A stretch of DNA of 64,000 nucleotides from a virus. This document shows positions 1 to 64,000 of the stretch, one piece after another; within the stretch, counting starts at the first letter, position 1; each line of letters begins with the position of its first letter. The stretch is taken from positions 62,001 to 126,000 of IMG/VR virus record IMGVR_UViG_3300027770_000027; one strand, 5' to 3'. A program made the position numbers and the translations under genes. Below the pieces are notes generated by a model. It searched no databases. It was not told where the DNA came from and was given only the letters and a program-made list of their open reading frames with translations.

Positions 1-22
1 TGTTCATCTTGTTTTTCATCAT
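1..22 (-). CDS. N-terminus of a gene cut by the left edge
   Basis: Only seven codons (MMKNKMN) lie in the window. The ATGATG start and the promoter immediately upstream match the arrangement at 18 other genes here, so a real gene very probably runs off the edge. Product unknown. Confidence 0.6.
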
Positions 23-28
23 GTAATA

Positions 29-57
29 ATATTAACGGACGTTGGGGGGAACTGCAA
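29..57 (-). promoter_or_regulatory. leaderless-type promoter
   Basis: -35 TTGCAG, 17-nt spacer opening TTCCCC, -10 TAATAT, then 6 nt to the ATGATG at 22. Confidence 0.75.
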
Positions 58-60
58 GGA

Positions 61-333
61 CTACTTCCGAGCTCTGGCCTTCTTGAACTGAGCCCTCACC
101 TTTGCAAAGGTCTCGTCCTGCTCGGGCTCCGGGTAGAACCAGTTCCAGGTGTTGCGGACTCCCTTGACCAGGAGCTCGAGGAGGCACAGAGGGATGAGGA
201 TCGGGGAGAGCACCACGGTGAGCAGAGCGGTGACAACGATCGTGGTGATACAGGCGCTCGCTAGTGCGTTGATCGTGGACTGGTGGCGGAGGCGGAAAGC
301 GAAGGCTTCGGTGGGTGTCATGGTGTCTTTCAT
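61..333 (-). CDS. small membrane protein, unknown
   Basis: 90 residues. A hydrophobic region at about residues 24-57 could form one or two membrane helices, and the C-terminal third is charged and ends in a basic tail (KKARARK), likely cytoplasmic. The promoter region reads ACAAGATG where sister genes read ACATGATG, so only the second of the usual two ATGs exists and the mRNA leader would be about 3 nt. No family recognised. Confidence 0.75.
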   Translation of the reverse strand: MKDTMTPTEAFAFRLRHQSTINALASACITTIVVTALLTVVLSPILIPLCLLELLVKGVRNTWNWFYPEPEQDETFAKVRAQFKKARARK

Positions 334-342
334 CTTGTATAT

Positions 343-371
343 ATCTTAGGTGAGGAGAGGGGGAACCGCAC
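343..371 (-). promoter_or_regulatory. leaderless-type promoter
   Basis: -35 GTGCGG, 17-nt spacer opening TTCCCC, -10 TAAGAT, 9 nt to the ATG at 333. Confidence 0.75.
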
Positions 372-375
372 GGAC

Positions 376-468
376 TTAGTTGAGGTCGAAGAGGTAGATA
401 AAGGTCGCGCCGAGGCCTACGAGAAGGACGAAGTGAACTGTCACGGCTACTACTTGGAACGTTGTCAT
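376..468 (-). CDS. 30-residue membrane peptide
   Basis: Reads MTTFQVVAVTVHFVLLVGLG and then ATFIYLFDLN. Nearly the whole peptide is one membrane helix. It was found because a promoter with the standard spacing sits directly upstream, and its TAA ends just before the promoter of the next gene. Too short for family assignment. Confidence 0.65.
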   Translation of the reverse strand: MTTFQVVAVTVHFVLLVGLGATFIYLFDLN

Positions 469-475
469 TGTTAAG

Positions 476-504
476 ATATTAAAGGATGTACTGGGGAACC
501 TCAA
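476..504 (-). promoter_or_regulatory. leaderless-type promoter
   Basis: -35 TTGAGG, spacer 17 opening TTCCCC, -10 TAATAT, 7 nt to the ATG at 468. Confidence 0.75.
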
Positions 505-695
505 GCGAAGACTTCGTGGGCGATCCCGGACTCTGGCTGCTCGTAGGACTCGATGAAGAACCTCTTAGAGTCCTTCCGTTGCCAGATCCACTCCTCCGCG
601 GACTTCCGATCGAAGAAGACTCCGATGAACTCATTGCCGCCGTTGGAGAAGGCTCCGGCTTCCTTGAACACGATATGGACTTGGGTCTTGGTCAT
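501..695 (-). CDS. small protein of a local paralogous group
   Basis: 64 residues, soluble. A strand-rich start is followed by FIGVFFDRKSAEEWI. The pattern of strands and then an aromatic-x-[RK]-x-x-A helix recurs in the proteins at 734-898, 16880-17218 and 29361-29564, which are probably distant paralogs. The start ATG is 6 nt after a CATAAT -10 box. Function unknown. Confidence 0.7.
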   Translation of the reverse strand: MTKTQVHIVFKEAGAFSNGGNEFIGVFFDRKSAEEWIWQRKDSKRFFIESYEQPESGIAHEVFA

Positions 696-701
696 AGTTC
701 T

Positions 702-730
702 ATTATGGGTTAGGAACTGGGGAAGCTCAA
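702..730 (-). promoter_or_regulatory. leaderless-type promoter
   Basis: -35 TTGAGC, spacer 17 opening TTCCCC, -10 CATAAT, 6 nt to the ATG at 695. Confidence 0.75.
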
Positions 731-733
731 CGC

Positions 734-898
734 TTATCGTCCGAGAGCAGGCAGGGGCTTCTGAACAGTCACCCAGTGGAGGATCTCGGTCGGGACTCGG
801 AACACCTTAGCTGCCTGCTCTGCGTCCTCGCGCTTGGCGTAAGCTCCGAGGAAAGCCTGATTGTCTTCGCGAACGAGAATGTAAACGGTGTCTTTCAT
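734..898 (-). CDS. small protein of a local paralogous group
   Basis: 54 residues from MKDTVYILVRE. An in-frame ATG at 934 exists, but the residues it would add are the translated promoter, so I take the ATG 7 nt after the -10 box. The segment FLGAYAKREDAEQAA resembles that in 501-695. Function unknown. Confidence 0.7.
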   Translation of the reverse strand: MKDTVYILVREDNQAFLGAYAKREDAEQAAKVFRVPTEILHWVTVQKPLPALGR

Positions 899-905
899 TG
901 TTAAT

Positions 906-934
906 ATCTTAGTGGATCTAACGGGGAAGCTCAA
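906..934 (-). promoter_or_regulatory. leaderless-type promoter
   Basis: -35 TTGAGC, spacer 17 opening TTCCCC, -10 TAAGAT, 7 nt to the ATG at 898. Confidence 0.75.
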
Positions 935-1128
935 GCCTCAAGAGCGAGGACGTTGAACGGGACCTGGACTACCTGATTGCTGGGAAGTTCCACGCAGACA
1001 TCCAGCTCGGTGTTCTTCTCCAGGCGAGCGGCCACGGACATGGCCTGCCAGAGAGTCTCGTGGGATGTGTGGATCCGGTAGGGCTTGTTGGGGTAGAGAG
1101 GGGAGCGAGTGAGGACGTTGTAGGTCAT
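931..1128 (-). CDS. conserved-looking small protein, unknown
   Basis: 65 residues, soluble, no motif recognised. It lies 12 nt downstream of the 33-residue membrane peptide at 1141-1242 and has no TTCCCC promoter of its own, so it is probably the second gene of a two-gene transcript. No Shine-Dalgarno sequence is evident before its ATG. Its last codons overlap the promoter of the next gene. Confidence 0.65.
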   Translation of the reverse strand: MTYNVLTRSPLYPNKPYRIHTSHETLWQAMSVAARLEKNTELDVCVELPSNQVVQVPFNVLALEA

Positions 1129-1140
1129 GGTGATTGGGAA

Positions 1141-1242
1141 TTAGAGGTTATGCTTAGCTGCTACGTAGGTCACGAAGACTGCGGCGACTCCGGTGAGAGC
1201 GACTCCGGTGAACATCAGGATGGGAAGGACTGTTTCAATCAT
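1141..1242 (-). CDS. 33-residue membrane peptide
   Basis: Starts MIETVLPILMFTGVALTGVA and continues AVFVTYVAAKHNL. It is one hydrophobic helix with a short polar tail. The start lies 6 nt after a TAAGAT -10 box, in the ATGATT variant of the double start. First gene of a pair with 931-1128. Confidence 0.65.
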   Translation of the reverse strand: MIETVLPILMFTGVALTGVAAVFVTYVAAKHNL

Positions 1243-1248
1243 GTAATA

Positions 1249-1277
1249 ATCTTAGCACATGACTGGGGGAACCTCCC
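1249..1277 (-). promoter_or_regulatory. leaderless-type promoter
   Basis: Weak -35 GGGAGG, spacer 17 opening TTCCCC, -10 TAAGAT, 6 nt to the ATG at 1242. Confidence 0.7.
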
Positions 1278-1281
1278 GCCC

Positions 1282-1530
1282 TCAATAGTGCCGTGTCTTT
1301 GACTCTGTCTTGACTCGCTCATACTCTGCTCGCGTCCTCTCGTCTTCCAAAGAGAGGAGTAGCCGGTGGAGTTGGCCTGCAGCAACCTGATAGGCCTTCT
1401 CGGCGGTGTAGGCTTCCCGGCGAAGGGCATTGACGGCATCCAGCTTATCTGTCTTGTGAGCAGAGAGACTGTCCAGGAGGTCGAGTTGTTGGCGGACGCC
1501 GGGGTTATTGAGGATGTCTTGGTTATTCAT
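1282..1530 (-). CDS. helical small protein, unknown
   Basis: 82 residues, strongly charged and helical with coiled-coil character (about residues 25-80). It follows the gene at 1555-1731 by 24 nt. The upstream sequence has TTCCCC but not the normal spacing to a -10, so I read it as co-transcribed. Confidence 0.65.
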   Translation of the reverse strand: MNNQDILNNPGVRQQLDLLDSLSAHKTDKLDAVNALRREAYTAEKAYQVAAGQLHRLLLSLEDERTRAEYERVKTESKTRHY

Positions 1531-1554
1531 AGATTTATTGGTTGTGGGGAAAGA

Positions 1555-1731
1555 TTAGTGGCGGTTCCGGGGATTGATTCCCTTCCCGGCGTTCTCCTGC
1601 CGGTGGATGATGACCCCGGCGATCACGAAGAGGACAATCACAGGCCAGAAGTTCACGGCGAGCTTGAGGAAGACCTGGCCAATGAGGGAAAGCTTGTCTG
1701 TGAGGGTCATGTCGAAGTGTTCTTGAATCAT
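1555..1731 (-). CDS. 58-residue single-pass membrane protein
   Basis: Starts MIQEHFDMTLTDKLSLIGQV. A membrane helix spans about residues 28-43 (FWPVIVLFVIAGVII), followed by a basic tail. The ATG lies 6 nt after a CATAAT -10 box. Function unknown. Confidence 0.65.
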   Translation of the reverse strand: MIQEHFDMTLTDKLSLIGQVFLKLAVNFWPVIVLFVIAGVIIHRQENAGKGINPRNRH

Positions 1732-1737
1732 GTTTCT

Positions 1738-1766
1738 ATTATGGCTGGGAATGCTGGGAAGGGAAC
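1738..1766 (-). promoter_or_regulatory. leaderless-type promoter
   Basis: -35 GTTCCC (poor), spacer 17 opening TTCCCA, -10 CATAAT, 6 nt to the ATG at 1731. Confidence 0.6.
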
Positions 1767-1788
1767 GGCTGACTTTAACATTGAGGTC

Positions 1789-1971
1789 CTACTTGCACAG
1801 GCAGTAGACTCCGAAGAGGGCCAGCCCTCCCACGATGAGGCCGTGGTTCCCCAGGAACGCGAGACATAGGGTTCCCAGGGCGGTTCCGGCCATCGCCATT
1901 CCTAGGAAGGCGGACGGGCATAGGAACCAGAGGGCTGCGAGAACGGCGAGGAACATCATTACTTTCATCAT
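1789..1971 (-). CDS. hydrophobic 60-residue membrane protein
   Basis: Almost entirely hydrophobic (VMMFLAVLAALWFLC, later GLIVGGLALFGVYC), predicted as two membrane helices with a short hairpin. The ATGATG start lies 6 nt after a TAAGAT box. No family recognised. Confidence 0.7.
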   Translation of the reverse strand: MMKVMMFLAVLAALWFLCPSAFLGMAMAGTALGTLCLAFLGNHGLIVGGLALFGVYCLCK

Positions 1972-1977
1972 GTATAT

Positions 1978-2006
1978 ATCTTACAGGACTTGAGGGGGAA
2001 GGGAAC
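1978..2006 (-). promoter_or_regulatory. leaderless-type promoter
   Basis: -35 GTTCCC (poor), spacer 17 opening TTCCCC, -10 TAAGAT, 6 nt to the ATGATG at 1971. Confidence 0.7.
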
Positions 2007-2031
2007 GCCGGAACGGGAAGGAAGGGAAGCG

Positions 2032-2057
2032 GGGGAGCCCCCACACAGGAGCTCCCC
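2032..2057 (-). terminator. GC-rich stem-loop after gene 2072-2719
   Basis: A GGGGAGC arm pairs with GCTCCCC across a 12-nt loop, just past the end of the 215-residue gene. There is no T-run, so this may be a processing or stability hairpin rather than an intrinsic terminator. Confidence 0.4.
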
Positions 2058-2071
2058 TATGATGAAAGTGA

Positions 2072-2719
2072 TTAGGCTTTGCGCCGGGGGCCTTTGGTTC
2101 CCTTCCGGGTATCCTCAGGCTTGCGCTTCATGTCCTTGGAGTTGCAGAGACAGAACTCAGACAGAGGACATTGGGAACAACCAGCGTCTAGGAAGATATC
2201 GGGGCGCTGGCAGACCCCACGCGTGAGTTCTTCCACGGCTTCTCTAGACTTGAAATCAATCTTAACACCCTTGGCATCAGGATTAAACTTTGGGAGCTCA
2301 GCACGGACCTTGTCTTTACGGTCCTCCATATCTTCTCGAGTAAGGTAGTCCTCCTTAACATTACTACCCACCGTGATATTATCCTCTTTGGCTTTACGGA
2401 CCTTCGGAACTTTAACTTGTTTCGCAGGAGTACTAGCCTTACGACAATCTCCACATACGAACTTAGTAAGAAGTAATTCAATGGTGTTATACTCCGGCTT
2501 AGCCAACTGGCGTTTCAGGTTATCCCCGAACATGGAGGTCTGCTTATTCTTACAGCAAGAGCAATTGATCTTCTGTACCGGGAGGCGATCATTCTCCTTA
2601 TAGAAGGCAACCCACTCCTTAAGGTTCTTGAACTGATCGCCTCCCGAGGCCTGCTTGATGGCCACCTTAGCGGCTTTGGCTGCTGCACCGAACTTCTTAC
2701 GATATACTTTCTTCATCAT
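2072..2719 (-). CDS. putative zinc-binding protein, unknown role
   Basis: 215 residues. There are two cysteine clusters: a CSCC at about residue 53 with a later CGDC, and a C-terminal set CQRPD, GCSQC and FCLC, plausible metal sites. The N-terminus is basic (MMKKVYRKKFG) and the middle is lysine-rich, consistent with nucleic-acid binding. The ATGATG start follows the promoter directly. It looks like a phage regulatory or late-transcription accessory protein, but I cannot name the family. Confidence 0.75.
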   Translation of the reverse strand: MMKKVYRKKFGAAAKAAKVAIKQASGGDQFKNLKEWVAFYKENDRLPVQKINCSCCKNKQTSMFGDNLKRQLAKPEYNTIELLLTKFVCGDCRKASTPAKQVKVPKVRKAKEDNITVGSNVKEDYLTREDMEDRKDKVRAELPKFNPDAKGVKIDFKSREAVEELTRGVCQRPDIFLDAGCSQCPLSEFCLCNSKDMKRKPEDTRKGTKGPRRKA

Positions 2720-2725
2720 GTAATA

Positions 2726-2754
2726 ATCTTAGCTGAAGTTGTGGGGAAGGGACC
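2726..2754 (-). promoter_or_regulatory. leaderless-type promoter
   Basis: -35 GGTCCC (poor), spacer TTCCCCACAACTTCAGC, -10 TAAGAT, 6 nt to the ATGATG at 2719. The spacer is identical to that of the next promoter (2998-3026). Confidence 0.75.
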
Positions 2755-2757
2755 GAC

Positions 2758-2991
2758 TTACTTGCCGCAGTAGGCTTCGTCGTACACCGCGTTCATCTCC
2801 TGAGCCGCTTCGAGGCCTTCGCTATATCCTTTGTCTCGGCCAGCTTCAAAGGTCTTCTTCACCAGGGTGACCAGGGAACCGATGTACACGTCCCGGAAGT
2901 CCAGGCGATCCATATTACGGACCGCAATCGTTTCGATCTCGGTGTCGATGTGCTTCTGCAGGAGGGAAAGGATTTCGTCGTTCTTCATCAT
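2758..2991 (-). CDS. small helical protein, unknown
   Basis: 77 residues, acidic and helical. The segment FEAGRDKGYSEGLEAA resembles FEAGYQIGYDSGYD of the protein at 6686-6886, so the two may be paralogs. The ATGATG start is 6 nt after the -10 box. Confidence 0.7.
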   Translation of the reverse strand: MMKNDEILSLLQKHIDTEIETIAVRNMDRLDFRDVYIGSLVTLVKKTFEAGRDKGYSEGLEAAQEMNAVYDEAYCGK

Positions 2992-2997
2992 GTAATA

Positions 2998-3026
2998 ATC
3001 TTAGCTGAAGTTGTGGGGAAGCTCCC
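2998..3026 (-). promoter_or_regulatory. leaderless-type promoter
   Basis: -35 GGGAGC (poor), spacer TTCCCCACAACTTCAGC, -10 TAAGAT, 6 nt to the ATGATG at 2991. Confidence 0.75.
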
Positions 3027-3029
3027 GGC

Positions 3030-3212
3030 TTATCGGCCGAGGTTGTTTAGCTTGCGAATGGCGGCGTGAACTGCCCTAAGCTGGTTTACCAGGGGGTCTC
3101 CCAGACCGACGAGGCCTCCGTCTAGGACGATCTCGTCGATCTGCTTGTTGATGTCCCTGGACCGGTCCTTAAGTGCCGCCAGGGTCTTTGCTCTCTTCAT
3201 CTTGCTCATCAT
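3030..3212 (-). CDS. small helical basic protein, unknown
   Basis: 60 residues from MMSKMKRAKTL. A longer in-frame ORF starts at 3269 but would translate the promoter itself, so the ATGATG is preferred. Helical and basic at the N-terminus. No family recognised. Confidence 0.7.
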   Translation of the reverse strand: MMSKMKRAKTLAALKDRSRDINKQIDEIVLDGGLVGLGDPLVNQLRAVHAAIRKLNNLGR

Positions 3213-3218
3213 GTAATA

Positions 3219-3247
3219 ATCATAGAGCAGAATATGGGGAAGCGCAA
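3219..3247 (-). promoter_or_regulatory. leaderless-type promoter
   Basis: -35 TTGCGC, spacer 17 opening TTCCCC, -10 TATGAT, 6 nt to the ATGATG at 3212. Confidence 0.75.
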
Positions 3248-3265
3248 GCGCGAATTTGCGTCTCC

Positions 3266-3478
3266 TCAATCAAGGGGGTATAGTTTCTCCTCCTGATCTT
3301 GGTGGGTCATATAAGCCACCGCGTCTGGGGAGAGTTGCGCATGGAGGAGGTCCTGCTCTAATTGCCACCCCATGTGAGGGCATATTCGGCGGGGCATGCC
3401 CTCCTGAGGTGGCGGACGTTCCTGGGCGACCTTCCGACCCATCGGGCCCCATTGCGCTGCGGGTGTATCATCTGACAT
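3266..3478 (-). CDS. small soluble protein, unknown
   Basis: 70 residues from MSDDTPAAQWGPMG. Proline- and glutamine-rich, with one Cys-Pro-His. An upstream in-frame ATG (3502) lies inside the promoter, so I start at the ATG 6 nt after a perfect TATAAT. This is the clearest single case linking the array to sigma70-type recognition. Confidence 0.7.
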   Translation of the reverse strand: MSDDTPAAQWGPMGRKVAQERPPPQEGMPRRICPHMGWQLEQDLLHAQLSPDAVAYMTHQDQEEKLYPLD

Positions 3479-3484
3479 GCTATC

Positions 3485-3513
3485 ATTATAGCGCAGGGTC
3501 ACCGGGAAGGCAA
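3485..3513 (-). promoter_or_regulatory. leaderless-type promoter with consensus -10
   Basis: -35 TTGCCT, spacer 17 opening TCCC, -10 TATAAT, 6 nt to the ATG at 3478. The TTCCC block is shifted by one base relative to all sister promoters. Confidence 0.75.
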
Positions 3514-3673
3514 TCGGAGCTTCGGGTTCCCCATGATTTTATAATTTGGTAGTTGCAAAAATTTTTTTTGTGATTAGACTTCCCCTAACCGAAATACTGG
3601 CCGAAATCGAGACCGACAATCATCAGGCCGAAATACAAACCTGATCTCCTCTTACCATTACTGTTCTATAGAT

Positions 3674-3751
3674 CTACCAGATACCTAACAACAAACTAAT
3701 AACGGCCAAGCCTATTAGAAGTACTTGCAAGGTATCTGATAGATGATTCAT
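3674..3751 (-). CDS. 25-residue membrane micropeptide
   Basis: Starts MNHLSDTLQVLLIGLAVISL and ends LLGIW. A single hydrophobic helix. Its ATG overlaps the TGA of the preceding micro-ORF (ATGA), so it is translationally coupled; third of a set of three. Confidence 0.5.
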   Translation of the reverse strand: MNHLSDTLQVLLIGLAVISLLLGIW

Positions 3752-3825
3752 TCTTGTTTATGAGAACAATGATAACCTAAAACCCAGACGGCTATAAAAC
3801 CTAAGAGTCCTAAGAACTCCATCAT
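3748..3825 (-). CDS. 25-residue membrane micropeptide
   Basis: Starts MMEFLGLLGFIAVWVLGYHC. One helix and a short polar tail. It overlaps its neighbours on both sides through ATGA junctions, the usual sign of coupled phage genes. Confidence 0.5.
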   Translation of the reverse strand: MMEFLGLLGFIAVWVLGYHCSHKQE

Positions 3826-3905
3826 ACAATAAACAGGAAGATGAATAGATATGCCAAGATGGATATACTAAGGGCAATCTTAATAAAGTAGTGGTTATCT
3901 TTCAT
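3822..3905 (-). CDS. 27-residue membrane micropeptide
   Basis: Starts MKDNHYFIKIALSISILAYL and continues FIFLFIV. First of three coupled micropeptides. A plausible sigma70 promoter without the TTCCCC block lies upstream. Confidence 0.5.
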   Translation of the reverse strand: MKDNHYFIKIALSISILAYLFIFLFIV

Positions 3906-3940
3906 GGTCTAATATTTTAAGCTGTATTAACTTATACGGT

Positions 3941-3968
3941 ATTATAACATACCTCTCTATTAACTCAA
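3941..3968 (-). promoter_or_regulatory. possible sigma70 promoter for the micropeptides
   Basis: TTGAGT, 16-nt spacer, TATAAT. It lacks the TTCCCC block and lies about 35 nt before the ATG at 3905, so it would give a normal leader. Confidence 0.4.
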
Positions 3969-3976
3969 GATCTTTC

Positions 3977-4600
3977 TTAGGCTTTAATGGCTCTTCCTTC
4001 TTTGTCTACTAGATATCCATAGAAGTCCACCTCAGGATACTCATCTCCTAATTGTTTGAATGCTTCTATATTCTTTTCCGCGTCGTCATATAATCTAGCC
4101 ACATCAAACTCTTTACTATCTAGATACCTTCTAATGATAACCGCTTTCTTCTCTGCTATATTCAGATTAGGAATCTGTAGATTACCAGCGCGTTCCACAT
4201 ATACCATATCAATGTTGATCCCATGCTTTCTAAAGGTATCTAGGAATACTTCTTTGTTATCGAAATCCGAACGGGCTGTAATAATGATTACTCTACTCTT
4301 AGGATTCCTATGGACATTACCTAGAATACCAATCATCTTATTCACCATAGAAGGAATGGGAACACTCTCCTGATTAAACTTCTTAGCATCCTTGAACTCC
4401 TGGAAGTCTGGTTTTTCTCCCGGTTGCCACTCATAGGTATTGAACTCACTATTGCTAATAGGCTTGGTCTTTCCTTCCGAGTCTGTCACTCCCACCTTAG
4501 CCGTAGTATGGAACAAAGTATCATCTATATCAAACACCGTAAGAGACCCTAGATTATGTCTATGGGTCGTCTCCGTATAATAGTCTTGAAAGCTTTGCAT
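3977..4600 (-). CDS. HAD-superfamily hydrolase (5'-nucleotidase/phosphatase type)
   Basis: 207 residues from MQSFQDYYTETTHRHNL. HAD motif I is FDIDDTLF (nucleophile and acid-base aspartates, about residues 23-30), motif II is IIITAR, and motif IV is LYDDAEKN near the C-terminus. These support a phosphate-ester hydrolase with the swapped-helix region between motifs I and II. The start is chosen one base after the upstream stop (TAGTATG) rather than the longer overlapping ORF. The N-terminus MQSFQDYY resembles the short leaders of T4-like capsid-core proteins, and the gene upstream carries a related leader, so packaging into the virion is possible. Substrate unknown; a tRNA or nucleotide phosphate is only a guess. 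Confidence 0.85.
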   Translation of the reverse strand: MQSFQDYYTETTHRHNLGSLTVFDIDDTLFHTTAKVGVTDSEGKTKPISNSEFNTYEWQPGEKPDFQEFKDAKKFNQESVPIPSMVNKMIGILGNVHRNPKSRVIIITARSDFDNKEVFLDTFRKHGINIDMVYVERAGNLQIPNLNIAEKKAVIIRRYLDSKEFDVARLYDDAEKNIEAFKQLGDEYPEVDFYGYLVDKEGRAIKA

Positions 4601-4601
4601 A

Positions 4602-4814
4602 CTATTCACCGGAGATGGTCTCCTTAATATGTTTCTGTACCGCATCAAACAATTCAGTAACCAACCCGCTGATGTTTTCTTCTATCCTATAAGCCTTAAG
4701 GATGGATCTAAAAGTATCTTTCAAGGTAGCATCTTCCTTAGCATCTGGATTAGCTTCTTCCTTTAAGAGTTGTTCATAGATAGATTCTAATTGTAATTGT
4801 TCGCGGTCTTCCAT
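4602..4814 (-). CDS. acidic helical protein with prohead-type leader
   Basis: 70 residues, highly acidic. It begins MEDREQLQLESIYEQLLKEE, aligning with the MRTKDxILLEQAYxxVxE leaders at 10304, 10854, 31450 and 43643. A NATAAATA motif lies 7 nt before the ATG. Inferred as a late protein destined for the prohead core; the following HAD hydrolase is in the same transcript. Confidence 0.65.
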   Translation of the reverse strand: MEDREQLQLESIYEQLLKEEANPDAKEDATLKDTFRSILKAYRIEENISGLVTELFDAVQKHIKETISGE

Positions 4815-4820
4815 AATCTT

Positions 4821-4828
4821 TATTTATC
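4821..4828 (-). promoter_or_regulatory. T4-late-like motif GATAAATA
   Basis: One base from the T4 late consensus TATAAATA, 6-7 nt before the ATG at 4814. Confidence 0.45.
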
Positions 4829-4921
4829 AATTCATTTATTTTAAAGTACGAGATAACTTCGTTAATAGCGCGGTATTAAAGGGTATTTTATTAGTTTCTT
4901 CTAGAAAAACCTAAAATAGAA

Positions 4922-4984
4922 TTCCCTTTTTCTCACTTTTTGAGCCCTTTTTTGCGATTTTTGTCCCCTTTTTCTCAATTTTTG
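4922..4984 (-). repeat. three 21-nt tandem repeats with phased A-tracts
   Basis: On the minus strand each 21-nt unit starts CAAAAA, has a second A-run of five or six, and ends in GGG plus two or three bases. Six A-tracts recur every 10-11 nt over 63 nt, the geometry of intrinsically bent DNA. It sits in the 197-nt gap between 4602-4814 and 5012-5197, which otherwise holds only the late-like motif. Confidence 0.75.
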
Positions 4985-5011
4985 AAAGGTTTTTGCTATT
5001 AAAGTTAGTGT

Positions 5012-5197
5012 TTAATCCTGTTTATGCAGCAAAAAATGGTAGATATTCTTTATTTGATTTTCGAGATCTTTGACCTTTTCCTCTAGATCTTTAATCCTAT
5101 TCCTAGAGTCTTCAATCAATGCATCCCTAGAATCTTTTATTTCATGCCCATACATTTTAGCGGTAAGAGTGGGTCCTGGATAATCGTAGTCATTCAT
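5012..5197 (-). CDS. coiled-coil small protein
   Basis: 61 residues. The C-terminal half (IEDSRNRIKDLEEKVKDLEN) is a clear heptad coiled coil. It directly follows 5199-5561 (one base between), with start context TTAATATG and no Shine-Dalgarno. Confidence 0.65.
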   Translation of the reverse strand: MNDYDYPGPTLTAKMYGHEIKDSRDALIEDSRNRIKDLEEKVKDLENQIKNIYHFLLHKQD

Positions 5198-5198
5198 A

Positions 5199-5561
5199 TT
5201 AATAAGAAGGTTTTCTAAAGGTTTCCTTGCCGTTTAGATAATACACTAGCTCTTCGTCTTTTTCCAGATACTTTATGGTAAAACGATAAGGTTTATTAGG
5301 CTTAAATGTAATCCCATCTACCTGATGCCTCGGCATACTATTAGTACAGACCTCGCCATCGTACTGATGCAATAGCTTCTCATCATCTTCAATGTCTGAA
5401 AGATATAGATCATTTCCGCAAGAGAACTCCATATCAAAGGCTTGTTCAATATGTTCTACTGAACCACAGGCCTTATACAATTCATTGTAGTCAGACTCTT
5501 GATCTTCAGTCAAAGGAAACATTAAATATACATCAAATACTGTGTTACTCATATCTTTCAT
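5199..5561 (-). CDS. acidic soluble protein, unknown
   Basis: 120 residues, rich in Asp, Glu and Tyr, with MSNTVFDVYLMFPLTEDQE near the start (an alternative ATG at 5552). No motif recognised. It lies in a run with 5573-5758 upstream and 5012-5197 downstream. Confidence 0.65.
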   Translation of the reverse strand: MKDMSNTVFDVYLMFPLTEDQESDYNELYKACGSVEHIEQAFDMEFSCGNDLYLSDIEDDEKLLHQYDGEVCTNSMPRHQVDGITFKPNKPYRFTIKYLEKDEELVYYLNGKETFRKPSY

Positions 5562-5572
5562 ATTTACTCATA

Positions 5573-5758
5573 TTAGACAAGTTTCACTGCCAGTTGAGTG
5601 TCGTAAGGGCCTTCCTTCTTACCATTATAGACAATGTACTCGTTCTGGTAGGCTTCTTGGATTTCATAAGTGCCTTCTTCATTTGTGGCAACAACAATAA
5701 GGTCTCCGTGCTTAGCTTTAAGTGCTTCCAGCTTTTCAATTAGTTCTGAGATCTTCAT
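5573..5758 (-). CDS. small protein, unknown
   Basis: 61 residues: an N-terminal helix (MKISELIEKLEALKAKHGD) followed by strands, DLIVVAT then YEIQEAY. This resembles short phage proteins of a helix-strand type, but no family can be named. AAGGAAG about 9-14 nt upstream may be a weak ribosome site. Confidence 0.65.
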   Translation of the reverse strand: MKISELIEKLEALKAKHGDLIVVATNEEGTYEIQEAYQNEYIVYNGKKEGPYDTQLAVKLV

Positions 5759-5788
5759 ATTAGTATACTTCCTTTGATGTGTTTCGTA

Positions 5789-6016
5789 CTAGTCAACAAG
5801 ATCCACTTGAATGCTAATCCCGTTGAATGTGGCTCCGATTCCTTTGTATTGGAATCGATCATCTGCAATACACTTCAAGGCTTCTTCCACTGCTCCAGCC
5901 GTACGAAGATCAACCGTATCATGTAGTTTACTATACGTACAATTCACCATCATACGACCATCTACACCCCAGGTCCGAACGATCCGCAGCTTCTGTTTCG
6001 ATTTGATCTTCATCAT
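5789..6016 (-). CDS. small soluble protein, unknown
   Basis: 75 residues from MMKIKSKQKLRIVRTW. The longer ORF to 6052 is the translated promoter. Mixed strand and helix pattern, no recognised motif. First gene of a promoter-led unit continuing to 5012. Confidence 0.7.
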   Translation of the reverse strand: MMKIKSKQKLRIVRTWGVDGRMMVNCTYSKLHDTVDLRTAGAVEEALKCIADDRFQYKGIGATFNGISIQVDLVD

Positions 6017-6022
6017 GTATAT

Positions 6023-6051
6023 ATTATGTAGGAGGTTAGGGGGAAGGTCCA
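6023..6051 (-). promoter_or_regulatory. leaderless-type promoter overlapping the upstream gene
   Basis: -35 TGGACC, spacer 17 opening TTCCCC, -10 CATAAT, 6 nt to the ATGATG at 6016. The stop of gene 6036-6257 lies inside the spacer. Confidence 0.75.
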
Positions 6052-6257
6052 CCTGGTTGTCGGCTTTCTAAGACCTCATGGGTTGCAACCTGGCGAATCA
6101 ATTCAATATGCCTATCTGGGTAATCATAACAAGTAAACTTGTAAGAGTTACGAGCAGGCTGCTCATCTTTGAATTCACCCCAACACCAGAACTCTCCATT
6201 GTTATCTCTATAGCCCACTAGATAGGTATATTGATTATCACCGGTTCTCATATCCAT
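6036..6257 (-). CDS. small protein of a second paralogous group
   Basis: 73 residues. The pattern YTYLVGYRD..W..GEF and later HIELIRQVATHEVLES resembles the proteins at 6248, 18134, 26270 and 26660. It overlaps the preceding gene by 10 nt. Its last residues (GGPSP) are encoded by the next promoter. Confidence 0.65.
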   Translation of the reverse strand: MDMRTGDNQYTYLVGYRDNNGEFWCWGEFKDEQPARNSYKFTCYDYPDRHIELIRQVATHEVLESRQPGGPSP

Positions 6258-6679
6258 TCAGACTTAATAGTTACTTCTCTTTTGACGATTCGATATGTAT
6301 CACAATAAGGTCTACCAGAGTATTCGGCAATGTAATCATAGGCCTCTTTCAAGGTGTCTAGATTATACCTACGAACATTCCATTCATCTTTCTTTTCCCA
6401 GTCTTGAACTTCAATGTCATAAGAGATTCTAGTAGTGGTTTCCGCTGGCTTAGTATTGTTCTTACGAAAACAAAAAGACCTTTTATGTTCAATCACCTGA
6501 GCATCTAGGATCAAAGGGTCTTTGAAAAGTTCTTTAATGGCTATAGAAACATCATCTACATTATGATACTCTGAGGTCCTGTCGTAATCATCAGTTTGAG
6601 TATAGACCTCTACAGCATCTCGCTTTTTATTAGTCTTAGTGACCTCAATGGTATATACAGTTTTATTTAGGTATGCCAT
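6248..6679 (-). CDS. soluble protein, two related halves
   Basis: 143 residues. VYTIEVTKTN..D..A..EL in the first half and ISYDIEVQDWEKKDEW..YRIVKREVTIKSEWI in the second look like copies of the same strand-helix-strand unit found in several small proteins here. The start follows TTAATATG. Function unknown. Confidence 0.65.
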   Translation of the reverse strand: MAYLNKTVYTIEVTKTNKKRDAVEVYTQTDDYDRTSEYHNVDDVSIAIKELFKDPLILDAQVIEHKRSFCFRKNNTKPAETTTRISYDIEVQDWEKKDEWNVRRYNLDTLKEAYDYIAEYSGRPYCDTYRIVKREVTIKSEWI

Positions 6680-6685
6680 ATTAAT

Positions 6686-6886
6686 TTAATCCTTTGCTCT
6701 CGCACCATATATGGTATCATATCCACTATCATATCCAATCTGATAACCAGCTTCGAATCCTTCATTCAAAGCTTCCTTAGCAATCTGCCTGAATAGCTCT
6801 CGATGGTGCTCATAAGACATAGCTTTGTGTTTAGTCTCTAGTACTTTGTTAATGATCTTGTCAATGGCTTCGTATTCTTCTTCCAT
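6686..6886 (-). CDS. helical small protein, unknown
   Basis: 66 residues, acidic and helical, ending in a Tyr/Gly-rich segment (FEAGYQIGYDSGYDTIYG) like that of 2758-2991. Part of the 6036-7106 run. Confidence 0.65.
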   Translation of the reverse strand: MEEEYEAIDKIINKVLETKHKAMSYEHHRELFRQIAKEALNEGFEAGYQIGYDSGYDTIYGARAKD

Positions 6887-6887
6887 A

Positions 6888-7106
6888 TTAGTAAGGGTAA
6901 CTTGATTCTACTCCATCTTGACGCCAAAAGCTAGCTAATTCATCAAAGAAGTCTTGTTCTTTGTAACTGGTATCCCAATAGAATTCAGCACCATAAGGAC
7001 TTTTGCCTTTAATGATCCACTTTTCTAATGAAGTGTAGTATTGTACCTCAAAAGTATAAGCTGCGGCAACATGCAATAAGGTTTGGGAAGGAGGATTGGA
7101 GGTCAT
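6888..7106 (-). CDS. small aromatic-rich protein, unknown
   Basis: 72 residues, rich in Tyr, Phe and Trp (YTFEVQYYTSLEKWIIKG). No family recognised. No TTCCCC promoter; the 44-nt gap upstream contains two TTAATACA-like words. Confidence 0.6.
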   Translation of the reverse strand: MTSNPPSQTLLHVAAAYTFEVQYYTSLEKWIIKGKSPYGAEFYWDTSYKEQDFFDELASFWRQDGVESSYPY

Positions 7107-7150
7107 AATAGAATAAACAGAGAGGAAAGACCTGTATTAACACACTTGTA

Positions 7151-7477
7151 TTAGTGGTTCAATTCCAAGCTATCAACAACGTCTTGGATGGTTTCATAAT
7201 CTTCTTCGGAGATCTCATTCTTAAAATGGGTCTTAGCGATCTCTACCCAATTAACCGCATTGAGATAATCTCCAACAGCTTGATACGCCAAAGACCCCTG
7301 TTTAAGGTCTGCGAACTCCAACTCTTCCACTAGCTGCTCAAAGGCATCTGCCATATGCTCTACATCATCGAACTCCTGGTCTTCTGCCATTGACGCGAAG
7401 ATCTCCTCATACATGAGGTTGATGTTCCAGGTCTGCTTGTTCGTCCAGCCGTTGTATGTCGTATCGTTTCTCATCAT
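7151..7477 (-). CDS. NGWxNxxTWN-type phage protein
   Basis: 108 residues. The start MMRNDTTYNGWTNKQTWNIN carries the NGWxNxxTWN signature found at the N-terminus of a widespread uncharacterised phage and bacterial protein family. The remainder is acidic and helical. ATGATG start 6 nt after the -10. Molecular role unknown. Confidence 0.75.
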   Translation of the reverse strand: MMRNDTTYNGWTNKQTWNINLMYEEIFASMAEDQEFDDVEHMADAFEQLVEELEFADLKQGSLAYQAVGDYLNAVNWVEIAKTHFKNEISEEDYETIQDVVDSLELNH

Positions 7478-7483
7478 GTAAAT

Positions 7484-7512
7484 ATCTTATAGGAAGAAAG
7501 GGGGAACCACAC
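7484..7512 (-). promoter_or_regulatory. leaderless-type promoter
   Basis: -35 GTGTGG, spacer 17 opening TTCCCC, -10 TAAGAT, 6 nt to the ATGATG at 7477. Confidence 0.75.
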
Positions 7513-7515
7513 GCC

Positions 7516-7926
7516 TTACAGACTGCCGACATGCAGGACCTTGTCATCCTGGGAAAATTCAAAGCCGTGGCTGTAGTAACCGTTATGTACATTCCATAGA
7601 TGAAGGAATTGTTCCTGATCTCCCTTAATCATACGAAAGACTGCCCGGTTGTCATCATCGTAGTAATCATCAATGCTAGTCGAAAGCTTTTCAAAGAACG
7701 CAGGATCAAAGGTCCAACCTTCGAGTAGTTGATTAACATCTTTACCATCCTGGATGGTGTCATTAAACAAATGATCGTGAAGGTCGGTAGTAACCTTGTC
7801 ACTAACATACCAACCAAAGCTCTCACAGCAGCTAGCTGAGAAATCATATCCGACAAGAACATTGTTCTCGTCTACGAAGTTAATCTTAGAACCCCAGCTA
7901 TCAGGATCTGCATGGAAATAACGCAT
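7516..7926 (-). CDS. acidic soluble protein, unknown
   Basis: 136 residues: MRYFHADPDSWGSKINFVDE, then a CCESFGWYVSDK segment. A CCESFGW-type motif followed by acidic residues recurs in uncharacterised phage proteins, but I cannot name the family. No TTCCCC promoter; two 18-nt direct repeats lie directly upstream. Confidence 0.65.
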   Translation of the reverse strand: MRYFHADPDSWGSKINFVDENNVLVGYDFSASCCESFGWYVSDKVTTDLHDHLFNDTIQDGKDVNQLLEGWTFDPAFFEKLSTSIDDYYDDDNRAVFRMIKGDQEQFLHLWNVHNGYYSHGFEFSQDDKVLHVGSL

Positions 7927-7927
7927 A

Positions 7928-7969
7928 GTTGTATTGTATAGAGGTCGTGTGGTTGTATTGTTTAGAGGT
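7928..7969 (-). repeat. two 18-nt direct repeats upstream of 7516-7926
   Basis: ACCTCTATACAATACAAC and ACCTCTAAACAATACAAC (one mismatch), period 24 nt, ending 2 nt before the ATG at 7926. Possibly operator or leader repeats. Confidence 0.6.
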
Positions 7970-7974
7970 AAGAC

Positions 7975-8340
7975 TTACCGCTCCATGGAAGACATGAAAC
8001 GATCTTCGAAATCATTCATGTAGAGGAACTCTGGGTCATTCACCGGAGCATCAAAGGTTGGTTCAAACTTCCCGGCACTTTCAGGAAACTTAGCTTCTCC
8101 TGCCACTTTCCCGTTAATCAAGATACGGACACAACGAAGCTCGTTCGGGTGGCAGACATATTGCCGGGAGTTATTAACAACCCAATCCATCTCCCGCTTG
8201 AGGTCTTGCAGAGCACTGGCTCGGGTCATTCCCACGACCGAATAGATCGTATTCCAATGAATTACTCCAGTATCAGTGAAGACCTGGATCTGAAGGCGAC
8301 CGACGACTGTTTCTTCTGCGAATGATTGTGTTTCCATCAT
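7975..8340 (-). CDS. soluble protein, unknown
   Basis: 121 residues from MMETQSFAEETVVGRLQIQV. Strand-rich middle, no recognised motif. It shares a nearly identical promoter with 8644-8904. Confidence 0.7.
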   Translation of the reverse strand: MMETQSFAEETVVGRLQIQVFTDTGVIHWNTIYSVVGMTRASALQDLKREMDWVVNNSRQYVCHPNELRCVRILINGKVAGEAKFPESAGKFEPTFDAPVNDPEFLYMNDFEDRFMSSMER

Positions 8341-8346
8341 GTATAT

Positions 8347-8375
8347 ATCTTAGACGAGGTTGTGGGGAACCGCAA
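8347..8375 (-). promoter_or_regulatory. leaderless-type promoter
   Basis: -35 TTGCGG, spacer TTCCCCACAACCTCGTC, -10 TAAGAT, 6 nt to the ATGATG at 8340. Same spacer as 8911-8939. Confidence 0.8.
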
Positions 8376-8382
8376 GGACTAC

Positions 8383-8601
8383 TTAAAGGACCACCTGCTC
8401 TGGCTCACTGGCCTGACACACTAGCTCGAGCACCTCCTCCATGTAGGAGACTCCTGCGGCGAAGTTCGCGCGGCCACGGTTGTCGGAGACGTACTGGAGG
8501 ATCACCTGGACTGCTTCAGCCACTGAGACGTGGTTGGCCTTGAGGATCTCTGCGGCGGCGGACTTGGCTGCTTCGGACTGGATGTATTCGTTCTTCATCA
8601 T
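8383..8601 (-). CDS. helical small protein, unknown
   Basis: 72 residues, alanine-rich helical (SEAAKSAAAEILKANHVSVA). No family recognised. ATGATG start. Confidence 0.7.
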   Translation of the reverse strand: MMKNEYIQSEAAKSAAAEILKANHVSVAEAVQVILQYVSDNRGRANFAAGVSYMEEVLELVCQASEPEQVVL

Positions 8602-8607
8602 GTTTAT

Positions 8608-8636
8608 ATCTTAGAGGAGGTAATGGGGAAACTCAA
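8608..8636 (-). promoter_or_regulatory. leaderless-type promoter
   Basis: -35 TTGAGT, spacer 17 opening TTCCCC, -10 TAAGAT, 6 nt to the ATGATG at 8601. Confidence 0.8.
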
Positions 8637-8643
8637 CGCTTAC

Positions 8644-8904
8644 TTAGATGCCCTGGGCAAGTACGGCGTCCTCTGGGCTCTGCCAGTAGGTCTTCGAGAA
8701 GGTCACTATCCAGGTGTCTCTGTTCACTCGAAGGGCTTTGAACACCAGAGCATTGTCCTCATTGTCCAGCACCGTGATGGCATCCACTGAAGAGGGATGG
8801 AAGACGCGGACCTTGTTGACGATGTACTGGACGCGCTTGGCTTCCTTGGCGAGGACGTTGACTTGCTTCGTGCTGAGGACTCGTGTGTATGTGTTCTTCA
8901 TCAT
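8644..8904 (-). CDS. small soluble protein, unknown
   Basis: 86 residues from MMKNTYTRVLSTKQVNVLAK. A basic N-terminal helix is followed by strands; no motif recognised. Confidence 0.7.
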   Translation of the reverse strand: MMKNTYTRVLSTKQVNVLAKEAKRVQYIVNKVRVFHPSSVDAITVLDNEDNALVFKALRVNRDTWIVTFSKTYWQSPEDAVLAQGI

Positions 8905-8910
8905 GTATAT

Positions 8911-8939
8911 ATCTTAGACGAGGTTGTGGGGAAACGCAA
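8911..8939 (-). promoter_or_regulatory. leaderless-type promoter inside the upstream gene's 3' end
   Basis: -35 TTGCGT, spacer TTCCCCACAACCTCGTC, -10 TAAGAT, 6 nt to the ATGATG at 8904. The TAA of the -10 is the stop codon of gene 8914-9135. Confidence 0.8.
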
Positions 8940-9135
8940 GGGCTTCTGCCTTCTCAAGTGCTTCTTCTCCATCCATTCCCAGCTTCTCGATCTGCTCGAT
9001 CGTGGCGTTGGCTGCTTCACAAGCGGACCTGCGGAGCTTTGCGGCTTCATCCCCCCAAACACCGTCCAGGTCGAAAGCCTGTTGGAGTTGCAAGGTGAGC
9101 TGCTCAAGGAGAATGTCGATCGTGTTTTTCATCAT
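8914..9135 (-). CDS. helical small protein ending in promoter-encoded residues
   Basis: 73 residues, helical, with coiled-coil tendency. The C-terminal residues LAFPHNLV are encoded by the -35 and spacer of the next promoter, and its TAA stop is the first half of that promoter's TAAGAT box. Confidence 0.7.
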   Translation of the reverse strand: MMKNTIDILLEQLTLQLQQAFDLDGVWGDEAAKLRRSACEAANATIEQIEKLGMDGEEALEKAEALAFPHNLV

Positions 9136-9141
9136 GTAATA

Positions 9142-9170
9142 ATCTTAGTCGATCTTAGGGGGAACCGCAC
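9142..9170 (-). promoter_or_regulatory. leaderless-type promoter inside the upstream gene's 3' end
   Basis: -35 GTGCGG, spacer 17 opening TTCCCC, -10 TAAGAT, 6 nt to the ATGATG at 9135. The -10 TAA is the stop of gene 9145-9345. Confidence 0.8.
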
Positions 9171-9345
9171 GAGCATTGTGCTGCTGGGTCTCATAGCTCC
9201 ACATGACTTGTTCCCAATACTTGATTTCTAATTCCAGGTGTCTAGGAATTAAACATAAGTCTATCTTTCTTCTAGGAAGTTGATCATCTAATTCATTCAA
9301 TCGAGCAATGGCTTGTTCGTAATGTTCTCGAGATATAGGAATCAT
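9145..9345 (-). CDS. helical small protein, unknown
   Basis: 66 residues. Ends RAVPPKID, encoded by the promoter of 8914-9135. It overlaps the preceding gene by the ATGA junction at 9342-9345, so it is translationally coupled. Confidence 0.65.
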   Translation of the reverse strand: MIPISREHYEQAIARLNELDDQLPRRKIDLCLIPRHLELEIKYWEQVMWSYETQQHNARAVPPKID

Positions 9346-9716
9346 TTGCTTTGTAACAATGCTACTCTTTCAGGAACTTCTAGTAACCAGGTTAATCTAA
9401 ACTCACCACCAAATCGATCGGAGATGTAATTTAAGCTACCTTCAATTGAATCAATGGATTCGTAACCATAGGTCTCATCTCCTGTTCGACGATCTGGTTC
9501 GTATGGTGTTATGCTTTTGTATTTTTTGCAGGTTCTTATGTTTCTTTGTTCAAGATAAGACCGATACTTGATAATAACATTCTGATGTTTAATGATTCGT
9601 TCACAGATCTTTTCTAGGTTCCAGTGATAATAAAAGTCTTCAAAGACCTGGTTAGCAATAACTGATCGCCAGGTTTTGGCTTTCTTCTCTAGTCGCTTAA
9701 AGGTCTTGTTCTTCAT
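9342..9716 (-). CDS. basic soluble protein, unknown
   Basis: 124 residues with a lysine-rich N-terminus (MKNKTFKRLEKKAKTWRSVI) and aromatic-rich middle. It lies one base after the lipoprotein gene 9718-9981 and before 9145-9345. No motif recognised. Confidence 0.65.
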   Translation of the reverse strand: MKNKTFKRLEKKAKTWRSVIANQVFEDFYYHWNLEKICERIIKHQNVIIKYRSYLEQRNIRTCKKYKSITPYEPDRRTGDETYGYESIDSIEGSLNYISDRFGGEFRLTWLLEVPERVALLQSK

Positions 9717-9717
9717 A

Positions 9718-9981
9718 TTACTTCTCTACAATAGTAACGATGCCTTCTAATACACCGTAAGTAGACTTCTCAGTATACTTGTAAGTGTCTGGTTGTTCTC
9801 CTTCTTTACGTACTCGTGTTAGAATCCAAAGGTCTGTTTGTTTCCAGGAGCAATTGATAAGCTTCTGATCCTTTTCAAGTTCTACGGTCATATTACCACC
9901 AACTGCTCGAGTAAAATAGTTACAGGAAGAAAGAGAAAGAATGGAAACAAGGCCGATTACTTTAAGAATGTTATTGATCAT
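9718..9981 (-). CDS. predicted phage lipoprotein
   Basis: 87 residues. The N-terminus MINNILKVIGLVSILSLSSC is a lipoprotein signal: a hydrophobic core and then the lipobox LSSC with the lipidated Cys at about residue 20. The mature part (about 67 residues) is strand-rich. A host-envelope lipoprotein made early after infection would suit superinfection exclusion (as shown for the Llp and Cor-type proteins of other phages), but the sequence does not prove that role. The start is 6 nt after a TATTAT -10 box. First gene of a three-gene unit with 9342 and 9145. Confidence 0.75.
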   Translation of the reverse strand: MINNILKVIGLVSILSLSSCNYFTRAVGGNMTVELEKDQKLINCSWKQTDLWILTRVRKEGEQPDTYKYTEKSTYGVLEGIVTIVEK

Positions 9982-9987
9982 ACGTTA

Positions 9988-10016
9988 ATAATACATGCTG
10001 TGATGGGGAAGAGCAA
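9988..10016 (-). promoter_or_regulatory. leaderless-type promoter
   Basis: -35 TTGCTC, spacer 17 opening TTCCCC, -10 TATTAT, 6 nt to the ATG at 9981. Confidence 0.75.
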
Positions 10017-10023
10017 CGTGGTA

Positions 10024-10272
10024 TTAACGAGAAACTCGACTGGTCAATGCTGTCTCATACTTGAGAGCATTACGAACTTCTTCAGGAGTTCCCCCGGTTG
10101 TTGCCAGGGTAACCAAATGGCGTAGAGCTGAGGTAAGAACCCCAGTTGCATAGGGGTAATTGATTGCACCATCTCCTTTACGGCGAGCAGCGTCTTCTAC
10201 TTCATTCAGGTAGTTGCGAAGCAGTTCGTTGATCTCTGAGACGCTGACGGTGTTCTTCTTTCTTTTCATCAT
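10024..10272 (-). CDS. helical small protein, unknown
   Basis: 82 residues from MMKRKKNTVSVSEINELLRN. Basic start and helical body. No family recognised. Confidence 0.7.
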   Translation of the reverse strand: MMKRKKNTVSVSEINELLRNYLNEVEDAARRKGDGAINYPYATGVLTSALRHLVTLATTGGTPEEVRNALKYETALTSRVSR

Positions 10273-10278
10273 GTAATA

Positions 10279-10307
10279 ATCTTACATGATGATGGGGGGA
10301 ACGTCAC
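10279..10307 (-). promoter_or_regulatory. leaderless-type promoter
   Basis: -35 GTGACG, spacer TTCCCCCCATCATCATG, -10 TAAGAT, 6 nt to the ATGATG at 10272. It shares its spacer with 13889-13917. Confidence 0.75.
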
Positions 10308-10849
10308 TGTTGAACGCCGTAGAGACTCGCGAGCAAGGACTCGGCTTTATTCAAAGCACCTGGAATACTTGTCTTGTCTACTTTCAATTCTTTAGATGGC
10401 ATAATACCAAATGAATCATAAGCTCTGATGAGTATATGACTTGAGTTATGTATTAAAGTAACTGTGTTGGTAATGTCAGTTAATTGAGCAGTACGACCCT
10501 TGTTTGGATGTTCTGGATCTAATACCTTATGAGTGCTAAGAAAGATACGAGTCCAATCATAACCTTGTTTGCTTAAATCTTTAATCACTTGCGGGGCTTC
10601 CATCAATAGATCTTGAAGGTTTCCATTCTTTAGGTCTTTACTAATAGACTTCTCTCTAGACCAATCTTCTTCACCAAAAACCAAACCATGTATAGAACCA
10701 AAGAACTCTGCTCTAGTAGATAGGTATTGAAACATCTTTGCCAGGACTTCAGGGTCTCTATTAACCTTTGCCTTATTAACGCTCAAAGCATTGGACTCTA
10801 GGACCTTTGCGTAGGCCTGTTCTAATAAAATGGAGTCTTTGGTTCTCAT
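10304..10849 (-). CDS. leader-bearing (prohead-core type) protein
   Basis: 181 residues. Begins MRTKDSILLEQAYAKVLE, the leader shared with 10854-11408, 31450-31614, 43643-44035 and less exactly 11420 and 4602. The rest is soluble and mixed helix-strand, with no enzyme motif seen. In T4-like phages such N-terminal signals send internal proteins into the prohead and are clipped by the prohead protease after L/I-x-E. VLE at residues 16-18 is a candidate site here. Function after packaging unknown. Same transcript as 10854-11408 (4 nt between). Confidence 0.7.
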   Translation of the reverse strand: MRTKDSILLEQAYAKVLESNALSVNKAKVNRDPEVLAKMFQYLSTRAEFFGSIHGLVFGEEDWSREKSISKDLKNGNLQDLLMEAPQVIKDLSKQGYDWTRIFLSTHKVLDPEHPNKGRTAQLTDITNTVTLIHNSSHILIRAYDSFGIMPSKELKVDKTSIPGALNKAESLLASLYGVQQ

Positions 10850-10853
10850 ATGA

Positions 10854-11408
10854 TTAACGTTTCATTCCACCGATTCTAAAGCTTTGTCCAGCTTTTGCAT
10901 GAACTTCTGCAGGGGAGTCTTCCAGGAAACGAACACTAACTGTGGTGCCTTGATTTACATTATAGTCCTGACCTTTAATGGTTAAAATTAAATTACCGTT
11001 CTTTGTGTAATCTTGATCTCCGGAAGATCTCTTAACATCCTGAATAACGCCTTGAGCAAATACTCCATCCTCTAATTCAAACTTTGTATGAGCAACACTA
11101 CCACCAGATCCAGGCACTGTAGCACTACCATCATCACGACCATAACCAGAGGTTTGTTTATGACCAGTGACTCTAGACAAAGACACTTCTTTACCAACCA
11201 GGGTCTTTAGTTTAGCAAAGGCATTATCCTTTTCAAAAGATGGGAGCATATTGAATCTAGGAATAAGATTATTAGCTTCGTCTTCAGATATAGGAGCTTG
11301 TTGATCCTTGAAATGCATTGCATCAATCTCTTTAGCTCTCCTGGAACTAATCCCTTCTTGGACAGTTTCATAGGCTTGCTCAAGTAAAATAGTGTCTTTA
11401 GTTCTCAT
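10854..11408 (-). CDS. leader-bearing (prohead-core type) protein
   Basis: 184 residues from MRTKDTILLEQAYETVQE. I take this ATG rather than 11468 because it starts the shared leader and follows an AATAAATA motif. The C-terminal half is strand-rich with Gly/Ser segments (a GYGRDDGSATVPGSGG linker), possibly a small beta domain. Overlap with 11420-11770 is avoided by this start. Confidence 0.7.
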   Translation of the reverse strand: MRTKDTILLEQAYETVQEGISSRRAKEIDAMHFKDQQAPISEDEANNLIPRFNMLPSFEKDNAFAKLKTLVGKEVSLSRVTGHKQTSGYGRDDGSATVPGSGGSVAHTKFELEDGVFAQGVIQDVKRSSGDQDYTKNGNLILTIKGQDYNVNQGTTVSVRFLEDSPAEVHAKAGQSFRIGGMKR

Positions 11409-11416
11409 TGTTATAT

Positions 11417-11424
11417 TATTTATT
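11417..11424 (-). promoter_or_regulatory. T4-late-like motif AATAAATA
   Basis: 8 nt before the ATG at 11408, in the sequence AGAATAAATAATATAACAATG split here for clarity as AGAATAAATA then ATATAACAATG. Confidence 0.45.
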
Positions 11425-11770
11425 CTCCTTGTTCGTCTTCTTCTGTAGGATGAGACATATAATCCCACTTATCCCAGCTACTCATTTCAGGTTCTTCTTC
11501 TTCATCTTGATCATTGCTTTGATCCTTAGCTTTAATGAGAGCGGCTAGTTGAACTGCTAACTTGGCAATCTCTGGGTCCATTACTCTTTGATGCCCGTAT
11601 TGACCCCAATGAGCTAGTTCATCCAATACAGCTTCCATACTATGAGGAAGAGTCCCACTTGGTTTATTTGGATTTGCTAGGATATCTTTAGCCTCTTTCT
11701 CTGGATTGAATTCCATGACAAGCTTATAAGCTTCATGTATATTGGTTAATTCTTTACTCGGGAGTCTCAT
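11420..11770 (-). CDS. acidic protein with a related leader
   Basis: 116 residues. MRLPSKELTNIHEAYKLVME aligns with the MRTKD leader (acidic-x-AY-x-x-V-x-E spacing conserved). The C-terminus is extremely acidic (DQDEEEEPEMSS), a composition like scaffold or core proteins. Preceded by GATAAATA. Confidence 0.65.
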   Translation of the reverse strand: MRLPSKELTNIHEAYKLVMEFNPEKEAKDILANPNKPSGTLPHSMEAVLDELAHWGQYGHQRVMDPEIAKLAVQLAALIKAKDQSNDQDEEEEPEMSSWDKWDYMSHPTEEDEQGE

Positions 11771-11779
11771 TTGTTTTTA

Positions 11780-11836
11780 TTATTTATCCTCAAAGAGCAT
11801 CATAAACACAAACCAAAATAAGATTAAAGCAATCAT
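11780..11836 (-). CDS. 18-residue hydrophobic micropeptide
   Basis: MIALILFWFVFMMLFEDK, one helix. Coupled by ATGA to 11833-12063. The late-like motif of the next gene overlaps its stop. Confidence 0.4.
   Translation of the reverse strand: MIALILFWFVFMMLFEDK
11781..11788 (-). promoter_or_regulatory. T4-late-like motif GATAAATA
   Basis: 10 nt before the ATG at 11770, overlapping the end of the micropeptide above. Confidence 0.4.
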
Positions 11837-12063
11837 TTGTTGGCGTTGCATTTGTAATGTTCGTACAAAGCTTCTTCGATTTCTCTACGTTCTTTTCTAT
11901 TAAATTGACTAGTGACATCATCACATTCCCAGTTTTGAATCCTTACTGAATGTGGACAACCTTGTTGATCTAGATATTCAAATACGAATAGTCTGTAGTC
12001 ATCATATACAATTTCTGTGACTCGTTCAATGATAGCTCGAAGGGTTGATTTAACAATTTTCAT
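11833..12063 (-). CDS. small soluble protein, unknown
   Basis: 76 residues, ending EALYEHYKCNANK. Two strands (VYDDYRLFVFEYLDQQG) then a basic helix. Its ATG overlaps the stop of the 40-residue membrane protein upstream (ATGA). Confidence 0.65.
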   Translation of the reverse strand: MKIVKSTLRAIIERVTEIVYDDYRLFVFEYLDQQGCPHSVRIQNWECDDVTSQFNRKERREIEEALYEHYKCNANK

Positions 12064-12182
12064 TTAAGCAAATAAGCAATAAGAATGGTGGCTGTGACTG
12101 CTCCTGTGAATGATGCTACAACTACTCCTAGAAACATAAGAGTATAGCGAAGGTATGGTTTGTCTGTATTAAACGTTTTCAT
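12060..12182 (-). CDS. 40-residue single-pass membrane protein
   Basis: Starts MKTFNTDKPYLRYTLMFLGV with one long helix after residue 14. Coupled through ATGA to the next gene. Function unknown. Confidence 0.55.
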   Translation of the reverse strand: MKTFNTDKPYLRYTLMFLGVVVASFTGAVTATILIAYLLK

Positions 12183-12228
12183 TATTCCGGATAGTGGACT
12201 TCAACTACTTTATGTACTTTGGTTTGTT

Positions 12229-12579
12229 CTACCAATTGATGTCTTTATTTTCAACAATGCCGACAGGAGAACCATCTGTACGAAAGATGACAATCCGGAA
12301 ATCTTCCTTAGCTTTGCTCCAAGCTTCTAATTGGTCAAACTCTTTATTACCAAACATCATCAACGTATGGCCCCGACGCAATTCAGCTCGAAAAGTACTC
12401 AAAGCTACTGAAGGAATATTAGATGACAAAGCTATAAGAGTCTTACCCAGATCAATAAGATCTTCTGCAAATTCAGAGACATCATTATCTCCTTGAGTGT
12501 CATTCAAGAAATCCATCATGGCTTCCTGATACCGTGTGATCATGTCTTCTGCGTTAGCAATCAATGTGTTCTTCATCAT
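12229..12579 (-). CDS. helical acidic protein, unknown
   Basis: 116 residues from MMKNTLIANAEDMITRYQEA. The first two thirds are helical, and a strand pair DFRIVIFRTDGSPVGIVENK closes the protein. Likely first gene of the unit 12229-11780. Confidence 0.7.
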   Translation of the reverse strand: MMKNTLIANAEDMITRYQEAMMDFLNDTQGDNDVSEFAEDLIDLGKTLIALSSNIPSVALSTFRAELRRGHTLMMFGNKEFDQLEAWSKAKEDFRIVIFRTDGSPVGIVENKDINW

Positions 12580-12585
12580 GTAAAT

Positions 12586-12614
12586 ATATTAGTTAAAGTT
12601 ATGGGGAACCTCAA
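12586..12614 (-). promoter_or_regulatory. leaderless-type promoter
   Basis: -35 TTGAGG, spacer 17 opening TTCCCC, -10 TAATAT, 6 nt to the ATGATG at 12579. Confidence 0.8.
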
Positions 12615-12617
12615 GGC

Positions 12618-12938
12618 TTACTTGCAGAGAGCCTTGCGAATCGGATCTACTCCGGTCAGGCGAACCAACTGCCTCGCATACACCGGGACCTTCCTCATTA
12701 CGAGGGCTAGCTGCTTGGGAGTCAATCTCCCGTATTGCTGGAAGGCTTTGGCCATGCGAGTGAGGATGAAAGCATCACAGCAACGGAACCCCACTCCATT
12801 GTGCATCTCTGTGCGGTCCTTATCTTGCTCCTCATCAGTCTGCTCCTTGGCGATGCGGACCAAGGCTCGAACAGCCCATGCTTCATCGGTGGCGAGCTTG
12901 TTTTGGAGAGCGGCGATAACGTCTTCTTGTTTCATCAT
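12618..12938 (-). CDS. helical basic protein, unknown
   Basis: 106 residues from MMKQE. C-terminal KQLALVMRKVPVYARQLVRL is basic and helical; a CC pair sits mid-protein. DNA binding is possible but no recognised motif supports it. Confidence 0.7.
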   Translation of the reverse strand: MMKQEDVIAALQNKLATDEAWAVRALVRIAKEQTDEEQDKDRTEMHNGVGFRCCDAFILTRMAKAFQQYGRLTPKQLALVMRKVPVYARQLVRLTGVDPIRKALCK

Positions 12939-12944
12939 GTAAAT

Positions 12945-12973
12945 ATATTAGCAGAGGATGGAGGGAACCTCCC
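12945..12973 (-). promoter_or_regulatory. leaderless-type promoter
   Basis: -35 GGGAGG (poor), spacer 17 opening TTCCCT, -10 TAATAT, 6 nt to the ATGATG at 12938. Confidence 0.65.
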
Positions 12974-12976
12974 GCT

Positions 12977-13441
12977 CTATTCCAGTGTCACGAGACCTGG
13001 AGCGATGCGATACACGATACAACCGAGGACTTCGGTTCCCTGCTTCCAATGAGCTTCACAGCGGTAAACTCCTTCTTCTACAAGCTTATTACAAAACACG
13101 GTAATCTCTAAATCACGACCGGTCTTAACCTTAAAAGCATAAGCTCCTTCACCAGGAGATTCTACTCGAACGATACGAGTACGAACCTTAAAGCCTGCAT
13201 GCTTCTGAGGAATGGGGTTGCCGTTGATCATCGTGGGCAGAGAAAACTTCCCGGGAGTATCATAGGTGACCACTCCACTCTGCTCGCCGCCTACAACAAC
13301 CTCCGGAATGTTATTGCGGTTGGAAGGCGTAAACAAAGTCCCTCGATCAGCATGTGCAAGAGCGTAGCTGAGGACATAGATCACGTTGCGGTTGTGCTGC
13401 TTCTGATTGTTCTGCGTAGGCTTGAAGGTGTTTCTCATCAT
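12977..13441 (-). CDS. strand-rich soluble protein, unknown
   Basis: 154 residues from MMRNTFKPTQNNQKQHNRNV. Mostly beta (KVRTRIVRVES, AFKVKTGRDLEITVF), with two cysteines near the end. No family recognised. Confidence 0.7.
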   Translation of the reverse strand: MMRNTFKPTQNNQKQHNRNVIYVLSYALAHADRGTLFTPSNRNNIPEVVVGGEQSGVVTYDTPGKFSLPTMINGNPIPQKHAGFKVRTRIVRVESPGEGAYAFKVKTGRDLEITVFCNKLVEEGVYRCEAHWKQGTEVLGCIVYRIAPGLVTLE

Positions 13442-13447
13442 GTAAAT

Positions 13448-13476
13448 ATCTTATCAGACCAAGTGGGGAACCTCAC
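13448..13476 (-). promoter_or_regulatory. leaderless-type promoter inside the upstream gene's 3' end
   Basis: -35 GTGAGG, spacer TTCCCCACTTGGTCTGA, -10 TAAGAT, 6 nt to the ATGATG at 13441. The last three spacer bases are the stop of gene 13454-13882. Confidence 0.8.
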
Positions 13477-13882
13477 GCGCGATCTCAGCTTTCAGTTCAG
13501 CTTCGAACTTTTCGCTGTTAATTAGCCGAGAGAGCTCGTCCGCCTCTTCTGGGGTTACGAACATGTCGACCCAGAAATTTCTCCCGTAAGTGTTAAGTTC
13601 GTGTTTGACGATATATCCCTGAGAACAACCACAGGAACACCCAGCCTTGGAGGAGAACTTAATACTACAAGCATCCGGGAACAACTCCTTCAAAGCCTTC
13701 GAGTTTGCTTTACTAGCCAAGGCTTTGACCTTACCCCAGGTCTTACATTTGAAGGGGAGGTTGTAGATCTGGTTCTTATCAAACCAAGCATCCACTACCT
13801 TATCTAGGAAGGATTCAACATAGACAATGCTGTTCCCGATTTTGTTGCGCTGACTGGATTGGGTGATCGTTGCTTTCATCAT
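13454..13882 (-). CDS. Cys-cluster protein, unknown
   Basis: 142 residues. A GCSCGCSQGYIV segment (three Cys in five residues) could bind metal. Helical C-terminus. The final residues REVPHLV are encoded by the next promoter. Related phage proteins with CSCGCS motifs exist, but I cannot name the family. Confidence 0.7.
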   Translation of the reverse strand: MMKATITQSSQRNKIGNSIVYVESFLDKVVDAWFDKNQIYNLPFKCKTWGKVKALASKANSKALKELFPDACSIKFSSKAGCSCGCSQGYIVKHELNTYGRNFWVDMFVTPEEADELSRLINSEKFEAELKAEIAREVPHLV

Positions 13883-13888
13883 GTAATA

Positions 13889-13917
13889 ATCTTACATGAT
13901 GATGGGGGGAACTACAC
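13889..13917 (-). promoter_or_regulatory. leaderless-type promoter
   Basis: -35 GTGTAG, spacer TTCCCCCCATCATCATG, -10 TAAGAT, 6 nt to the ATGATG at 13882. Confidence 0.75.
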
Positions 13918-14673
13918 GGCAGATTTGCTCAATTCAAACTCAACCTGGTAACTACTCCTGAAGACATCTAAATCCCATTGAGGTCCTAATTTGTTCTTTA
14001 GTTGTTGAGCTAATCTTTTGTATAAAGTAACTTTGCCGTGATCAGAAGACTTAGCTGAGAATCCAATGATGGTATACTTCTTAGAGTTCTTAGACAAATA
14101 TTCATTCACTATCTTCAACACAGTGGCCATAACTCTAAATGCTTTACCAGTGCCAGTCATGTCTGCGGTGCCTTGAATATTCTTATCCTCATCTGTATAA
14201 TGGAACATAATAGTTAACCTTTGAGGATATTCCGGATCTTCTAATGTCAGTACGGTGTATAAAACTTTTGGGTTATTAGGATCAGGGAAGAATATAAAAC
14301 CCCCATCCCTTTCAGACCATTGGTATGGATAGGGATTATCCATAGATTCTTCTACTACACTTTCAGGTACACAGTTAGGTACTTGTTTACCATTCTTGGT
14401 CTTAGTGCCTATTGGTTTATAACCATCCCAACAGGTGTTTTTCATTCTCTTTTTTTCTTCCAGATACTCTGAGAATGTAGGAATGGTTGCTTCTGTATGA
14501 GAATGATACTTGGCTAACCGTTTCTTTAACATCTTAACCCAACCAATGTTATTAGTACGTTTAGCCTCTTTCATATCCTTATGAGCTGCTGCAGCTTTGT
14601 GAGACCAGAACTGTTTTTTATCTGTGTTGGATTCTTTCTTGCCCGGCTTAGCTTTCTTGGATATATCACTCAT
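13912..14673 (-). CDS. virion-associated-type protein with VPNCVP motif
   Basis: 253 residues from MSDISKKAKPGKK. Basic N-terminus, a FSEYLEEKKR segment at about residue 68, then CWDGYKPIGTKTKNGKQV followed by PNCVPE. This Gly/Lys-rich VPNCVP motif is common in structural and core proteins of T4-like phages, cyanophages especially. The C-terminal half (from about residue 150) has a strand-helix pattern with GTGKAFRVMATVLKIV, IGFSAKSSD and KVTLYKRLAQQL, reminiscent of an acetyltransferase-like fold seen in jumbo-phage proteins. Preceded by AATAAATA, so probably late. Precise role unknown. Confidence 0.7.
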   Translation of the reverse strand: MSDISKKAKPGKKESNTDKKQFWSHKAAAAHKDMKEAKRTNNIGWVKMLKKRLAKYHSHTEATIPTFSEYLEEKKRMKNTCWDGYKPIGTKTKNGKQVPNCVPESVVEESMDNPYPYQWSERDGGFIFFPDPNNPKVLYTVLTLEDPEYPQRLTIMFHYTDEDKNIQGTADMTGTGKAFRVMATVLKIVNEYLSKNSKKYTIIGFSAKSSDHGKVTLYKRLAQQLKNKLGPQWDLDVFRSSYQVEFELSKSAV

Positions 14674-14677
14674 ATAT

Positions 14678-15136
14678 CTATTTATTGTTTGATCCCCTCT
14701 TTCCAAAGGCAGGTAATAAATCAAAGGCTATACCATCTTCAATCAATTGAAGAACCGGATCTGATACTTCATACTCTTTAATAGTAATCTTTACTTGTCC
14801 AGTGAACCAATCTTTAAGATGAAGGGCATATGTCTTTTGAGGGCCTAAGCCGGCGTGTTGTAATAACCTGTCCTTAAGATTCTTTCTAGAAGATCCTACA
14901 TACATTACATCTGAAGCACAGTTAAGCTTGGGCATAGCTACATACTCTTTATATTTAAGAGCCAAAAAATCTGCCCGGGTCTTAATCTTATCCCCATTGA
15001 CTTCTTCGATGATATAAACTCCTCTAGTAATGGTTAATGATTTAATATCCTCTAGGTCTGTAATAACCACCTCTTTCTTAGGAACAGCTTTAAGGGCTAA
15101 CTCTGTATCCTTAATAAGGTTTTCGAGATACTTCAT
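14678..15136 (-). CDS. GIY-YIG family endonuclease
   Basis: 152 residues. RGVYIIEE (about 38-45) and VMYVGSS (about 78-84) form the GIY-YIG pair, followed by LKDRLLQHAG with the usual Arg and His, and a Glu (IEDG) near residue 132. The family cuts DNA with one metal ion and includes homing and repair nucleases. It is a short single-domain version without a recognisable DNA-binding appendage. Its ATG overlaps the upstream stop (ATGA). Confidence 0.75.
   Translation of the reverse strand: MKYLENLIKDTELALKAVPKKEVVITDLEDIKSLTITRGVYIIEEVNGDKIKTRADFLALKYKEYVAMPKLNCASDVMYVGSSRKNLKDRLLQHAGLGPQKTYALHLKDWFTGQVKITIKEYEVSDPVLQLIEDGIAFDLLPAFGKRGSNNK
14679..14686 (-). promoter_or_regulatory. T4-late-like motif AATAAATA
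   Basis: 5 nt before the ATG at 14673, overlapping the end of the GIY-YIG gene. Confidence 0.4.
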
Positions 15137-15303
15137 TTTACTATTACTCTTGGTTCTCCGGTGTCTGAGGGAGTATTAGCAATAACTTGTTTATAGAAAG
15201 CACTTACAGCTTTACAACAACTTGGAGGTATACTCAAAGCAGTTCCTACAAAGAGCCATACCAAACCTATCTTTACCAAACTATCTTTTATTTCTTCTCT
15301 CAT
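15133..15303 (-). CDS. 56-residue membrane-anchored protein
   Basis: Starts MREEIKDSLVKIGLVWLFVG with a single hydrophobic helix over about residues 11-28, a CC pair and a polar tail. Coupled by ATGA to the GIY-YIG gene and 0 nt after 15304-15753. Confidence 0.55.
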   Translation of the reverse strand: MREEIKDSLVKIGLVWLFVGTALSIPPSCCKAVSAFYKQVIANTPSDTGEPRVIVK

Positions 15304-15753
15304 TTAAGTTGTTTTATTAATAAAATATTCTTCTACGGCTTCTTTACCATATCGTTCAATTGCGTGGGTATCACACAAAGTTTTAATCCATCCAAGAGAA
15401 ATGCGCCTACCAGGGCACCCACATTTCTCACAAGTAACACTACTTAGCAACTCAGCATATCTAACAAGGTGACTAGTAACACTGTTTCCCCCATCACAAT
15501 ATAAACGAAGAGTTCCGAACTTTTCTTTAATTTGAACAAATACCGGGAGTTCCTTTTTAATTGCTTCTAATTGAGTAGAATCTTCTTGTCTTTTAAAATG
15601 TTCATAATCCATACAAATGGTTTTGCATAGACCGTGAATAATATTAAACCAACCAATGCCACATTCAAATCCATAATGTAAAGATCTTTTAGTAGAATCC
15701 TTATGGTTGAATAAGAGGGGATAATCTGCTTCTAATAGTTTATAGTTTTTCAT
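15304..15753 (-). CDS. zinc-ribbon phage protein (KFGTLR family)
   Basis: 149 residues. FECGIGWFNIIHGLC, then EKFGTLRLYCDGG and a CEKCGCPG zinc knuckle. This order (GWxxI, FGTLRxY, C-x-x-C-x-x-x-G) is that of a widespread uncharacterised protein found in many phages and prophages. It overlaps 15740-15949 by 14 nt. Confidence 0.75.
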   Translation of the reverse strand: MKNYKLLEADYPLLFNHKDSTKRSLHYGFECGIGWFNIIHGLCKTICMDYEHFKRQEDSTQLEAIKKELPVFVQIKEKFGTLRLYCDGGNSVTSHLVRYAELLSSVTCEKCGCPGRRISLGWIKTLCDTHAIERYGKEAVEEYFINKTT

Positions 15754-15949
15754 TTTGTTCTCTCAAATCATCTAATTTATTAAACATCTCACAAGACTTT
15801 AAAGTGTGATACGAAGCCAATAAACGGATAACTCCCATCAACACGGTATCCTCTTCACTACAGAAATCGTCTACATAGGCTCCAATTACCCCAAGCATTC
15901 GACTATGAGACTTGAGCTCTTCAAATTGTTCTTCTGTCAATTCTTTCAT
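15740..15949 (-). CDS. helical small protein, unknown
   Basis: 69 residues, acidic helical. Overlaps 15304-15753 at its 3' end. The 55-nt gap upstream has a TATAAT-like word and the base of a hairpin, 15995-16020. Confidence 0.6.
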   Translation of the reverse strand: MKELTEEQFEELKSHSRMLGVIGAYVDDFCSEEDTVLMGVIRLLASYHTLKSCEMFNKLDDLREQNEKL

Positions 15950-16004
15950 ATTAACCTATTTGTTTTTTACTTCTTTCTTATTATAGTATAAATTGATAGG
16001 AACA

Positions 16005-16238
16005 TCACCGTACACCTATCACTTTTTGCATCTCTTCAAGAGCTTTTTTGACATCATCACAACCTCTATTATAATGCCAATCGTTCTTAGCTCCTAACCA
16101 ACAATCAAAATCTGAGTAATTCCAAGTTTCAAATCTGACGTATTTAAATGCTTCAAATTCTGTAACCTTTACCCATTCTTCGGTGAATGATATTCCTGCT
16201 TTTGGTCCTTTGTAATCTTTTGGATAATCTGTTCTCAT
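16005..16238 (-). CDS. small aromatic-rich protein, unknown
   Basis: 77 residues, Trp/Tyr-rich (WNYSDFDCWLGAKNDWHYN). Coupled by ATGA to 16235-16489. A GATAGG/CCTATC hairpin (15995-16020) straddles its stop and could be a weak terminator. Confidence 0.6.
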   Translation of the reverse strand: MRTDYPKDYKGPKAGISFTEEWVKVTEFEAFKYVRFETWNYSDFDCWLGAKNDWHYNRGCDDVKKALEEMQKVIGVR

Positions 16239-16489
16239 TTATTCCTTTTGCTATTTTCTTTCAGCCAATTATATTGAGCCAATGCTTCTTCTGTAGTAAC
16301 AATTCGTCTGATGATTTCATTTTCTTTTACTACAAGATGCCCACCATCAACCTTAAATTTATACTCAACACAATCAACATCAAAATAATGAGGAGTAAGA
16401 ACAGTTTCCACAAAAGTTCCAACATCTTCATATGTTTTACCAGCAAACTCATATCGAAGCAAGTATCTTTTATCTTCTTTAGGAATCAT
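16235..16489 (-). CDS. small strand-rich protein, unknown
   Basis: 84 residues. ATGA overlaps on both sides, typical of coupled phage genes. No motif recognised. Confidence 0.6.
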   Translation of the reverse strand: MIPKEDKRYLLRYEFAGKTYEDVGTFVETVLTPHYFDVDCVEYKFKVDGGHLVVKENEIIRRIVTTEEALAQYNWLKENSKRNK

Positions 16490-16878
16490 AACAAATTCAC
16501 TCCATGTGATGCAGCATCATATCCGAATAATATTCTACAGATTCTTTTTAGTTTAGCAATCTCTTCTCTCTGCTCATCAATGATCCTTTGTTTATCCTGC
16601 TCTCTAATGTCCATCATTTTAATCCTATCTGCTGCGTGCATTGCTAATGATGCAGCAGTATTAGGTGCAACACAAACTCCATCAGCTTCTGTAGCATTAG
16701 GAAAGTTCGTTGGATCATCTTTGTACCAAGGATATCCCAATGCTTTGCCTAAGATTTGTTCAATTTGATGAAATTCTTCCAGCATCTTATCTCTCACACG
16801 TTTGAGCCTGAGAATATCATCTATCCCTCCGTCGATGATAGCTGCATAATCTTTTAGTAGTTGATCTCTGTCTGTCAT
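16486..16878 (-). CDS. helical coiled-coil protein, unknown
   Basis: 130 residues. Two helical blocks; the second (IREQDKQRIIDEQREEIAKL) is a coiled coil. A short GYPWYKDDPTNFPNAT turn separates them. Confidence 0.6.
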   Translation of the reverse strand: MTDRDQLLKDYAAIIDGGIDDILRLKRVRDKMLEEFHQIEQILGKALGYPWYKDDPTNFPNATEADGVCVAPNTAASLAMHAADRIKMMDIREQDKQRIIDEQREEIAKLKRICRILFGYDAASHGVNLL

Positions 16879-16879
16879 A

Positions 16880-17218
16880 TTAGTAAATCTCTTTGCTTCT
16901 TCCGTTATCAGTTTCTTCGAAGACTTCTATCTCGTATGAATTTGATCTTGATTTTCTAGAAATATATTTTTTTGCTGCGTCTTCTGTAAAGAATACATCA
17001 ATAAATGGACGAGAATCATATCCGTTAAAGAATACGAGGTAAACTCTTTGCTTCTTTATCACTCGTTCTTCAACCATATGTGGGGCAAAAAGTTCTTCTT
17101 GATCTACACGCTCTCTATTATTACCCAATCTCTCGTCTAGTCTATCTCGTTCCATCTTTCTCCGTTCAGCCAAAGCATCAATACCTTCTGTTAGTTCATT
17201 CATAAGATTGCGGTTCAT
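16880..17218 (-). CDS. two-part small protein, unknown
   Basis: 112 residues. A charged coiled-coil N-terminal half, then RVYLVFFNGYDSRPFIDVFF with TEDAAKKYI, like the 501-695 group. Its first residues MNRNLMNE match MKRNLMNE of the next gene upstream. Confidence 0.6.
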   Translation of the reverse strand: MNRNLMNELTEGIDALAERRKMERDRLDERLGNNRERVDQEELFAPHMVEERVIKKQRVYLVFFNGYDSRPFIDVFFTEDAAKKYISRKSRSNSYEIEVFEETDNGRSKEIY

Positions 17219-17223
17219 TATCT

Positions 17224-17487
17224 TTATTGACCAGAATAAGACTTTAACAATCCTTCTAATGCTTGTTCTAAAATAAGCTTTTCGTTTTTGAGGATTTCTA
17301 AATACTTTTTATTTTTTCTATCAACATAATCATTATCGTGAATGTAAATCTCGTCATTTACATGCTCAAGACCGATACGAATTGCTTGTTGCGCTGCATA
17401 AATGTCGTCTTTTAGCATTACCCATGTTTCTGGGGCGTAGCCTTGACTATAATTAGGTGTTTCTTCGTTCATAAGGTTACGTTTCAT
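17224..17487 (-). CDS. helical small protein, unknown
   Basis: 87 residues from MKRNLMNEETPNYSQ. Start chosen to give the MxRNLMNE start shared with 16880-17218; it overlaps the upstream stop by 11 nt. Confidence 0.55.
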   Translation of the reverse strand: MKRNLMNEETPNYSQGYAPETWVMLKDDIYAAQQAIRIGLEHVNDEIYIHDNDYVDRKNKKYLEILKNEKLILEQALEGLLKSYSGQ

Positions 17488-17743
17488 ATTTTTCAATAGC
17501 ATCTGCGTAGCTAACTAAATTATCATCACATTCTTCCCAAGATTTAGCTGTTCTCTCTTTTTCTGCCTCAACTAGACGCTGAACTACTTCCTTTACCTTT
17601 TCTGGAAGAGTTTCGATTTCATGTTTTGGGTATAGTACAGACAATTCTTTCATTATGTCAATTAAGATGCCATAAAGGTTTGTATTCTTTTTTGCAAGAT
17701 CTGTAGTACTTTCTACAAGGTTAATGAGTTGTTCGTTATTCAT
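17477..17743 (-). CDS. helical small protein, unknown
   Basis: 88 residues, helical throughout, ending SYADAIEKYET. ATGA coupling to 17740-18057. Confidence 0.6.
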   Translation of the reverse strand: MNNEQLINLVESTTDLAKKNTNLYGILIDIMKELSVLYPKHEIETLPEKVKEVVQRLVEAEKERTAKSWEECDDNLVSYADAIEKYET

Positions 17744-18057
17744 AGTTCTCTGTATTTCATCAACTCTGCCAAAAATTTATCTGCCATCAGTACCCATTGT
17801 TCGTTTTGTTTTTTAAGTGTTTCTAATTCTTCTTCTAAATTTTCTGCTTTGATCTGAGCTTTGTCTAGTTCTTTGGAAAGTAGATGTATTTGATTCACAA
17901 AATCATCATACTCAACTCTAAACTTATCTTCCATAATCGTAGCAACAATATTCACCATCTCTGGAACTTCAAGATATTTTCGGTATCCAGCTTCATCATT
18001 AACTTCTTTGATTTTTTGAAGAGTTAGTTCTTCAAGGTGTTCTCTGTTGAATTTCAT
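17740..18057 (-). CDS. coiled-coil protein, unknown
   Basis: 105 residues. Long coiled coil at about residues 45-95 (LSKELDKAQIKAENLEEELE). No family recognised. Confidence 0.6.
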   Translation of the reverse strand: MKFNREHLEELTLQKIKEVNDEAGYRKYLEVPEMVNIVATIMEDKFRVEYDDFVNQIHLLSKELDKAQIKAENLEEELETLKKQNEQWVLMADKFLAELMKYREL

Positions 18058-18133
18058 ACATCAATTATTTTTCAAAAATTATTAAAATCATCTTCTGTTG
18101 GATGAGTTCTCCAAGTGTTATAGGAATAGTATT

Positions 18134-18409
18134 TCACTTTACGTAATATTTTTTGGGGTCTAATTCATAAATGAACCAAGATTCAACCTTAACAATTCTC
18201 TTCATTACTCTGAGTTTGATAGGACATCCCCATCTACCTTCTTTAGCAATCGCTATGGCTTTATGAATAGCTGTTTGCTCATCTTTGTATCTGTATTCAT
18301 TACCAAAAGGATCTTGTAGTTCTTTCCATAGATAAGACATTTTTCCTGTTACATGGTCTACGTAACCAGCTTCAAATTCTATGCAGTAAAATTGTGTATC
18401 TTCATTCAT
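18134..18409 (-). CDS. small protein of the second paralogous group
   Basis: 91 residues from MNEDTQFYCIEFE. FYCIEFEAGY..W, an AIHKAIAIAKEG helix and LRVMKRIVKVESWFIYE match the strand-helix-strand pattern of 6248-6679 and 26270-26548. Start context TAATATG. Confidence 0.6.
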   Translation of the reverse strand: MNEDTQFYCIEFEAGYVDHVTGKMSYLWKELQDPFGNEYRYKDEQTAIHKAIAIAKEGRWGCPIKLRVMKRIVKVESWFIYELDPKKYYVK

Positions 18410-18410
18410 A

Positions 18411-18608
18411 TTAAGCAACGCTTAATTCTTCTCCAATATACCAAAGAATAGCTGTAAATTTGTTATTATCAAATTTACCTTCTTCATCGTATACATCTAA
18501 AATTTCATGATCTAGACAAATATCTTCAATTCTAGATTCAAGATCTCGTGCAATCTTTTCGAGCAATACTTTTTGCTCTGAAGTTAAAGTGTAGTTTGAC
18601 ATTCCCAT
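18411..18608 (-). CDS. helical small protein, unknown
   Basis: 65 residues, acidic helical. One base lies between its stop and the next ATG (TAATATG), the commonest junction in this operon. Confidence 0.6.
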   Translation of the reverse strand: MGMSNYTLTSEQKVLLEKIARDLESRIEDICLDHEILDVYDEEGKFDNNKFTAILWYIGEELSVA

Positions 18609-18609
18609 A

Positions 18610-18825
18610 TTAATTTTTTAGTTGAGCTGCAATTTGATCAATTACTTTTTGACCAGAAAGTTCATCCCGTTCAGACTTAGAAAACAATACATTGTGTTTT
18701 GTAGCATTATGTAAAAGTGTTCGAATAAATTCTAATTGTTCTGGAGTCAGATCTTCTAGAGTCAAATCTGCTGTATACTCAATAAGTACGAGGCTTGTTT
18801 GTTTTAATTTGTATTGTACTTTCAT
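18610..18825 (-). CDS. small protein, unknown
   Basis: 71 residues. A strand (VQYKLKQTSLVLIEYTADLT) then helices with LTLEDLTPEQLEFIRTLL. Confidence 0.6.
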   Translation of the reverse strand: MKVQYKLKQTSLVLIEYTADLTLEDLTPEQLEFIRTLLHNATKHNVLFSKSERDELSGQKVIDQIAAQLKN

Positions 18826-18826
18826 A

Positions 18827-19066
18827 TTATAAATTGTTAGCTACATTCTTGACATGCTCTATAACATTAGACTTCATGCAAGTTAGTTTACTAATAACTT
18901 CAACAAAATTAATTTCAATATCATCAATACTATTTAAAATGTCTTCTTTTGTTACTGTACCATCTGCAATCATTCGATTAAAATCATTCTGCACCCAACC
19001 TTTCAAGTCGTCAACTTTGAGTGCTAGATTTTTGATGTCGTTAAATAGTTCTTTTTGAGTTTTCAT
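18827..19066 (-). CDS. helical small protein, unknown
   Basis: 79 residues, helical (MKTQKELFNDIKNLALKVDD). No motif recognised. Confidence 0.6.
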   Translation of the reverse strand: MKTQKELFNDIKNLALKVDDLKGWVQNDFNRMIADGTVTKEDILNSIDDIEINFVEVISKLTCMKSNVIEHVKNVANNL

Positions 19067-19112
19067 TTATACGCTAGATTGGATAAAATTAAGTTATACG
19101 GTAGATCGAATA

Positions 19113-19505
19113 TTACTCTGTTTCCTGTGGAATGTCAAGCTTCGTTTCAAAAATGTTTCCTACTACGTTAAAAAACTGATCATATTCAATTAGATCTTGA
19201 AATGTTTCAAATGCTTTATCTATTACAACTCCAAAAGAACCAAACTCTTTAAAATATTGAACTTCACCAACAAATTGCATACCATCATCTCGATAAGCAA
19301 ACTCTAACAAGTCACCTTCATAGATCTCTTTGCCATTCTTATCAACAAGCCCTGTGAATTGCTGAAAGACTGCATCCTTATAACCACCTCGTTCCCAATT
19401 ACCCAAGTAAACATGCAGTTCTCCTTCTTTAGGATATTCTAACATATCAAACTCACCATGACCTCCCCAATGCTTAACATAAACTCTATATTTTGGTGTT
19501 CTCAT
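19113..19505 (-). CDS. YopX-like phage protein
   Basis: 130 residues. MRTPKYRVYVK, then FTGLVDKNGKEIYEGDLLEF and, near the end, NVVGNIFE form the YopX-type domain common in phages of many hosts. Known structures of this family are beta-barrels of unknown function. The C-terminal KLDIPQETE recurs as a frameshifted extension at 20591-20669. Confidence 0.75.
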   Translation of the reverse strand: MRTPKYRVYVKHWGGHGEFDMLEYPKEGELHVYLGNWERGGYKDAVFQQFTGLVDKNGKEIYEGDLLEFAYRDDGMQFVGEVQYFKEFGSFGVVIDKAFETFQDLIEYDQFFNVVGNIFETKLDIPQETE

Positions 19506-19536
19506 TTTTTATTCAGCGTATACTTGGATGCTCATG

Positions 19537-19737
19537 TTAACATAGAATAGTTTCGTATTCTACATACGTTTTTTTAGTTACTTCTAATAGTTTGTATATA
19601 TTGTCTGTATACTTTTCAGACATACGATGGTAAGCTATTTTAGCTTCATCGCAAAATTCATACTCTGCTAATTTCTCCCAACGGTCTGGTGCTGTTTTTA
19701 GAGCCCATCTCAATTCAAAAGTAATTTCTGGTTCCAT
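19537..19737 (-). CDS. small protein of the second paralogous group
   Basis: 66 residues from MEPEITFELRWAL, with a strand-helix-strand layout and Y-K-L-L-E-V-T near the end as in 18134-18409. The start follows the previous stop in TAATATG. Confidence 0.6.
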   Translation of the reverse strand: MEPEITFELRWALKTAPDRWEKLAEYEFCDEAKIAYHRMSEKYTDNIYKLLEVTKKTYVEYETILC

Positions 19738-19738
19738 A

Positions 19739-19897
19739 TTAGTCCTCTCTATCATATTTCGCCATTTCCAACATGTAAACGGAATTTTCTAGTTCTTTGA
19801 TTCTTTCCGCATTATCTCTAGTCGTATCTTCTAGTTCTTTAAGTCTGTTGAAGATTTCTATATATTTTGATACCCTTAGTCTTATTGTTTCTTCCAT
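19739..19897 (-). CDS. 52-residue coiled-coil protein
   Basis: Starts MEETIRLRVSKYIEIFNRLK; heptad pattern through the whole protein. Stop and next start share TAATATG. Below the usual ORF length cut-off. Confidence 0.55.
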   Translation of the reverse strand: MEETIRLRVSKYIEIFNRLKELEDTTRDNAERIKELENSVYMLEMAKYDRED

Positions 19898-19898
19898 A

Positions 19899-20102
19899 CT
19901 AATCTTTGATCCATTCTACAGGCACATCGACCCATTTAACTTCCTGTTTGGTAATGACATAATTCCCAAAAGTGCTAATTGTTACTTGTTGTTGGAGAAT
20001 TAACTCCTGACTACCTTTCTCTTTTTGTCTCCACCGAATCTGTCCTGTATAGGAAGTTTGAGTGTATACATTATCTTCTACCTTATTGTTAGAACTATTC
20101 AT
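19899..20102 (-). CDS. small strand-rich protein, unknown
   Basis: 67 residues from MNSSNNKVEDNVY. Mostly beta, ending VKWVDVPVEWIKD. Overlaps the upstream stop by 8 nt. Confidence 0.6.
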   Translation of the reverse strand: MNSSNNKVEDNVYTQTSYTGQIRWRQKEKGSQELILQQQVTISTFGNYVITKQEVKWVDVPVEWIKD

Positions 20103-20379
20103 ATCTGTTGGGGTTTGCAAATAAGCTTTGACGCCGCTCTTGTAGTTTATCCATAAACTTCTTAAAGGTTTCTTCTACAAAGTAATCTGTAGCCTCTTTA
20201 GGGTTATCCTTACCATGATGCATTACTATTTTCAACAATTCCATATTATGTCCAAAGAGAGCATATGTATCAAACAAAGTACCTCCCTTAATCTTCAACA
20301 ACTGTTTAGAGTCTTGTTCTAATACATAATAGACATCAAAGTCATATCCTGTAGGTTCTGTTCTAATGGTGTAGCTCAT
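20095..20379 (-). CDS. small soluble protein, unknown
   Basis: 94 residues from MSYTIRTEPTGYDFDV. Strand-rich start and helical C-terminus. Start chosen after the upstream stop. Confidence 0.6.
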   Translation of the reverse strand: MSYTIRTEPTGYDFDVYYVLEQDSKQLLKIKGGTLFDTYALFGHNMELLKIVMHHGKDNPKEATDYFVEETFKKFMDKLQERRQSLFANPNRYE

Positions 20380-20392
20380 ATTATTATTCGGT

Positions 20393-20581
20393 TTACTCGC
20401 GATCTCCAATGTATTCAGCATTCAATTTAATTTCATTTCTTGCTAGAGTATCAAGCAAACCTAATGCTAGATCTTTGATTGCTTTTTCACCATTACCACC
20501 AGCTTGTTCTATTGCTTCTTTCAAAGCAAGATAATTATTATGGTATAGCAGATCTCTTTTTGATTCAAAAACGTAACTCAT
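20393..20581 (-). CDS. helical small protein, unknown
   Basis: 62 residues, starting MSYVFESKRDLLYHNNYLAL. Helical. Confidence 0.6.
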   Translation of the reverse strand: MSYVFESKRDLLYHNNYLALKEAIEQAGGNGEKAIKDLALGLLDTLARNEIKLNAEYIGDRE

Positions 20582-20590
20582 GATACAATA

Positions 20591-20676
20591 CTATTCTGTT
20601 TCCTCTGGAATGTCAACAAAATTGTTGATGCTGCAAACTTCTTCTCCATTTTCGTCAGTTTGTTGTTCATTTTTTT
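20591..20676 (-). other. possible -1 frameshift site and extension
   Basis: Gene 20667-21053 ends TTA AAA AAA TGA. The heptamer A AAA AAA is in the correct phase for -1 slippage, and the new frame runs 26 codons (NEQQTDENGEEVCSINNFVD then IPEETE) to a TAG at 20591. The tail resembles the YopX-like C-terminus. Confidence 0.5.
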
Positions 20677-21053
20677 AATTTGTGATCAAAAGCTTTTAAT
20701 ATAAGACTGATATCGGTATCATACAACTTCATCAAATCTGAACACTTATCGCAAGCTTCTAAATTTACTCTATCTCTGATATCTTTTAAAGAAGTGTATT
20801 CATACTTTTCAATAGATTGCTGCTCTTCGGTTGTTAATTCTTTAACGTAATCAAAGAAACTCAAAGAGAATTTATGTTCTGGAAATTCTTTTAATACTAC
20901 TCCACACCAACTAGATGCTAATTCTAATTTGGAGATTGTGTATTCTTTGCCAACCTCTAGAAGCTCATTAGCATCTTTGACAATGTTAACAAACCAGAAC
21001 ATTGTTGTTCCTTTGAAGGTTACTTTACTATTAATTTTGGGCCACTGTTTCAT
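20667..21053 (-). CDS. soluble protein, possible frameshift product
   Basis: 128 residues from MKQWPKINSKVTFKGTTMFW. The N-terminal part is strand-rich with GKEYTISKLE (a small beta barrel or YopX/KOW-like piece is possible). CDKCSDLMK may be a metal site. It ends at a seven-A run directly before TGA, which could shift to a longer product. Confidence 0.6.
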   Translation of the reverse strand: MKQWPKINSKVTFKGTTMFWFVNIVKDANELLEVGKEYTISKLELASSWCGVVLKEFPEHKFSLSFFDYVKELTTEEQQSIEKYEYTSLKDIRDRVNLEACDKCSDLMKLYDTDISLILKAFDHKLKK

Positions 21054-21057
21054 AAAA

Positions 21058-21267
21058 TTATAAAGACCAAGTATCTTCGCCTTGTTCGTTTTGTCCAACT
21101 ATCTCTACTTCAATTCCTAAGTGCTTGAGCACAGCCATCCATCCATTATCTTCACAAGGGCTACGATGTACAAGCTCTCCGTCCACATACCATTCTGTAC
21201 CCCATTCACTACAGCATCCATCACCACATTCATAAGAGTAATCTTTTTGTACAATTTTACGTTTCAT
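21058..21267 (-). CDS. small Cys/Trp-rich phage protein
   Basis: 69 residues from MKRKIVQKDYSYECGDG. Segment CGDGCCSEWGTEWYVDGE is a signature I associate with short uncharacterised phage proteins. ATGA coupling to 21264-21980. Confidence 0.65.
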   Translation of the reverse strand: MKRKIVQKDYSYECGDGCCSEWGTEWYVDGELVHRSPCEDNGWMAVLKHLGIEVEIVGQNEQGEDTWSL

Positions 21268-21980
21268 GTCCTGTGAACAAATGCTCCTCTCCAAAGATAT
21301 CTTCCACATTGTTCAAAGGTCATATACAAAACCATATCTCGAGTTTTGCATTGTACATTAAGAAGAAATATTTTCATCTCATGCAAACTATCGAAAGTTT
21401 GAGTTTCTGCTTCTACAGCTTTGTTTTTAAACAACCCAACCGGGCCAATCATAAACCCCTTTGCTGCGTTAATGATTTCATCATCAAAAAGGATTGTTGT
21501 CTCTACGGGATAAGGCCAAAAACTTTTATCCTTGTCAGCATCAAAGACTTCTTTATGTTCATCATAAACTTTCTGAATTTGAATTTTATGGTTGTCCATA
21601 GCCTTAAACCACTCTTCCTTAGTGATGTCATTGGCACAGATAGGATTAGTAGCATTACCCTCTTCTACTTCCTTTTCAATCTTAGTCATCTCAATGCTTA
21701 CTAGGTTTGAAATATCAGATTCATCCCCCTCTAATTCTTCTGGAGCATACGCAGGTCGAGGAGTTCCAGAAAGACTCTTATAATATCCAGTAAGTCCTAA
21801 AGCTTGTCTGGCTAACATTTGTAGATAGTTACAAGAACTTATAAATTCTTTTTCATGTTCTACATTTTGAGGCTGTGTATAAACCTTTTCCAAGGCTTCT
21901 GCTAATTGTTTGTTTTGGTTATCTATCTTATTGATAACATCCAAGATTTGTTCTTTTTTATTCCTTTGTGTTGTATTCAT
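21264..21980 (-). CDS. helical protein, unknown
   Basis: 238 residues. The N-terminal coiled coil of about 60 residues is followed by an acidic helical region and a mixed C-terminal domain ending QCGRYLWRGAFVHRT. No recognised domain. Confidence 0.6.
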   Translation of the reverse strand: MNTTQRNKKEQILDVINKIDNQNKQLAEALEKVYTQPQNVEHEKEFISSCNYLQMLARQALGLTGYYKSLSGTPRPAYAPEELEGDESDISNLVSIEMTKIEKEVEEGNATNPICANDITKEEWFKAMDNHKIQIQKVYDEHKEVFDADKDKSFWPYPVETTILFDDEIINAAKGFMIGPVGLFKNKAVEAETQTFDSLHEMKIFLLNVQCKTRDMVLYMTFEQCGRYLWRGAFVHRT

Positions 21981-22206
21981 AAACTATAATTTCACTGATT
22001 TCTTTTTTAAGAGTTTCTCTTTGTTTACCGGTGTTTTCTAAACTAATTTCTATTTGCAATGCTTTGTTTTTATCTTCTAATTTGCCCACTTTATAGATAT
22101 GTTCAAGATGTTTTAAATATTTGTATACCTGATCTAGATAATGAAGTTCATCTGTCTTTGCGATGATGAGAGACGTTTTGATACGTTTTTTTGTTTCTGC
22201 ATCCAT
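21958..22206 (-). CDS. coiled-coil small protein
   Basis: 82 residues, helical with a KLEDKNKALQIEISLENTGK coiled coil. Overlaps 21264-21980 by 23 nt. Confidence 0.6.
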   Translation of the reverse strand: MDAETKKRIKTSLIIAKTDELHYLDQVYKYLKHLEHIYKVGKLEDKNKALQIEISLENTGKQRETLKKEISEIIVYEYNTKE

Positions 22207-22208
22207 GG

Positions 22209-22391
22209 TTAAGGAAGCTCGTCTCCGTGAATGTCTACGGCTTCTTCCGGATTAACTAGATCTTTAATCTCGGCTTGCAGGCGTTTAATCTCATCATTAA
22301 ACGCACTGACTACTTGCTTCTTACGTTTTTTAGTCTCTTCCAATTCTGTGCAGAGTTGGAACACTTTAGCTGCATTATTAGTTTCACTCAT
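22209..22391 (-). CDS. coiled-coil small protein
   Basis: 60 residues. ETKKRKKQVVSAFNDEIKRL forms a coiled coil. First gene of the operon running left from here. Confidence 0.6.
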   Translation of the reverse strand: MSETNNAAKVFQLCTELEETKKRKKQVVSAFNDEIKRLQAEIKDLVNPEEAVDIHGDELP

Positions 22392-22450
22392 GTTTAAATT
22401 ATAAATTAAAATAAGAAAAATACTAGTAATATTTGCTCATAAGTAGAATT

Positions 22451-22525
22451 ATGCGCTCTTTCTTTATTGTTATTTTAATACTGTTAATGATTGGTTTGTG
22501 TATTCATTGGGAACACCATTTGTAA
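22451..22525 (+). CDS. 24-residue membrane micropeptide (opposite strand)
   Basis: MRSFFIVILILLMIGLCIHW then EHHL. One helix on the plus strand in a 136-nt gap between minus genes, ending 2 nt before the 3' end of 22528-22767. No promoter recognised; could be chance. Confidence 0.3.
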   Translation: MRSFFIVILILLMIGLCIHWEHHL

Positions 22526-22527
22526 CT

Positions 22528-22767
22528 TTATTTTTTATGGGTCTTTAGACCAACGTAAGTTCCAAAGAAAGATCCTATACATGCTGGTATTAAAGTCCAA
22601 TGATTGGTGGTATAATTAATAACAGCTACACTTGCCATGACACTAATTAAAAAAGACCAAGTAGAAGCTTTCCATGGTTTGTTGTCTTCTACGGCTTTTA
22701 TGTAATGAGCATAAAAGACATTGGTAAAAAATACAGATAAAAATGTTAAAAGACCTTCTAATATCAT
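22528..22767 (-). CDS. three-helix membrane protein
   Basis: 79 residues with hydrophobic segments at about 3-24, 36-52 and 56-74 and a charged loop (EDNKPWKAS) between the first two. Small three-pass phage membrane proteins of this shape include holins, but the sequence gives no more. ATGA coupling to 22764-24851. Confidence 0.6.
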   Translation of the reverse strand: MILEGLLTFLSVFFTNVFYAHYIKAVEDNKPWKASTWSFLISVMASVAVINYTTNHWTLIPACIGSFFGTYVGLKTHKK

Positions 22768-24851
22768 TGTTTGATCTGATAATAATCAGCAAAGGAAACT
22801 GATTCACTCGTAGGAGCATCATCCAAAACTGCTCGAGTAAGAACGGTTTGTTTAGTTACCTTACCTGTCTGCTTGTTGGCATACTCTTTATGGTTCTTAA
22901 CCAAGGCTCGAGTGATGATAAGTTTTTGACCCTTCTCTACTTCCATAGAGCCATTGGCAAAGTATACATATACATTGCCTTTATCATCTAACATATTGAC
23001 CATGGTAGTAGAACCACCAGTGTCATAATAACCGTAACCCTGTCTTTCAAAGCCCCTGGAACCTGTAACGGTTACTTGAATAGGGCCGTTGTAAGGAAAG
23101 CCGTCCAATCCTTCTACACCCATCTTTTTAAGCTTACGCTTATCATTATAAGACAATTCTCCGATAGGCCCTCCAACAGAACCTACATACTCACTTACCT
23201 GCTCTCCTCTTTCTTTAGAGAGCTTATCCTGATCCTGAGCATCAATGGCTTTGTTATAAGCCGGAAGAATGGAAATCAAATAACCAAGATACTTCTCTGG
23301 AATAGCTCCACTAGATGCTGCACCATTAAGAATGGTTTGAAGATTCTTAAAGTACTCCGTCATATTGGAAGGTCTTTCCAACTGTTTAGCAATATACTCT
23401 TTACCCCATTCAATGACCTTATCAGCCTCATCATTGTACTTCTCTTTATTATTTCTGTAATCATCCAGAGCATTCAACTCTGCCATAGCACCACCACCAG
23501 CTTTAGCTGGACCACCTGCCTTAGCAATGATATCTTCCAATTCACCTGTAATGCCTTTAACAATCTTAGCACTGGTGGGTTCACTGTAATTACCATTTTC
23601 ATTATCTGCATTGGCCTTGGATCTGCTAACGTAACCCAGCTTACGAACATAGGCTAAGGCTACTCCCAAGGTTTCTTTAATGCGGAAGCTATCGTATTTA
23701 GATCTCCCACCTCCACCACCACCTTCACTATCATAATCTCCTTCACCACCCTTCTCTTCCCATTCCCTAAGGCCTTCTGCAATCTTGGAAAGATAATCTG
23801 CAAAGTCCAACATCTTCTTAACACCTTGTTCTCCGCCGGGCAGATAGTCTTTCAGACATTGGCGACCGATGCGCTTGAGTTTGCTCTGCTCGTCTTGCAC
23901 CACAAAGGTAGATGTCCTCTTGCGAGTAGTGTTACAGTGATCACAGAAGCTTGGCTGAGAATTGCCGTAGAGTCTGTGGAGGTCTTCTTCGTGTCCGCTA
24001 TTAGGAACACTGACGATCAGGTTACCGATGTCTGTATGATCTACACGACCGATAAACTTCCATCCACCTGGCAATTGAAGCTGCGGCACTCTGATACGGA
24101 ACTTAACCTTTTTAAGCATCACTCCTCGGCGAGAGTTAACCTTACTTGGGTCATATCTCTTCTCTACCATCTCCTCACCAGTTCTCTCAACGGTGATCAA
24201 AGGAATGCCCTTCTTAGTGGCTCTTTTATTAAGAGCATCTACCTGCTCTACAACCTTATCATACAACTCTTCAACCATAGAAAATTCTTGGTCGAGGATG
24301 TCTGTTACTTCTTTGGTTTCTCCGCCACCAGCTGCAGGAACTTCTTCTGCTTTCTTTTCTGGTTGTGGTTCTGGTTGTACCTGGGTCACAACCTCTGCAG
24401 AGGACTGTGCAGCTTGCGTAGCAATTTGAACAGCTTTAGCGGGAGTTTCTTCTGCGGCCTTAGCAGCTACTGCAACGGTCTGTGCTACGGCTTGTTTAGA
24501 AGAATTTGGCTGAGATTTCAAGGTGTCTAGTAATTGTTTGACTGCTCTCTTAGAAATGACTTCTGAGGTAGTAGGACTCATAGAACCCGCTCGGAAAGCT
24601 TTAATCAATTCAGCTGCCAAGTCTTTGTCTTCAATCTCTGCTAGATTAGGATCCTTGGAAATCTCTAGGACCGCATTCTTAATCAAGGTCTGCAACTGTT
24701 CTGAGCTATACTTCTTTCCGTATTTGTTCTGGAAAACACTACTAGTGTCATTGAACTCTGGATGAGCATAGGAAGGCCAGTTAGAAAGATCAGACACTTT
24801 AACTTGAGCCATTTCGTCTAGAAGATTTTGTACAAAAGAATTGAACTGCAT
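22764..24851 (-). CDS. large multidomain phage protein with zinc-knuckle domain
   Basis: 695 residues from MQFNSFVQNLLDEMAQVKV, a start resembling the short virion leaders of T4-like phages. About residues 120-185 are an Ala/Pro/Glu/Gln linker. Residues 215-350 contain SFCDHCNTTRKRT, a later VVQDE, and IGRQCLKDYL, a cysteine motif (CxxC..RK..T..V..GxxCLKD) found in a widespread phage domain. A Gly-rich stretch (GGGGGG) follows, and the C-terminal 120 residues are strand-rich with TRALVKNHKEY near the end. The GATAAATA motif upstream suggests late expression and possible packaging. Function unknown. Confidence 0.7.
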   Translation of the reverse strand: MQFNSFVQNLLDEMAQVKVSDLSNWPSYAHPEFNDTSSVFQNKYGKKYSSEQLQTLIKNAVLEISKDPNLAEIEDKDLAAELIKAFRAGSMSPTTSEVISKRAVKQLLDTLKSQPNSSKQAVAQTVAVAAKAAEETPAKAVQIATQAAQSSAEVVTQVQPEPQPEKKAEEVPAAGGGETKEVTDILDQEFSMVEELYDKVVEQVDALNKRATKKGIPLITVERTGEEMVEKRYDPSKVNSRRGVMLKKVKFRIRVPQLQLPGGWKFIGRVDHTDIGNLIVSVPNSGHEEDLHRLYGNSQPSFCDHCNTTRKRTSTFVVQDEQSKLKRIGRQCLKDYLPGGEQGVKKMLDFADYLSKIAEGLREWEEKGGEGDYDSEGGGGGGRSKYDSFRIKETLGVALAYVRKLGYVSRSKANADNENGNYSEPTSAKIVKGITGELEDIIAKAGGPAKAGGGAMAELNALDDYRNNKEKYNDEADKVIEWGKEYIAKQLERPSNMTEYFKNLQTILNGAASSGAIPEKYLGYLISILPAYNKAIDAQDQDKLSKERGEQVSEYVGSVGGPIGELSYNDKRKLKKMGVEGLDGFPYNGPIQVTVTGSRGFERQGYGYYDTGGSTTMVNMLDDKGNVYVYFANGSMEVEKGQKLIITRALVKNHKEYANKQTGKVTKQTVLTRAVLDDAPTSESVSFADYYQIKQ

Positions 24852-24859
24852 ACTATATT

Positions 24860-24867
24860 TATTTATC
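24860..24867 (-). promoter_or_regulatory. T4-late-like motif GATAAATA
   Basis: 8 nt before the ATG at 24851 and just after the stop of 24863-25078. Confidence 0.45.
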
Positions 24868-25078
24868 GAGTTAACTCTTTTTCGTCTTCGCAAAAGATAG
24901 ACTCCCATTCTTCAGCAGTGATACCAGACTTAATAAACTCTCTCTCACTTGGACTTAAGTTAGGAAATGCTACTTGGAGAAGAGCTCCATCCTCATATGC
25001 TTCTAACTGCTCTCGAGTGACATCAAGGTTTAGGATTCTTGGAATATGGCTGAGTTGGGATACACGTGCGATTAACAT
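24863..25078 (-). CDS. small phage protein (T-x-E-Q..FPxLSxxEREFIxxGIT family)
   Basis: 71 residues. LDVTREQLEAYEDGALLQVA, FPNLSPSEREFI and SGITAEEWESIF match a very common short phage protein of unknown function. Promoter-led, with the ATG 6 nt after TAGTAT. Confidence 0.8.
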   Translation of the reverse strand: MLIARVSQLSHIPRILNLDVTREQLEAYEDGALLQVAFPNLSPSEREFIKSGITAEEWESIFCEDEKELTR

Positions 25079-25084
25079 AATTCA

Positions 25085-25113
25085 ATACTAAGTCTAAGTA
25101 TGGGGAATCTCAA
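25085..25113 (-). promoter_or_regulatory. leaderless-type promoter
   Basis: -35 TTGAGA, spacer 17 opening TTCCCC, -10 TAGTAT, 6 nt to the ATG at 25078. Confidence 0.8.
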
Positions 25114-25116
25114 CCT

Positions 25117-25764
25117 TTAAGATTTCGTGTTACGAGCGCTCTTCTTAGCGGCCGGTGCTAGGACCATGTCTTCTCGGAGATCGCCTGTTTTAAGCGCGGT
25201 TTTGCGCGATTTCTTTAGTAGAACTGGAGGCTCCAAGAGAGCGGCACGCTGCACAAACTCTCTCACCTCTTCATCTTGGATTGCCTTCCCTTCATGCACT
25301 ATAGAGACCACTTCGCGATAGATCTTCACGGCATGTCGCTCAAAGAATCGATCTGCTTCTTCCTTACCCAAAGCATCATACCAACACTGAGCCTGGGGAA
25401 ATTGAGGAGCGGCGTGAAAGATGCATCCATTATGGAAATTACCAATCCAACACAGAAGAAAGATACCACCCTTAATATCTTTGTCCTTACACATAAATTC
25501 AAAGAACACAGCTCTTTCCTCTGGAGCCTTGCCTACATAGCGATTAAGCTTTGTAATATATTCTCCATCTAGGAATACAATAGACCTGCCCTTAGATGTA
25601 ACGTATTTCTTTAGAACTGAAACGTTATCATCATTCATATAAGCCTTACGAATAGTGGGCCAAGCTACTTTATTCTTGCGCATAGCAAAGAACGGAGAAG
25701 AGGCATTACCCTGACGGTTCATTGAAACCTTCTTATTCTTACGAGGATCTTTAGTGCTTATCAT
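25117..25764 (-). CDS. soluble protein, unknown
   Basis: 215 residues from MISTKDPRKNKKVSMN. Basic N- and C-termini (ends KKSARNTKS), a central CWIGNFHNGCIFHA segment with His and Cys, then helical. Nucleic-acid contact is plausible from charge only. Confidence 0.7.
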   Translation of the reverse strand: MISTKDPRKNKKVSMNRQGNASSPFFAMRKNKVAWPTIRKAYMNDDNVSVLKKYVTSKGRSIVFLDGEYITKLNRYVGKAPEERAVFFEFMCKDKDIKGGIFLLCWIGNFHNGCIFHAAPQFPQAQCWYDALGKEEADRFFERHAVKIYREVVSIVHEGKAIQDEEVREFVQRAALLEPPVLLKKSRKTALKTGDLREDMVLAPAAKKSARNTKS

Positions 25765-25770
25765 ATTTAT

Positions 25771-25799
25771 ATCTTAAAGGAAGACTGGGGGAACCGCAA
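25771..25799 (-). promoter_or_regulatory. leaderless-type promoter
   Basis: -35 TTGCGG, spacer 17 opening TTCCCC, -10 TAAGAT, 6 nt to the ATG at 25764. Confidence 0.8.
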
Positions 25800-25802
25800 G
25801 AC

Positions 25803-26255
25803 TTACCAAGATGCTTGATAGGTAATCCACCATTTCTTAGCGTCTGGACTCTTTAGAATCTTATCTAGCTTCTCTACGGTCCTCTGAAGATCCCGTTCAT
25901 AGTACTCATCATACTCATAAGAGCCAAAAAAGAAACCTTTCTGAGAAGGTAAAAGAGTAGGAGCCAAACTAATATCTTCTAGAACCTTAGCACACACATC
26001 ACGAAGCTTTGTTAGGTGATCCAAAGACACATAAGACTTCTGGCATTCGTCTTTACCTTCCTGAATATTTGTTACAAACCAATTGTGGATAGCATTAGCT
26101 TTACGCCAATAAGCAATCTCAAAACTAACATTCTTAGGCCTAAATTCTCCTAGACCTAAAGGAGCATTCTCTTTAATAGCCTCCTGCAAAGGCTTATCTT
26201 TTTCATCATAATCCGTTACGTATAGTTCGGCCTCTAGGTACATGTCTAATCCCAT
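25803..26255 (-). CDS. MGLDMYL-type phage protein
   Basis: 150 residues. MGLDMYLEAELYV, IAYWRKANAIHNWFVTNIQE and GFFFGSYEYDEYY are diagnostic of a widespread phage and plasmid protein family of unknown function. Length is normal for the family. Confidence 0.8.
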   Translation of the reverse strand: MGLDMYLEAELYVTDYDEKDKPLQEAIKENAPLGLGEFRPKNVSFEIAYWRKANAIHNWFVTNIQEGKDECQKSYVSLDHLTKLRDVCAKVLEDISLAPTLLPSQKGFFFGSYEYDEYYERDLQRTVEKLDKILKSPDAKKWWITYQASW

Positions 26256-26269
26256 ATATTTTCTTTCTA

Positions 26270-26548
26270 TTATTCTACTGTAAAGGTTTTAATTACTTCT
26301 GTTTTAACTGTTACTTGTCGTTCAACTACTTGATATTCCAAACAAAAAGGTTCATGTATACCAGCATCTTTAGATTCTTTTATTCTCACCAAGATGTCTC
26401 GAACATCTTTACAAGCCTCCACATAGGACTTATAGATTCCGCGAGCAGTGGGTCCAAAACATTTCCATGTTTCTGGATCCTTCTTATCACGATACTGAAG
26501 CTCGTAGTAGCTCTCAAATTCTGGTCTACCTGGTTTCGTCTCAATCAT
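26270..26548 (-). CDS. small protein of the second paralogous group
   Basis: 92 residues from MIETKPGRPEFESYYELQYR. The longer ORF to 26647 translates the promoter. FESYYELQYRD..W, a KDVRDILVRIKES helix and LEYQVVERQVTVKTEVI give the strand-helix-strand pattern of 6248-6679. ATGATT start. Confidence 0.65.
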   Translation of the reverse strand: MIETKPGRPEFESYYELQYRDKKDPETWKCFGPTARGIYKSYVEACKDVRDILVRIKESKDAGIHEPFCLEYQVVERQVTVKTEVIKTFTVE

Positions 26549-26554
26549 GTAATA

Positions 26555-26583
26555 ATCATAGATGATGATATGGGGAAGCTCCC
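26555..26583 (-). promoter_or_regulatory. leaderless-type promoter
   Basis: -35 GGGAGC (poor), spacer 17 opening TTCCCC, -10 TATGAT, 6 nt to the ATG at 26548. Confidence 0.75.
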
Positions 26584-26659
26584 GTCTTTTGTTGAAAGTG
26601 GGGTTAAATGAAGGTCTACAAATAGTATATGCAGACTTTTTAACCAAATAATATATGGA

Positions 26660-26905
26660 CTAAGATGTTAGTACATATTCTGTTTGTTCCTGCATGACAA
26701 CTCTATACAAACTTAAAGGTTCTGTTTTGAGTTTTTCTCTCCAAGCATTTAATGCCTCCTGGCCATCTGTATACATTCTTACAGATGACCATTCGAGGTC
26801 TTTATTAAAGAACTCTAGAAAAAATAATTTTGAATCACTGATACAAGTAGAAAGATATCTACCAGATTCTATTAATTCATTATAAGTGGCAGAGCTGTTT
26901 ATCAT
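26660..26905 (-). CDS. small protein of the second paralogous group
   Basis: 81 residues. LFFLEFFNKDLEWSSVRMY then a helix and LSLYRVVMQEQTEYVL. No TTCCCC promoter; probably transcribed with 26934 and 27239. Confidence 0.6.
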   Translation of the reverse strand: MINSSATYNELIESGRYLSTCISDSKLFFLEFFNKDLEWSSVRMYTDGQEALNAWREKLKTEPLSLYRVVMQEQTEYVLTS

Positions 26906-26933
26906 ATCACTACTTATCTAGATTTGACCGTTA

Positions 26934-27224
26934 TTACAGTTTCTGTAGAGGACTAATTTGCTGTGTACTAAGACTATTAATATCTTTAGTGGTTAATGTT
27001 GGAAAAGAATTATTACCATAACAAAAATTAGGAATATTCAAATTTTCAAGACTTCGGAGAGCAACTTTGGTTTCATTTAAAACCTTGAAAGAAGCTACTT
27101 CTGCTTCTAATGTGGAAGTTCTGTTCTTATAGAAAGAAAGGGCTTCTGTCAAAGCTTTATTAAGTTCTGTGAGAACAGTAACTTCTGTGCGAGGAAACAA
27201 ATGGGATGGGTATGGATTGTACAT
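26934..27224 (-). CDS. helical protein, unknown
   Basis: 96 residues. Coiled-coil middle (STLEAEVASFKVLNETKVAL), low-complexity ends. Confidence 0.55.
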   Translation of the reverse strand: MYNPYPSHLFPRTEVTVLTELNKALTEALSFYKNRTSTLEAEVASFKVLNETKVALRSLENLNIPNFCYGNNSFPTLTTKDINSLSTQQISPLQKL

Positions 27225-27238
27225 ATTTATATTATATT

Positions 27239-27562
27239 TTATTTGGTTTTTAATTCAACTACATTGTCTACTTTAGAATTCTCTTTAACTAAATTTTGTA
27301 TTTGGCGTTTTCTCCATCCTGAACCTTCTTTAGTGCTATTACTATCAAGAAATTGATAGAAACCAACACCTTGAGGACAATCTTCTGCATGAAAGATTGG
27401 TCCTGCTGCATCATCTAATTGAACCCAGAGCTTATCATAATCAATGTGATAAACTGTTCGTAGAATAGTTTGTCCAGATCCTGGATAATTCAAATCTGGC
27501 CAATTGACTTTGGAGTTTTTGCTGGTGACCTGATGGCTAATTACTAATATAACGTCTTTCAT
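27239..27562 (-). CDS. soluble protein, unknown
   Basis: 107 residues starting MKDVILVISHQVTSKN. Strand-rich, ends in a Lys/Val-rich tail. No motif recognised. Confidence 0.6.
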   Translation of the reverse strand: MKDVILVISHQVTSKNSKVNWPDLNYPGSGQTILRTVYHIDYDKLWVQLDDAAGPIFHAEDCPQGVGFYQFLDSNSTKEGSGWRKRQIQNLVKENSKVDNVVELKTK

Positions 27563-27566
27563 AAAA

Positions 27567-27863
27567 TTATTCTTCTACAGCTGCTAGATTACCTTCTTCA
27601 TCTCTTTCAGGTCCATAAGCGGTTTCAATTGGTTTACTACATTCAACACAATCAAAGACCCCTTCCCAAAGAACATCTACACGGACATTCCAAGGACCTA
27701 CATTCATTCGGGTGTCATTAACAATGACCTTGAAATCTCTTCGCACACATTCAGAACAAAGAACTCCGTCATGTACCAGGAAAGCTTTTGGATAAGCACC
27801 GGGCCATGTGTAAGGCTGACGGAGAGCTTCTTTGATATTTTCGACTCTTTTATTTTTCATCAT
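27567..27863 (-). CDS. double zinc-knuckle phage protein
   Basis: 98 residues. YTWPGAYPKAFLVHDGVLCS with CSEC, then VDVLWEGVFDCVEC and IETAYG match a widespread phage and bacterial protein with two CxxC knuckles. ATGATG start; the gap to the -10 is 5 nt instead of 6. Confidence 0.75.
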   Translation of the reverse strand: MMKNKRVENIKEALRQPYTWPGAYPKAFLVHDGVLCSECVRRDFKVIVNDTRMNVGPWNVRVDVLWEGVFDCVECSKPIETAYGPERDEEGNLAAVEE

Positions 27864-27868
27864 GTCTA

Positions 27869-27897
27869 ATATTACCCTGTGATGTGGGGAAGCTCCC
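27869..27897 (-). promoter_or_regulatory. leaderless-type promoter
   Basis: -35 GGGAGC (poor), spacer 17 opening TTCCCC, -10 TAATAT, 5 nt to the ATGATG at 27863. Confidence 0.75.
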
Positions 27898-27899
27898 GG

Positions 27900-28253
27900 T
27901 TAATGTGAATCTGGAAACCGATGCTCGCAAAAGGAGCAGCGTAGTGTAGTACTACCTTCCTCTACTGGAGACAAAGCTCCGGCTTGACAATCTGGACAAT
28001 GTCTTGTTTCTTGAATACTAGAATCATATTCCGTTGCTGAATGAGACATTTGAGTATAAGAACGTCCATCACCTACCACCGGACATATTGCTATATTATA
28101 TTCTCGACGAGGAGTTGGGGAGACATTAGTCAATACTACCTGAGCTGGTTTTTCAATAAAAGAAACTTCTGGTTCCGAAGGTTTATTACCAAAGTCTGTA
28201 AACCCTAAGCCCGCTACCAAACTAGTCACTACTACAAATATTTCTCTTTTCAT
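27900..28253 (-). CDS. membrane-anchored zinc-ribbon protein
   Basis: 117 residues. MKREIFVVVTSLVAGLGFTD is a signal or membrane anchor; the C-terminal part has HCPDCQAG and CSFCEHRF, a zinc ribbon. If the anchor is an uncleaved signal the ribbon could lie outside the cytoplasm. Not assignable to a family. Confidence 0.65.
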   Translation of the reverse strand: MKREIFVVVTSLVAGLGFTDFGNKPSEPEVSFIEKPAQVVLTNVSPTPRREYNIAICPVVGDGRSYTQMSHSATEYDSSIQETRHCPDCQAGALSPVEEGSTTLRCSFCEHRFPDSH

Positions 28254-28283
28254 ATGATTATTCTATCTTGTTATTTCTTTATA

Positions 28284-29195
28284 TTAAGCTGCGAACCAAA
28301 CAGTATCTGCTGCGCGACCTTGTTTAACAAGGAATCCAGCATTAACTAAATCTTTCATTACTTTCTGAACTTTCGATACGTCTCCACACACCTTAGCTGC
28401 ATTAGCTGCATTAATGGATCCGTTCTTCTGGACATATTCAAGGACATCATCAGAAGCTTTCTTAGCTTTCGAAACCTTAGGCTTCTTTTCATCACTATCT
28501 ACTTCAACGGATTCAAATACGAAACCGGTTTCAGACATTGGAAAAGAGGTAAATCCAGCCATTCCAAAACGATTCTTCGTAACTTCAATCTCACGGATAG
28601 CATAATCTTCTTCTGATTTACGAATCATAATATTCGCATCAACCGAATGAGGAAGAAGGGTAGAACCTTTATACTTTCCTTGCTTGGTAATATGCAGAAC
28701 AACTCCAACAACCACTTCTAATTCTTTCGCTTTCGTGGTAATAAAATTTGTAAGATATTCTTCAAGAGCTTTACCAGAAAGATCTTCATCACGCGAACGC
28801 ATAGAAGGAAGAGAATCAAGAATAACCATTCCGAAACCATTCTCTTTAACCGATTCAAAGATATCTTCGATACAGGTCATATTAGCAATCGAAACCATCT
28901 TTAGCTGTAAACGCTTAGCTGCAAACGCAAGCTGGTAGATAGATTCTTCTCCAGAGATATAAGCGGTACGCTTACCAGCTCTTTCAAGCAATTCGAGAAC
29001 CTGCAGAAGCAAGGTTGTCTTACCAGCTCCAGGCTCTCCCGCGAGGGTAAAGGTAGATCCAGGAACAAACCCATCCCCACCCAAGGCGACATCAAGATCC
29101 GCGACACCGGTCTTAAAACGACGATTGAAGACATCAGGAATCACAACTTCACTGACGCGTTGGAACTTCGTAGCTGCTTTAATTACTTTCATCAT
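28284..29195 (-). CDS. RadA/Sms-like RecA-fold ATPase with winged-helix tail
   Basis: 303 residues. Walker A GEPGAGKT (53-60), SGEES (81-85, exact RadA signature), Walker B VILDSLPS (about 124-131), and KNRFG near residue 207, the motif that separates RadA from RecA and drives branch migration. It lacks RadA's N-terminal zinc finger and C-terminal Lon-like domain; instead residues 245-303 look like a winged helix (DDVLEYVQKNGSINAANAAK). A role in recombination-dependent replication or repair is the natural inference. ATGATG start, own promoter. Confidence 0.85.
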   Translation of the reverse strand: MMKVIKAATKFQRVSEVVIPDVFNRRFKTGVADLDVALGGDGFVPGSTFTLAGEPGAGKTTLLLQVLELLERAGKRTAYISGEESIYQLAFAAKRLQLKMVSIANMTCIEDIFESVKENGFGMVILDSLPSMRSRDEDLSGKALEEYLTNFITTKAKELEVVVGVVLHITKQGKYKGSTLLPHSVDANIMIRKSEEDYAIREIEVTKNRFGMAGFTSFPMSETGFVFESVEVDSDEKKPKVSKAKKASDDVLEYVQKNGSINAANAAKVCGDVSKVQKVMKDLVNAGFLVKQGRAADTVWFAA

Positions 29196-29201
29196 GTATA
29201 T

Positions 29202-29230
29202 ATCTTAAGGGTTTATGTGGGGAACTGCAA
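29202..29230 (-). promoter_or_regulatory. leaderless-type promoter
   Basis: -35 TTGCAG, spacer 17 opening TTCCCC, -10 TAAGAT, 6 nt to the ATGATG at 29195. Confidence 0.8.
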
Positions 29231-29233
29231 GGT

Positions 29234-29320
29234 CTATCGAAGGTTCAACTCGAGGATCTCATTCAGTACAGCGGTGGCCTTGTTGCGGAGAACTGCGAGT
29301 GTCTTCTTTGCTTCCTTCAT
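29234..29320 (-). CDS. 28-residue helical peptide
   Basis: MKEAKKTLAVLRNKATAVLN then EILELNLR; an amphipathic basic helix. A promoter with standard spacing precedes it, but the first ATG of the usual pair is ACG, so initiation would be at the second. Confidence 0.55.
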   Translation of the reverse strand: MKEAKKTLAVLRNKATAVLNEILELNLR

Positions 29321-29329
29321 CGTGTAATA

Positions 29330-29358
29330 ATCTTAATAAAAGATGTGGGGAAGAGCCC
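29330..29358 (-). promoter_or_regulatory. leaderless-type promoter
   Basis: -35 GGGCTC (poor), spacer 17 opening TTCCCC, -10 TAAGAT, 9 nt to the ATG at 29320 (ACGATG). Confidence 0.7.
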
Positions 29359-29360
29359 GC

Positions 29361-29564
29361 TTATGATGTGAGGAAGCGCTCCTCGAACGCCGCCATCTCC
29401 TCATAGACAGACTGCTCTGCGACGATCTCCGAAGCCCAATCATCTGCACATTGCTGAGCATTGTCTCGAGAGAAGAATCCTCCCTCCACGAGACGATCGT
29501 TAATGAACACACCCCAATTCTTAGAACCTTGTTCTGTTTGTTTCTTGACGGTGATGTTAGTCAT
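29361..29564 (-). CDS. small protein of a local paralogous group
   Basis: 67 residues. WGVFINDRLVEGGFFSRDNA and AQQCADDW show the pattern of the 501-695 group; the C-terminal half is helical. A TAAGAT lies 7 nt before the ATG, but without TTCCCC, and doubles as the stop of the upstream gene. Confidence 0.65.
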   Translation of the reverse strand: MTNITVKKQTEQGSKNWGVFINDRLVEGGFFSRDNAQQCADDWASEIVAEQSVYEEMAAFEERFLTS

Positions 29565-29574
29565 ATTTAAAATC

Positions 29575-29706
29575 TTAAAGGTTCTCTACTTTAAATTTAC
29601 TCTTGCGTTGATATGTCTTGCGGTTCATGTAAACCACCTTGATCTGTCGATTACCAAACTGGGCTGTCTTTGCATATACCTTGTCTCCAACTTTGAGTGT
29701 TTTCAT
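29575..29706 (-). CDS. 43-residue KOW/SH3-like peptide
   Basis: Starts MKTLKVGDKVYAKTAQFGNR. VGDKVYA followed by strands and basic residues looks like a minimal SH3-type barrel. Its TAA overlaps a TAAGAT. Start reads ACAAGATG (single ATG). Confidence 0.55.
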   Translation of the reverse strand: MKTLKVGDKVYAKTAQFGNRQIKVVYMNRKTYQRKSKFKVENL

Positions 29707-29715
29707 CTTGTAATA

Positions 29716-29744
29716 ATCTTAGCTGAGGTTGTGGGGAAGCTCCC
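29716..29744 (-). promoter_or_regulatory. leaderless-type promoter
   Basis: -35 GGGAGC (poor), spacer TTCCCCACAACCTCAGC, -10 TAAGAT, 9 nt to the ATG at 29706. Confidence 0.75.
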
Positions 29745-29746
29745 GA

Positions 29747-29995
29747 CTATAAAGAGAATCTCTTTTGAAACGCCTGCATCAACAAATCATACATTGTCTC
29801 TCGGAATATTGAGAACTGCCAGGGCTCCTTGAGATACTGTGTTTCTGTAATCCATAGTTTAAGATTATGAGAGTCTCTAATAAACTGGACATAACTTTCA
29901 CCCTGGAAATTAAAACTCTCTGCAGTATTAAACAATGTTGTCAGACGATCCAGGACATCATTAAGCTCTTCACTGATAACATCATATCTATCCAT
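29747..29995 (-). CDS. helical small protein, unknown
   Basis: 82 residues from MDRYDVISEELNDVLDRLTT. Helical with an aromatic middle. No family recognised. Confidence 0.7.
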   Translation of the reverse strand: MDRYDVISEELNDVLDRLTTLFNTAESFNFQGESYVQFIRDSHNLKLWITETQYLKEPWQFSIFRETMYDLLMQAFQKRFSL

Positions 29996-30001
29996 ACTTT
30001 A

Positions 30002-30030
30002 ATACTACATGATGATGTGGGGAAGGTCAC
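30002..30030 (-). promoter_or_regulatory. leaderless-type promoter
   Basis: -35 GTGACC, spacer TTCCCCACATCATCATG, -10 TAGTAT, 6 nt to the ATG at 29995. Confidence 0.8.
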
Positions 30031-30052
30031 TGTTGTATTAACGAGAGTTGTA

Positions 30053-30238
30053 TTAAAGAATACAAGATCCGTGACGGCTTATAATATATGTTTTAATTCG
30101 ACACTGATGTAGATCTTCTAACCATTTGATAATATCTTTATCTGGTAATTGTCCAATAATCAAGGGAGGTATTACTTGAAAAGGAAGACTTCTTTTATCA
30201 GACTCCCATTCTATATTTTTAAGATGTGTCCAGTTCAT
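30053..30238 (-). CDS. small protein, unknown
   Basis: 61 residues, basic. ATGA coupling to the metallophosphoesterase upstream. No motif recognised. Confidence 0.6.
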   Translation of the reverse strand: MNWTHLKNIEWESDKRSLPFQVIPPLIIGQLPDKDIIKWLEDLHQCRIKTYIISRHGSCIL

Positions 30239-30978
30239 TGACTATTGTCTATTGATTCAAATGAATCTTTATCAAGATTAAATAAGAGAACTTCTGCTAG
30301 ATGACAATCAACATTAATATTTGTAGAATTAGTTTCCGGATGTGTAGAAGTAATTATTTTTCTAGAAGGAGTATGTCCTACAATCTGAGTGACATTATCA
30401 AAGAATTCTGAATTGTGCCAATCATTCCAAAGTAATCCACCCTTCTTATGTCTTCCACCTCTTATACGATCTGCTGCATACAAACAAGCAATGTCCCAGT
30501 CTCCTGTAGGAGCCTTTAAGGTTCTCTTGGCGTTTTCTATATTATAATTAATAGTATCTACAGTAACTCCCTTAAGAGGATGTTCAAACCAAAGTTTTGT
30601 AATACCCGCATGAGAGAACCAATACTCTTTATCTTTACCTTTAATGGAATGAAAGTATAAGAGTTTTTCCCAATCATCTGGTGTGAGAATTTTATTAATA
30701 ATTTCATGTTTCCAGTAAGCAAAACCGGAACAATACAACTTACCAATAGGTACCATATAATGAATGTCATGGTTACCCATTAAATGAAGACGCTTGGGAT
30801 TGGATAAAGATTCTTTAAGCCAATGTGCCATTGCTTCTACTTCAATAGCATTATCATCAAAGTCATCAAAGTAATCTCCTATAAAAATAGTTTGATCCAC
30901 TTCTGGTTCTCTTTTGAGAGCTTGCTCTACCAGAGCTACTTTTTGATGGACATCTCCAATAATTAAAAATTGATTCAT
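30235..30978 (-). CDS. metallophosphoesterase (calcineurin-like)
   Basis: 247 residues. Motifs in order: GDVH (8-11), FIGDYFDD (about 33-40), LMGNHDIHY (about 68-76), WFSHAG (about 119-124), and a late GHTPS. This is the full dinuclear-metal set of the calcineurin-like fold, close in layout to PP2A/ApaH-type phosphatases of phages. Substrate (protein, diadenosine or nucleic-acid phosphate) cannot be read. Coupled by ATGA to 30053-30238. Confidence 0.85.
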   Translation of the reverse strand: MNQFLIIGDVHQKVALVEQALKREPEVDQTIFIGDYFDDFDDNAIEVEAMAHWLKESLSNPKRLHLMGNHDIHYMVPIGKLYCSGFAYWKHEIINKILTPDDWEKLLYFHSIKGKDKEYWFSHAGITKLWFEHPLKGVTVDTINYNIENAKRTLKAPTGDWDIACLYAADRIRGGRHKKGGLLWNDWHNSEFFDNVTQIVGHTPSRKIITSTHPETNSTNINVDCHLAEVLLFNLDKDSFESIDNSQ

Positions 30979-30981
30979 ATA

Positions 30982-31137
30982 TTAGGAACAAAGAGCTTTA
31001 CACCAAGAAGACCAATCATGGACAGATTTTGTTTCAATTTTTGTTTCCTCTGCAAGTTGTTTTTGGGTCTCTTCTATTTCTAGATAGGTTTCTTCAAGGG
31101 CGAGGATGTCGTCAAAGGTCTCAATGTTGCTCATCAT
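30982..31137 (-). CDS. 51-residue acidic helical protein
   Basis: Starts MMSNIETFDDILALEETYLE; ends SSWCKALCS. ATGATG start 6 nt after TATTAT. Its first codons overlap the end of 31121-31369 by 17 nt. Confidence 0.6.
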   Translation of the reverse strand: MMSNIETFDDILALEETYLEIEETQKQLAEETKIETKSVHDWSSWCKALCS

Positions 31138-31369
31138 GTTCTAATAATAACTGCTCTTTAGGGGAAGAGCAACTAGATTTACATCTAGAACATTCCGAGC
31201 CCATTAATATGTCATACGCCTTGTCCAAGGCTAACTTATATTGTTCAAAGGTTTCCTCCAGCATAATTTTTTTCTCTCTAATTTCAAGCAAAGCTCTATA
31301 TAATAATATTGCTTGAACCGATACCATTAACAACCAAAAGAACGCTAGAAGAGCATCAAGAGTAAACAT
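31121..31369 (-). CDS. membrane protein with Cys-rich tail
   Basis: 82 residues from MFTLDALLAFFWLLMV (a TTG start at 31387 would add six residues). One membrane helix, a helical stalk, then SECSRCKSSCSSPKEQLL. The Cys-rich tail is encoded by the promoter of the next gene and overlaps its start. Confidence 0.6.
   Translation of the reverse strand: MFTLDALLAFFWLLMVSVQAILLYRALLEIREKKIMLEETFEQYKLALDKAYDILMGSECSRCKSSCSSPKEQLLLEHDEQH
31144..31172 (-). promoter_or_regulatory. leaderless-type promoter inside the upstream gene
   Basis: -35 TTGCTC, spacer TTCCCCTAAAGAGCAGT, -10 TATTAT, 6 nt to the ATGATG at 31137; wholly within gene 31121-31369. Confidence 0.75.
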
Positions 31370-31395
31370 AACAATACTATATACCAAAGCAATAA

Positions 31396-31426
31396 AAAAG
31401 GTCTAGACTTTAGATCTAGACCTTTT
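31396..31426 (-). terminator. strong intrinsic terminator
   Basis: Perfect 12-bp stem AAAAGGTCTAGA / TCTAGACCTTTT with a 7-nt loop; on the minus strand it ends in TTTTTT. It closes the leader-protein transcript (31450-31614) coming out of the tRNA region. Confidence 0.85.
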
Positions 31427-31449
31427 CAAATTCTGGGAGAGAATTTTAT

Positions 31450-31614
31450 TTAGAAACCCTTAGCGGCTGCTGTGTTCTTTTTAGACTTTTTACAAGCCGG
31501 ACATGTACATTTTTCATTTTTACATTTCTTACCCACTGTGCAAGGGCAAGGTGTTTTGGCTTCGTGAACAATTTGATAAGCTTGTTCTAATAGAATAGTG
31601 TCTTTGGTTCTCAT
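31450..31614 (-). CDS. leader-bearing Cys-rich (metallothionein-like) protein
   Basis: 54 residues. MRTKDTILLEQAYQIVHEA is the shared prohead-type leader; the rest is PCPCTVGKKCKNEKCTCPAC and a Lys/Ala tail, seven cysteines in 20 residues, able to bind several metal ions. If the leader is clipped after VHE, the product would be a Cys/Lys-rich peptide of about 36 residues inside the head. The start follows gene 31619-31798 by 4 nt. Function inferred only. Confidence 0.7.
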   Translation of the reverse strand: MRTKDTILLEQAYQIVHEAKTPCPCTVGKKCKNEKCTCPACKKSKKNTAAAKGF

Positions 31615-31618
31615 AAAA

Positions 31619-31798
31619 TTACATTTGTTCTCTGCGCCACCAATTTTCAAAATCAATTTGATCTTGGGATTTTACATCAGTGGGTTTTACATCAGCAAGT
31701 TTTGCTGCGGGAGGTTTAATAGGAGCAACAACTTCAGGAGTTTTGGTGTCGACAACTGGAGGAAGCTCTACTGGAGTTAAATTGTTATCAGCTGGCAT
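31619..31798 (-). CDS. Pro/Val-rich small protein
   Basis: 59 residues, starting MPADNNLTPVELPPVVDTKT, Pro/Val/Ala/Lys-rich and likely disordered, ending NWWRREQM. It lies between tRNA-Leu and the Cys-rich leader protein, probably on the same transcript. Confidence 0.55.
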   Translation of the reverse strand: MPADNNLTPVELPPVVDTKTPEVVAPIKPPAAKLADVKPTDVKSQDQIDFENWWRREQM

Positions 31799-31822
31799 AT
31801 GATATACTTACCCTAAAAGGGG

Positions 31823-31903
31823 TACGGACGGAGAGACTCGAACTCTCATGCCTTTCGGCGCCAGTTCCTAAGACTGGAGTGTCTGCCATTCCACCACGTC
31901 CGC
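31823..31903 (-). tRNA. tRNA-Leu (anticodon UAG)
   Basis: 81 nt, acceptor GCGGACG / CGTCCGT, anticodon stem CCAGT with loop CTTAGGA, long variable arm and canonical T-loop TTCGAGT. 3' CC present but not full CCA. Confidence 0.9.
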
Positions 31904-31928
31904 TTTTATGTATTTATCCAGAAAATGG

Positions 31929-32016
31929 TACACCGGGTGGGAATTGAACCCACACCTAGGAGTTATCTACTCAGTACGTGTATAAGACGTCTTGCTCTAC
32001 CGTGAGCTACCGGTGC
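31929..32016 (-). tRNA. tRNA, probable Ile (UAU), long variable arm
   Basis: 88 nt. Acceptor GCACCGG / CCGGTGT, D-arm GCTC / GAGC, canonical T-loop TTCAATT. The best anticodon stem is a 4-bp ACGT pair around CTTATAC, giving UAU, but a 4-bp variable hairpin (GAGT / ACTC) is not expected for tRNA-Ile, so the isotype is uncertain. Confidence 0.65.
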
Positions 32017-32036
32017 CTGTTGGGTTAAGTATTGTT

Positions 32037-32411
32037 ATGATTAGATTGGTTAAAGCTATCGGAGAAAAATTAAAAGGCAAGCCATTGGCAATGAGATCTC
32101 CTCATTGGGCAACTACTAGACGTCATCACTTAAAAGATCATTCTACATGTGCAGCTTGTGGTGGTACAGAAAAATTACAAGTACACCACAAACAGCCTTA
32201 TCATCTACATCCAGATTTAGAATTGGAACCTACTAATTTGATTACCTTGTGTGAATTTGGAGATATTGATTGTCATTATAATATAGGTCATCATAGAGAC
32301 TGGAAATCTTTTAATCCAAATGTAGTACAAGATGCTGCCGCCAACCTAACAATTATTAACGAAAAGAAAGTGCGCCCGGTTGGGATTGAACCAACGACCA
32401 AGGAATTATGA
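32037..32411 (+). CDS. HNH endonuclease (homing type) within the tRNA cluster
   Basis: 124 residues from MIRLVKAIGEKLKGKPLAMR. CAACGG starts a zinc knuckle, then QVHHKQPYHLHPDLELEPTN and LITLC give the His-His..Asn..His HNH core. It is on the strand opposite to its neighbours. The last 14 codons run antisense through the CAU-anticodon tRNA (reading KVRPVGIEPTTKEL), so the gene and tRNA share their 3' ends. The start may alternatively be 31992, inside a tRNA. Free-standing homing nucleases of this kind are common next to phage tRNAs. Confidence 0.8.
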   Translation: MIRLVKAIGEKLKGKPLAMRSPHWATTRRHHLKDHSTCAACGGTEKLQVHHKQPYHLHPDLELEPTNLITLCEFGDIDCHYNIGHHRDWKSFNPNVVQDAAANLTIINEKKVRPVGIEPTTKEL

Positions 32412-32443
32412 GTTCCCTGCTCTGACCACTGAGCTACAGGCGC
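32371..32443 (-). tRNA. tRNA with CAU anticodon (elongator Met or Ile2)
   Basis: 73 nt, acceptor GCGCCTG / CGGGCGC, loop CTCATAA, T-loop TTCAATC. The arm GGGAACTCATAATTCC and TTGGTCGTTGG resemble tRNA-Ile2 (lysidine-modified CAU, reading AUA) more than elongator Met. Confidence 0.85.
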
Positions 32444-32669
32444 TTATGATAAAATTATAATATATCGTAAGAGGGAAATCAACCAGGATGATGTGTTTTT
32501 CTCGCGAGTGTCTGTCACATCGTTCAACGGCCGACCAGCTTGAGCCAATCCATTACCGTCTAAGACCAGTGTTTAAGAAACACCCCTTTCACTAGGGTGT
32601 ACAGCTAGAGGTACTAACTTCAAACTGGACTAACTCTCTCTAGGTTGTCCGGCTAAGCCGGCTCGGATT
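32444..32669 (-). other. 226-nt noncoding stretch with hairpins
   Basis: No ORF or tRNA found. On the minus strand it has a CCGG-CTTAG-CCGG hairpin, an ACACCC / GGGTGT hairpin and a GATGTG / CACATC pairing around a CTCGCGAG element, so a structured RNA is possible. Confidence 0.35.
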
Positions 32670-32900
32670 CTATTTATCTAGTTGTTCTACAATATCTTCT
32701 TCTGAAAAAAGACCAGTAGGAGTAAACCCCAAATCTGCTTCAAGTTCTTCAAATCTATAAAGAAATCCTTTAGAGAGATCTTGCTCATCACTATCTTCTT
32801 CAATCTCTCCGGTATACAGACCTTCTCCTCGATATGAGGCGTCTGGCCACTTAGGATCTACATAGTCAATATAATAACGTTTACCGGTTACTGGAATCAT
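32670..32900 (-). CDS. small acidic protein, unknown
   Basis: 76 residues. MIPVTGKRYYIDYVDPKWPD then GEGLYTGEIEED looks like a small barrel followed by an acidic tail. A TATAAT lies 13 nt before the ATG, without the TTCCCC block. Confidence 0.65.
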   Translation of the reverse strand: MIPVTGKRYYIDYVDPKWPDASYRGEGLYTGEIEEDSDEQDLSKGFLYRFEELEADLGFTPTGLFSEEDIVEQLDK

Positions 32901-32935
32901 ATTTATATATTATAAGAACATTTAAAATATATCAA

Positions 32936-33202
32936 CTATGCTTTGGGTTTTCTTTTAAGAAACTCTGAAACAACTTTGTCTGCTGCTTTGAATTCTGTTG
33001 TATGATTAGCAACTGGCTCGATGTAACGATCCCAAAAGACTTCTGTATCAGGTTCACTACCGAACCTATTCTTGTAATCTACAACAAGAAAGCAACCTTC
33101 CTTTATGTTCACTCTAAACGCCTTCGTTTCTGGACCATCATATACACATTCAGTGCGGACATCCAACAATTGCTTACCTGAAGTTTGAGTTTGCTTTGTC
33201 AT
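32936..33202 (-). CDS. small soluble protein, unknown
   Basis: 88 residues. KAFRVNIKEGCFLVVDYKNR suggests a strand pair; basic C-terminus. It lies just downstream of a structured intergenic element (33227-33313). Confidence 0.65.
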   Translation of the reverse strand: MTKQTQTSGKQLLDVRTECVYDGPETKAFRVNIKEGCFLVVDYKNRFGSEPDTEVFWDRYIEPVANHTTEFKAADKVVSEFLKRKPKA

Positions 33203-33226
33203 GTTTAATACTTATAGAAAATAAAT

Positions 33227-33313
33227 CCAACGGCGCTCATGTCTCTGTCTCCCAACCACGGGACACACCAGAGAAATTATACATGGGTCGATGGTATAAT
33301 GAGATTCCGTTGG
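33227..33313 (-). ncRNA. candidate structured RNA, three-way junction
   Basis: Closing stem CCAACGG / CCGTTGG (7 bp), second helix CTCAT / ATGAG, then two hairpins: TATAC / GTATA and TCTCTG / CAGAGA with inner TCCC / GGGA. Strand inferred from neighbours. No known RNA family recognised. Confidence 0.5.
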
Positions 33314-33368
33314 CCACCAGAAGAGCTCACCGGGTCTTATATGTTACTGGTTAGATAACTTTTGTCCC

Positions 33369-33417
33369 TTTAAGTGATTTTTTTAAGTGAATCAACACCG
33401 GATCTTGTTTTAAGTGA
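33369..33417. repeat. three copies of TTTAAGTGA
   Basis: Exact 9-mers at 33369, 33382 and 33409 in a short intergenic stretch upstream of the structured element. Meaning unknown. Confidence 0.4.
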
Positions 33418-33432
33418 AAGCCAACACTAAGC

Positions 33433-33532
33433 TTTTCCAGGTTGGATTCGAACCAACGGCGAGCGCTTTGTCCCGGCATTTTGGCCCTTAACCATGAGGG
33501 AGCACTAGATCTACCAACTGAGTTACTGGAAA
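33433..33532 (-). tRNA. 100-nt tRNA-like gene, isotype unclear
   Basis: Perfect acceptor TTTCCAG / CTGGAAA and canonical T-arm GTTGG TTCGAAT CCAAC, but a degenerate D-stem and about 28 extra nt between D-arm and T-arm, so no convincing anticodon stem of 5 bp and 7-nt loop. Either a decayed tRNA or a tRNA-like RNA with an insertion. Confidence 0.45.
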
Positions 33533-33538
33533 ATTATG

Positions 33539-33634
33539 GAGACTAGGTTGGTCATTTCATCCAACATCCTGTACTGGTTCCTCAGAGTTTTATACTTAAA
33601 CTACTAGTCATTTGAAATTAAAGTGTCTAGTCTC
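33539..33634 (-). ncRNA. candidate structured intergenic RNA
   Basis: GAGACTAG at 33539 pairs with CTAGTCTC at 33627 and encloses a GTTGG / CCAAC hairpin. No ORF in the surrounding 183 nt, which also has a near-perfect palindrome around GATTAATC. Confidence 0.4.
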
Positions 33635-33718
33635 TCCCAGTGTCACACAACTACTTTACCAGATTAATCCGGTTACTCACTCCACATTGTGTAGAGGGCA
33701 TGTGTCGCAAAAAAATGG

Positions 33719-33803
33719 TCGCCTAGGCCGGACTCGAACCGGCACGAGGAGTGCTCCTCGACAGATTTTAAGTCTGTTGTGTCTGCCATTTCACCACTAG
33801 GCG
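33719..33803 (-). tRNA. tRNA-Leu (anticodon UAA)
   Basis: 85 nt plus encoded CCA (33716-33718). Acceptor CGCCTAG / CTAGGCG, anticodon loop CTTAAAA, strong variable arm CGAGGAG / CTCCTCG, T-loop TTCGAGT. Confidence 0.92.
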
Positions 33804-33833
33804 TGTCTATCAAAGATCATTTATTATGTTAAT

Positions 33834-33862
33834 ATCTTAACATCACTTACTGGGAAGGTCAC
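33834..33862 (-). promoter_or_regulatory. TTCCC promoter driving tRNA genes
   Basis: -35 GTGACC, spacer 17 opening TTCCCA, -10 TAAGAT; 30 nt upstream of tRNA-Leu(UAA). The same promoter class here has no start codon behind it. Confidence 0.7.
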
Positions 33863-33874
33863 CTGGGAAATTGG

Positions 33875-33945
33875 TAGTCCGCCCAGGGCTCGAACCTGGA
33901 ATAAGAGATTCAAAATCTCCTGTGTTACCATTACACCAACGGACT
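33875..33945 (-). tRNA. tRNA-Gln (anticodon UUG)
   Basis: 71 nt plus CCA. Acceptor AGTCCGT / GCGGACT, anticodon stem GGAGA / TCTCT with loop TTTTGAA, T-loop TTCGAGC. Confidence 0.92.
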
Positions 33946-33951
33946 ATATGG

Positions 33952-34024
33952 TCGTGATGGAGAGACTCGAACTCTCGATACCTTGGTCCCAAACCAAGTG
34001 CCATAGCCGCTAGGCGACATCACG
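33952..34024 (-). tRNA. tRNA-Pro (anticodon UGG)
   Basis: 73 nt plus CCA. Acceptor CGTGATG / CATCACG, anticodon stem CTTGG / CCAAG with loop TTTGGGA, T-loop TTCGAGT. Confidence 0.92.
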
Positions 34025-34038
34025 TTATCTAAAAATGG

Positions 34039-34109
34039 TTGACCATGAAGGTAACGCTCCTTCGTCCTTCGATTATCAGTCGAGAGCTCTACTTTTAAGC
34101 TAATGGTCA
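34039..34109 (-). tRNA. tRNA-Ile (anticodon GAU), rewritten T-loop
   Basis: 71 nt plus CCA. Acceptor TGACCAT / ATGGTCA (perfect), anticodon loop CTGATAA, T-stem GAAGG / CCTTC. The T-loop reads AGCGTTA instead of TTCRANY and the D-loop (AAAAGTA) lacks the GG pair. Sequence is closely related to the tRNA-Lys at 34274. Confidence 0.75.
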
Positions 34110-34115
34110 ATATGG

Positions 34116-34187
34116 AGCCAACAGTCGGGATTGAACCGACGACCGGTGGTTTACAAAACCACTGCTCTACCACTGAGCTATGCTGGC
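34116..34187 (-). tRNA. tRNA-Thr (anticodon UGU)
   Basis: 72 nt plus CCA. Acceptor GCCAGCA / TGTTGGC, anticodon stem GTGGT / ACCAC with loop TTTGTAA, T-loop TTCGATC. Confidence 0.92.
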
Positions 34188-34191
34188 AATG

Positions 34192-34264
34192 TGGAGCCTA
34201 AGGGATTCGAACCCTTCACCTATAGCTTGCAAAGCTACCGCTCTACCGAATGAGCTAAGACCCC
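34192..34264 (-). tRNA. tRNA-Ala (anticodon UGC)
   Basis: 73 nt. Acceptor GGGGTCT / AGGCTCC, anticodon stem GTAGC / GCTAT with loop TTTGCAA, T-loop TTCGAAT. CCA not fully encoded. Confidence 0.9.
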
Positions 34265-34273
34265 TTAAAATGG

Positions 34274-34344
34274 TGGACCATGAGGGTAACGCTCCCTCTT
34301 GATTCGGTTAAAAGCCGAGTGCTTTACTTTTAAGCTAATGGTCC
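34274..34344 (-). tRNA. tRNA-Lys (anticodon UUU), rewritten T-loop
   Basis: 71 nt plus CCA. Acceptor GGACCAT / ATGGTCC, anticodon loop CTTTTAA, T-stem GAGGG / CCCTC. T-loop AGCGTTA and D-loop AAAAGTA as in the tRNA-Ile at 34039. Confidence 0.78.
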
Positions 34345-34351
34345 GAAATGG

Positions 34352-34424
34352 TTGCACAGGTCGGATTCGAACCGACGATCTTTTGGTTATGAGCCAAATG
34401 AGTTGACCTCTTCTCTACCGTGCG
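34352..34424 (-). tRNA. initiator tRNA-fMet (anticodon CAU)
   Basis: 73 nt plus CCA. Acceptor CGCACGG / CTGTGCA leaves a C1xA72 mismatch, the bacterial initiator hallmark read by Met-tRNA formyltransferase; the D-stem GAG / CTC has the initiator-type A11-U24 pair. Anticodon loop CTCATAA, T-loop TTCGAAT. It has only two of the three G-C pairs normal in initiator anticodon stems (TTTGG / CCAAA). Confidence 0.85.
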
Positions 34425-34434
34425 ATTAAAATGG

Positions 34435-34506
34435 CTCCTGGAGTAGGACTCGAACCTACAACGTCCTCGTTAACAGCGAGGTGCTCTACCATTGAGCTAT
34501 CCAGGA
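34435..34506 (-). tRNA. tRNA-Asn (anticodon GUU)
   Basis: 72 nt plus CCA. Acceptor TCCTGGA / TCCAGGA, anticodon stem CCTCG / CGAGG with loop CTGTTAA, T-loop TTCGAGT, discriminator G. Confidence 0.92.
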
Positions 34507-34510
34507 ATGT

Positions 34511-34580
34511 AAGACCCGAGAGGAATTGAACCTCTAAACAGAAAGACTCATCTATCTGCCGACTTCCTTTCGGCGGGTCT
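34511..34580 (-). tRNA. tRNA-like gene, isotype unclear
   Basis: 70 nt. Acceptor AGACCCG / CGGGTCT and T-arm AGAGG TTCAATT CCTCT are perfect and the D-arm CCGA / TCGG is present, but the linker at positions 8-9 is missing and the anticodon arm folds as CAGA / TCTG with an oversized loop. Probably decayed or specialised. Confidence 0.45.
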
Positions 34581-34591
34581 ATTAAAATTAT

Positions 34592-34855
34592 TTATAGTTC
34601 ATAGACAGCATTGCTGTCAGATTCTTCACAAAACTCAACAAATCGTTTAAAATCTTCAACTGCATCAAGAGTACTTTCAAATTGATCCCAATAGCTGACA
34701 CCGTCCTGGTGTTCCGCTTCTGTAATATACTCTGCCAATAGATCTTCTAGAGGTTCTTTCCAAGAGACAACAGTCATGGCTGCATCAATAAAAGAAGTCT
34801 TCAAAGGATGTTCAAGGGTGTTCATGTCGTGGTGATTAGGATTGGTGTTTTTCAT
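34592..34855 (-). CDS. acidic small protein, unknown
   Basis: 87 residues, acidic and helical, from MKNTNPNHHDMNTLEHPLKT. It sits inside the tRNA cluster with its own promoter, 7 nt from the -10 to the ATG. Confidence 0.65.
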   Translation of the reverse strand: MKNTNPNHHDMNTLEHPLKTSFIDAAMTVVSWKEPLEDLLAEYITEAEHQDGVSYWDQFESTLDAVEDFKRFVEFCEESDSNAVYEL

Positions 34856-34862
34856 TGTTTAT

Positions 34863-34891
34863 ATATTAGAGGTTTATTATGGGAAGGTCAC
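34863..34891 (-). promoter_or_regulatory. leaderless-type promoter
   Basis: -35 GTGACC, spacer 17 opening TTCCCA, -10 TAATAT, 7 nt to the ATG at 34855. Confidence 0.7.
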
Positions 34892-34901
34892 TAAAAAATG
34901 G

Positions 34902-34984
34902 TGGGAGATGTGGGTAACGATCCCACCGAGCATGAATGCGCCAGATTTACAGTCTGGACCGTCTCCTTAACGGTATACTCTCCC
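34902..34984 (-). tRNA. tRNA-Tyr (anticodon GUA), rewritten T-loop
   Basis: 83 nt plus CCA. Acceptor GGGAGAG / ATCTCCC (six pairs), anticodon stem CCAGA / TCTGG with loop CTGTAAA, class II variable arm. T-loop ATCGTTA; the D-loop keeps GG. Confidence 0.8.
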
Positions 34985-34990
34985 AAAAAC

Positions 34991-35029
34991 TCCTAGGGGT
35001 TGGTCTCATTATTAAGAGGTGCCCTAGGA
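34991..35029 (-). ncRNA. hairpin in the leader of the tRNA-Tyr transcript
   Basis: TCCTAGGG / CCCTAGGA 8-bp stem enclosing CTC / GAG, between the promoter at 35082 and tRNA-Tyr. Could be a processing signal or separate small RNA. Confidence 0.45.
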
Positions 35030-35081
35030 CATGATGAAAACTGCTATGTAACTATCAAAGATCTAACTTAATTATGGTTTA

Positions 35082-35110
35082 AGTATACCAGCAGTCATGG
35101 GGAACTGCTC
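35082..35110 (-). promoter_or_regulatory. TTCCCC promoter without an adjacent ATG
   Basis: -35 GAGCAG, spacer 17 opening TTCCCC, -10 TATACT; predicted start near 35075. Drives the hairpin leader and tRNA-Tyr rather than a protein. Confidence 0.65.
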
Positions 35111-35127
35111 CTGGAAATTTATTTATC

Positions 35128-35316
35128 CTACACGTTGCTGATTTCCAAATTAATTTCTTCATCACTTAGTCGGCAATAAAGAGTTTCACCTGTGTCTGGA
35201 CAAATTTGAATCTTTACAAAACCTTCAGCTACCATGTATTTCAGATTTCGCATAATTGCTTCGCGAAGATATTCTTTATATTCTTTGTCGGTCATCATCA
35301 TTTCATCGTCTTTCAT
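35128..35316 (-). CDS. small acidic protein, unknown
   Basis: 62 residues from MKDDEMMMTDKEYKEYLREA. The ORF to 35364 would translate the promoter. LRNYM/MVAEGF resembles LKNYLIAEGF of 45789-46007, so the two may be distant paralogs. Confidence 0.7.
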   Translation of the reverse strand: MKDDEMMMTDKEYKEYLREAIMRNLKYMVAEGFVKIQICPDTGETLYCRLSDEEINLEISNV

Positions 35317-35323
35317 TGTTAGA

Positions 35324-35352
35324 ATCTTAAAGGATCTTACCGGGAAAGGCAC
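35324..35352 (-). promoter_or_regulatory. leaderless-type promoter
   Basis: -35 GTGCCT, spacer 17 opening TTCCCG, -10 TAAGAT, 7 nt to the ATG at 35316. Confidence 0.7.
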
Positions 35353-35356
35353 CTTG

Positions 35357-35578
35357 TTATTCAAGGCGGTGAGAACTGAAACGATGAGGAAATTTTTTAT
35401 CTATGCAAATAAATTCAATAGGCCCAAATCCTCTTTGTACTGCTAGGTACTCTTTATTGATCAGGGTAATTACTTTGTAATGAGTAACTTCTTCTTCTTC
35501 CTTGGGGGAATTCTTATCGGAAGCAAGTGCCGGAATAAAAACTGCGGCGGCTAATAGTAAACTTAAAGTCAATTTCAT
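35357..35578 (-). CDS. predicted exported protein
   Basis: 73 residues. MKLTLSLLLAAAVFIPALAS is a Sec signal peptide with an ALA-S cleavage site; the mature part (about 54 residues) is acidic then strand-rich. Destined for the periplasm or outside; role unknown. Confidence 0.7.
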   Translation of the reverse strand: MKLTLSLLLAAAVFIPALASDKNSPKEEEEVTHYKVITLINKEYLAVQRGFGPIEFICIDKKFPHRFSSHRLE

Positions 35579-35772
35579 AGGTTGTTTTTATTATAGTCTT
35601 TTATTTGTTCTTTGCAAGCTTCTTTTCTCGCCGTTGATCTAAAAAGGCGATTATTTCTACACCAAGAACAACGACCATGATTGCGGCAAGTCCAGTCAAA
35701 AGTCTTACTGGTACGTCCATAATAGGGTTTGCGGTTTTCTTTACCATGTAAAATAGATTTATCTAAGCTCAT
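35575..35772 (-). CDS. small zinc-binding protein (CRNHGxCxxCxxNR family)
   Basis: 65 residues. RKPYYGRTSKTFDWTCRNHG then RCSWCRNNR matches a very common bacterial and phage protein with a Cys/His metal site of unknown function. ATGA-coupled on both sides. Confidence 0.8.
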   Translation of the reverse strand: MSLDKSILHGKENRKPYYGRTSKTFDWTCRNHGRCSWCRNNRLFRSTARKEACKEQIKDYNKNNL

Positions 35773-35960
35773 GTAAAAATTACCGGATGATGTGCTTCTT
35801 TTTTAGCTAAAAAACAAGGTACACAAGATACTCTATTTTCTACACGATAACGGGCAAATCTTTTATCTAGACGCAATCCACAATGAACACAGGATTCATC
35901 AACAATTACCGGTTCATCATTAAACATTAGAACTTGTTTGTTCTTTTGGTTTTTGCTCAT
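35769..35960 (-). CDS. small zinc-finger protein
   Basis: 63 residues. CVHCGLRLDK..CVPC gives a four-Cys zinc site of the DksA/TraR or MJ type. Overlaps the 3' end of 35920-36048. Confidence 0.7.
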   Translation of the reverse strand: MSKNQKNKQVLMFNDEPVIVDESCVHCGLRLDKRFARYRVENRVSCVPCFLAKKEAHHPVIFT

Positions 35961-36048
35961 TTTTTTTCGACCAGTCTATTTCAGACCAATTTTCTACTAT
36001 TTTTTTAAGATTTTCTTTACGGCGTTTACTTCCTTTTCCGTTTGACAT
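35920..36048 (-). CDS. 42-residue MSNGKGSKRR-type protein
   Basis: Starts MSNGKGSKRRKENLKKIVEN and has NWSEIDWSK, the pattern of a short protein found in many phages. Overlaps 35769-35960 by 41 nt in another frame. Confidence 0.6.
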   Translation of the reverse strand: MSNGKGSKRRKENLKKIVENWSEIDWSKKNEQKPKEQTSSNV

Positions 36049-36051
36049 AAT

Positions 36052-36273
36052 CTATTCAACCAAAACAGCGGCATTGAGTCGATCAACCTCTGAAAGAATA
36101 GCACCGTCAACGTCTTCTACAACTTCACCGATTACTCGCTGAGTACTTTCTGGGTGATAAGAATAGAATCCTTGATCATTGCGAACAATTTCACCTAGTA
36201 CAGAGCCATTACGGTTATCATAGACGTCAAAACGACTTCCTGTCTTAGTTTGGATATGGATTAGTTTATTCAT
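36052..36273 (-). CDS. small strand-rich protein, unknown
   Basis: 73 residues, from MNKLIHIQTKTGSRFDVYDN. Beta then helix. An AATAAATA motif lies 3 nt before the ATG. Confidence 0.65.
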   Translation of the reverse strand: MNKLIHIQTKTGSRFDVYDNRNGSVLGEIVRNDQGFYSYHPESTQRVIGEVVEDVDGAILSEVDRLNAAVLVE

Positions 36274-36276
36274 GTG

Positions 36277-36284
36277 TATTTATT
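36277..36284 (-). promoter_or_regulatory. T4-late-like motif AATAAATA
   Basis: Ends 3 nt before the ATG at 36273; spacing is shorter than at the leader genes, so weaker evidence. Confidence 0.3.
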
Positions 36285-36295
36285 TTATATGTAGT

Positions 36296-36538
36296 TTAGT
36301 AAGAGTCACCGGAGTCTGAAGAATTAATACAATCTAATGCAAGCCACACATCAGAACTTATTTTAGGAGTTGTTGTTACAAGAGTTGCAGTAGCCCCGGA
36401 TGCAAATGATAGAGTGTATAGATGTTTGTTGTTACGTGTGAAGGTTCCTAGCAAAACATTTGTAGTAGTTCTGTAAAAATTGTAGGTGAGATATGTATCA
36501 TATTGTACATATATGGTAGAAAGGGAAGGGAATCTCAT
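36296..36538 (-). CDS. strand-rich small protein, unknown
   Basis: 80 residues, Thr/Tyr-rich (YLTYNFYRTTTNVLLGTFTR), predicted beta. No family recognised. Confidence 0.55.
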   Translation of the reverse strand: MRFPSLSTIYVQYDTYLTYNFYRTTTNVLLGTFTRNNKHLYTLSFASGATATLVTTTPKISSDVWLALDCINSSDSGDSY

Positions 36539-36545
36539 CTTATAT

Positions 36546-36707
36546 TTAGGAAATAATGAATATAGTACAGAGAATAAGAATACTAAAGCCTAAACTTAAA
36601 CATCCCAGGATTACTACTTTTTGTTTATATGAAAACATTTCTGTATTTCTATAAGGTAAAGGGGAATAAATAGGCCGGCCGTTGTCATAACTAATTAAAT
36701 ATTTCAT
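36546..36707 (-). CDS. 53-residue C-terminally anchored membrane protein
   Basis: Starts MKYLISYDNGRPIYSPLPYR; the last 23 residues form one membrane helix. ATGA coupling to 36704-37030. Confidence 0.55.
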   Translation of the reverse strand: MKYLISYDNGRPIYSPLPYRNTEMFSYKQKVVILGCLSLGFSILILCTIFIIS

Positions 36708-37030
36708 AGGTGATTACCATTTTTAAGTTCTTCCAAATAACCACACAGGTGTAATACTTTATAGAAAGCTTTTTTATTATTTTGCTTCTTATTAAAACGG
36801 GCAGTATCTGGACAAATATGTTCAGCCATGGCTGTATGAGGGCCTCCTGCAAAAATACCCGCCGGAATAGTAACCTTGCACAAAGTAGAACCTCCTAGAT
36901 GAGACAATCTTTTAGATTGGTCCATGCGTTTTTGTCCAAATGGAGGTTCTACGTAACGACGCCAATGGCGAAAGGTGATCTTCCACCCGTGTTTCTTCAA
37001 GCTATTGTAGTCTAGTGGTTGCTTGCTCAT
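36704..37030 (-). CDS. basic soluble protein, unknown
   Basis: 108 residues. Basic (ITFRHWRRYVEPPFGQKRM), with KVTIPAGIFAGGPHTAMAEH and CPDTARFNKK, likely a small fold with nucleic-acid affinity. Own promoter; ATG 6 nt after TAATAT. Confidence 0.7.
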   Translation of the reverse strand: MSKQPLDYNSLKKHGWKITFRHWRRYVEPPFGQKRMDQSKRLSHLGGSTLCKVTIPAGIFAGGPHTAMAEHICPDTARFNKKQNNKKAFYKVLHLCGYLEELKNGNHL

Positions 37031-37036
37031 GATTTT

Positions 37037-37065
37037 ATATTAGGTAGAAATGATGGGAACTTCAA
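37037..37065 (-). promoter_or_regulatory. leaderless-type promoter
   Basis: -35 TTGAAG, spacer 17 opening TTCCCA, -10 TAATAT, 6 nt to the ATG at 37030. Confidence 0.75.
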
Positions 37066-37678
37066 TGCTCTTGTGGTGTATATCATTAGCATTTTTTGTT
37101 CTCATAATTTTCTCTACCTCTTTTGAAAGTGATATGGGTTTACGAAATACATCCCAACCACAATCTAAGATTTTGCTTTCCTTGTTTTGAGGAAGGGAAT
37201 ACTGAAGATCTCCATGACTATGTCCACAAAGATGAAAGGCCCCTTTACCCCGACCATCCCAAACTTGAATAGGAAAGTGGAAACAAACAAAGAATTTACC
37301 ATTAGAGGTAAATGTAAAATAATGGCCCAGAAACTTAACTTTACAAGTTAACCCCATGGCAGTATAATCTGCAGCTGCCCTATTCCAAGGATTATTATGA
37401 TTACCGTGCAGCATCCAAATCTCTCCAATTCTCAATTGTCTTAGAATATCTTTATAACGATCCCAAGAAGTGTTTAGGCAAAAATCGCCCAAGTGCAAAA
37501 GAATACCATCCGGGCCTACGGTTTTATTAATAGTTTGAATGATGTCTTCATCCATTTCTTGAGGAGATTTATATCCCCTCTTTGCATAAAGAAATTCTTT
37601 ATTATGACCAAAATGTGTGTCTGAGGTGACAAACATCCTATCATATTCTTCTGTCGGAGATTTATACATTACTTCCAT
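37040..37678 (-). CDS. metallophosphoesterase, YfcE/calcineurin-like
   Basis: 212 residues. TSDTHFGHN (about 18-26), LHLGDF (about 61-66), MLHGNHNNPW (about 93-102), CFHFP and GHSHGD (about 151-156) form the complete di-metal active site. It belongs to the phage group of small phosphoesterases. Next to RNA ligases and a kinase it could act in end healing of RNA, but that is inference. A later ATG (37636, MFVTSDTH) is also possible. Confidence 0.85.
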   Translation of the reverse strand: MEVMYKSPTEEYDRMFVTSDTHFGHNKEFLYAKRGYKSPQEMDEDIIQTINKTVGPDGILLHLGDFCLNTSWDRYKDILRQLRIGEIWMLHGNHNNPWNRAAADYTAMGLTCKVKFLGHYFTFTSNGKFFVCFHFPIQVWDGRGKGAFHLCGHSHGDLQYSLPQNKESKILDCGWDVFRKPISLSKEVEKIMRTKNANDIHHKSIEVPIIST

Positions 37679-37711
37679 AACTTTTACAATTTTTGACCTA
37701 AATAATATTAT

Positions 37712-37981
37712 ATGAAATTTAATGAACTAGTCAATTTTTTATTAGAAAAATACAGTAAACCATGTACTAAAGTAACCGGGCAACAATCTTCTACTCGAGA
37801 TGATAAAAAATATATGAGATGTGCTAAAGTAGATGGTAAACTTAAAAGAGTTCATTATGGAGACCCTAATATGAGAATTAAGAAGTCTAACCCTAAAAAC
37901 CGCAAAAGTTATAGGGCTAGACATCATTGTAGCTCAGCCAAACCAGGAACTCCCGAATATTTTAGCTGCAAGAACTGGTAA
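37712..37981 (+). CDS. T4-like virion-associated Lys-rich small protein
   Basis: 89 residues, plus strand. Leader-like start MKFNELVNFLLEKY, then KKYMRCAKVDGKLKRVHYGD and NMRIKKSNPKNRKSYRARHH with C-x(n)-C ends. This YGD-M-I-K-x-x-P-x-x-RKSFRARHxC pattern marks a small basic protein common in T4-like and jumbo phages. Convergent with the RNA ligase, overlapping its 3' end by 20 nt. Confidence 0.75.
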   Translation: MKFNELVNFLLEKYSKPCTKVTGQQSSTRDDKKYMRCAKVDGKLKRVHYGDPNMRIKKSNPKNRKSYRARHHCSSAKPGTPEYFSCKNW

Positions 37982-39074
37982 AGGCTTTCCAATACTTGTG
38001 GGGAGAGATTTCTTTGCCATCTAGTATAGCAAATGCTATGCCACTACAATCGGAAAGATATTGCAAGATCTTTTGAGCCTTTCCCTTTCGATCTAAAGTA
38101 ACAAAATCTGGTTTGGTGAAATATATTTTAATTCTGTTAATTTCAATATTAATTTTATTCATCTTCAAATATAACTCATCCATTAAAGATTCCAGAGTTA
38201 CAACTAACTCCCAATCAAAATTAGCAGCTAACAATGCTTCAAAGTTCTCTCTTTGAGGTTGTCCATACTCTACAAATAAATCAAATAAATGATCTACGGT
38301 CTTTACACCTGTAAAGATTCGATGTAGCTGAAGATAACGAAGAGTCTTAATCTTCTTCAAGATTTGGCCACCACCATATCCAGGAGCATCATCATAAATA
38401 ACCACTCCTTCAATGTCAGCCAGTGGCTCAATGCGCTTTTTAATATCTTCAATACTACCCCCTAAACTAATACCGTAAGACTTGGGTCGTTCAACACCCA
38501 TTTCTTTTGCATAGGTGTCAAGGTTGTGTTGGTTAACATATGAATAATCTGGGTGATAAACCATTCCAATCAACCACAAGGTGGGTTCGGTAGATTCATT
38601 CAATACAATTCTATTAGTTGGTGTAGTCCACTCAAACAGTAAAGTATATAAACCACAATCCAACCATTCCAACCATTCATTATCAAAAACTTTGGGATAC
38701 TTCTTCTTGAGAAATTCAATTTCATGACCATTTTCAAGCTGAGAGGCATCAACTGTGCCTCGGGTGCGAATAATAAGTTCACCCCTGTATCTGCTAACAA
38801 TTAAACAAGACCCATCAATTTTCTGAATTGCTCTAACACCATCTTCTGGATTTAGAGGTTCAAATTCTGGCTTCTCACCATAGTTCATGAACTTCCGGAA
38901 ACCTAGAGACACTGGCATCATATCAGACTTGCGCCATATAGAAGAACGGAAGAACTTATTTTCTTCGGTCCATTCTACACCCATGTTCTTGGGGGTAACC
39001 AGAACACATTCATCCCCTGCAATGACACAATCCTTGAGGTGAAATTGGTCTGAATTGGGAAGTTCTATTTTCAT
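37962..39074 (-). CDS. RNA ligase, T4 Rnl1-like
   Basis: 370 residues. Motif I KIDG with catalytic Lys85, preceded by FRKFMNYGEKPEF (as in T4 Rnl1); TLLFEWTTPTNRIVL as motif IIIa region; IEGVVIYD as motif IV; and KKIKTLRYLQLH as motif V. T4 Rnl1 (374 residues) seals tRNA anticodon loops cut by host nucleases; length and motifs agree. The C-terminal domain is helical. ATGA coupling to 39071-39775. Confidence 0.85.
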   Translation of the reverse strand: MKIELPNSDQFHLKDCVIAGDECVLVTPKNMGVEWTEENKFFRSSIWRKSDMMPVSLGFRKFMNYGEKPEFEPLNPEDGVRAIQKIDGSCLIVSRYRGELIIRTRGTVDASQLENGHEIEFLKKKYPKVFDNEWLEWLDCGLYTLLFEWTTPTNRIVLNESTEPTLWLIGMVYHPDYSYVNQHNLDTYAKEMGVERPKSYGISLGGSIEDIKKRIEPLADIEGVVIYDDAPGYGGGQILKKIKTLRYLQLHRIFTGVKTVDHLFDLFVEYGQPQRENFEALLAANFDWELVVTLESLMDELYLKMNKINIEINRIKIYFTKPDFVTLDRKGKAQKILQYLSDCSGIAFAILDGKEISPHKYWKAFTSSCS

Positions 39075-39775
39075 ATACTATGAGGATATAGCAAATGATT
39101 GACAAAGTCCAGCAGCAAATCGTGAAGAAGGGGATTTTTCCACCCTTCATGAACCTGAGACTGGGAATAGAACCACCAGCGCATAGCTTCTGGATGAGGA
39201 CCAATTACTCCAATAGAACCCTTCCATAGGTGTTGGATCAGAGCCGCTGCATCGCCGTTCTCATAGAAGGCGTGTATGGTAGCATAACACGCTTTCTCTC
39301 TGCCCTCTGAGACAACAAAAGAAGCTCCGTCATGAAAATAGGTTAAAAGAGGTCCTTCATTCCTCCAAGTCAAAGGAACAATGGCGGCTCCACTTCTCCG
39401 AGTAGATGCCCCTGGTCTTTTAATATGTTGCACTGCTTCTATATCTCCAAGGAGATCAAAGTAGTGTTTACTAGCAAAGTAAGCTCCTTGACAAATACCT
39501 AAATAACAACCACCCTCTGCAATATAATCATAAACCATTTGTTTGTAGTTTATAAGATTTTCATCAAATTGATCTGCATCTCCTAAGCCTCCCGGAAAGA
39601 CTATGCAAGCTGCTTTAGAAATATTTTCTTTATTAAATTCTAGATAAGGATAGGAACTAGGACCTATCATCATAATGTCATACAAACCTGAACCACTCAA
39701 AACCTCACAAGTGGCATCAGCACAATCAATGCTGCACATTGGATGGTCTGTATAAACCAATATCAACGGTTTCAT
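39071..39775 (-). CDS. BPL_N-type glutamine-amidotransferase-like protein
   Basis: 234 residues. ILVYTDHPMCSIDC, IVFPGGLGDADQF and GGCYLGICQGAYFAS (Cys nucleophile elbow) match the N-terminal domain of eukaryotic biotin-protein ligase and its stand-alone prokaryotic relatives, whose reaction is not known. Located between RNA-repair genes. Confidence 0.75.
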   Translation of the reverse strand: MKPLILVYTDHPMCSIDCADATCEVLSGSGLYDIMMIGPSSYPYLEFNKENISKAACIVFPGGLGDADQFDENLINYKQMVYDYIAEGGCYLGICQGAYFASKHYFDLLGDIEAVQHIKRPGASTRRSGAAIVPLTWRNEGPLLTYFHDGASFVVSEGREKACYATIHAFYENGDAAALIQHLWKGSIGVIGPHPEAMRWWFYSQSQVHEGWKNPLLHDLLLDFVNHLLYPHSI

Positions 39776-39806
39776 ACTACCATATTAGTATAGAAAGAAG
39801 AGAAAA

Positions 39807-40178
39807 TCACTTCTGTTTGTGATTTTTGTTTGTAGGGGTAATTCTAGACCTTGATTTTTGTTTGGGGTTTGATCTTTTTAAAGCAGCCGCTTTTTTAATT
39901 TCTTGAAATTGTTCCCATTGCCACCAGGATAACCAAAAAAACGTCAAAGACATACCCACATTCAATAAAATCTCTGTGATATTGGGAGTTGATATTGTTA
40001 ATACATTTGTAATGGCTCCACATGTAGTGACAGTTAAACCAAATTTAGCTAGATAGGCTTTAATTTTATTATCCCATATTTTATTATCCGGATCACCAAA
40101 AATATGAATAAGAAGTGCTAGAGAGGAAAATGCTATAGTACAATTGGAGATAATATTGATAATTGAGTATATAGACAT
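39807..40178 (-). CDS. three-helix membrane protein (holin-like topology)
   Basis: 123 residues with hydrophobic segments at about 5-27, 45-63 and 70-88 and a basic C-terminal tail. WDNKIKAYLAKFGLTVTTCG and the WWQWEQF stretch resemble uncharacterised phage membrane proteins. The tail charge and size fit a holin but do not prove it. CATAAATA precedes the start. Confidence 0.6.
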   Translation of the reverse strand: MSIYSIINIISNCTIAFSSLALLIHIFGDPDNKIWDNKIKAYLAKFGLTVTTCGAITNVLTISTPNITEILLNVGMSLTFFWLSWWQWEQFQEIKKAAALKRSNPKQKSRSRITPTNKNHKQK

Positions 40179-40183
40179 ATAAT

Positions 40184-40534
40184 TTATTTATGTCGACGGA
40201 CTCTTCTTGTCGGTTTTGTTACTGGTTTTGTTTCAGGTTCAAGAATATGGTCCGGTAATATTTTGCTGCTGAAATATTCTATACCTTTGAGCCCCAAAAA
40301 TCCTAATAAAAAAGCTATTCCATAATGATAATGGCTCTCATCTAACTTAGTTAAATTAATAACAATTGGTGTTATATAGTTAGCACTAGCTGCGCCTCCA
40401 ACTAAACAAGAAATGGTTCTAGTCAGATTCATGGCGGAACCTTTAGAGGTTAAAAGAATTGCTCCGAACAGACCACTGATCAACAATCCAATGTCTATAC
40501 CATATTCCTTCAAATTAACTTGTGGAGCCTCCAT
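40184..40534 (-). CDS. three-helix membrane protein (holin-like topology)
   Basis: 116 residues. Helices at about 14-32, 40-58 and 72-92, ending in a basic RRVRRHK tail. NYITPIVINL and GFLGLKGIEYF resemble phage holin-type proteins. Adjacent to a second protein of the same topology, suggesting a pair. Confidence 0.6.
   Translation of the reverse strand: MEAPQVNLKEYGIDIGLLISGLFGAILLTSKGSAMNLTRTISCLVGGAASANYITPIVINLTKLDESHYHYGIAFLLGFLGLKGIEYFSSKILPDHILEPETKPVTKPTRRVRRHK
40185..40192 (-). promoter_or_regulatory. T4-late-like motif CATAAATA
   Basis: 6 nt before the ATG at 40178, inside the end of 40184-40534. Confidence 0.35.
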
Positions 40535-40568
40535 GAAGATACTTACACCACAAGCTGGGTCTTTGTCT

Positions 40569-41042
40569 TTAAAGACCTCTGTGTATACAATAGTAGATAT
40601 TAGACCAATCCGGAGGCATGGATAGATCCCACCGTTGAATCATCTTATCTATAACGTGTTGAGGCACATTGTGGATATTTTTACGAAAACCTTCAACAAC
40701 TGGAATTTCACTCATTTCATGAATTTCAATTTTAGCCCCTAATTCTCTGGCCATTTTAACATAGGGCTCCATTTCTTTGATGGTGCTGAAAGTGTTAGAC
40801 ACATACACCTTACCACCATTTGTTAAGGCTTCTCGAGTTCTAAATAGACACATTTCATGTGCTTCTTTTAAACGAGAGGCATCAAAGCGATATTCAAATT
40901 GACGAGACAAACTATTATGAACTTCAAAATACATATCTGCCTCAAAATGATAGCTGTATTCTACATTATCTGTCTGTCGCTGGTTGTTTACGAAAGTAGT
41001 CTTTCCGGAACCGGGAATACCACGAACAAGAATTAATTTCAT
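40569..41042 (-). CDS. P-loop kinase, polynucleotide-kinase type
   Basis: 157 residues. GIPGSGKT (8-15) is the Walker A; the D in FEADMYF (about 36) follows at the spacing seen in T4 Pnk-like 5'-kinases, and R-x-x-x-R (about residues 118-122) may be the lid. It lacks a phosphatase domain. Beside two RNA ligases, a 5'-OH RNA kinase role is the natural inference. Ends at a 4-nt gap before 41047. Confidence 0.75.
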   Translation of the reverse strand: MKLILVRGIPGSGKTTFVNNQRQTDNVEYSYHFEADMYFEVHNSLSRQFEYRFDASRLKEAHEMCLFRTREALTNGGKVYVSNTFSTIKEMEPYVKMARELGAKIEIHEMSEIPVVEGFRKNIHNVPQHVIDKMIQRWDLSMPPDWSNIYYCIHRGL

Positions 41043-41046
41043 AATA

Positions 41047-41271
41047 TTATTTTATATCAGTCCTCAAAGAAAGACCCGACAATTCTGAAATTGTGTGTAA
41101 AAGATTTCCCAGACCACAATCACAAGAGTCTGTGGTTACACTATCACTAGTACATTCCTTATCATGTTCTACATAAGACAATAATACTAGAAGTAAACTA
41201 TTGATTGAATCCGAAACCAACTTTTCGTTTGGGTTTGTGCCCTTCTTCATTGTTTGAGTATTGTTTTTCAT
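41047..41271 (-). CDS. Cys-rich small protein, unknown
   Basis: 74 residues. SDSVTTDSCDCGLG may bind metal. The 5' end overlaps the end of the AAA ATPase gene by 74 nt; starting at a later ATG (41250) would shorten this. Confidence 0.55.
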   Translation of the reverse strand: MKNNTQTMKKGTNPNEKLVSDSINSLLLVLLSYVEHDKECTSDSVTTDSCDCGLGNLLHTISELSGLSLRTDIK

Positions 41272-42466
41272 GATTAAAAATATCAGCTAATGTCATATCA
41301 TCTTCTACAAGGATATCATGCCCTAAATTATTCATAAGAATTTGAGATTTTTCTTTACTAAGTTTGTGAAATCTATATTCAGACTTTAATCTTCCCTTTC
41401 GCAACAAGGCGGGATCAATCAAATTACGATCACAATTATAGGTTGCTATAATGGCTGATTTTGTCAAATCCGCATATAAACCATCTGTAAGATTTAATAC
41501 ACTAGACACTAAGGTTGAATTAGAAAATCCATCACCTTCCTCTCTTTTCATCAAAGCCTTTTCAGCATCTTCCAAAACTAATACACATCCCTTATGGTCT
41601 CTGGTAAGAATATCTGTAAATTCTGGTGAAGACAAAGAATGGATCATCTGAGGAGGTATAAAAATAAATTCTCTATCCACAACAGACAACAAATGTCGAA
41701 TAGCAGATGACTTACCTGTACCAGGTTCTCCGTGCATTAAGTAAAGCCCTGCCTGTTCATCTGATAATTGATCTTGGAGATTATTTAAATATCCCTCAAA
41801 ATCATCGTTATAATAACCACTGTCATAAACATTAGAATTGTCTAATTCCATTTTTCCAACATATGGTCCATATTTGTTTTGTTTAATGATACCAATGCTG
41901 GCTTTCTCTGGTTTGTCTGCCAATTTGTATTTTAAAATTTCTTCTATAATTGGAGGGGTGTCAATATTAGACCAAGTCCAAATACTACCAAGTACTGGAG
42001 TATCGCTAAATGATCCCGCACCTCCTGGAATATAATGACCAACTGCATGATGACAAACATGCACTACATGTTTCTTATATAAGAAATAATAATTGATCTG
42101 TGTGTCTTCTGTGTCAGTACTTCCCCATTCTGTACATTTACGAACCATTAAAGTTCCATTTACAAATAGGTCCTGAATAAATCGCTCATCATAATATCCG
42201 GGATATCCTACTTCACTTGGAATAGTTTTTGCATACTTACTCCATATATCAAATCCAAGATCTATATAACCATCCGTACGATGGTCCAATTCTGTATCTG
42301 TCAATATAAGTTTATCTGTATAAATTAAAGCCTTAGAAACGGCTTCAATACCTCGGACAGTTCTACCAACTTTTTCAAACTTTCTCTTTTTTGAGACAGT
42401 TTTTCTACCAGTTGAAAATTCAATGGTATCAGATCGATCAAAAAGTCTGTCTAAAATATCACTCAT
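41198..42466 (-). CDS. AAA+ ATPase, BCS1/MoxR-like
   Basis: 422 residues. Walker A GEPGTGKS (246-253), Walker B VLVLED (295-300), sensor-1 ATYN (341-344) and arginine-finger region LLRKGRL (354-360). The 230-residue N-terminal domain has no recognised motif. AAA proteins of this arrangement in phages act as chaperone-like remodelers of unknown substrates. Divergently placed relative to no other gene; co-linear with the ligase upstream. Confidence 0.8.
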   Translation of the reverse strand: MSDILDRLFDRSDTIEFSTGRKTVSKKRKFEKVGRTVRGIEAVSKALIYTDKLILTDTELDHRTDGYIDLGFDIWSKYAKTIPSEVGYPGYYDERFIQDLFVNGTLMVRKCTEWGSTDTEDTQINYYFLYKKHVVHVCHHAVGHYIPGGAGSFSDTPVLGSIWTWSNIDTPPIIEEILKYKLADKPEKASIGIIKQNKYGPYVGKMELDNSNVYDSGYYNDDFEGYLNNLQDQLSDEQAGLYLMHGEPGTGKSSAIRHLLSVVDREFIFIPPQMIHSLSSPEFTDILTRDHKGCVLVLEDAEKALMKREEGDGFSNSTLVSSVLNLTDGLYADLTKSAIIATYNCDRNLIDPALLRKGRLKSEYRFHKLSKEKSQILMNNLGHDILVEDDMTLADIFNHEKQYSNNEEGHKPKRKVGFGFNQ

Positions 42467-42509
42467 ATTGGAAAAATTATTATAATTCTTTTTTAATTAT
42501 TAATCAACG

Positions 42510-43547
42510 TTAGTCTTTGTAATTTTGATTAATAATTTTTACACTTAACATCTTATTGAGAGTTTCGCTGTATCTCAAATCTCCATTTAAATTATAACCT
42601 CGAATAACAATACCTTCTGCGGGTTTACCATTTTTAACATAAGTCATTTCATTGGCCAGAGTTTGTAATTTTTCTAACGTCAAATTTGGGATTTCGCTTG
42701 CTGTAAAAGATTCTACAAATGGTACAGAAAGACACATATGTGAAAAATCTGATTTCATTACATCTTGAGCTTCTTTATATACTCCAGTTGACAAGTCTTT
42801 TACATTAAAATGAAAGAAAGAAAGCTGCTGAAGGCCAGCTGGATTTCCTTGAATACCTGGTCCACAAATTTCTCCCTGCACTGCGGTGCCTAGTGGTAGA
42901 TAACTTTCAATTTGATATTTCTTAGCCATTTGCCAGTAAACACTGTCTGGTGTCTCCCTTAGCTCTAAGTTACGAGAACATACTTTAAAGTTTCCTTCGT
43001 GATCTTTGATGTAAGTAACAGAAGTCCCATCCATCTTGAGGGTAACACGGACAAACGCAGATGCTTTTAATTCTTCCAATACTTTAATATTAGACAAAAG
43101 GTTGTCTTCATCTGTTCTGCTTATGAATTGAGTAGGAAAATTACCAGCTACTTCCCCTCGTAAATTAGCTGGGATGGGTTTTTCGTATTTGGTAATACCT
43201 AACATCCCTGCAATAGAGGTGTCTTCTTCTGGATCATCTGAATGGTCCCAGATTTCTTGAGCACTAATTAGAGATCTAGGAAAAATAAGTCCTTGAGAAA
43301 CCGTACCTCGAAGCTTAACGGTTTTTACTCGAATAGGTTTGGTAGGATCATTCTTATCCCACAGAAATTCATTCCATACTCTCGGCTGGAGTACGGTATC
43401 AATAGGTACAAAAATTACTCCATCTCCTACCTTATATTCTCCCTTTTTGATAACGCTCTGCCACCCCTGCACTCGAGCAATCTCAATACGGTCTGCTCCT
43501 TCGATAGGAAGGATTTCTGTGATGGTTTCATATGACGCAAGTTCCAT
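42510..43547 (-). CDS. RNA ligase, DRB0094 (Rnl5-like) family
   Basis: 345 residues. N-terminal OB-fold (1-110; GDGVIFVPIDTVL), motif I KMDG with catalytic Lys171, GEICGPGIQGNP, EGIVIRGYN (motif IV) and SVKIIN (motif V). Length and domain order match DRB0094-type RNA ligases, which seal nicks with 3'-OH/5'-PO4 RNA on either strand type. It starts from its own promoter: ATG 6 nt after TAATCT. Confidence 0.88.
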   Translation of the reverse strand: MELASYETITEILPIEGADRIEIARVQGWQSVIKKGEYKVGDGVIFVPIDTVLQPRVWNEFLWDKNDPTKPIRVKTVKLRGTVSQGLIFPRSLISAQEIWDHSDDPEEDTSIAGMLGITKYEKPIPANLRGEVAGNFPTQFISRTDEDNLLSNIKVLEELKASAFVRVTLKMDGTSVTYIKDHEGNFKVCSRNLELRETPDSVYWQMAKKYQIESYLPLGTAVQGEICGPGIQGNPAGLQQLSFFHFNVKDLSTGVYKEAQDVMKSDFSHMCLSVPFVESFTASEIPNLTLEKLQTLANEMTYVKNGKPAEGIVIRGYNLNGDLRYSETLNKMLSVKIINQNYKD

Positions 43548-43553
43548 GTTACA

Positions 43554-43582
43554 AGATTAATATGGATACCGGGGAAGGGCAA
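43554..43582 (-). promoter_or_regulatory. leaderless-type promoter
   Basis: -35 TTGCCC, spacer 17 opening TTCCCC, -10 TAATCT, 6 nt to the ATG at 43547. Confidence 0.8.
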
Positions 43583-43585
43583 CAA

Positions 43586-43617
43586 AAAACCCTCTTGGAT
43601 TTTGCCAAGAGGGTTTT
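43586..43617 (-). terminator. intrinsic terminator
   Basis: 13-bp stem AAAACCCTCTTGG / CCAAGAGGGTTTT with a 6-nt loop and T-tracts on both sides, so possibly bidirectional. It separates the leader gene 43643-44035 from the ligase promoter. Confidence 0.85.
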
Positions 43618-43642
43618 GTTTTTTGTGCTTCTATAGGAATTG

Positions 43643-44035
43643 TTACATTGGAGGAAACTCTTCGCCGTCAGTTTCTCCTTCACCGGTTTCACTATCTACG
43701 GGAAATTCTTCACCACCAGCTTCTCCTTCTCCTTGATCTTGAGGTAATCTTTCTTGTAAACTACCAACAGCTGCCTGCACTGCTGATACAGCTGCAATCA
43801 ATCCTTGAAATTCTTCACTCATATCACCTTGTTCAAAGGTACCTATTAGAGGTTGGATGGTTTCTAGATGTGCTGCAGTTGCGTTTAAATCTTCTGTGAT
43901 GGCTTTGATTAGAGTTTTTTCAACTGCTAACGCCTTGGCGTCTTCTCCTGCTACTTGGCTTTCTGGACCAGCGGCGCGGGACTCTAGGACCATTCTATAG
44001 GATTTTTCTAATTGGATTGAATCTTTGTCTCTCAT
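43643..44035 (-). CDS. leader-bearing acidic (scaffold-like) protein
   Basis: 130 residues. MRDKDSIQLEKSYRMVLE aligns with the shared leader; the rest is helical then very acidic and Gly/Glu-rich (DSETGEGETDGEEFPPM). Late motif AGAATAAATA upstream. Best explained as a prohead core or internal protein; no enzyme motif. Confidence 0.7.
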   Translation of the reverse strand: MRDKDSIQLEKSYRMVLESRAAGPESQVAGEDAKALAVEKTLIKAITEDLNATAAHLETIQPLIGTFEQGDMSEEFQGLIAAVSAVQAAVGSLQERLPQDQGEGEAGGEEFPVDSETGEGETDGEEFPPM

Positions 44036-44166
44036 ATATTGTTTATATTTATTCTAACAGATACCCGAAGCATAAGCCATATAAAAAAACACAATTGTGT
44101 AAGTTGAAAGCCTATAAAGGAATAAAACAACCAATTCGGAATATCTGAATTGGATTTGTTGCCCAT
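44032..44166 (-). CDS. 44-residue membrane protein
   Basis: Starts MGNKSNSDIPNWLFYSFIGF; one helix at about residues 12-34. ATGA coupling to 43643-44035; the late-like motif sits in its 3' end. Confidence 0.5.
   Translation of the reverse strand: MGNKSNSDIPNWLFYSFIGFQLTQLCFFIWLMLRVSVRININNI
44046..44053 (-). promoter_or_regulatory. T4-late-like motif AATAAATA
   Basis: 10 nt before the ATG at 44035. Confidence 0.45.
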
Positions 44167-44233
44167 GTTAATATTTAGGCAACATCGTAAGAATTTTCGT
44201 GAGGTTCCCTAAAAAAATTTTTAGTATGTATAT

Positions 44234-44581
44234 ATGAAAATAACAAAAGAATGGATTCGCAAATGGGGTCTAATAAGTGTTATAGCGGCTGGCAATTATT
44301 TTGCAGGGTCCTTGACCTACCACTTGGCTTACAAACGAGGATATGAGGAAGGATATCAACAAGCTCAACAAGAGTGGCGTCTGGCTTTAATAGACGCAGA
44401 TTTTGCAGAGTATGACAGGAGAACTGGTAATTGGAAATTTCGAAGTATGGAAGAAGTTCTGATGGTGGGTACCATCATGGGTCAAATGCCGATATCCGGC
44501 ATATTTCCAGAACCGCCGGTGGATAAAGAAGATGTCAAATTTGCTCTGAGAAAAGCTTCTTTAAAATCTAAAATTAGATAG
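44234..44581 (+). CDS. membrane-anchored protein, plus strand
   Basis: 115 residues. One helix at about 12-31 (LISVIAAGNYFAGSLTYHLA), then KRGYEEGYQQAQQEW and a soluble tail. The GYEEGYQQ motif resembles spanin- or stalk-like phage proteins. Convergent with 44574-44897 (8-nt overlap). No plus-strand promoter recognised. Confidence 0.6.
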   Translation: MKITKEWIRKWGLISVIAAGNYFAGSLTYHLAYKRGYEEGYQQAQQEWRLALIDADFAEYDRRTGNWKFRSMEEVLMVGTIMGQMPISGIFPEPPVDKEDVKFALRKASLKSKIR

Positions 44582-44897
44582 TTTCTTTTAATTTATTGAG
44601 AATTTGTTCGTGATATTCTTCTGGAAAATTCTTAAGTAAGTCCTCTATAATATTAGCTGTCACTCTAGCAGTTAAGGTATCTATTGCTTTGTCTGACTCT
44701 TCCTTAAGAGGAGGACATCCTAAACTGGCGTTTGAACCCTTCATTACAGCATTTAACAATTGGTTTTTTTGAAATTCTTGATTAATTTCCTCTGGAGGGG
44801 ATGTACATTTAGAAGATGTTTTAACTGTTGAGGAGTTATTTAAATTGTCTGACAGGGCTATAGTGTGGCGAAATTCTTCGGGAATATAATCTTCCAT
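44574..44897 (-). CDS. helical soluble protein, unknown
   Basis: 107 residues from MEDYIPEEF. The longer ORF to 45032 is antisense to 44953-45144, so I take the later start. A CTSPPEE..GCPPL segment, then a C-terminal helix (NIIEDLLKNFPEEYHEQILN). Confidence 0.6.
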   Translation of the reverse strand: MEDYIPEEFRHTIALSDNLNNSSTVKTSSKCTSPPEEINQEFQKNQLLNAVMKGSNASLGCPPLKEESDKAIDTLTARVTANIIEDLLKNFPEEYHEQILNKLKETI

Positions 44898-44952
44898 AAA
44901 ATAATTTAGCAAAAAAGTCTTGTAATCAAGGTAAATTAAATTATAATAAATT

Positions 44953-45144
44953 ATGATTCTTGTATTATATGTAATTGCAGCAAATCTTTTGGCTATAACT
45001 TGCATAGCAGCTGCTACATATTTACAAGCCACTGGGCGTGAAGGATTTTGGGCTATGATTATTTTAGCCTGGTTGTCGGCAAGACTACCATATGGTCAAA
45101 CTACTTTTAACAATCAACCCAACAAAGATGAAAAATCAAATTGA
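44953..45144 (+). CDS. small membrane protein, plus strand
   Basis: 63 residues. Two hydrophobic segments (about 1-24 and 33-44) and a polar tail. Overlaps 45128-45361 if that gene starts at its first ATG. Confidence 0.55.
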   Translation: MILVLYVIAANLLAITCIAAATYLQATGREGFWAMIILAWLSARLPYGQTTFNNQPNKDEKSN

Positions 45145-45361
45145 AATGAACAGTGGTGGTAATTTTTGTACCATATTACAAACTGCATTAATAATATTAA
45201 AATTAACTGGATCTATTACCTGGTCTTGGTGGTGGGTTCTAAGTCCAATGTGGGCTCCTATAGTTTTTATATTATTGTTATGTGGTTTGTTTTTAGCGGC
45301 ATTAATTGTAGCTGCGTGTTGTATTTTATTAACTAGTTCAGATAAAGATGAAGAATATTAA
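45128..45361 (+). CDS. phage transmembrane protein (Tmemb_185A-like)
   Basis: 77 residues. ILQTALIILKLTGSITWSWW and WVLSPMWAPIVFILLLCGLF form the short two-helix pattern with the I..LKLxG.I.WSWWWVLxPxW motif seen in many phage proteins annotated as transmembrane Fragile-X-F type. An alternative start is 45146. Plus strand, coupled to 44953-45144. Confidence 0.7.
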   Translation: MKNQIEMNSGGNFCTILQTALIILKLTGSITWSWWWVLSPMWAPIVFILLLCGLFLAALIVAACCILLTSSDKDEEY

Positions 45362-45792
45362 GCTCCTGGTTTATCATATTTTGTAGATAATACAAACACA
45401 AATCCTTTTCGTTCCATATCAAACTCTAAGACATATGTCTTAGAGTTTTTTCTTTCTAAAATAGCTCCAGCAAAATTACCTCCTTTGGCCAATACAAACC
45501 CAAAAGTAGTATCATCAACGTTATTAATTTTTCCGTATACTTTATAATGAGTATCTGCTTCTTCAATTTCTGTAATCATTCCATTATAACAAAATCCGTC
45601 TGTTCTATAAATTTTTATTAATTTGCCAATAGGAACTTTAATAACTTGTCCGGGAACTACTATTCCATTTTTATCGGTAAGATAGGTTTCTTCTTCTAAT
45701 TGAAGTTTAAATCCCGGAATGGTTTGTTTGTCTGTAGATAAACCAGCAAACAATAATTGAGGAATTAATAGCATTGATAATATATATTTCAT
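45358..45792 (-). CDS. predicted exported protein
   Basis: 144 residues. MKYILSMLLIPQLLFAGLST is a signal peptide with FAG at the likely cleavage site; the mature part is strand-rich. Convergent with 45128-45361, 4-nt overlap. Not a recognised family. Confidence 0.7.
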   Translation of the reverse strand: MKYILSMLLIPQLLFAGLSTDKQTIPGFKLQLEEETYLTDKNGIVVPGQVIKVPIGKLIKIYRTDGFCYNGMITEIEEADTHYKVYGKINNVDDTTFGFVLAKGGNFAGAILERKNSKTYVLEFDMERKGFVFVLSTKYDKPGA

Positions 45793-46007
45793 TTTTTCTT
45801 TCTCCTTTTTTTGGGATCTTCTAGTTGGGGTTTACAAACATATTCGTGTCCAAAATATGTTATACGAAAGGGTTCTTCGAAATTTTCAAAACCTTCAGCT
45901 ATTAAATAATTCTTAAGTCTGCTCACATGTTCTTGATATTCATCTGAAGTATAAAAATCATGATCAAATACTCCATTTGCATCTATAGGATCTACACGGA
46001 AATTCAT
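45789..46007 (-). CDS. small acidic-to-basic protein, unknown
   Basis: 72 residues from MNFRVDPIDANGVFDHDFY. LKNYLIAEGF resembles 35128-35316; ends in a basic DPKKRRKKK tail. ATGA coupling to the exported protein. Confidence 0.6.
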   Translation of the reverse strand: MNFRVDPIDANGVFDHDFYTSDEYQEHVSRLKNYLIAEGFENFEEPFRITYFGHEYVCKPQLEDPKKRRKKK

Positions 46008-46036
46008 GTAAAATAATTAGTCTCTTAAAAAGAAAA

Positions 46037-46061
46037 AGCCCCATCTTTTGAAGAAGGGGCT
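46037..46061 (-). terminator. intrinsic terminator after the Hsp20 gene
   Basis: AGCCCC / GGGGCT stem extended by TCTT / AAGA, then TTTTTCTTTTT on the minus strand. A second weak hairpin (GGATTC / GAATCC) lies at 46069-46088. Confidence 0.8.
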
Positions 46062-46120
46062 AAATCTTGGATTCGGCTACGTGAATCCGAAAAGGGATCT
46101 CTGGGACTCTTGTGTGTTGT

Positions 46121-46624
46121 TTAGTCTATCTGAATGGTTATATCTGTTGACTTTGGTAAAGAGACTGGAATAGTTACTTTAAGAAGTCCGTTGATAAATT
46201 TACTATGGATATTTTGTGCTTCTACTTTATCTGAGAGGGAGAATTCTAGTGTAGCTTTGCGAGCACTAATTCCACTTCGTAGATAAGATATAAAATGATC
46301 TTTGGGTGGAATTTCTTCCTGAGGATCTATATTAATGGTCAATCTATCTTCTTTGACCTTAATTTTAATATCTTGTTTATCTAAACCAGCAAGTGCTATG
46401 TGTACCTCATACTCATATACTTCATTAGTGTCGCAGGTTTTGCGAGATATGATGTCATATGGATAATGAACATTTGGAACATCAAAGGCTTTGGTCAGAC
46501 TCTTGTCAAAGTCTGCAAAGAATGTATTAAACCAATTATCGTTAAACAATGCAGGTAATTGATTGAAACCATGCAAAGTGTCCGTTAGGACCCTATTTGG
46601 GGTGTGTATTATTTTAGTTGTCAT
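46121..46624 (-). CDS. Hsp20 small heat-shock protein
   Basis: 167 residues. The alpha-crystallin domain spans about residues 48-155 with YEYEVHIALAGLDKQDIKIK, LTINID, the GISARKATLEFSLS strand and a late GLLKVTIPV; the tail ends ITIQID, a possible I-x-I anchor. Such holdase chaperones occur in T4-like cyanophages and jumbo phages. This is one of the few genes with a clear Shine-Dalgarno (AAGGAG 5 nt before ATG), in contrast to the leaderless units. Confidence 0.9.
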   Translation of the reverse strand: MTTKIIHTPNRVLTDTLHGFNQLPALFNDNWFNTFFADFDKSLTKAFDVPNVHYPYDIISRKTCDTNEVYEYEVHIALAGLDKQDIKIKVKEDRLTINIDPQEEIPPKDHFISYLRSGISARKATLEFSLSDKVEAQNIHSKFINGLLKVTIPVSLPKSTDITIQID

Positions 46625-46697
46625 ATTACTCCTTATTTCTAAGCAAGTTATGTTTTGATTCTAGTCCACAAGAGCCCCAGAATCAAAAATATTTACC

Positions 46698-46892
46698 CTA
46701 AGAAGCGATCAAATCAACAATTTCTGCTACACAATCGAGCATGGCTTGCTTGGCCTCTTTGACACACATAGATTCCCTCCAATACTTTTCACACATATCA
46801 TTGGGAATGTCTAGAGGTGTGAGTCCGTAGAGTTTCTTGCACTCTTTTAATACCATTTTTTCAAAATCCTCAAATTGAATATGGACACTCAT
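46698..46892 (-). CDS. helical small protein, unknown
   Basis: 64 residues from MSVHIQFEDFEKMVLKECKK. Helical with two Cys. Co-transcribed with the DUF932 gene 8 nt upstream. A TTTGATTCT / AGAATCAAA stem lies just after it. Confidence 0.6.
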   Translation of the reverse strand: MSVHIQFEDFEKMVLKECKKLYGLTPLDIPNDMCEKYWRESMCVKEAKQAMLDCVAEIVDLIAS

Positions 46893-46900
46893 AATTAGTT

Positions 46901-47755
46901 TTAATTGTTACCGATGAGAAGAGTTTTGCGAGGCCTGTCTTTCTTAGGAAAGAGAGCCCTTAAAGAAGAATCTAAATCTGTTCCTCCGTATGATAGGGCT
47001 TTATCAGCACCTGTCCAAAGTTCCTGATTGAACCTAGTATCGTCCTGGAATTGGGTAATTCCCTTGCCTAGAGAATTTCCACCACCACGAGACACATTTT
47101 CCTGAATGACGTTAAAGGTCTTCCATAAGTCATCTCCGGCGTCGAAATCACGGCGAGGTTTGAGAACTTCTTCAAAATCAAATTTCTTAGGCTGCATCAT
47201 GCGATAACGAAACCGAATGTAGTAGGCGTAACGAGCCAAAATTGTCTTTTCTTGTGGTGTCAAGATTCTATTCCTCATAGCATCAATTTTTGAAGTCATG
47301 GTAGAATAATCGGCAAAACTAGATTCCAACAAAGGAAGTAGGTCATCAAAATTACCTCCTTCTTTCTGACGATGTACCATCGGGCGAAGGTTGGAACAAA
47401 CTCCAGAAGGAGCAATGAGACCATTTTTGCAAACTAAACGAAAGAATCCCAAAGCCATAGAAAATTTCTTAGACAGGTTGTGACTATTTGAAATCAGTAC
47501 TTGAGGATATCCTTCAAGGGAAGAGATATCTTTATGCAACTGTGAAGTGTGGACTAGAGTCACTCGGTGTTGACCTGTGAGTCCTCCACGGTCCTGAGCT
47601 GCCTTATTAATTGCCCATCCATTTTCCAAGGCCTTGTCAATAATTTGACGAGTGGAGATGAAGGAGTAGCGAGCCGAAGCCTTTGCAGCTGGTGCGGTGG
47701 CGTTAATTGCAGGGCAACGGCTGATGGCTTGTTCGAGTGTCAGTGTTTCAATCAT
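46901..47755 (-). CDS. DUF932-family protein
   Basis: 284 residues. QHRVTLVHTSQ, VLISNSHN and FFRLVCKNGLIAPSG are the family signature; these phage and plasmid proteins are of unknown molecular role. C-terminal half helical, basic. Own promoter, ATGATT start. Confidence 0.8.
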   Translation of the reverse strand: MIETLTLEQAISRCPAINATAPAAKASARYSFISTRQIIDKALENGWAINKAAQDRGGLTGQHRVTLVHTSQLHKDISSLEGYPQVLISNSHNLSKKFSMALGFFRLVCKNGLIAPSGVCSNLRPMVHRQKEGGNFDDLLPLLESSFADYSTMTSKIDAMRNRILTPQEKTILARYAYYIRFRYRMMQPKKFDFEEVLKPRRDFDAGDDLWKTFNVIQENVSRGGGNSLGKGITQFQDDTRFNQELWTGADKALSYGGTDLDSSLRALFPKKDRPRKTLLIGNN

Positions 47756-47761
47756 GTATCT

Positions 47762-47790
47762 ATAGTAACCCCAGATGCGGGGAACCTCAA
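47762..47790 (-). promoter_or_regulatory. leaderless-type promoter
   Basis: -35 TTGAGG, spacer TTCCCCGCATCTGGGGT, -10 TACTAT, 6 nt to the ATG at 47755. Confidence 0.75.
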
Positions 47791-47972
47791 CGGTAAAAAA
47801 ATGTGACAGATACTTTACGGTCGGATCTATTATTGACTCGATGGTCTAGATAAACAAACCCCTTACCCTCAATTTCATTACGATGTTGTTGAATTTGTCT
47901 ATTGACAGAAGTTTCTCTTTCTGCAAATCCCAAACCCGGAGCTATCGTAAGTGCTGTTGTGTATTCTAACAT
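47787..47972 (-). CDS. small protein, unknown
   Basis: 61 residues from MLEYTTALTIAPGLGFAERE. Start chosen after the upstream stop; AATAAATA overlaps that stop. No motif recognised. Confidence 0.55.
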   Translation of the reverse strand: MLEYTTALTIAPGLGFAERETSVNRQIQQHRNEIEGKGFVYLDHRVNNRSDRKVSVTFFYR

Positions 47973-47976
47973 ATAG

Positions 47977-48744
47977 TTATTTATTACCGAATCCAAAAGG
48001 GCAAGATGCTTTAGTCTTGGTTTCAACCTCTTTAAATTCTTTTGTACTTCTAAAGAATCTAGAGTATCTGTCAAAAAATACAGTATGAGCTTTATCCCAT
48101 GTTTTTTTCAAGATTCCTTCCTCATCCCACCCACAGGTAGCCGTAAAAGATTCTCTCTTAAAGGGAATAACCTGAATAATTGGAGTATCTTTTGGTATAA
48201 GACCACTAAATCCTTTACGCAGAAAGAATGGAAAATTTACAGGTGTGGGGTGTTTATCTGTATCTACCATCGCTGATAAACATCTAAATGGCAATTCCTC
48301 ATGATGTTGAGGATGGACAAACAAGCAAGACCATCCCGGTGGAGTTTTAACTATCCATTGATTAACCCATTTAAATACAGAAGGATAACATCCTAATGAT
48401 ACTGGATATGTTTGATGTTGATCTGGTTTCTGTAAAGTTACAATATCTCCTAGCTCCCACGACCACTTAAATGATAGGTTATTAGGACCATTATTATCTA
48501 CCCACACATCACTACACAGGGGAATATGATATCCGGCAGACATCATATCAACAACCGGCATACACTTTTTAATAGTACTAGTGGGATCACTAAACGAATC
48601 AACATCCTTTTCCCCGTTAACGTAGCGAGAAGTTTTTTTAAACCATTCCGGAAAAGCCTTAGATGCAAGATAAGGTTTTTCTACAATTTCTAAAATTTCT
48701 TTCGAGGTAGATATAAATTCAATATTGACTTTACGAGAAAACAT
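47977..48744 (-). CDS. DUF6065-type phage protein
   Basis: 255 residues. PEWFKKTSR.., KKCMPVVDMMSAGYHIPLCS and a WIVKTPPGWSCLFVHP, VNFPFF arrangement mark a family common in cyanophages and other T4-like phages, of unknown function. Divergent from the plus-strand structural block. Confidence 0.75.
   Translation of the reverse strand: MFSRKVNIEFISTSKEILEIVEKPYLASKAFPEWFKKTSRYVNGEKDVDSFSDPTSTIKKCMPVVDMMSAGYHIPLCSDVWVDNNGPNNLSFKWSWELGDIVTLQKPDQHQTYPVSLGCYPSVFKWVNQWIVKTPPGWSCLFVHPQHHEELPFRCLSAMVDTDKHPTPVNFPFFLRKGFSGLIPKDTPIIQVIPFKRESFTATCGWDEEGILKKTWDKAHTVFFDRYSRFFRSTKEFKEVETKTKASCPFGFGNK
47978..47985 (-). promoter_or_regulatory. T4-late-like motif AATAAATA
   Basis: 5 nt before the ATG at 47972. 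Confidence 0.35.
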
Positions 48745-48811
48745 ACAGTTTATAATACTAGGATTTGTAAAAAAGTCTAGTAAAAATTGAATAATACCAT
48801 AAGTTTATTAT

Positions 48812-49087
48812 ATGGCGGATGAAGTAGTAATTATTACTGATTATGTAAAAGATGGCCAACCCATTAATGGTCGGTTTCCTATTACTGTAAAGGGATATCT
48901 CAACTGTCCATTAAAAGGACAATTAGAAACTGATCAAATTTTACTAAAGCAAAGACTTCACATTTTATCAGAAGAACCGGATGAAATTAATGAAATAGGG
49001 GATCATTATATGGTGTCAATTAAGGATAAAGACACCCAATATGTATCAGTTGATGGATCCGATGATGTGTATTTGTATCTTTCGTAA
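48812..49087 (+). CDS. small protein at head of the structural block
   Basis: 91 residues, acidic, strand-rich (MADEVVIITDYVKDGQPINGR). First plus-strand gene of the fibre block, 12 nt before the beta-helix fibre. Function unknown. Confidence 0.65.
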   Translation: MADEVVIITDYVKDGQPINGRFPITVKGYLNCPLKGQLETDQILLKQRLHILSEEPDEINEIGDHYMVSIKDKDTQYVSVDGSDDVYLYLS

Positions 49088-49093
49088 TAAATA
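49086..49093 (+). promoter_or_regulatory. T4-late-like motif AATAAATA
   Basis: 6 nt before the ATG at 49100; the surrounding sequence is TAATAAATAATAAATATGG. Confidence 0.5.
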
Positions 49094-49099
49094 ATAAAT

Positions 49100-50800
49100 A
49101 TGGCCACTAAGAGTTTTTTAAATTTTACCACAAAAGGAGACATAGGAGTTCCTATAAAATCTTTAGATTATATAGTAGGATACCGACCTGCTTCATCGGG
49201 TGATGTAAACACTCCATATGAAATACAGTTTACTATTAAAAATTTAGTAACTTCTTTAGATGCTTACTTAGAAAATAAATCTATTAACGGCAATAAAATA
49301 TATTTTACTCCGTTTGGATTAGATATTCTTAGACTTGATGTTGTTGAAAAATTAAATGATGTGAGGGCAACTACAGACTACCTTTCTCCAGCAGCTGCTG
49401 GTATTGCTTGCAGAGGTAAACGATTGTTTGTAGCAAGAGAACTACAGGACCAAAAAATAACAACAGATGTAACTATTATAGTACCATCTACCGGTGCCAG
49501 TAATTTGGCTGAAGCTTTGTATAATATTGCTGGATGGCACATTGAAGCTGGCAACTCTGTAACTATAAGATTAACTCAAGACCAAGACATATCTAGTGCC
49601 TATAATTTAAACCATCCTCAAGGTTCTCAAATAAGAATAATAGGGGATAAAAATGGTGCGGGGGGAATGGTTAACATATCAACCAGTAATGCAGGAATAA
49701 CCTATAACGCATTTGAATGCACAAACGGTAACAAATGGGGTTTAATTGATAATGTTAATATTACTGGGTTTTCTGGTCAATACAGTGATGGCTGGTCTGT
49801 TAATAGATATGCCGCGATATATGCGTCTTACGGTTCTTATATAAATTTGGGATCAAATGTTCAAATTAGCTACTGGTATTATGGACTTAATGCTAGTTAT
49901 GGTTCAGTTATCAATGCTCCCAATGTGATTGTATCTTATTGTGGAGAAGCTGGTATATATGCCACTTGTGGTTCTCAAATTACTTCTACAAGAGCTTCTG
50001 TTAGTAGCTGTAGAATTTATGGATCAGATGTTGGTTACGGATATAAAGCAGAATACAATTCTCAAATAAATTGCAATTTATCTAAAGCAGAAAGTAATAA
50101 AGTTGCTGGGTATGCAGCATTTTCAAATTCACAAATTAAAGCAAATGGAGGGTATGCACGAGCTAATGGATATCTTACAGGAGATCCTTCCACCAACTCT
50201 GCGGGATTTATGGCTCGAGAAGGGGGTGAAATAGAATGTTATAATTATGTTAGTGGAAATACCACCACCAATACCAATTCAGACGGAAACAATGGTTTTG
50301 GATATGATATGTCTAGTGGGGGATATATTGCGGGGTCTCTTAATGCTTCTGGAAATCGAACCAGGGCTACAAATTTTAAAGTAACTGCTTCTTGGGCGGG
50401 TTCCTATCCAAATGATTACGCAAATGTTTCTGCAAGTGCTGGAAAATTAGTGGTTAGTACTAGTGACTCTAGTCCTGTTATCTTTAATACAAGCAATACT
50501 AGAACACAGGCAATTATTCAAGACAATGGGTATAATACTACTACCTATATTACAATGGCAGGTGGTGATTCTAGCACACATGTACCAACCATTTCTTCTG
50601 GTGGAGCTGGCACCAATATAAATTTAAACCTCAGATCTAAAGGATTTTCTTCTTTTGTTACATTAGGATCTGCTGTTCAATTTGGAGCATATTCAACAAC
50701 TAATTTAGCATTGTCAACTTTTCCCACTGGATATATTACTATAAGAGATAGTGTTAACAACTATGAATATAGATTACTTGCAGTGAGGGGTACAGTGTAA
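49100..50800 (+). CDS. tail fibre/spike protein, right-handed beta-helix
   Basis: 566 residues. N-terminal virion-attachment-like segment with SLDYIVGYRPASSGDVNTPY; from about residue 200 to 430 a series of N-I-T/S-x-x-G/C-x-I repeats of 20-25 residues (NVQISYWYYGLNASYGSVIN, VIVSYCGEAGIYATCGSQIT) typical of parallel beta-helix spikes; then a C-terminal head (FKVTASWAGSYPNDYANVSA, TRTQAIIQDNGYNTTTYITM) likely for trimer closure. Some such spikes cleave polysaccharide; catalytic residues are not evident. Late motif upstream. Confidence 0.8.
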   Translation: MATKSFLNFTTKGDIGVPIKSLDYIVGYRPASSGDVNTPYEIQFTIKNLVTSLDAYLENKSINGNKIYFTPFGLDILRLDVVEKLNDVRATTDYLSPAAAGIACRGKRLFVARELQDQKITTDVTIIVPSTGASNLAEALYNIAGWHIEAGNSVTIRLTQDQDISSAYNLNHPQGSQIRIIGDKNGAGGMVNISTSNAGITYNAFECTNGNKWGLIDNVNITGFSGQYSDGWSVNRYAAIYASYGSYINLGSNVQISYWYYGLNASYGSVINAPNVIVSYCGEAGIYATCGSQITSTRASVSSCRIYGSDVGYGYKAEYNSQINCNLSKAESNKVAGYAAFSNSQIKANGGYARANGYLTGDPSTNSAGFMAREGGEIECYNYVSGNTTTNTNSDGNNGFGYDMSSGGYIAGSLNASGNRTRATNFKVTASWAGSYPNDYANVSASAGKLVVSTSDSSPVIFNTSNTRTQAIIQDNGYNTTTYITMAGGDSSTHVPTISSGGAGTNINLNLRSKGFSSFVTLGSAVQFGAYSTTNLALSTFPTGYITIRDSVNNYEYRLLAVRGTV

Positions 50801-50811
50801 TATTTCTTTTT

Positions 50812-53800
50812 ATGTCTGTATCTTATAATACAAACTCACCATATTCTTATCTTGAATGGACAATGCGACAGAATTCTCTTGTTAAGGGATTTTCTGAAAC
50901 TGAATATTTAATATATTTAAAAAATTGGTATAAAGAAAAAAATATTACCTTACCAAAAACCTCTTTAGTAAAGGCAGAATATATACAAATGTTAAAGGAT
51001 CTTAATTACTTGTTTGGTCAAGTAGAATCTGATCCATTTATAAGTGATATAGATTATGATAATGATGAAGATCTTATATTAGCAATTCCCTTTTTTGCAA
51101 AAAAACTTAAAGACATCTCTAGAGTTCTTAACAATAAAAGAGATTCTATTAAAAAGGCAAAATCTAAATACAATTTAATAGGGTCTAATAAAGGTCTTCA
51201 AACTTTATTATATGAATATGTATTAAAAACTTTCACAAAAAAGGACGGCTATATTACACAAGTTCCGGCTCTTACTATTCAAAGTATTTTTCCAGAATTA
51301 TCTTCTATTAAAGATACTTTCTATTTAGAAATTGAAGAATTACATGACCCATCAAATTATCACGATTCTGATAATACCGTCAAAGTTTCTGAATATTTAG
51401 ACCCTTCTCAATTAACCGATTTATTTCCATTAATTGATCCAGAAAATCCAATATCAGAACAAGAAATTCTCAACATATTGTCTAGTAGATTTTTTCCAAA
51501 AGCTGCTAATTCTCCGTTATCTCAAGTTTTTAAAGATTATATTACGTTATCCACCCAATTTCCAGCACTGTCTGATGAAGCTGGTATGAAATTTAGTAAT
51601 CAAATAGCTATAAATCAAAAATATCTAGGAGAAACTGTATATGGATTGTCTGCCGTAAAAATAGAAGATATTCGTCAACCAGATTATTTGTTAGATTTAC
51701 ACTTTACTACTGGTAGTAATTGGTTTTTATGGCCTAGTGGTTATCAGGCGTTAAATGACAATGTATATAATAATGCATATTCTCCTATTTTGTTAATAGA
51801 TTCTAATCTAGAATATTCCGGTGCAACTGCCGGTACACATTACACAACATCTGATATTATTTTTACAGACAAAAACGGAATAGTAGAAGGAGCGTGGCTG
51901 CAAGGAGATTATACCATACCAGTGAAGGGTAATACTCTCATAACATTAAAATCTGGAGAAACTATGGAATTCTTATTTCCATTTGTAGGTTTTGACGTTT
52001 CTTCTCAAGGACTTGCTTTCGGCACTCATACATTAACAGAAAGAGATGTAAAGTTTTTTAGAAATTTAAGCACTCCACAGCAGGAAGAATTACTAAAAGC
52101 CTATTATACATATTTTACACCCAAATCTGCATCCGATCCCATATATTTAAATCAATCTACTTTGGTTCTCGATGGGGCGTATGCTGGTAAATTTCATGAT
52201 GAAGCTGATTCTATAACCAGAAGAACCCATGAACATTTATTATTTGATGTAAGACCAGATTCAAAATGGGGTGACACGGAACAAGCCTTTCTATTCAAAT
52301 TTGATCGCACAGATCTTCCCATCTCTCCAGGAGACACCAACATTTTATGGCCCGTCACAACCTTCGGAGCTGGAGATAATATACCAGTTTCTTTAAATAC
52401 AAAAACTAGTTTACCGGTACGTTTATCAAATCTCAAATCTTGTTATAGTTTTGATGGAGCAATTGCTGGTTTAAATTTTGCTACAGCAGATGTTATATAC
52501 AAAACATCCATAAGAGGACAGAAAAGTTCTGCCATAGAAGCTGCTTGGTTGGGTGCGGAATTATTGGATAATTTGAATCAAGGAGATTTAAACGTCTATG
52601 GAGATACTGTTGCTATACAATGTCCCCATTACGTAGAAGGTCCTATACAAGATTCTTTAAGTTTCTTGTGTGGTCCAGGAGAACGTGTATCATTTATATG
52701 GTGCGGTCCGGATACATTTGCTGACAATGTTTTTAAATACGTAGAACACACGGATGGTTGCGAATACGGCAAGACTTATCCTCATGATTATTATAACGAT
52801 CAAGATTATATCAATCCAACTCCTTTAAATGATCAAAGTTATTGGACAAAGTGTACGTGTAAAGCCGTAAAATATTCTCCCATTGGACACGCTGGAAATA
52901 TTGTGTCGGATTACAACGGGATTACAGATTATTTGTATGCAGATCCTTATGGCCTGGGTAATAAATTTACATTTAATAATTGGACAGATACTAGAAATTT
53001 TACAGTTAAAAATAGTCCACAATTTAGTTTTTTCCAATTAGATACAGTTAGAATAGGAGACCAAGAAGTAGGATATGGTCATGGGAGATGGAAGTCTTCA
53101 AATAGTACCCTGACTTCATTAGGAGATCGTATGGTATTGAAAACTGGAAAAAGATATACCTATTACAGAACCAATTTACGTAGAAATGAAACAAGCGGCA
53201 CCTATGATGGTACCACTCTCCAAGTTCCATCGCCTGGATTGGTTGTTAAACATATTTACAACACCTTAGACGGCGCTATGTGTGATGACGGTACCAATTA
53301 TGATATTATTATTTTAATGGATATAAGCCGGTCAATGACTTATGACTTTGATCAAATTAGAAACTCTGTTGCAACTATATGCGAGAAGGCTATTAAAGGT
53401 AAAACCAAGAAAACTCAAATAGGAGTGGTTACCTTTGGCACCAAGGCCTCTTACATTAATTATTTAACAACTGGAGCGTATGAACTAGCAATAGAAGTGC
53501 AGTCTATCCAACAACCAGTCACCTATGATAGTTATCAAACAGATATATATGCTGGATTAGTGATTGCCGATTCTATTCTCTCTTCTTCTATATACACCGG
53601 TTCCAAGTCTTTATTAGATCTAAGAACTTTGTGTTCTAATTTAAACGTAACAATACAAAATGAATCTAAGATTGTTAAAGATATTAATACACCTCGTATT
53701 AATGCTTTAAAGAAAATAGTGGTAATAAGTGATGGAGTCCATAACCTAGATATAGACAAAACCATACCATATGCCCAAACTTTAAAAAACAAAGGTATAG

Positions 53801-56016
53801 AAATTTCTACAATTGATATAGGACCTCTCAGTAAGACTAATGGAGTAATGGCAGAACTGGCTAGTACTCCGTCTCATTATTTTGACCTACAACAATTTTT
53901 AACGTCTGGGGATGGTGATTATGATACTTTTGTGTCTTATGTTTCTCGTAGGCTTAATGGATGTTTACCATACCAACCAGTATGGAGGAAGGCTATTAAA
54001 AACAATTTAGGACAATGGGAGGGTATAAATGAAATTTCTGACATGGCAGTGGGTCCTAGTGATCTTTTAATATACAGCCATCAAAAGGGAATTGTTTATA
54101 ACGATACCTTTGCAAATACTACATTCACCCAAACGGGTATATCTTTTACAATCAATGTAAAATTAGATGGCTGGGATTATGAAACTAATACTTTTTCAGA
54201 TCAGTTCATAGGTCCAGAATACGGGGCTAAACCTTTTTGGGGTAATGTTCCAGTTGCTCCTGTGAGTGTTGGAGGTGTTATAAAATTTGTAGATGATTAT
54301 GTTCCAGTTCATCAACCAGATATTTCTAAGATGGTGTTGAAGCATGTAGATTTTATACAGTATAATAGATTAGGAAAAGAGGATATGGTATGGAACCAGC
54401 CATTATCCTTTATGGTCTCTCTTAGCGGTCACGGATGGAGCAAGATAAATTTACATAAAACATATTCAAATTTAGCAGATTTTCTAAAATCTGGTAAGAT
54501 GGATATAATGATAGACGGTTCTACAGAACCGAGTGACATGTTGTTGGAGGGGTATTCTCAATATAAACCAGCTCGTTATCATTACATATCTCAGTCAGAT
54601 TTTCATTACACAGAAAATTTATATCTAAGAAACAAATGTTATAATTCATTTATGGTGTTAATGACTTCTACATTGTTGGCACCAGTGGAACCATATGCTA
54701 ATTTAAATAATAGGTTTGCTCCTACAGTTGCAACTGTTTCATTTCCTTCAATGGCTGTGACAGAAAAACAGACAGGTGGTTATTTATTACCAGAAAATCT
54801 AGGAGTCTCTACATATAGAGGAAGGGGTTATCACTATGAATTAGATACAAATTCTCTTTCTGCTATAGATTCTTTAAATCAGGAAAGGATATTTATAGAT
54901 CCTCAGAAGTACGGTATCAGATCCCGTGGTTTAACACATAAAGACAACCTGTCTCCTCATGTTCTGGCATCTATTGACAGCAAATGGGTCATGGAACCCT
55001 TTGGCACAGGAGATAAGGCCGGTGTTATGATTAATTCAAGAATTAATCAAAAATTTACACCATATCAAAGTTCTTATGAAACTCTAAATTGTAACTATGA
55101 TGGAGTATCAAGACAAGATGATGATTTTACTTTTTGGAAATTTGAAGGCAATAATATTAAATGGAATAATCCAAAAGATATAACAAATTTTAGAAAAGAA
55201 TATGCAGATGGTATTTATCAGGAAAGAATTGCTGGATTATTGACCAATAAGGGATCTATGGTTCAATGGAAAAAAGATATATTGGGTAATGATTATGCAT
55301 TATTTAAGCATATACCAGCAACTCCAGATGACATAGTTAGGACATTAAGATTGCCTCCAGAAATAACATATCAAAGTTCTGATAAAAGGATATATGTGAA
55401 TTCTTTCAATACCTTAAATGTAAGTGTATCTGGTACTGCTCCGTTTTCTTATCAATGGTATAAAGACAATAAATTAATTCGCTCGAAGGCCAGGGATGTG
55501 TATACCATTTACAGAGCAACTTTTGCAGATACTGGTACTTATAGATGTGTGGTTTCTAATGTAGTTGGAAAGGTTGCTAGCAAAGAAATATATGTAACAA
55601 TTACACCACCGCCAGAATTTAAATGGTTACTGCAACCAGTTTCTTATACAAAAGATCTAGAGGGATATGCAGTATTAAAAGCCGTTGCTGGCGGTACCGA
55701 AACTGGAGATATCACATATGAGTGGAAAAAATATGATACCTCAGAACATGCAGATCCTTTAGGCCAACCAACTAGCTTGTCTGGTACTAACAGTATTTAT
55801 TATGAAAAATATAATTTAGATCCAGAAGATCTTGGAGACTTTGTTTGTGTTGCTAGTTGTCAACTAGGTTCTTTGACTAGTAATAAAGTATCCCTACTGA
55901 CTGACGGGTATGTGTTATCACAAACATACCATGAATTCCTTAGAGGAGATGAAACTCCTACACTTGCAAATCCGGATCCAAAAATATGGATCAAATATAA
56001 TCCAGAAATTGTTTAA
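50812..56016 (+). CDS. giant virion protein with VWA and Ig-like domains
   Basis: 1734 residues. N-terminal 0-800 mostly strand-rich with repeated LDLHFTTGSNWFLWPSGYQA-like and GGAIAGLNF..-type units (two related domains around residues 300 and 540). About 600-760 is Cys-rich (DGCEYGKTYPHDYY, TKCTCKAV). About 825-1040 is a VWA domain with the MIDAS motif DISRS and a later SDGVHNLD. About 1515-1600 and 1605-1690 are two Ig-like domains (YQWYKDNKLIRSK.., DTGTYRCVVSN; YEWKKYDT.., GDFVCVASC). A tail-tip or fibre role in adhesion is the likely use. Convergent with 56013-56501. Confidence 0.8.
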   Translation: MSVSYNTNSPYSYLEWTMRQNSLVKGFSETEYLIYLKNWYKEKNITLPKTSLVKAEYIQMLKDLNYLFGQVESDPFISDIDYDNDEDLILAIPFFAKKLKDISRVLNNKRDSIKKAKSKYNLIGSNKGLQTLLYEYVLKTFTKKDGYITQVPALTIQSIFPELSSIKDTFYLEIEELHDPSNYHDSDNTVKVSEYLDPSQLTDLFPLIDPENPISEQEILNILSSRFFPKAANSPLSQVFKDYITLSTQFPALSDEAGMKFSNQIAINQKYLGETVYGLSAVKIEDIRQPDYLLDLHFTTGSNWFLWPSGYQALNDNVYNNAYSPILLIDSNLEYSGATAGTHYTTSDIIFTDKNGIVEGAWLQGDYTIPVKGNTLITLKSGETMEFLFPFVGFDVSSQGLAFGTHTLTERDVKFFRNLSTPQQEELLKAYYTYFTPKSASDPIYLNQSTLVLDGAYAGKFHDEADSITRRTHEHLLFDVRPDSKWGDTEQAFLFKFDRTDLPISPGDTNILWPVTTFGAGDNIPVSLNTKTSLPVRLSNLKSCYSFDGAIAGLNFATADVIYKTSIRGQKSSAIEAAWLGAELLDNLNQGDLNVYGDTVAIQCPHYVEGPIQDSLSFLCGPGERVSFIWCGPDTFADNVFKYVEHTDGCEYGKTYPHDYYNDQDYINPTPLNDQSYWTKCTCKAVKYSPIGHAGNIVSDYNGITDYLYADPYGLGNKFTFNNWTDTRNFTVKNSPQFSFFQLDTVRIGDQEVGYGHGRWKSSNSTLTSLGDRMVLKTGKRYTYYRTNLRRNETSGTYDGTTLQVPSPGLVVKHIYNTLDGAMCDDGTNYDIIILMDISRSMTYDFDQIRNSVATICEKAIKGKTKKTQIGVVTFGTKASYINYLTTGAYELAIEVQSIQQPVTYDSYQTDIYAGLVIADSILSSSIYTGSKSLLDLRTLCSNLNVTIQNESKIVKDINTPRINALKKIVVISDGVHNLDIDKTIPYAQTLKNKGIEISTIDIGPLSKTNGVMAELASTPSHYFDLQQFLTSGDGDYDTFVSYVSRRLNGCLPYQPVWRKAIKNNLGQWEGINEISDMAVGPSDLLIYSHQKGIVYNDTFANTTFTQTGISFTINVKLDGWDYETNTFSDQFIGPEYGAKPFWGNVPVAPVSVGGVIKFVDDYVPVHQPDISKMVLKHVDFIQYNRLGKEDMVWNQPLSFMVSLSGHGWSKINLHKTYSNLADFLKSGKMDIMIDGSTEPSDMLLEGYSQYKPARYHYISQSDFHYTENLYLRNKCYNSFMVLMTSTLLAPVEPYANLNNRFAPTVATVSFPSMAVTEKQTGGYLLPENLGVSTYRGRGYHYELDTNSLSAIDSLNQERIFIDPQKYGIRSRGLTHKDNLSPHVLASIDSKWVMEPFGTGDKAGVMINSRINQKFTPYQSSYETLNCNYDGVSRQDDDFTFWKFEGNNIKWNNPKDITNFRKEYADGIYQERIAGLLTNKGSMVQWKKDILGNDYALFKHIPATPDDIVRTLRLPPEITYQSSDKRIYVNSFNTLNVSVSGTAPFSYQWYKDNKLIRSKARDVYTIYRATFADTGTYRCVVSNVVGKVASKEIYVTITPPPEFKWLLQPVSYTKDLEGYAVLKAVAGGTETGDITYEWKKYDTSEHADPLGQPTSLSGTNSIYYEKYNLDPEDLGDFVCVASCQLGSLTSNKVSLLTDGYVLSQTYHEFLRGDETPTLANPDPKIWIKYNPEIV

Positions 56017-56501
56017 TATTGATCTACCGTCTTAGGAACTTGAATCATTGATAGCAAGTAATTTGTTTTGTTTATACGAGATAAAATATCTTCTTTAGTG
56101 TTATTAAGTCCTGAAATCACAGATTTAATATAAACATCCAATTCTCTTGAATTTATTATTGCTACTATTTTTATGGCAGTTTCATTATATAAATCTAGAA
56201 GAGCTGCAGTGTCTGAAGGATACTGTTCTGTATCTTCTAAGTTAAAAATCTCTGGATGAAATCCGGGAAATAAAATTTTCTGAGATTTAGAAGTACCTAT
56301 AATTTCTTCTTGAAGTTTGTCGAATAAATCATCCAGGTCTGAATACAAACTACCCAAAATTTCATGTACATTAAAATCTGTAGAATACCAATGTATCATG
56401 TGTATAATTGATAAAGATTTAGATAAAATAATACCAAAATATTTGGTAGATTCTAGAGACATTTCCTCATTTGACTGGGTGCGGATAATTTCAATTTCCA
56501 T
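56013..56501 (-). CDS. helical virion-region protein, unknown
   Basis: 162 residues, helical and acidic, first residues MEIEIIRTQSNEEMSLESTK. No family recognised. 4-nt overlap with the 1734-residue gene on the opposite strand. Confidence 0.6.
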   Translation of the reverse strand: MEIEIIRTQSNEEMSLESTKYFGIILSKSLSIIHMIHWYSTDFNVHEILGSLYSDLDDLFDKLQEEIIGTSKSQKILFPGFHPEIFNLEDTEQYPSDTAALLDLYNETAIKIVAIINSRELDVYIKSVISGLNNTKEDILSRINKTNYLLSMIQVPKTVDQY

Positions 56502-56502
56502 A

Positions 56503-56952
56503 TTAAGGTTTTGATTTATAGATTAATGTTTTGATTAAAAGATTTTCAACTTTATTTTCACTGTCACTAATAATAAAATATTTATCCATATCATGGTTTG
56601 CTGGATATGTGGGAGGATCTATGGCGTTTGGATTTCTTTTATTTTCAACCCTCACAGATAATAAGCTTCCTTTCTCAGTATCTGCAGCAACGACATAACC
56701 ACCAGCTTCTAGTTCTTCGACCAAAGAATCCATCATTTCTTTATTGGTCTTGAAAAACAAACGCCAAAAACGAAACGGAAATAATATATTCAAGGCCTTT
56801 GATCTCTTGTCACAAGCGCCACAAGGTTTGTCTTTACCGGTAATTAATTTAGTTAGCCATCCGAGTGCCTTGGAATGAAGAATGCAAGCAATGATATCAC
56901 CCAAGCCAGCAGCGTATTTAAATTTTAAATTAGGATCTTTGAGGTTCTCCAT
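56503..56952 (-). CDS. phage protein with CxxC motif (GLGDIIACxL family)
   Basis: 149 residues from MENLKDPNLKFKYAAGLGDI. KYAAGLGDIIACILHSKALG, PCGACDKRSKALN and FRFWRLFFK follow a pattern found in uncharacterised phage proteins. Start chosen to limit overlap with 56930-57346 (a longer start is 56991). Confidence 0.65.
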   Translation of the reverse strand: MENLKDPNLKFKYAAGLGDIIACILHSKALGWLTKLITGKDKPCGACDKRSKALNILFPFRFWRLFFKTNKEMMDSLVEELEAGGYVVAADTEKGSLLSVRVENKRNPNAIDPPTYPANHDMDKYFIISDSENKVENLLIKTLIYKSKP

Positions 56953-57346
56953 AAGATTTTCTATATTTAATTCTTTTATCTCTTTTTTCAATGGCTGGTA
57001 AAATATATTCCGCCATATCCATAAAATGGGGGTCTTGTATTGTGGTGGGTTGGTGTTTAGATATTTGATATATCTGTTTTATAAGATAGGTTAATTGAAT
57101 TCCTAAAGGATATCGACGAGCCATTTCTTCAAATACTAATTTTTCTTCTGTATCTTCGCCTTCTGTCACTTTGTGAATATCCAGTACATTTTCCACCATT
57201 CTTCCGGAATCATAGTCTCCAACCCATTTCCAACGTAACAGGTCTCTTTGGTTTTCTGGAATTTCTCTAGTAAAGATTGTAGGATTTGGTTGTATGTCTG
57301 GGCTATAACCTATGAACTCTTTTGAGCTATTAAAAATAACAAACAT
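56930..57346 (-). CDS. soluble protein, unknown
   Basis: 138 residues from MFVIFNSSKEFIGYSPDIQP. Strand-rich start, helical C-terminus. 3' end overlaps the start of 56503-56952. Confidence 0.6.
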   Translation of the reverse strand: MFVIFNSSKEFIGYSPDIQPNPTIFTREIPENQRDLLRWKWVGDYDSGRMVENVLDIHKVTEGEDTEEKLVFEEMARRYPLGIQLTYLIKQIYQISKHQPTTIQDPHFMDMAEYILPAIEKRDKRIKYRKSYGEPQRS

Positions 57347-57354
57347 GTTTTATT

Positions 57355-58782
57355 TTACAACAAATCACCTTTGGTTTCACCGGGAACTGCCCAATAAACA
57401 TTGGGATTTCCTAACAAATAATATCCGGCAGCTCCTCCAAGAGCAGAATTGCTGTCTAAGGCTCTTTCTCCAATATTTCCACCATCTGTACCTTTAGCCA
57501 AATCAGAAGCAAGAGAAGTACTAGCATCTGCATTTTGAATACGAGCATTAACATCACATAGTCCGGGTCCACCACTTCCACCAGAAGTATCTGCTCCAGG
57601 TGTAGAATCAGTTATTATGAGATTTTTGCTTTTAAATATAGCATTAACACCCCGACGACCGCCCTTTCCTCCAAATACCCCTGCTCCACCGCCGCCACCT
57701 CCACCGGTACTATTAGATCCTGTAACACCCCCGGTGCCTCCCGCGCCTCCGCCTCCGCCTCCATATATTCTTCCGTGATTTTCTATAATAGTAGGCACAA
57801 AAGCCGCTATAGCGGTGCCTCCACGAGACCCGTTATTACCCTTAACACTACCAGTATCAGGAGCATTTCCTCCATTTCCTCCAGTGCCACCAGCCCCGAT
57901 GATTAAACCATAATTGAAAATAATAACAGAATCTCCCGTTCTTAAATTTGCCAACGTCATTGCTGGAGAGTCTACAGACTTACTACCCACAATTGCAGAA
58001 GATGATATGTGTATTACCACGTCTGTTTTGCCGGCAACGTAATCTTTTCTGAGCACAACATCAGCTACATTATAATTGTTTACATTACTATTGATGTTAA
58101 TAGTAATTTGAGTACGATTTGTTTGAGAAGGGACTGTAGGTTCTATAATATTGATTAAAGTCCAAACTCCATCAGCATTAGCAAATTTTAAAATTCTTCC
58201 GTATTCAAAATGAACATCTTTGCGTCCAAAATATCCAGTTACGTATCGTTGCCAAAAAGAGAATTCCTTGTTAGTGTATGTTTGGGTTGCTAACCCGTCC
58301 ATGTTTAGGGAATCCCCTTCTCTATATGGAGTCACCGTTTGAGTATACAAAAACATACAAACATTAACCTTAGTACCAGTGGGAAAATTTTTGGTTGGGA
58401 AATTTTTATTTAAATAAAGAGTACTCAGAAATGTCAAATGTTCCACTGGATTAAACACGGTGGGTTGGATAAAATCTTGATTTACTTTTGTGCTTATATT
58501 TAATTCATATAAAACAGAAAATTCATGATGACCCCAGTGAGTAGACAGCAAACTAACAGTGGTACTAGCTGTATTATACCTCCCAACATTTCCGTATAAA
58601 AATACAGTGTCCATTTGTTCTGAGAAAGCACTTAATGCTAGCAGAGAGGTGTCTGTGTTAAAAAATTGAGAAGATATATTACATACTTTAGTTTCTAAAC
58701 TTAAAGCATTAAAATTGTGTTTACCAACATCATTGCCTACACAATCTTCTTCAAAGAGTTCAAATGTATATTGTCTTGTCAT
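57355..58782 (-). CDS. glycine-rich receptor-binding adhesin-like protein
   Basis: 475 residues. N-terminal about 280 residues strand-rich with HNFNALSLETKVCNISSQFF. Residues about 290-470 are polyglycine-type: IGAGGTGGNGGNAPD, NHGRIYGGGGGGAGGTGG, and GGGGGGGAGVFGGKGGRRG, the composition of the polyglycine-sandwich adhesins (gp38-type) that determine host range in T-even-like phages. First candidate in the window for host recognition. Confidence 0.7.
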   Translation of the reverse strand: MTRQYTFELFEEDCVGNDVGKHNFNALSLETKVCNISSQFFNTDTSLLALSAFSEQMDTVFLYGNVGRYNTASTTVSLLSTHWGHHEFSVLYELNISTKVNQDFIQPTVFNPVEHLTFLSTLYLNKNFPTKNFPTGTKVNVCMFLYTQTVTPYREGDSLNMDGLATQTYTNKEFSFWQRYVTGYFGRKDVHFEYGRILKFANADGVWTLINIIEPTVPSQTNRTQITININSNVNNYNVADVVLRKDYVAGKTDVVIHISSSAIVGSKSVDSPAMTLANLRTGDSVIIFNYGLIIGAGGTGGNGGNAPDTGSVKGNNGSRGGTAIAAFVPTIIENHGRIYGGGGGGAGGTGGVTGSNSTGGGGGGGAGVFGGKGGRRGVNAIFKSKNLIITDSTPGADTSGGSGGPGLCDVNARIQNADASTSLASDLAKGTDGGNIGERALDSNSALGGAAGYYLLGNPNVYWAVPGETKGDLL

Positions 58783-58787
58783 AAAGA

Positions 58788-59690
58788 TTACCGAATTACA
58801 GAATCAAAGGTCCATCTACAATTTTTTACTTTAAATCTTAAGCCGTTAATTGTGGGGTGTTCTCTGGTGTCGTTATATTTTATGTATAATGTAGCTTGTA
58901 TGGACGAAAACGCTTTATTTCCATCTGTACCATATTCTGTTATTATTTCTGGTGGAGGATTGGTTACAATTGTGTTGTAATTGGCATCTACAGTTATTAT
59001 CGATGGTTTGGCTATAGATCGTGTATAATACCCGTCATCCATTATATAAGGAGTAAACGGATATGTGTTGTAATAACACTCTGTACTAGCAGTTTGAGGA
59101 CAAGTTGTATATTGACCATCACAGGACATGTCACCATTACTACAAAAAGCTACTCCAAACAGATCTGTGCGGCAATTAGCATACGCTGTTACGTCTGCAG
59201 TTGTACAGGTGGTCCGATCTATTAAAACTTCAGTTCTATCTATAGCAGTTGATAATTGTGGATCTGAGTAAAAATTGTATATAACAGCCACTTGATTTTC
59301 AACATAAATAGGATCTCTTAAAAAGTCTGAAGTTACTGGAAAATAGTTATTAAGCCAAGTGTCTACCACATCTCTAATGTCGGCAACACCAGTACCCAAT
59401 GGAAAAATTCCGGGATAATACAAAGATAATGGGGTCAACCATTTAGCACTATTTAATTCCACAGTACTTGACATACTGATCCACTTGGCACTGTTTTGTT
59501 GAGCCAATGTATAAGATGTCCTCCATTCTTCTTGACGTTCTGTAAAAAGATCTAATAGAGGAGCCCACATTCTAACGGCACTGGATTGTACAGATGTTGT
59601 CCATTTATCTAAATCTAAATAAGATTGATTTATCGTTGCCAGAGTATCCCCTATGGCTAATGATGTGTCTATGAGATTGATATTACGCAT
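58788..59690 (-). CDS. tryptophan-repeat fibre protein
   Basis: 300 residues. Residues about 20-110 hold S-x-x-W spaced every 10-18 residues (KWTTSVQSSAVRMW, EEWRTSYTLAQQNSAKW, LNSAKWLTPLSLYYPG), then a Cys-rich domain (FCSNGDMSCDGQYTTC) and a strand-rich C-terminal domain ending KNCRWTFDSVIR. Closely related in layout to 59692-60519. Confidence 0.7.
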   Translation of the reverse strand: MRNINLIDTSLAIGDTLATINQSYLDLDKWTTSVQSSAVRMWAPLLDLFTERQEEWRTSYTLAQQNSAKWISMSSTVELNSAKWLTPLSLYYPGIFPLGTGVADIRDVVDTWLNNYFPVTSDFLRDPIYVENQVAVIYNFYSDPQLSTAIDRTEVLIDRTTCTTADVTAYANCRTDLFGVAFCSNGDMSCDGQYTTCPQTASTECYYNTYPFTPYIMDDGYYTRSIAKPSIITVDANYNTIVTNPPPEIITEYGTDGNKAFSSIQATLYIKYNDTREHPTINGLRFKVKNCRWTFDSVIR

Positions 59691-59691
59691 T

Positions 59692-60519
59692 TTAGTTAAG
59701 TAGTTGCCAATTGTAATTTACATTTTTAAAACGTATTCTGCGAACATAAGCCACTGAGGTATCATATGATTTTAAATTGTATGATACCTTTAAAGTTCTT
59801 GCTCCATAACTAGGACACCCCGCATAGGATACGTGTCCCGCGTTTGAGTGAGTACAATAATCATAAGCATTGTCACAACCTCTCGAACCAGCTCGACCAC
59901 CGTGGTGATTACATCCTCGATATAACTTAATGCCTTTGTCTAAAAAACAATCTTGACACGTAATGGATGCTCCTCCATTAGATACTAAACAAGGTTCATA
60001 CAATTCTCTATAAAAATTCCAGGAGAAGGGGCGAGCTTCGAAGAAATTTACAAACAAAGAAATTACCTGGTCTAAACAATAGTTAGACGCTGGAAAATTA
60101 AGTTTTAACCAAGGAAGCCAATATGACGTAGAATATGAAAGATTTATAGTATAATCATTACTACTACCCTTAGCTGTCACAAAATCTGGTAAGCTCATTA
60201 TTGTGGGATAGTATAAAGAAAATTCTAAGCTCCAGTTGGCACTTAAGGTGTTAACAGTTGTGTAAGAATTGTTCCAATTACCGCTATATTCTTGTAGATG
60301 AGAAGCGGATGCTAACCATCTACTACTGGTTGCTTGAAATTTGGCATATATGTTATTCCAAGATGAACTACGTTTTTCTATATCAACTAATCGAGAACTT
60401 AACGCTACAAAATTATAATTGATAATATCTGCAGAATTTTTCAAACATAGATTTTCATCTATTAAATATACAGTCGAACATTCTAAATCTATTTTTTCTG
60501 GTATGGGAACGGTAGACAT
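59692..60519 (-). CDS. tryptophan-repeat fibre protein
   Basis: 275 residues. SSSWNNIYAKFQATSSRW, EYSGNWNNSYTTVNTLSANW and SLEFSLYYPTIMSL carry the same W-repeat as 58788-59690, and the C-terminal ends RRIRFKNVNYNWQLL with a Cys/Gly/His-rich loop (CNHHGGRAGSRGCDN). W-repeats of this spacing occur in trimeric tail-fibre stalks of T4-like phages. Confidence 0.7.
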   Translation of the reverse strand: MSTVPIPEKIDLECSTVYLIDENLCLKNSADIINYNFVALSSRLVDIEKRSSSWNNIYAKFQATSSRWLASASHLQEYSGNWNNSYTTVNTLSANWSLEFSLYYPTIMSLPDFVTAKGSSNDYTINLSYSTSYWLPWLKLNFPASNYCLDQVISLFVNFFEARPFSWNFYRELYEPCLVSNGGASITCQDCFLDKGIKLYRGCNHHGGRAGSRGCDNAYDYCTHSNAGHVSYAGCPSYGARTLKVSYNLKSYDTSVAYVRRIRFKNVNYNWQLLN

Positions 60520-60520
60520 A

Positions 60521-63500
60521 TTATAACCAATTAATTTTATATAAAGATGTATATACTGGACTTATTTTTTCAATATTTTTTCTAATAGCATCTTCTATTA
60601 AACTTCTTACTTCTGGTGAGACTTCTAGGTTGTGAATATTAATGTTGTAATACTTGCTCTTACTTCCGGGAAGTTGCATTTGAAACCAGTGTTTAATTTC
60701 TTCTACATAGTTGCGACCACCAGATTTCATATTCCATATTAAATCCGATCTTTCATCTGAATATTTAGAGGAGAAATATAATTGTTCAACGTCGCCAGAT
60801 TGCAGAGCTTTGTTGTAAATTTTTAAATCTGAAACCTGCCCTATAAATTTATAAGCATTTTGAATTCCTATAAGATCATTTAAAGTACTATTTTTTATAG
60901 AATCTGCTCCTAACAAAAATGAAGAGCGGTATGTGTAACATAAAAATTTATTTTCCGGAATATTGACCCGATCTACTTCAACAGAATCTATATAAAATTT
61001 TGCAACATTTGAGGTAGCATCAAAAGTAAGCACAAAATGATGCCACCCACTATGCAAGGCTGCAGCATCATATGTCAATGAAAGATATTCTGGAGAATTT
61101 CCGGTAGGTTCTGCAACCTTCATTCTCCAACTTAAATTTTTGCTTTCTGCACCAAATTTGCGCAACAATTGATATCCAGTAAAGTCTCCATTTGCAGCAA
61201 ATTTAAAATTGTTAGGATTTTTTAAATTTTGTAAATTTGTTAAATCTATTCGAGATATAATATCTCCATTTAAATCCATTAATATTAATTCATTGTCTCT
61301 GGTATCTATAAGAACCAATAGATCTTTAAATTCTTGTTTTTTACAAGTCTTTATAGGAGTTTTGAGAAAATTAATATATCGATATCTTTCTGTAATTTTT
61401 TCGCAAGGATCTTCTTCCGTGCCGGCTCTTTTACCAATTCTAAATGTTGTAAAGGCTCCCTTTGGATCTAATTTAGAAATTTTATCCTGATCATGTAAAA
61501 TCCAAATATTATTTGAAGCGTCACAAGTAATTTGTTGGGTGGGTCCTACTGTTGCAAAAATAGAAGGAACCCCGTGACCAGAAGATTTACTGAATGGAGT
61601 TTTATATAAATTATTGCCCAGAGATTGCCAAATGTTTCCATTGTTATCAATAACAGAAGCATTTCCTAAAATTTCTCTTATGATAATTTTTTGACCGTGA
61701 AACTGAGCTTGTGTTTTGGGTACTCTGAACAATTCAATTCTCTTGATGTCCTGGCTAGAAAGCAAGTAATCCGCTCCTTGATAGAGTTTGCCTTCAGAAT
61801 TGAGGATAACCACTATTTGTCTATCTGGAATCAGTAGATATAACTTTAAGTCTTCATCAACTTCAATTTGGGTTACTCCATAATATTTGTCTGTTGTTCC
61901 TATTAGTCTTCCTTCAACGTCATATTTGGTACCTATCCCTGCAGTGGTATCAAATATCCAGGAACTAAAATCTGGATATCTAATAATAAACAAATTATTT
62001 GTAGAAGATTTTACTGTCGTTTGATTTATATTTGTTATTTTTAAATTATAATTTAGGTTATAACATTGACCATTAATAGAATCTACTAAAGATAAGATAG
62101 GTGCTGTATTTGCGGTATCATTTACTAACCCATAACCACTATTATAAAAATTACCAAATATTTGATATCCGTGAATATCTGCCCAGTCTTCTGTTTTTAA
62201 CCAAAGAGAAGTGGTAAAGTGAGTAGTTTCTAGTAAAGAAGTTCTAGAGGGAAACACTGCATGAGTAGTACCATCTAAATCCCAAAAAGAAGTGTCTTGA
62301 TCCTTTAGATTTTCTGAATATATTAAACCATTGTTGTGATAATCTGATTGGTCTCTCAGAGGATTAGTGTTCCACGCAGTTATTTCTAGAGTCTTAGAAC
62401 CTGTACTAGCACCTCTCACATTGTTTAAAAATGGTAAATAAGATTTACTAGTTTCTAGTCCAGCATGATAATATCTGTAAAATGCGCCAGGTTCCAAAAA
62501 CATAGTTGATGGTCTGTCTATAATAAAATTCTCCCCAGCATCAAGTCTTGAATTGTATACTTCTGTCTGGGCGGATAATGCTTGGTCTAGGGTATAATAA
62601 GCAGAATTGTAAAATCTGTCCATCCATTGTTTTGTTCCTGTGTTGGAACCGGATAACCAAGCACATAACCAGGTAGTAGAAGTTTTTGAAATACTAGCCG
62701 GCTGTAAAAACCCTGGTAACTTGTTGCTATAATCTGTTTGTTTTAAATATATGCGATCTGATATATAAGGATGATGAGAAGCAATGGCTCCATCTTCTAT
62801 AAAACCAGCATTATTTAAAAGAGTTCTTTCTGCAGTTGGCGGAAAACTAAAAAATGTTTCCCGATCTCTTTCGAATTTTTTTTCTAGAGTATGGGCTTCA
62901 TATCCGAGGTAGAGAGATTCAAGTCCGCCTCTTTGATTAGTACCTGCAAAAATGGCATCATAAGATCTATGAACCCCTTTTAATCCATCCACATAATCCG
63001 TATTAAAACTATAATTGTATTCTGGAGTTTGATAATTTTTTAATCCGTGAATATGTAAATCATATATGGCGGTATTTTCTTTAATAGTGGGAAATTCTAG
63101 AGGAAACATGCCCATATAATTTTGAGCATATAAAGCATTGCTGGTAGTCGCGTCTGGAAGCAATTCTTGTTGATAATCCAATTTATTAATTAAGTATCGA
63201 GTTAAATAACTGTCAGTTACATGGGAAGCATCTGGTAAATCTTTTTTAAATGAAACAAATTTTAAGTAAGAATCTGTTGGAAGGTTAGAACCAGCATTTA
63301 AAGCCAATTGTTGTAAATTAAATTCTGGAGAATCTAAAGATTTTTTTACTATCCAAGTATAGTTTGTATTTGGCTTAAATAAATAAATTCCTTCATCTCC
63401 TAAAATGTAAGCAAATTTTTGAGAATAGCTTTCTGGATAAATCCGAGCTTTAAAGGAAACAGATTTTGATAGGTTATTCCAGGTTAAAACAAATTTATGA

Positions 63501-64000
63501 GGAGCGTCTTTAGTACCAGCCGAAGAAGTTTGGGTTTCTACCATTACCAATTCATCTTCTGCATCTTCAAACACATGAGTATTATCTTTAGAAAATATAA
63601 AATTCAAACTGTCTTGAGATGAAAAATTTGAAGGATAACCGGTCTCGTTATATGCTGCTTTGGATGTTATGAATAATTTATTATTACCAACAACACCCTT
63701 TGCCGTATTTGCCCGGGAAGATATGCTTATTACCTTATCAAAAGGAAACCCGATAGTTGCAACCGGAGTCAAAATTTCTGATAATTCTTGTCTATCTTTT
63801 GGAGGTATAAGAGCTTCAAAAGCTGCTGAAGAATTAATCAGTGTTGTTAGAAACAATCCGGTTTTTTTGTTTATAGCAACATCTTTATAATTTTTAAGAC
63901 AATCATTGAGAATAAACTTAACCCCATACTGAAAAGTAATGGGTGTGTGTTTAAGTTGATACTGGTTGCCCGTTACATTGAAGGTAATTGGTAACCAGGG
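60521..64000 (-). CDS. large LamG/concanavalin-type virion protein, 5' partial
   Basis: At least 1159 residues; the frame stays open to the right edge (the first ATG-like codon in the middle is not a real start). N-terminal half is strand-rich and fibre-like. From about residue 540 a ConA-like lectin domain begins (TTSLWLKTEDWADIHGYQIF), is interrupted by a propeller-like stretch of about 250 residues (NNGNIWQSLGNNLYKTPF, DASNNIWILHDQDKISKLDP) and resumes as SGWHHFVLTFDATSNVAKFY, SSFLLGADSIKNSTL. It binds carbohydrate by analogy; upstream residues lie outside the window. Confidence 0.75.
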   Translation of the reverse strand, partial: PWLPITFNVTGNQYQLKHTPITFQYGVKFILNDCLKNYKDVAINKKTGLFLTTLINSSAAFEALIPPKDRQELSEILTPVATIGFPFDKVISISSRANTAKGVVGNNKLFITSKAAYNETGYPSNFSSQDSLNFIFSKDNTHVFEDAEDELVMVETQTSSAGTKDAPHKFVLTWNNLSKSVSFKARIYPESYSQKFAYILGDEGIYLFKPNTNYTWIVKKSLDSPEFNLQQLALNAGSNLPTDSYLKFVSFKKDLPDASHVTDSYLTRYLINKLDYQQELLPDATTSNALYAQNYMGMFPLEFPTIKENTAIYDLHIHGLKNYQTPEYNYSFNTDYVDGLKGVHRSYDAIFAGTNQRGGLESLYLGYEAHTLEKKFERDRETFFSFPPTAERTLLNNAGFIEDGAIASHHPYISDRIYLKQTDYSNKLPGFLQPASISKTSTTWLCAWLSGSNTGTKQWMDRFYNSAYYTLDQALSAQTEVYNSRLDAGENFIIDRPSTMFLEPGAFYRYYHAGLETSKSYLPFLNNVRGASTGSKTLEITAWNTNPLRDQSDYHNNGLIYSENLKDQDTSFWDLDGTTHAVFPSRTSLLETTHFTTSLWLKTEDWADIHGYQIFGNFYNSGYGLVNDTANTAPILSLVDSINGQCYNLNYNLKITNINQTTVKSSTNNLFIIRYPDFSSWIFDTTAGIGTKYDVEGRLIGTTDKYYGVTQIEVDEDLKLYLLIPDRQIVVILNSEGKLYQGADYLLSSQDIKRIELFRVPKTQAQFHGQKIIIREILGNASVIDNNGNIWQSLGNNLYKTPFSKSSGHGVPSIFATVGPTQQITCDASNNIWILHDQDKISKLDPKGAFTTFRIGKRAGTEEDPCEKITERYRYINFLKTPIKTCKKQEFKDLLVLIDTRDNELILMDLNGDIISRIDLTNLQNLKNPNNFKFAANGDFTGYQLLRKFGAESKNLSWRMKVAEPTGNSPEYLSLTYDAAALHSGWHHFVLTFDATSNVAKFYIDSVEVDRVNIPENKFLCYTYRSSFLLGADSIKNSTLNDLIGIQNAYKFIGQVSDLKIYNKALQSGDVEQLYFSSKYSDERSDLIWNMKSGGRNYVEEIKHWFQMQLPGSKSKYYNINIHNLEVSPEVRSLIEDAIRKNIEKISPVYTSLYKINWL

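Follow-up and report, generated by a model that had tools for sequence, protein, structure and literature searches.

Within the window, a 64,000-nucleotide stretch of phage DNA, some 40 promoter-like sites stand almost against start codons. This raises the question of whether mRNAs made from them would have any leader at all, and whether the arrangement belongs to one regulon or is more general. The window is part of the 227-kb genome of a divergent, uncultured phage of the T4 superfamily. Membership in this superfamily is judged by a T4-type portal gp20, DNA polymerase gp43, gp32, and the late sigma factor gp55, and the genome gave matches to PF07230 (1e-97), PF08804 (3e-17), phrog_262 (6e-184), and gp55 (5e-16), the last being a gp55-like late sigma homolog at genome positions 192634-192879. 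Identity to cultured relatives is only ~30%, and a search of the open-access literature found no paper on transcription in this lineage.

The initial annotation described the promoters as TTCCC(C), a 17-nt spacer, and a TAAGAT-like -10 element. Read literally, TTCCC + 17 nt + TAAGAT has two exact sites, only one of them near a start, and the order of the elements was therefore corrected. A 17-nt spacer separates a TTGMSS -35 hexamer from the TAAGAT -10, and TTCCCC forms the first 6 nt of this spacer, 12 nt from the -10, where it probably belongs to an extended -35 element or to an activator box. Scanning the window with a PWM of the 29-nt promoter, which was built from 36 sites and excludes the start codon, returned 39 sites that score 15 bits or more and one of 12.5 bits (Table 1). 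The counts previously made by hand were reproduced: an ORF begins 5-9 nt past the -10 at 38 of these 40 sites, the distance is exactly 6 nt at 30, and 19 of the ORFs open with ATGATG. All lie on the minus strand (39 sites) except the one at 44199. Several copies are near-identical and fall within a GC-richer cassette region.

Table 1. Promoter sites and late-type boxes in the window, with the distance from the -10 or late box to the start codon
Element	Gap (nt)	Start	Position	Strand	PWM (bits)	Remark
Promoter TTGCAG-17-TAATAT	6	ATGATG	22..57	-	34.1	
Promoter GTGCGG-17-TAAGAT	9	AAGATG variant	333..371	-	36.6	gap to ORF start
Promoter	7	start codon	468..504	-	32.7	
Promoter, CATAAT -10	6	ATG	695..730	-	17.1	
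Promoter	7	ATG	898..934	-	32.6	
Promoter	6	ATG	1242..1277	-	31.6	
Promoter, CATAAT -10	6	ATG	1731..1766	-	12.5	weaker copy
Promoter	6	ATGATG	1971..2006	-	26.5	
Promoter	6	ATGATG	2719..2754	-	34.2	215-aa ORF
Promoter	6	ATGATG	2991..3026	-	39.4	
Promoter	6	ATGATG	3212..3247	-	31.3	
Promoter, CATAAT -10	6	ATGATG	6016..6051	-	20.3	
Promoter	6	ATGATG	7477..7512	-	31.5	
Promoter	6	ATGATG	8340..8375	-	39.3	121-aa ORF
Promoter	6	ATGATG	8601..8636	-	34.1	
Promoter	6	ATGATG	8904..8939	-	36.4	
Promoter	6	ATGATG	9135..9170	-	36.1	
Promoter	6	ATG	9981..10016	-	27.2	
Promoter	6	ATGATG	10272..10307	-	37.9	
Promoter	6	ATGATG	12579..12614	-	31.9	
Promoter	6	ATGATG	12938..12973	-	32.3	
Promoter	6	ATGATG	13441..13476	-	31.5	
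Promoter	6	ATGATG	13882..13917	-	33.8	
Promoter	6	ATG	25078..25113	-	16.1	
Promoter	6	ATG	25764..25799	-	34.1	215-aa ORF
Promoter	6	ATG	26548..26583	-	36.0	
Promoter	5	ATGATG	27863..27897	-	30.6	promoter and ATGATG kept in L013 ortholog
Promoter	6	ATGATG	29195..29230	-	29.3	KaiC-like 303-aa ORF
Promoter	9	ACGATG variant	29320..29358	-	29.2	gap to ORF start; 28 codons
Promoter	9	AAGATG variant	29706..29744	-	39.6	gap to ORF start
Promoter	6	ATG	29995..30030	-	33.5	
Promoter	6	ATGATG	31137..31172	-	23.8	
Promoter			33834..33862	-	24.3	no ORF; upstream of tRNA gene
Promoter	7	ATG	34855..34891	-	23.1	7-nt spacing kept in two orthologs
Promoter			35082..35110	-	17.9	no ORF; upstream of tRNA cluster
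Promoter	7	ATG	35316..35352	-	27.7	
Promoter	6	ATG	37030..37065	-	19.0	
Promoter	6	ATG	43547..43582	-	15.8	RNA ligase gene; spacing kept in two orthologs
Promoter	6	ATG	44199..44236	+	16.9	
Promoter	6	ATG	47755..47790	-	27.3	DUF932 gene; spacing kept in L058
Late-type box TAAATA	5	ATG	14671..14684	-		
Late-type box TAAATA	6	ATG	40176..40190	-		
Late-type box TAAATA	5	ATG	47970..47983	-		
Late box TAAATA	6	ATG	49088..49102	+		566-aa gene

A background scan, proposed with the initial annotation as a gauge of chance expectation, found 48 sites scoring 15 bits or more across the whole genome against 1 under a Markov-1 null, an excess that is partly by construction because the matrix was made from 36 of the same sites. 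An ATG stands at offset 6, one discriminator length from the -10, in 34 of these 48 strong sites (binomial P = 3e-48). Nor is the motif equally common away from start codons, the outcome named at the outset as fatal to the leaderless reading, because 44 of the 48 have an ORF start 5-9 nt downstream from the -10. Sites beyond the window lie at genome 21-62 kb and at 216.8 kb, and the exceptions include site 48354, whose ORF is 20 nt away, and site 55619, at 13 nt. With a sigma70-type -10 placed 6 nt upstream, +1 would fall on the A of the ATG, so that transcription would begin at the AUG or no more than ~1-3 nt from it and would yield leaderless mRNAs. The array would drive many short ORFs, and may resemble a T4-style early or host-takeover region.

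The same sites might instead not be promoters but copies of a cassette, linked to translation or bound by a protein, that travels along with small ORFs, and the near-identical copies in the GC-richer region would suit such an origin. However, the elements have a consensus -35/17/-10 organization, relatives share this geometry despite unrelated spacer sequence, and some orthologs have kept the -10 while the spacer diverged. In addition, the two window sites that lack an ORF (33862 and 35110) stand upstream of tRNA genes, and a motif that also precedes a tRNA gene is therefore a promoter and not a translation signal. We regard the cassette explanation as very improbable.

Another concern is whether the ATG beside the -10 is a start codon at all, since true starts could lie downstream behind ordinary Shine-Dalgarno (SD) sequences. 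Because gene calling used the first ATG, some starts may be misplaced, and some of the ORFs are short (28-33 codons). Yet the promoter-linked ORFs run in frame from the adjacent ATG with a median length of 89 codons, similarity begins at residue 1 in most of the orthologs found, and SD sequences are at background across the genome, as detailed below. Downstream starts are scarcely credible as a general explanation.

Comparison with orthologs, which lists 33 window sites because another 6 overlap locus L006 and are assigned to it, showed that the -10-to-ATG spacing is often kept, including a 7-nt case that stays at 7 in two relatives. The KaiC-like ORF has a 70%-identical ortholog, L016, in which the -10, the 6-nt gap, and ATGATG are all present. 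For several genes (e.g., those at genome 47446 and 87799), a relative lacks the promoter geometry at the aligned start. In G000, TANNAT occurs 6 nt before ATG 24 times versus 2.4 expected, and among relatives in which TTCCC promoters are scarce or absent a -35 TTG at 16-18 nt is far commoner for 6-nt -10 boxes than elsewhere. A strict promoter-pattern scan of IMG/VR returned only two contigs. The TTCCC array is rare in more distant relatives, and the conserved trait is therefore the spacing rather than the array. The layout is shared by related uncultured phages and would be a property of the lineage. The array in the window stands with the counts first given, whereas its portrayal as a single phage regulon gives way to an arrangement that is both phage-wide and lineage-wide.

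A second, putative promoter class is placed in the same manner. T4-type late promoters are defined by a TATAAATA-like box, situated about one turn ahead of +1 and recognized by gp55. In T4, the late boxes precede the transcription start site by about one helical turn (PMC2988020). The phage genome has both such boxes and a gp55 homolog, with TAAATA ending 5-6 nt before ATG. In G000, TAARTA at this distance was counted 34 times against 1.6 expected. Later in infection, a gp55-directed polymerase would presumably use these boxes and give late mRNAs leaders of ~0-1 nt. When relatives are pooled, a shoulder at 7-16 nt accompanies the TAARTA peak, and therefore some late mRNAs would carry short leaders.

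Promoters at a leaderless position precede ~94 of the 272 called genes (46 sigma70-like and 48 late-type), and none of these 94 genes has an SD core. Genome-wide, SD-like cores stand at 2.7%-4% versus a 6% background, and they are at background in all five clade phages compared (the studied phage and four relatives). In seven other T4-superfamily phages, SD cores reach ~24%-63% and exceed each phage's own background: T4 (56% in the stretch examined), Mosig (63%), HTVC008M (47%), S-CREM1 (48%), Cr30 (41%), Mel-JY01 (32%), and P-HM2 (24%). The SD of an Hsp20 gene, once offered as proof that two modes coexist, is weak evidence at such background levels. Ribosomes would load straight onto the 5'-terminal AUG, and at this end ATGATG would supply an additional in-frame start. 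Of the 148 remaining genes that have a same-strand neighbor, 94 are separated from it by 10 nt or less; such downstream operon genes, mostly tightly packed, could be reached by translational coupling. RNA folding of the start regions of five ORFs gave weak structure that was indistinguishable from shuffles. Phage-coded initiation factors were considered and rejected, as no IF3 C-terminal domain or S1 domain was found in the five clade phages and S21 was found in only one of them, a relative.

It could also be argued that the promoters are real but yield short leaders, either of several nucleotides or from other upstream starts, and that translation is SD-independent and relies on S1 or AU-rich sequence, as in SD-poor bacteria. 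The A/T-rich composition upstream of starts and the TAARTA shoulder in relatives favor such leaders, as does a weak hint of a host in the Bacteroidota, a phylum with many genes that lack ribosome-binding sites (PMC4535381). This hint comes from a clade-profile search whose one hit was a contig, possibly misbinned, in a Chitinophagaceae MAG; a search with a single portal protein against GTDB genomes gave no match. Moreover, the hint is at odds with the TTG(A)/TATAAT-like promoters of the phage, because Bacteroidota promoters differ from this type. Those early-type promoters, TTG(A)-17-TATAAT-like, also speak against short leaders, and the spacing, which peaks sharply at exactly 6 nt and is kept in orthologs, fits +1 at the AUG. 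We therefore consider short leaders unlikely.

As judged from promoter spacing, leaderless mRNAs are well supported and would be more widespread than first proposed: the spacing has a narrow peak, is specific to start codons, and persists in several orthologs, SD sequences are absent, and the second promoter class is alike. Very probably, then, sigma70-type and late promoters set at start codons, leaderless mRNAs, and an SD-independent host together account for what is seen in these genomes, and the layout most likely suits a host in which translation is independent of SD pairing. We also lean toward a broader proposal, that this uncultured T4-superfamily lineage has largely given up SD initiation and fused host-sigma and gp55 promoters to its starts, with most or all early-to-late transcripts leaderless and SD-independent host ribosomes probable. 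If true, the textbook T4 transcription program can run without ribosome-binding sites, and gene callers that rely on SD sequences may misplace starts in this group. It would also point to hosts with unusual translation initiation and offer a large natural set (~90 promoters in one phage and many more in relatives) for the study of how leaderless mRNAs are selected and translated.

Several known systems share parts of this arrangement. Transcription of lambda cI from PRM starts at the AUG, but a single gene is involved, compared with roughly one-third of the called genes in the studied phage. A leaderless program of the phiYS40 type involves a shift in host initiation factors, with IF2 up and IF3 down. 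Most middle and late mRNAs of this Thermus phage are leaderless (PMC3594737), and so the arrangement, first thought unusual for a phage, is not unprecedented. As a positive control, the first 50 kb of phiYS40 shows a TANNNT peak at 6 nt (8 versus 1.2 expected). However, ~30% of phiYS40 genes in the examined stretch have SD sequences, and the phage lacks T4-late boxes at ATG, whereas the studied phage has SD at background and a putative T4-late class also at ATG. In Deinococcus-Thermus, TANNNT a few base pairs before the ORF likewise gives leaderless mRNA (PMC12340547). The -10-to-ORF geometry is the same, but there it is a bacterial mode used by about a third of genes, whereas the phage has an array with a well-conserved -35/TTCCCC element. 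What is new is that an uncultured T4-superfamily lineage is so arranged and that putative T4-late promoters have been shifted onto start codons. The TAAATA-type boxes and gp55-like sigma recall the gp55/gp33/gp45 late promoters of T4 itself, where, in contrast to the 5-6 nt seen here, late boxes peak 27-28 nt before ATG.

Matches of at least 15 bits to a 29-nt weight matrix, built from 36 seed sites and spanning the -35 to the -10 with the start codon left out, number 48 in the 227,352-bp genome versus about one in Markov-1 sequence. The window, positions 62001-126000 of the virus record, holds 39 of these plus one site at 12.5 bits. Among these 40 sites, an ORF begins 5-9 nt past the -10 box at 38, the spacing is exactly 6 nt at 30, and 19 open with ATGATG, which are the same values that the initial annotation had obtained by hand. 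Across the whole genome, ORF starts lie 5-9 nt past the -10 at 44 of the 48 sites, and ATG is found at offset 6 for 34 (binomial P = 3e-48). The linked ORFs have a median length of 89 codons.

The order of elements is TTGMSS, TTCCCC, 11 nt, TAAGAT, 6 nt, and ATG. Thus, TTCCC(C), originally placed 17 nt from the -10, is not the -35 element but the opening part of the 17-nt spacer. Common -10 boxes are TAAGAT (22), TAATAT (9), and TATTAT (4), and common discriminators are TATTAC (11) and ATATAC (9). Two of the 40 window sites lack an ORF, and both reside upstream of tRNA genes. Because the motif occurs where nothing is translated, its promoter function is separable from translation.

A second type of box also abuts start codons. 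In 34 genes, structural and others, versus 1.6 expected, the ATG follows the end of a TAAATA or TAAGTA box by 5 or 6 nt. This box resembles the T4 late box, whose distance upstream of the transcription start site is roughly one helical turn (PMC2988020). In T4 itself, the distance from late box to ATG peaks at 27-28 nt, and a Shine-Dalgarno (SD) core is found in 56% of genes. Among 272 genes whose starts were taken from a simple caller, the leaderless position is occupied by a sigma70-like box in 46 and by a late-type box in 48, and SD cores are absent from all 94. The other genes include 148 with a same-strand neighbor, and 94 of these are separated from it by no more than 10 nt, a spacing that fits translational coupling.

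Orthologs were located for 15 of 46 promoter-linked ORFs, and spacing is often kept despite changed spacer sequence: 6 nt and ATGATG in both phages for a KaiC-like gene, 6 nt in three phages for an RNA ligase and in two for a DUF932 gene, 7 nt in three for an 87-aa gene, and 6-7 nt in three for a helicase. For some genes (e.g., genome 47446 and 87799), the spacing was not seen in the relative found. When four related genomes (G009, G010, G007, and G004) were run through the identical script, SD was close to or at background, -10 boxes peaked at 6 nt (least strongly in G004 and G009), and TAARTA peaked at 5-8 nt. Where relatives have few or no TTCCC promoters, a TTG -35 at 16-18 nt spacing accompanies -10 boxes at 6 nt far more often than those at other distances (for example, 14 of 24 in G009 and 18 of 27 in G007). 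Contigs pooled from a remoter group (46-50% identity in the portal) retain the late peak, with 95 of 452 genes having the box at 5-6 nt, and have SD at 16% versus 7% background, with some members using SD. By the same measure, seven other T4-superfamily phages have SD at 24-63% and lack both the -10 peak at 6 nt and the TAARTA peak close to the ATG. Thermus phage phiYS40, for which leaderless middle and late mRNAs were reported (PMC3594737), gives a 6-nt peak, and therefore the measure picks up a known leaderless case.

The promoter sequences, their conserved spacing, the absence of SD, and a gp55 homolog are features of the genomes themselves, and they suggest a mechanism in which transcription would begin at the AUG and ribosomes would bind this 5'-terminal codon. 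With ATGATG, the 5' end may carry a pair of in-frame starts, and the AAGATG, ACGATG, and AATG variants would yield leaders of 1-3 nt. Predicted RNA structure is weak in five of the leaderless 5' regions, yet unremarkable beside shuffled sequences. TTCCCC probably acts as an extended -35 or activator site in an array predicted to be active early, gp55 would use the TAAATA boxes, and genes inside operons would be reached by coupling.

Leaderless mRNAs, and phages rich in them, are already known; the AR9 authors describe phage transcripts as "often leaderless" (PMC5312081). The contrast originally drawn with lambda cI alone therefore overstated how new the arrangement is. We found no description in the open-access literature of a T4-superfamily lineage with both promoter types on start codons and SD gone, and this combination of sigma70-type and gp55-type promoters, as judged from sequence, is possibly new.

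The phage encodes a T4-type portal (PF07230, E 1e-97), gp32 (PF08804), a RecA/UvsX-like protein, a DnaB-type helicase, a gp43-type polymerase (phrog_262), a tail sheath stabilizer, and a gp55-like late sigma. Its nearest cultured phages share only about 30% identity in polymerase and portal. A first portal search of IMG/VR, whose records are metagenomic, returned 23 relatives at 60% or more, and a clade profile at least 543, as partial contigs. A fully supported branch splits the clade from T4, Mosig, HTVC008M, Cr30, and S-CREM1 in a portal tree where T4 and Cr30 are long branches.

Coordinates of additional features
Feature	Sequence	Position
GC-rich island	window	1-4000 (genome 60-66 kb)
Promoter pair with shared sequence	window	2720-3030
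tRNA cluster	window	31821-34506
RNA ligase gene	window	37962-39074
RNA ligase gene	window	42510-43547
Ribosomal protein S21 homolog	relative G009 (locus L048)	21101-21226
Glutamine amidotransferase-like and QueC-like genes	locus L009	9600-10983 (genome 174.6-176 kb)

At about 52% GC, compared with 35-38% elsewhere, the GC-rich island is packed with small ORFs, each having its own similar promoter. Most of these ORFs go unrecognized by a codon model that was trained on the remaining genome, and they may be cassettes that were shuffled or acquired recently. A pair of promoters separated by 272 nt is identical over TTCCCCACAACTTCAGCTAAGATTATTACATGATGAAGAA, which suggests that promoter-plus-start cassettes duplicate or recombine. 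The tRNA cluster has 11-12 genes, including tRNA-Ile(TAT), with an early-type promoter before parts of it. The two unlike RNA ligases nearby, one T4 Rnl1-like and one PHA02142-type, are as expected for tRNA repair.

The sole host hint, a weak lead, is a relative's 17.8-kb contig (L082) binned in the Chitinophagaceae MAG Umea1_bin-0343. One relative carries the S21 homolog, and none was detected in the phage of the window. The adjacent glutamine amidotransferase-like and QueC-like genes belong to the 7-deazaguanine pathway and possibly serve DNA or tRNA modification.

Follow-up and report, generated by a model that had tools for sequence, protein, structure and literature searches.

A virus-encoded initiator tRNA of bacterial type, judged from sequence, in a lineage of large T4-like viruses

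The window analysed here, a stretch of 64,000 nucleotides corresponding to bases 62001-126000 of a 227,352-base IMG/VR virus record (G000), holds on its minus strand, at 34424..34349, a gene that, judged from its sequence, is a genuine bacterial-type initiator tRNA-fMet(CAU). The gene quite probably encodes a working initiator, as one component of a general set of translation tools that does not serve leaderless genes alone. The presence of tRNA genes in phages has long called for an explanation, and because every gene needs the initiator tRNA, the usual explanation of codon compensation cannot account for a phage copy of it.

Sequence and identity of the tRNA gene

ARAGORN identified a tRNA-Met(CAT) at 34349-34424 on the minus strand, and Rfam model RF00005 matched 34352-34424 with 63.2 bits (E 2.3e-11), flagging 1:72 as the non-standard pair. 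The gene reads CGCACGGTAGAGAAGAGGTCAACTCATTTGGCTCATAACCAAAAGATCGTCGGTTCGAATCCGACCTGTGCA-A-CCA; the initial annotation had placed it correctly at 34352-34424, with the end of the gene moving to 34349 once the encoded CCA (34349-34351) is included. A templated CCA is not special in this virus, being found in 11 of 14 checked tRNAs of the record. The sequence can be fitted to a well-formed cloverleaf. Read position by position, the acceptor stem opens with C1xA72, which does not form a Watson-Crick pair, followed by G2:C71 and C3:G70; A11:U24, a purine-pyrimidine pair, is present in the D stem; the anticodon loop is CUCAUAA with the anticodon CAU; and the anticodon stem has U29:A41, G30:C40 and G31:C39, and hence two of the three usual G:C pairs. 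Each of the features on which the initial annotation had relied, namely the C1xA72 mismatch, the A11-U24 pair, the CAU anticodon, the encoded CCA and the incomplete set of anticodon-stem G-C pairs, was thus recovered. The D stem also carries an A13xA22 mismatch, which that annotation did not mention. Thermodynamic folding of the gene was not distinctive (z -1.7), and the D stem was missing from the predicted fold.

The determinants of Met-tRNA formylation are a 1x72 mismatch, G2:C71, C3:G70 and A11:U24 (PMC7949028), and all four are present in the phage tRNA. Of 4438 cellular initiators, 98.6% are mismatched at 1x72 and A:U occupies 11:24 in 4430, while position 1:72 is paired in 99.5% of elongators (PMC5143459). 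Covariance models were built for viral initiator tRNAs (28 sequences) and viral elongator CAU tRNAs (19 sequences), neither set including the query. The phage tRNA reached 84.1 bits under the initiator model, as against 61.4 bits under the elongator model. A second CAU tRNA of the window (32370..32443, minus), which has paired G1:C72 and C11:G24, gave the opposite result (41.5 bits with the initiator model, 73.7 with the elongator model) and is of the elongator Met type. The formyl-Met initiator identity proposed in the initial annotation is upheld by the tRNA's own determinants, by these scores and by the persistence of the determinants in relatives that have other mismatches.

Conservation in relatives

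Relatives were gathered by means of the portal protein, and the tRNA cluster was readable in six viruses, five of which have an initiator-type CAU tRNA. The letters at 1x72 differ in all five, being CxA in G000, AxC in G018 (225 kb), CxC in G019, UxU in G013 and AxA in G014, and A11:U24, G2:C71 and C3:G70 are kept in every one. All 75 of the other (non-CAU) tRNAs of the same viruses are paired at 1:72, which indicates that what is preserved in the initiators is the lack of a pair and not the particular letters; the probability that all five mismatches would coincide by chance with the initiator-type genes, also five in number, is 4e-8. With G018, G019 and G013, the three relatives that could be aligned, the query is identical at only 47-58 of 76 bases, and the initiator features have therefore survived real divergence. 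This pattern reflects selection for initiator identity in the lineage and provides clean comparative evidence of such selection in a virus, with five different 1x72 mismatches and all of the formylation determinants kept.

In both G018 and G013 the fMet gene is adjoined by a tRNA-Thr gene, an arrangement suggestive of vertical descent. The G013 copy is separated by a narrow margin (58.6 bits with the initiator model, 55.3 with the elongator model), and that of G014 (L194:4102-4196, minus) is lengthened by about 20 nt inserted between the anticodon stem and the T arm and may be decaying. G008, a 111-kb fragment with 5 tRNAs, has an elongator tRNA-Met only. A strict scan of viral contigs for TTCCCC-N11-TAAGAT-N6-ATGATG yielded a sole contig, G017. 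It shares the tRNAs of G000 and comes from an identical or almost identical virus, and so was not treated as an independent case.

The virus and the setting of the gene

The window encodes a terminase, a T4-type portal, a tail sheath, a sheath stabiliser, a baseplate wedge, a DNA helicase, a DNA polymerase and RNA ligase, which together identify the virus as a large T4-like myovirus. No close relative was found among cultured phages, the best portal matches being about 30% identical, and a near-identity search of INPHARED with the window for named relatives returned tRNA matches only. Bacterial genomes searched with the portal protein gave no relative and a search with ribonucleotide reductase led only to distant, mixed taxa, so that neither search revealed the host.

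The translation kit of the G000 record comprises 15 tRNAs and one tmRNA. The initiator gene lies in a cluster on the minus strand (31821..34506; ARAGORN and Rfam) with the members Leu(UAG), Ile(UAU), Met, Leu(UAA), Gln, Pro, Ile(GAU), Thr, Ala, Lys, fMet and Asn. An origin of the gene as a prophage attachment site was considered and rejected, given its position within this 12-tRNA cluster of a T4-like virus; some of the single-tRNA contigs of the survey described below may be of the attachment-site type. Directly upstream of the cluster is an 87-aa open reading frame (34592..34855, minus) with no Pfam match, and a leaderless-type promoter, TTCCCATAATAAACCTCTAATATATAAACA (34856..34885, minus), ends at its ATG; this promoter could transcribe on into the tRNA cluster. 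Two different RNA ligases are encoded close by on the same strand, one of the T4 Rnl1 type, a tRNA repair family (37962..39074; phrog_562 6e-33, PF09511 9e-12), and the other with PF09414 and a PHA02142 OB fold (42510..43547), which suggests tRNA repair.

Several other features of this translation kit were observed. The tRNA-Ile(GAU) at 34039-34109 (minus) was overlooked by ARAGORN and scored 50.2 bits in Rfam, and a 100-nt tRNA-like stretch at 33433-33532 (minus; 28.6 bits, slightly below the Rfam cut-off) is possibly a tRNA with an insertion. In all five viruses, the tRNA-Ile(UAU) measures 91-95 nt, an unusual length for an isoleucine tRNA (window 31926-32016; L195:11966-12058; L197:3196-3289; L404:6050-6144; L406:3470-3564). 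The tmRNA (RF00023) is located at L003:19411-19835, minus (G000 39411-39835; 132.6 bits); G019 also has one (L405:6431-6881, minus; 104.4 bits), and the tag peptides that ARAGORN predicts for the phage and for G019 have the endings ELAA and LMAA. A blastn search of phage records gave no match. A peptide deformylase was looked for and is not encoded. Ribosomal protein bS21 is absent from G000 and, among the viruses checked, present in G013 only, where its gene (G013:21101-21226) and that of the initiator tRNA are about 0.5 kb apart.

Leaderless-type promoters

The promoter array to which the initial annotation had linked the tRNA is real. The motif TANNAT-N6-ATGATG occurs at 18 sites in the window where 0.43 are expected from shuffles, and across the full record the minus strand holds 38 TTCCC-N12-TANNAT-N5-7-ATG sites, compared to 0 for the reversed control pattern. 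Most of the array falls within 1..37060 (minus), as located by motif scans and the aligned consensus, CTTGAGG-TTCCCCA-N10-TAAGAT-N6-ATGATGAA; if the A of the ATG is taken as +1, the -35 and -10 elements lie at -35 and -12, and from this position of the promoters the genes of the array would be leaderless. Shine-Dalgarno (SD)-like motifs upstream of genes are at or below background (8 of 280, against 14 in the control window). A peak of the -10 element exactly 6 nt before the ATG was found in G000, G008, G018, G013, G014 and G020, alongside SD motifs at or near background, the pattern being weakest in G018 (8 vs 2). Altogether, G000 has about 40 leaderless-type sigma-70 promoters, many with a double ATG (ATGATG).

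The first G:C pair of the anticodon stem

Within the lineage, four members have U:A at 29:41; G018 has A:U there, together with C30:G40, and G013 has U31:G39. A survey of viral contigs was made with a pattern that constrained positions 27, 30 and 39 and left 29 and 41 unconstrained, and among the 112 initiator-type tRNAs obtained, 29:41 was A:U in 48, G:C in 31 and U:A in 30. Where the initiator is located in a phage tRNA cluster, the pair is other than G:C in 24 of 33. With cellular initiators, the corresponding values are 87% G:C and 12.5% A:U, any other state accounting for at most 0.3% and U29:A41 for no more than 15 of 4438 (PMC5143459). Three G:C pairs are therefore typical of cellular initiators and not universal, and since about 13% of them lack G29:C41 (PMC5143459), the three pairs were not treated as defining. 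The difference between phage and cellular 29:41 has p 7e-15 (1e-10 for U29:A41) against a cellular table that is weighted by sequenced genomes, and it is to be taken as a lead and not as a finished result. As such, it suggests a testable general rule: in phage initiators, the first of the three G:C pairs conserved in the anticodon stem has often given way to another pair, including the U29:A41 state that is almost absent from cells.

No association was found between the identity of 29:41 and either SD use or GC content. A stem with two of the three G:C pairs is thus usual in phage initiators regardless of SD use, and gives no sign of adaptation to leaderless genes. In E. coli, a full mutant of the three G:C pairs (UA/CG/AU) was inactive in initiation (PMC10486304); taken with U29:A41 and A13xA22, this means that activity of the phage tRNA in its host is not guaranteed.

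Possible roles of the phage initiator

As a general component of the translation kit, the tRNA would be transcribed together with the surrounding cluster, charged by the methionyl-tRNA synthetase of the host, formylated by the host formylase and delivered to the P site by host IF2, thereby supplementing or replacing the host initiator during infection. The added initiator would sustain initiation on phage mRNAs that are SD-less and in part leaderless, and it would serve as the start-codon counterpart of the phage's own tRNAs and tmRNA.

The initial annotation had gone further in tying the tRNA specifically to the leaderless array. Its premise of a role for initiator tRNA in the translation of leaderless mRNA is supported by the literature, where raised fMet-tRNA strongly enhanced leaderless translation and canonical translation only mildly (PMC9031893), and the transition from 30S to 70S, at which the three G:C pairs exert their effect (PMC7949028), would be bypassed in 70S initiation. 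An extra fMet-tRNA with a relaxed anticodon stem might, in this way, selectively drive 70S initiation on ATGATG mRNAs, and the strength of the array, with its 6-nt spacing in six viruses and SD motifs near background, would fit such a role. The specific tie was not borne out by the survey: at 120 viral loci with initiator tRNAs, there was no leaderless excess (ratio 1.03) and SD motifs were plentiful, at 5.3-fold over background, compared to a leaderless ratio of 1.13 and a 7.5-fold SD excess at 119 tRNA-Asn control loci (Mann-Whitney p 0.51 for leaderless) and values of 2.93 and 0.5, respectively, for G000 by the same measures. Phages with ordinary SD use and no leaderless excess thus carry their own initiator, which does not need leaderless genes. 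Six of the 119 control loci hold an A11-type CAU tRNA (divergent initiators), too few to change the picture, and SD excess is slightly lower at the initiator loci (0.167 vs 0.226, p 0.017), a difference too small to build on. Moreover, whether G29:C41 is lost bears no relation to SD use, and G008 has a strong leaderless peak with no initiator in its 111-kb fragment; all sampled members of the lineage have leaderless promoters, and so there is no contrast to be drawn within it. A dedicated leaderless initiator is for these reasons rather unlikely. Less likely again is the broader proposal that the lineage runs an SD-independent mode of translation, combining AUGAUG-start promoters of the sigma-70 type, an initiator with weakened G:C pairs suited to 70S initiation, tmRNA and, in one relative, bS21, in which the initiator would bias ribosomes towards phage leaderless mRNA.

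The tRNA might also be a spare that replaces host initiator destroyed or blocked by VapC, AtaT or phage-triggered nucleases, its stem changes reducing recognition. It is exactly tRNA-fMet that VapC cleaves and, as Met-tRNA-fMet, AtaT acetylates (PMC7180214), overexpression of metZWV partly rescues VapC toxicity (PMC8522696), the Rnl1-type ligase lies 3.5 kb from the tRNA, and the 29:41 pair sets phage initiators, taken together, apart from those of cells. Evasion of anticodon nucleases by phage tRNAs is, however, proposed to work by mutations that make the anticodon loop differ from that of the host tRNA where it is cleaved, and a general avoidance of tRNA-fMet by phages has been reported where this tRNA is cut by VapC (PMC10264068); the loop of the phage initiator is the general consensus, CUCAUAA. 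Such a counter-defence function is likewise rather unlikely. That the tRNA is non-functional or serves in elongation only, its initiator-like features having been kept by chance or through recent capture from a host, is disfavoured and very improbable: U29:A41 and A13xA22 are uncommon and the G014 copy carries an insertion, but the formylation determinants are kept in four relatives with four other mismatches, a 1x72 mismatch is almost never found in elongators, and G000 has a separate elongator tRNA-Met. A working initiator of general use is the reading preferred here.

Relation to known initiator tRNAs

The phage tRNA resembles cellular bacterial tRNA-fMet in its anticodon and loop, in G2:C71, C3:G70, A11:U24, G30:C40 and G31:C39, in its templated CCA and in a 1x72 mismatch of the commonest type, C1xA72; it differs in having U29:A41 for G29:C41, in A13xA22 and in being encoded by a virus. 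Phage initiator tRNAs are already known, including from cultured phages (D3, PA5oct and VH7D), and the present gene adds a further case. A tRNA-fMet is annotated in the Erwinia jumbo phage pEa_SNUABM_47 (PMC7760394), and two copies are annotated in the huge phage 1-SewaA (PMC10747093). Initiator-type tRNAs labelled just tRNA-Met were found in D3, PA5oct, DSS3_MAL1, Slicko01 and BL57, and unannotated ones in VH7D and Lak-A2. No paper testing the function of phage initiator tRNAs was found in the literature library searched. As in the tRNA arrays of T4-like and jumbo phages, the gene shares a one-strand cluster with many other tRNA genes, and small open reading frames lie alongside, whereas most tRNA-bearing phage loci are without an initiator, as the tRNA-Asn controls illustrate. 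The initiator model scored above the elongator model in all eight of the phage-encoded initiator tRNAs checked, which represent the same kind of gene in other phage groups; compared to those phages, the present lineage is SD-less and has leaderless promoters.
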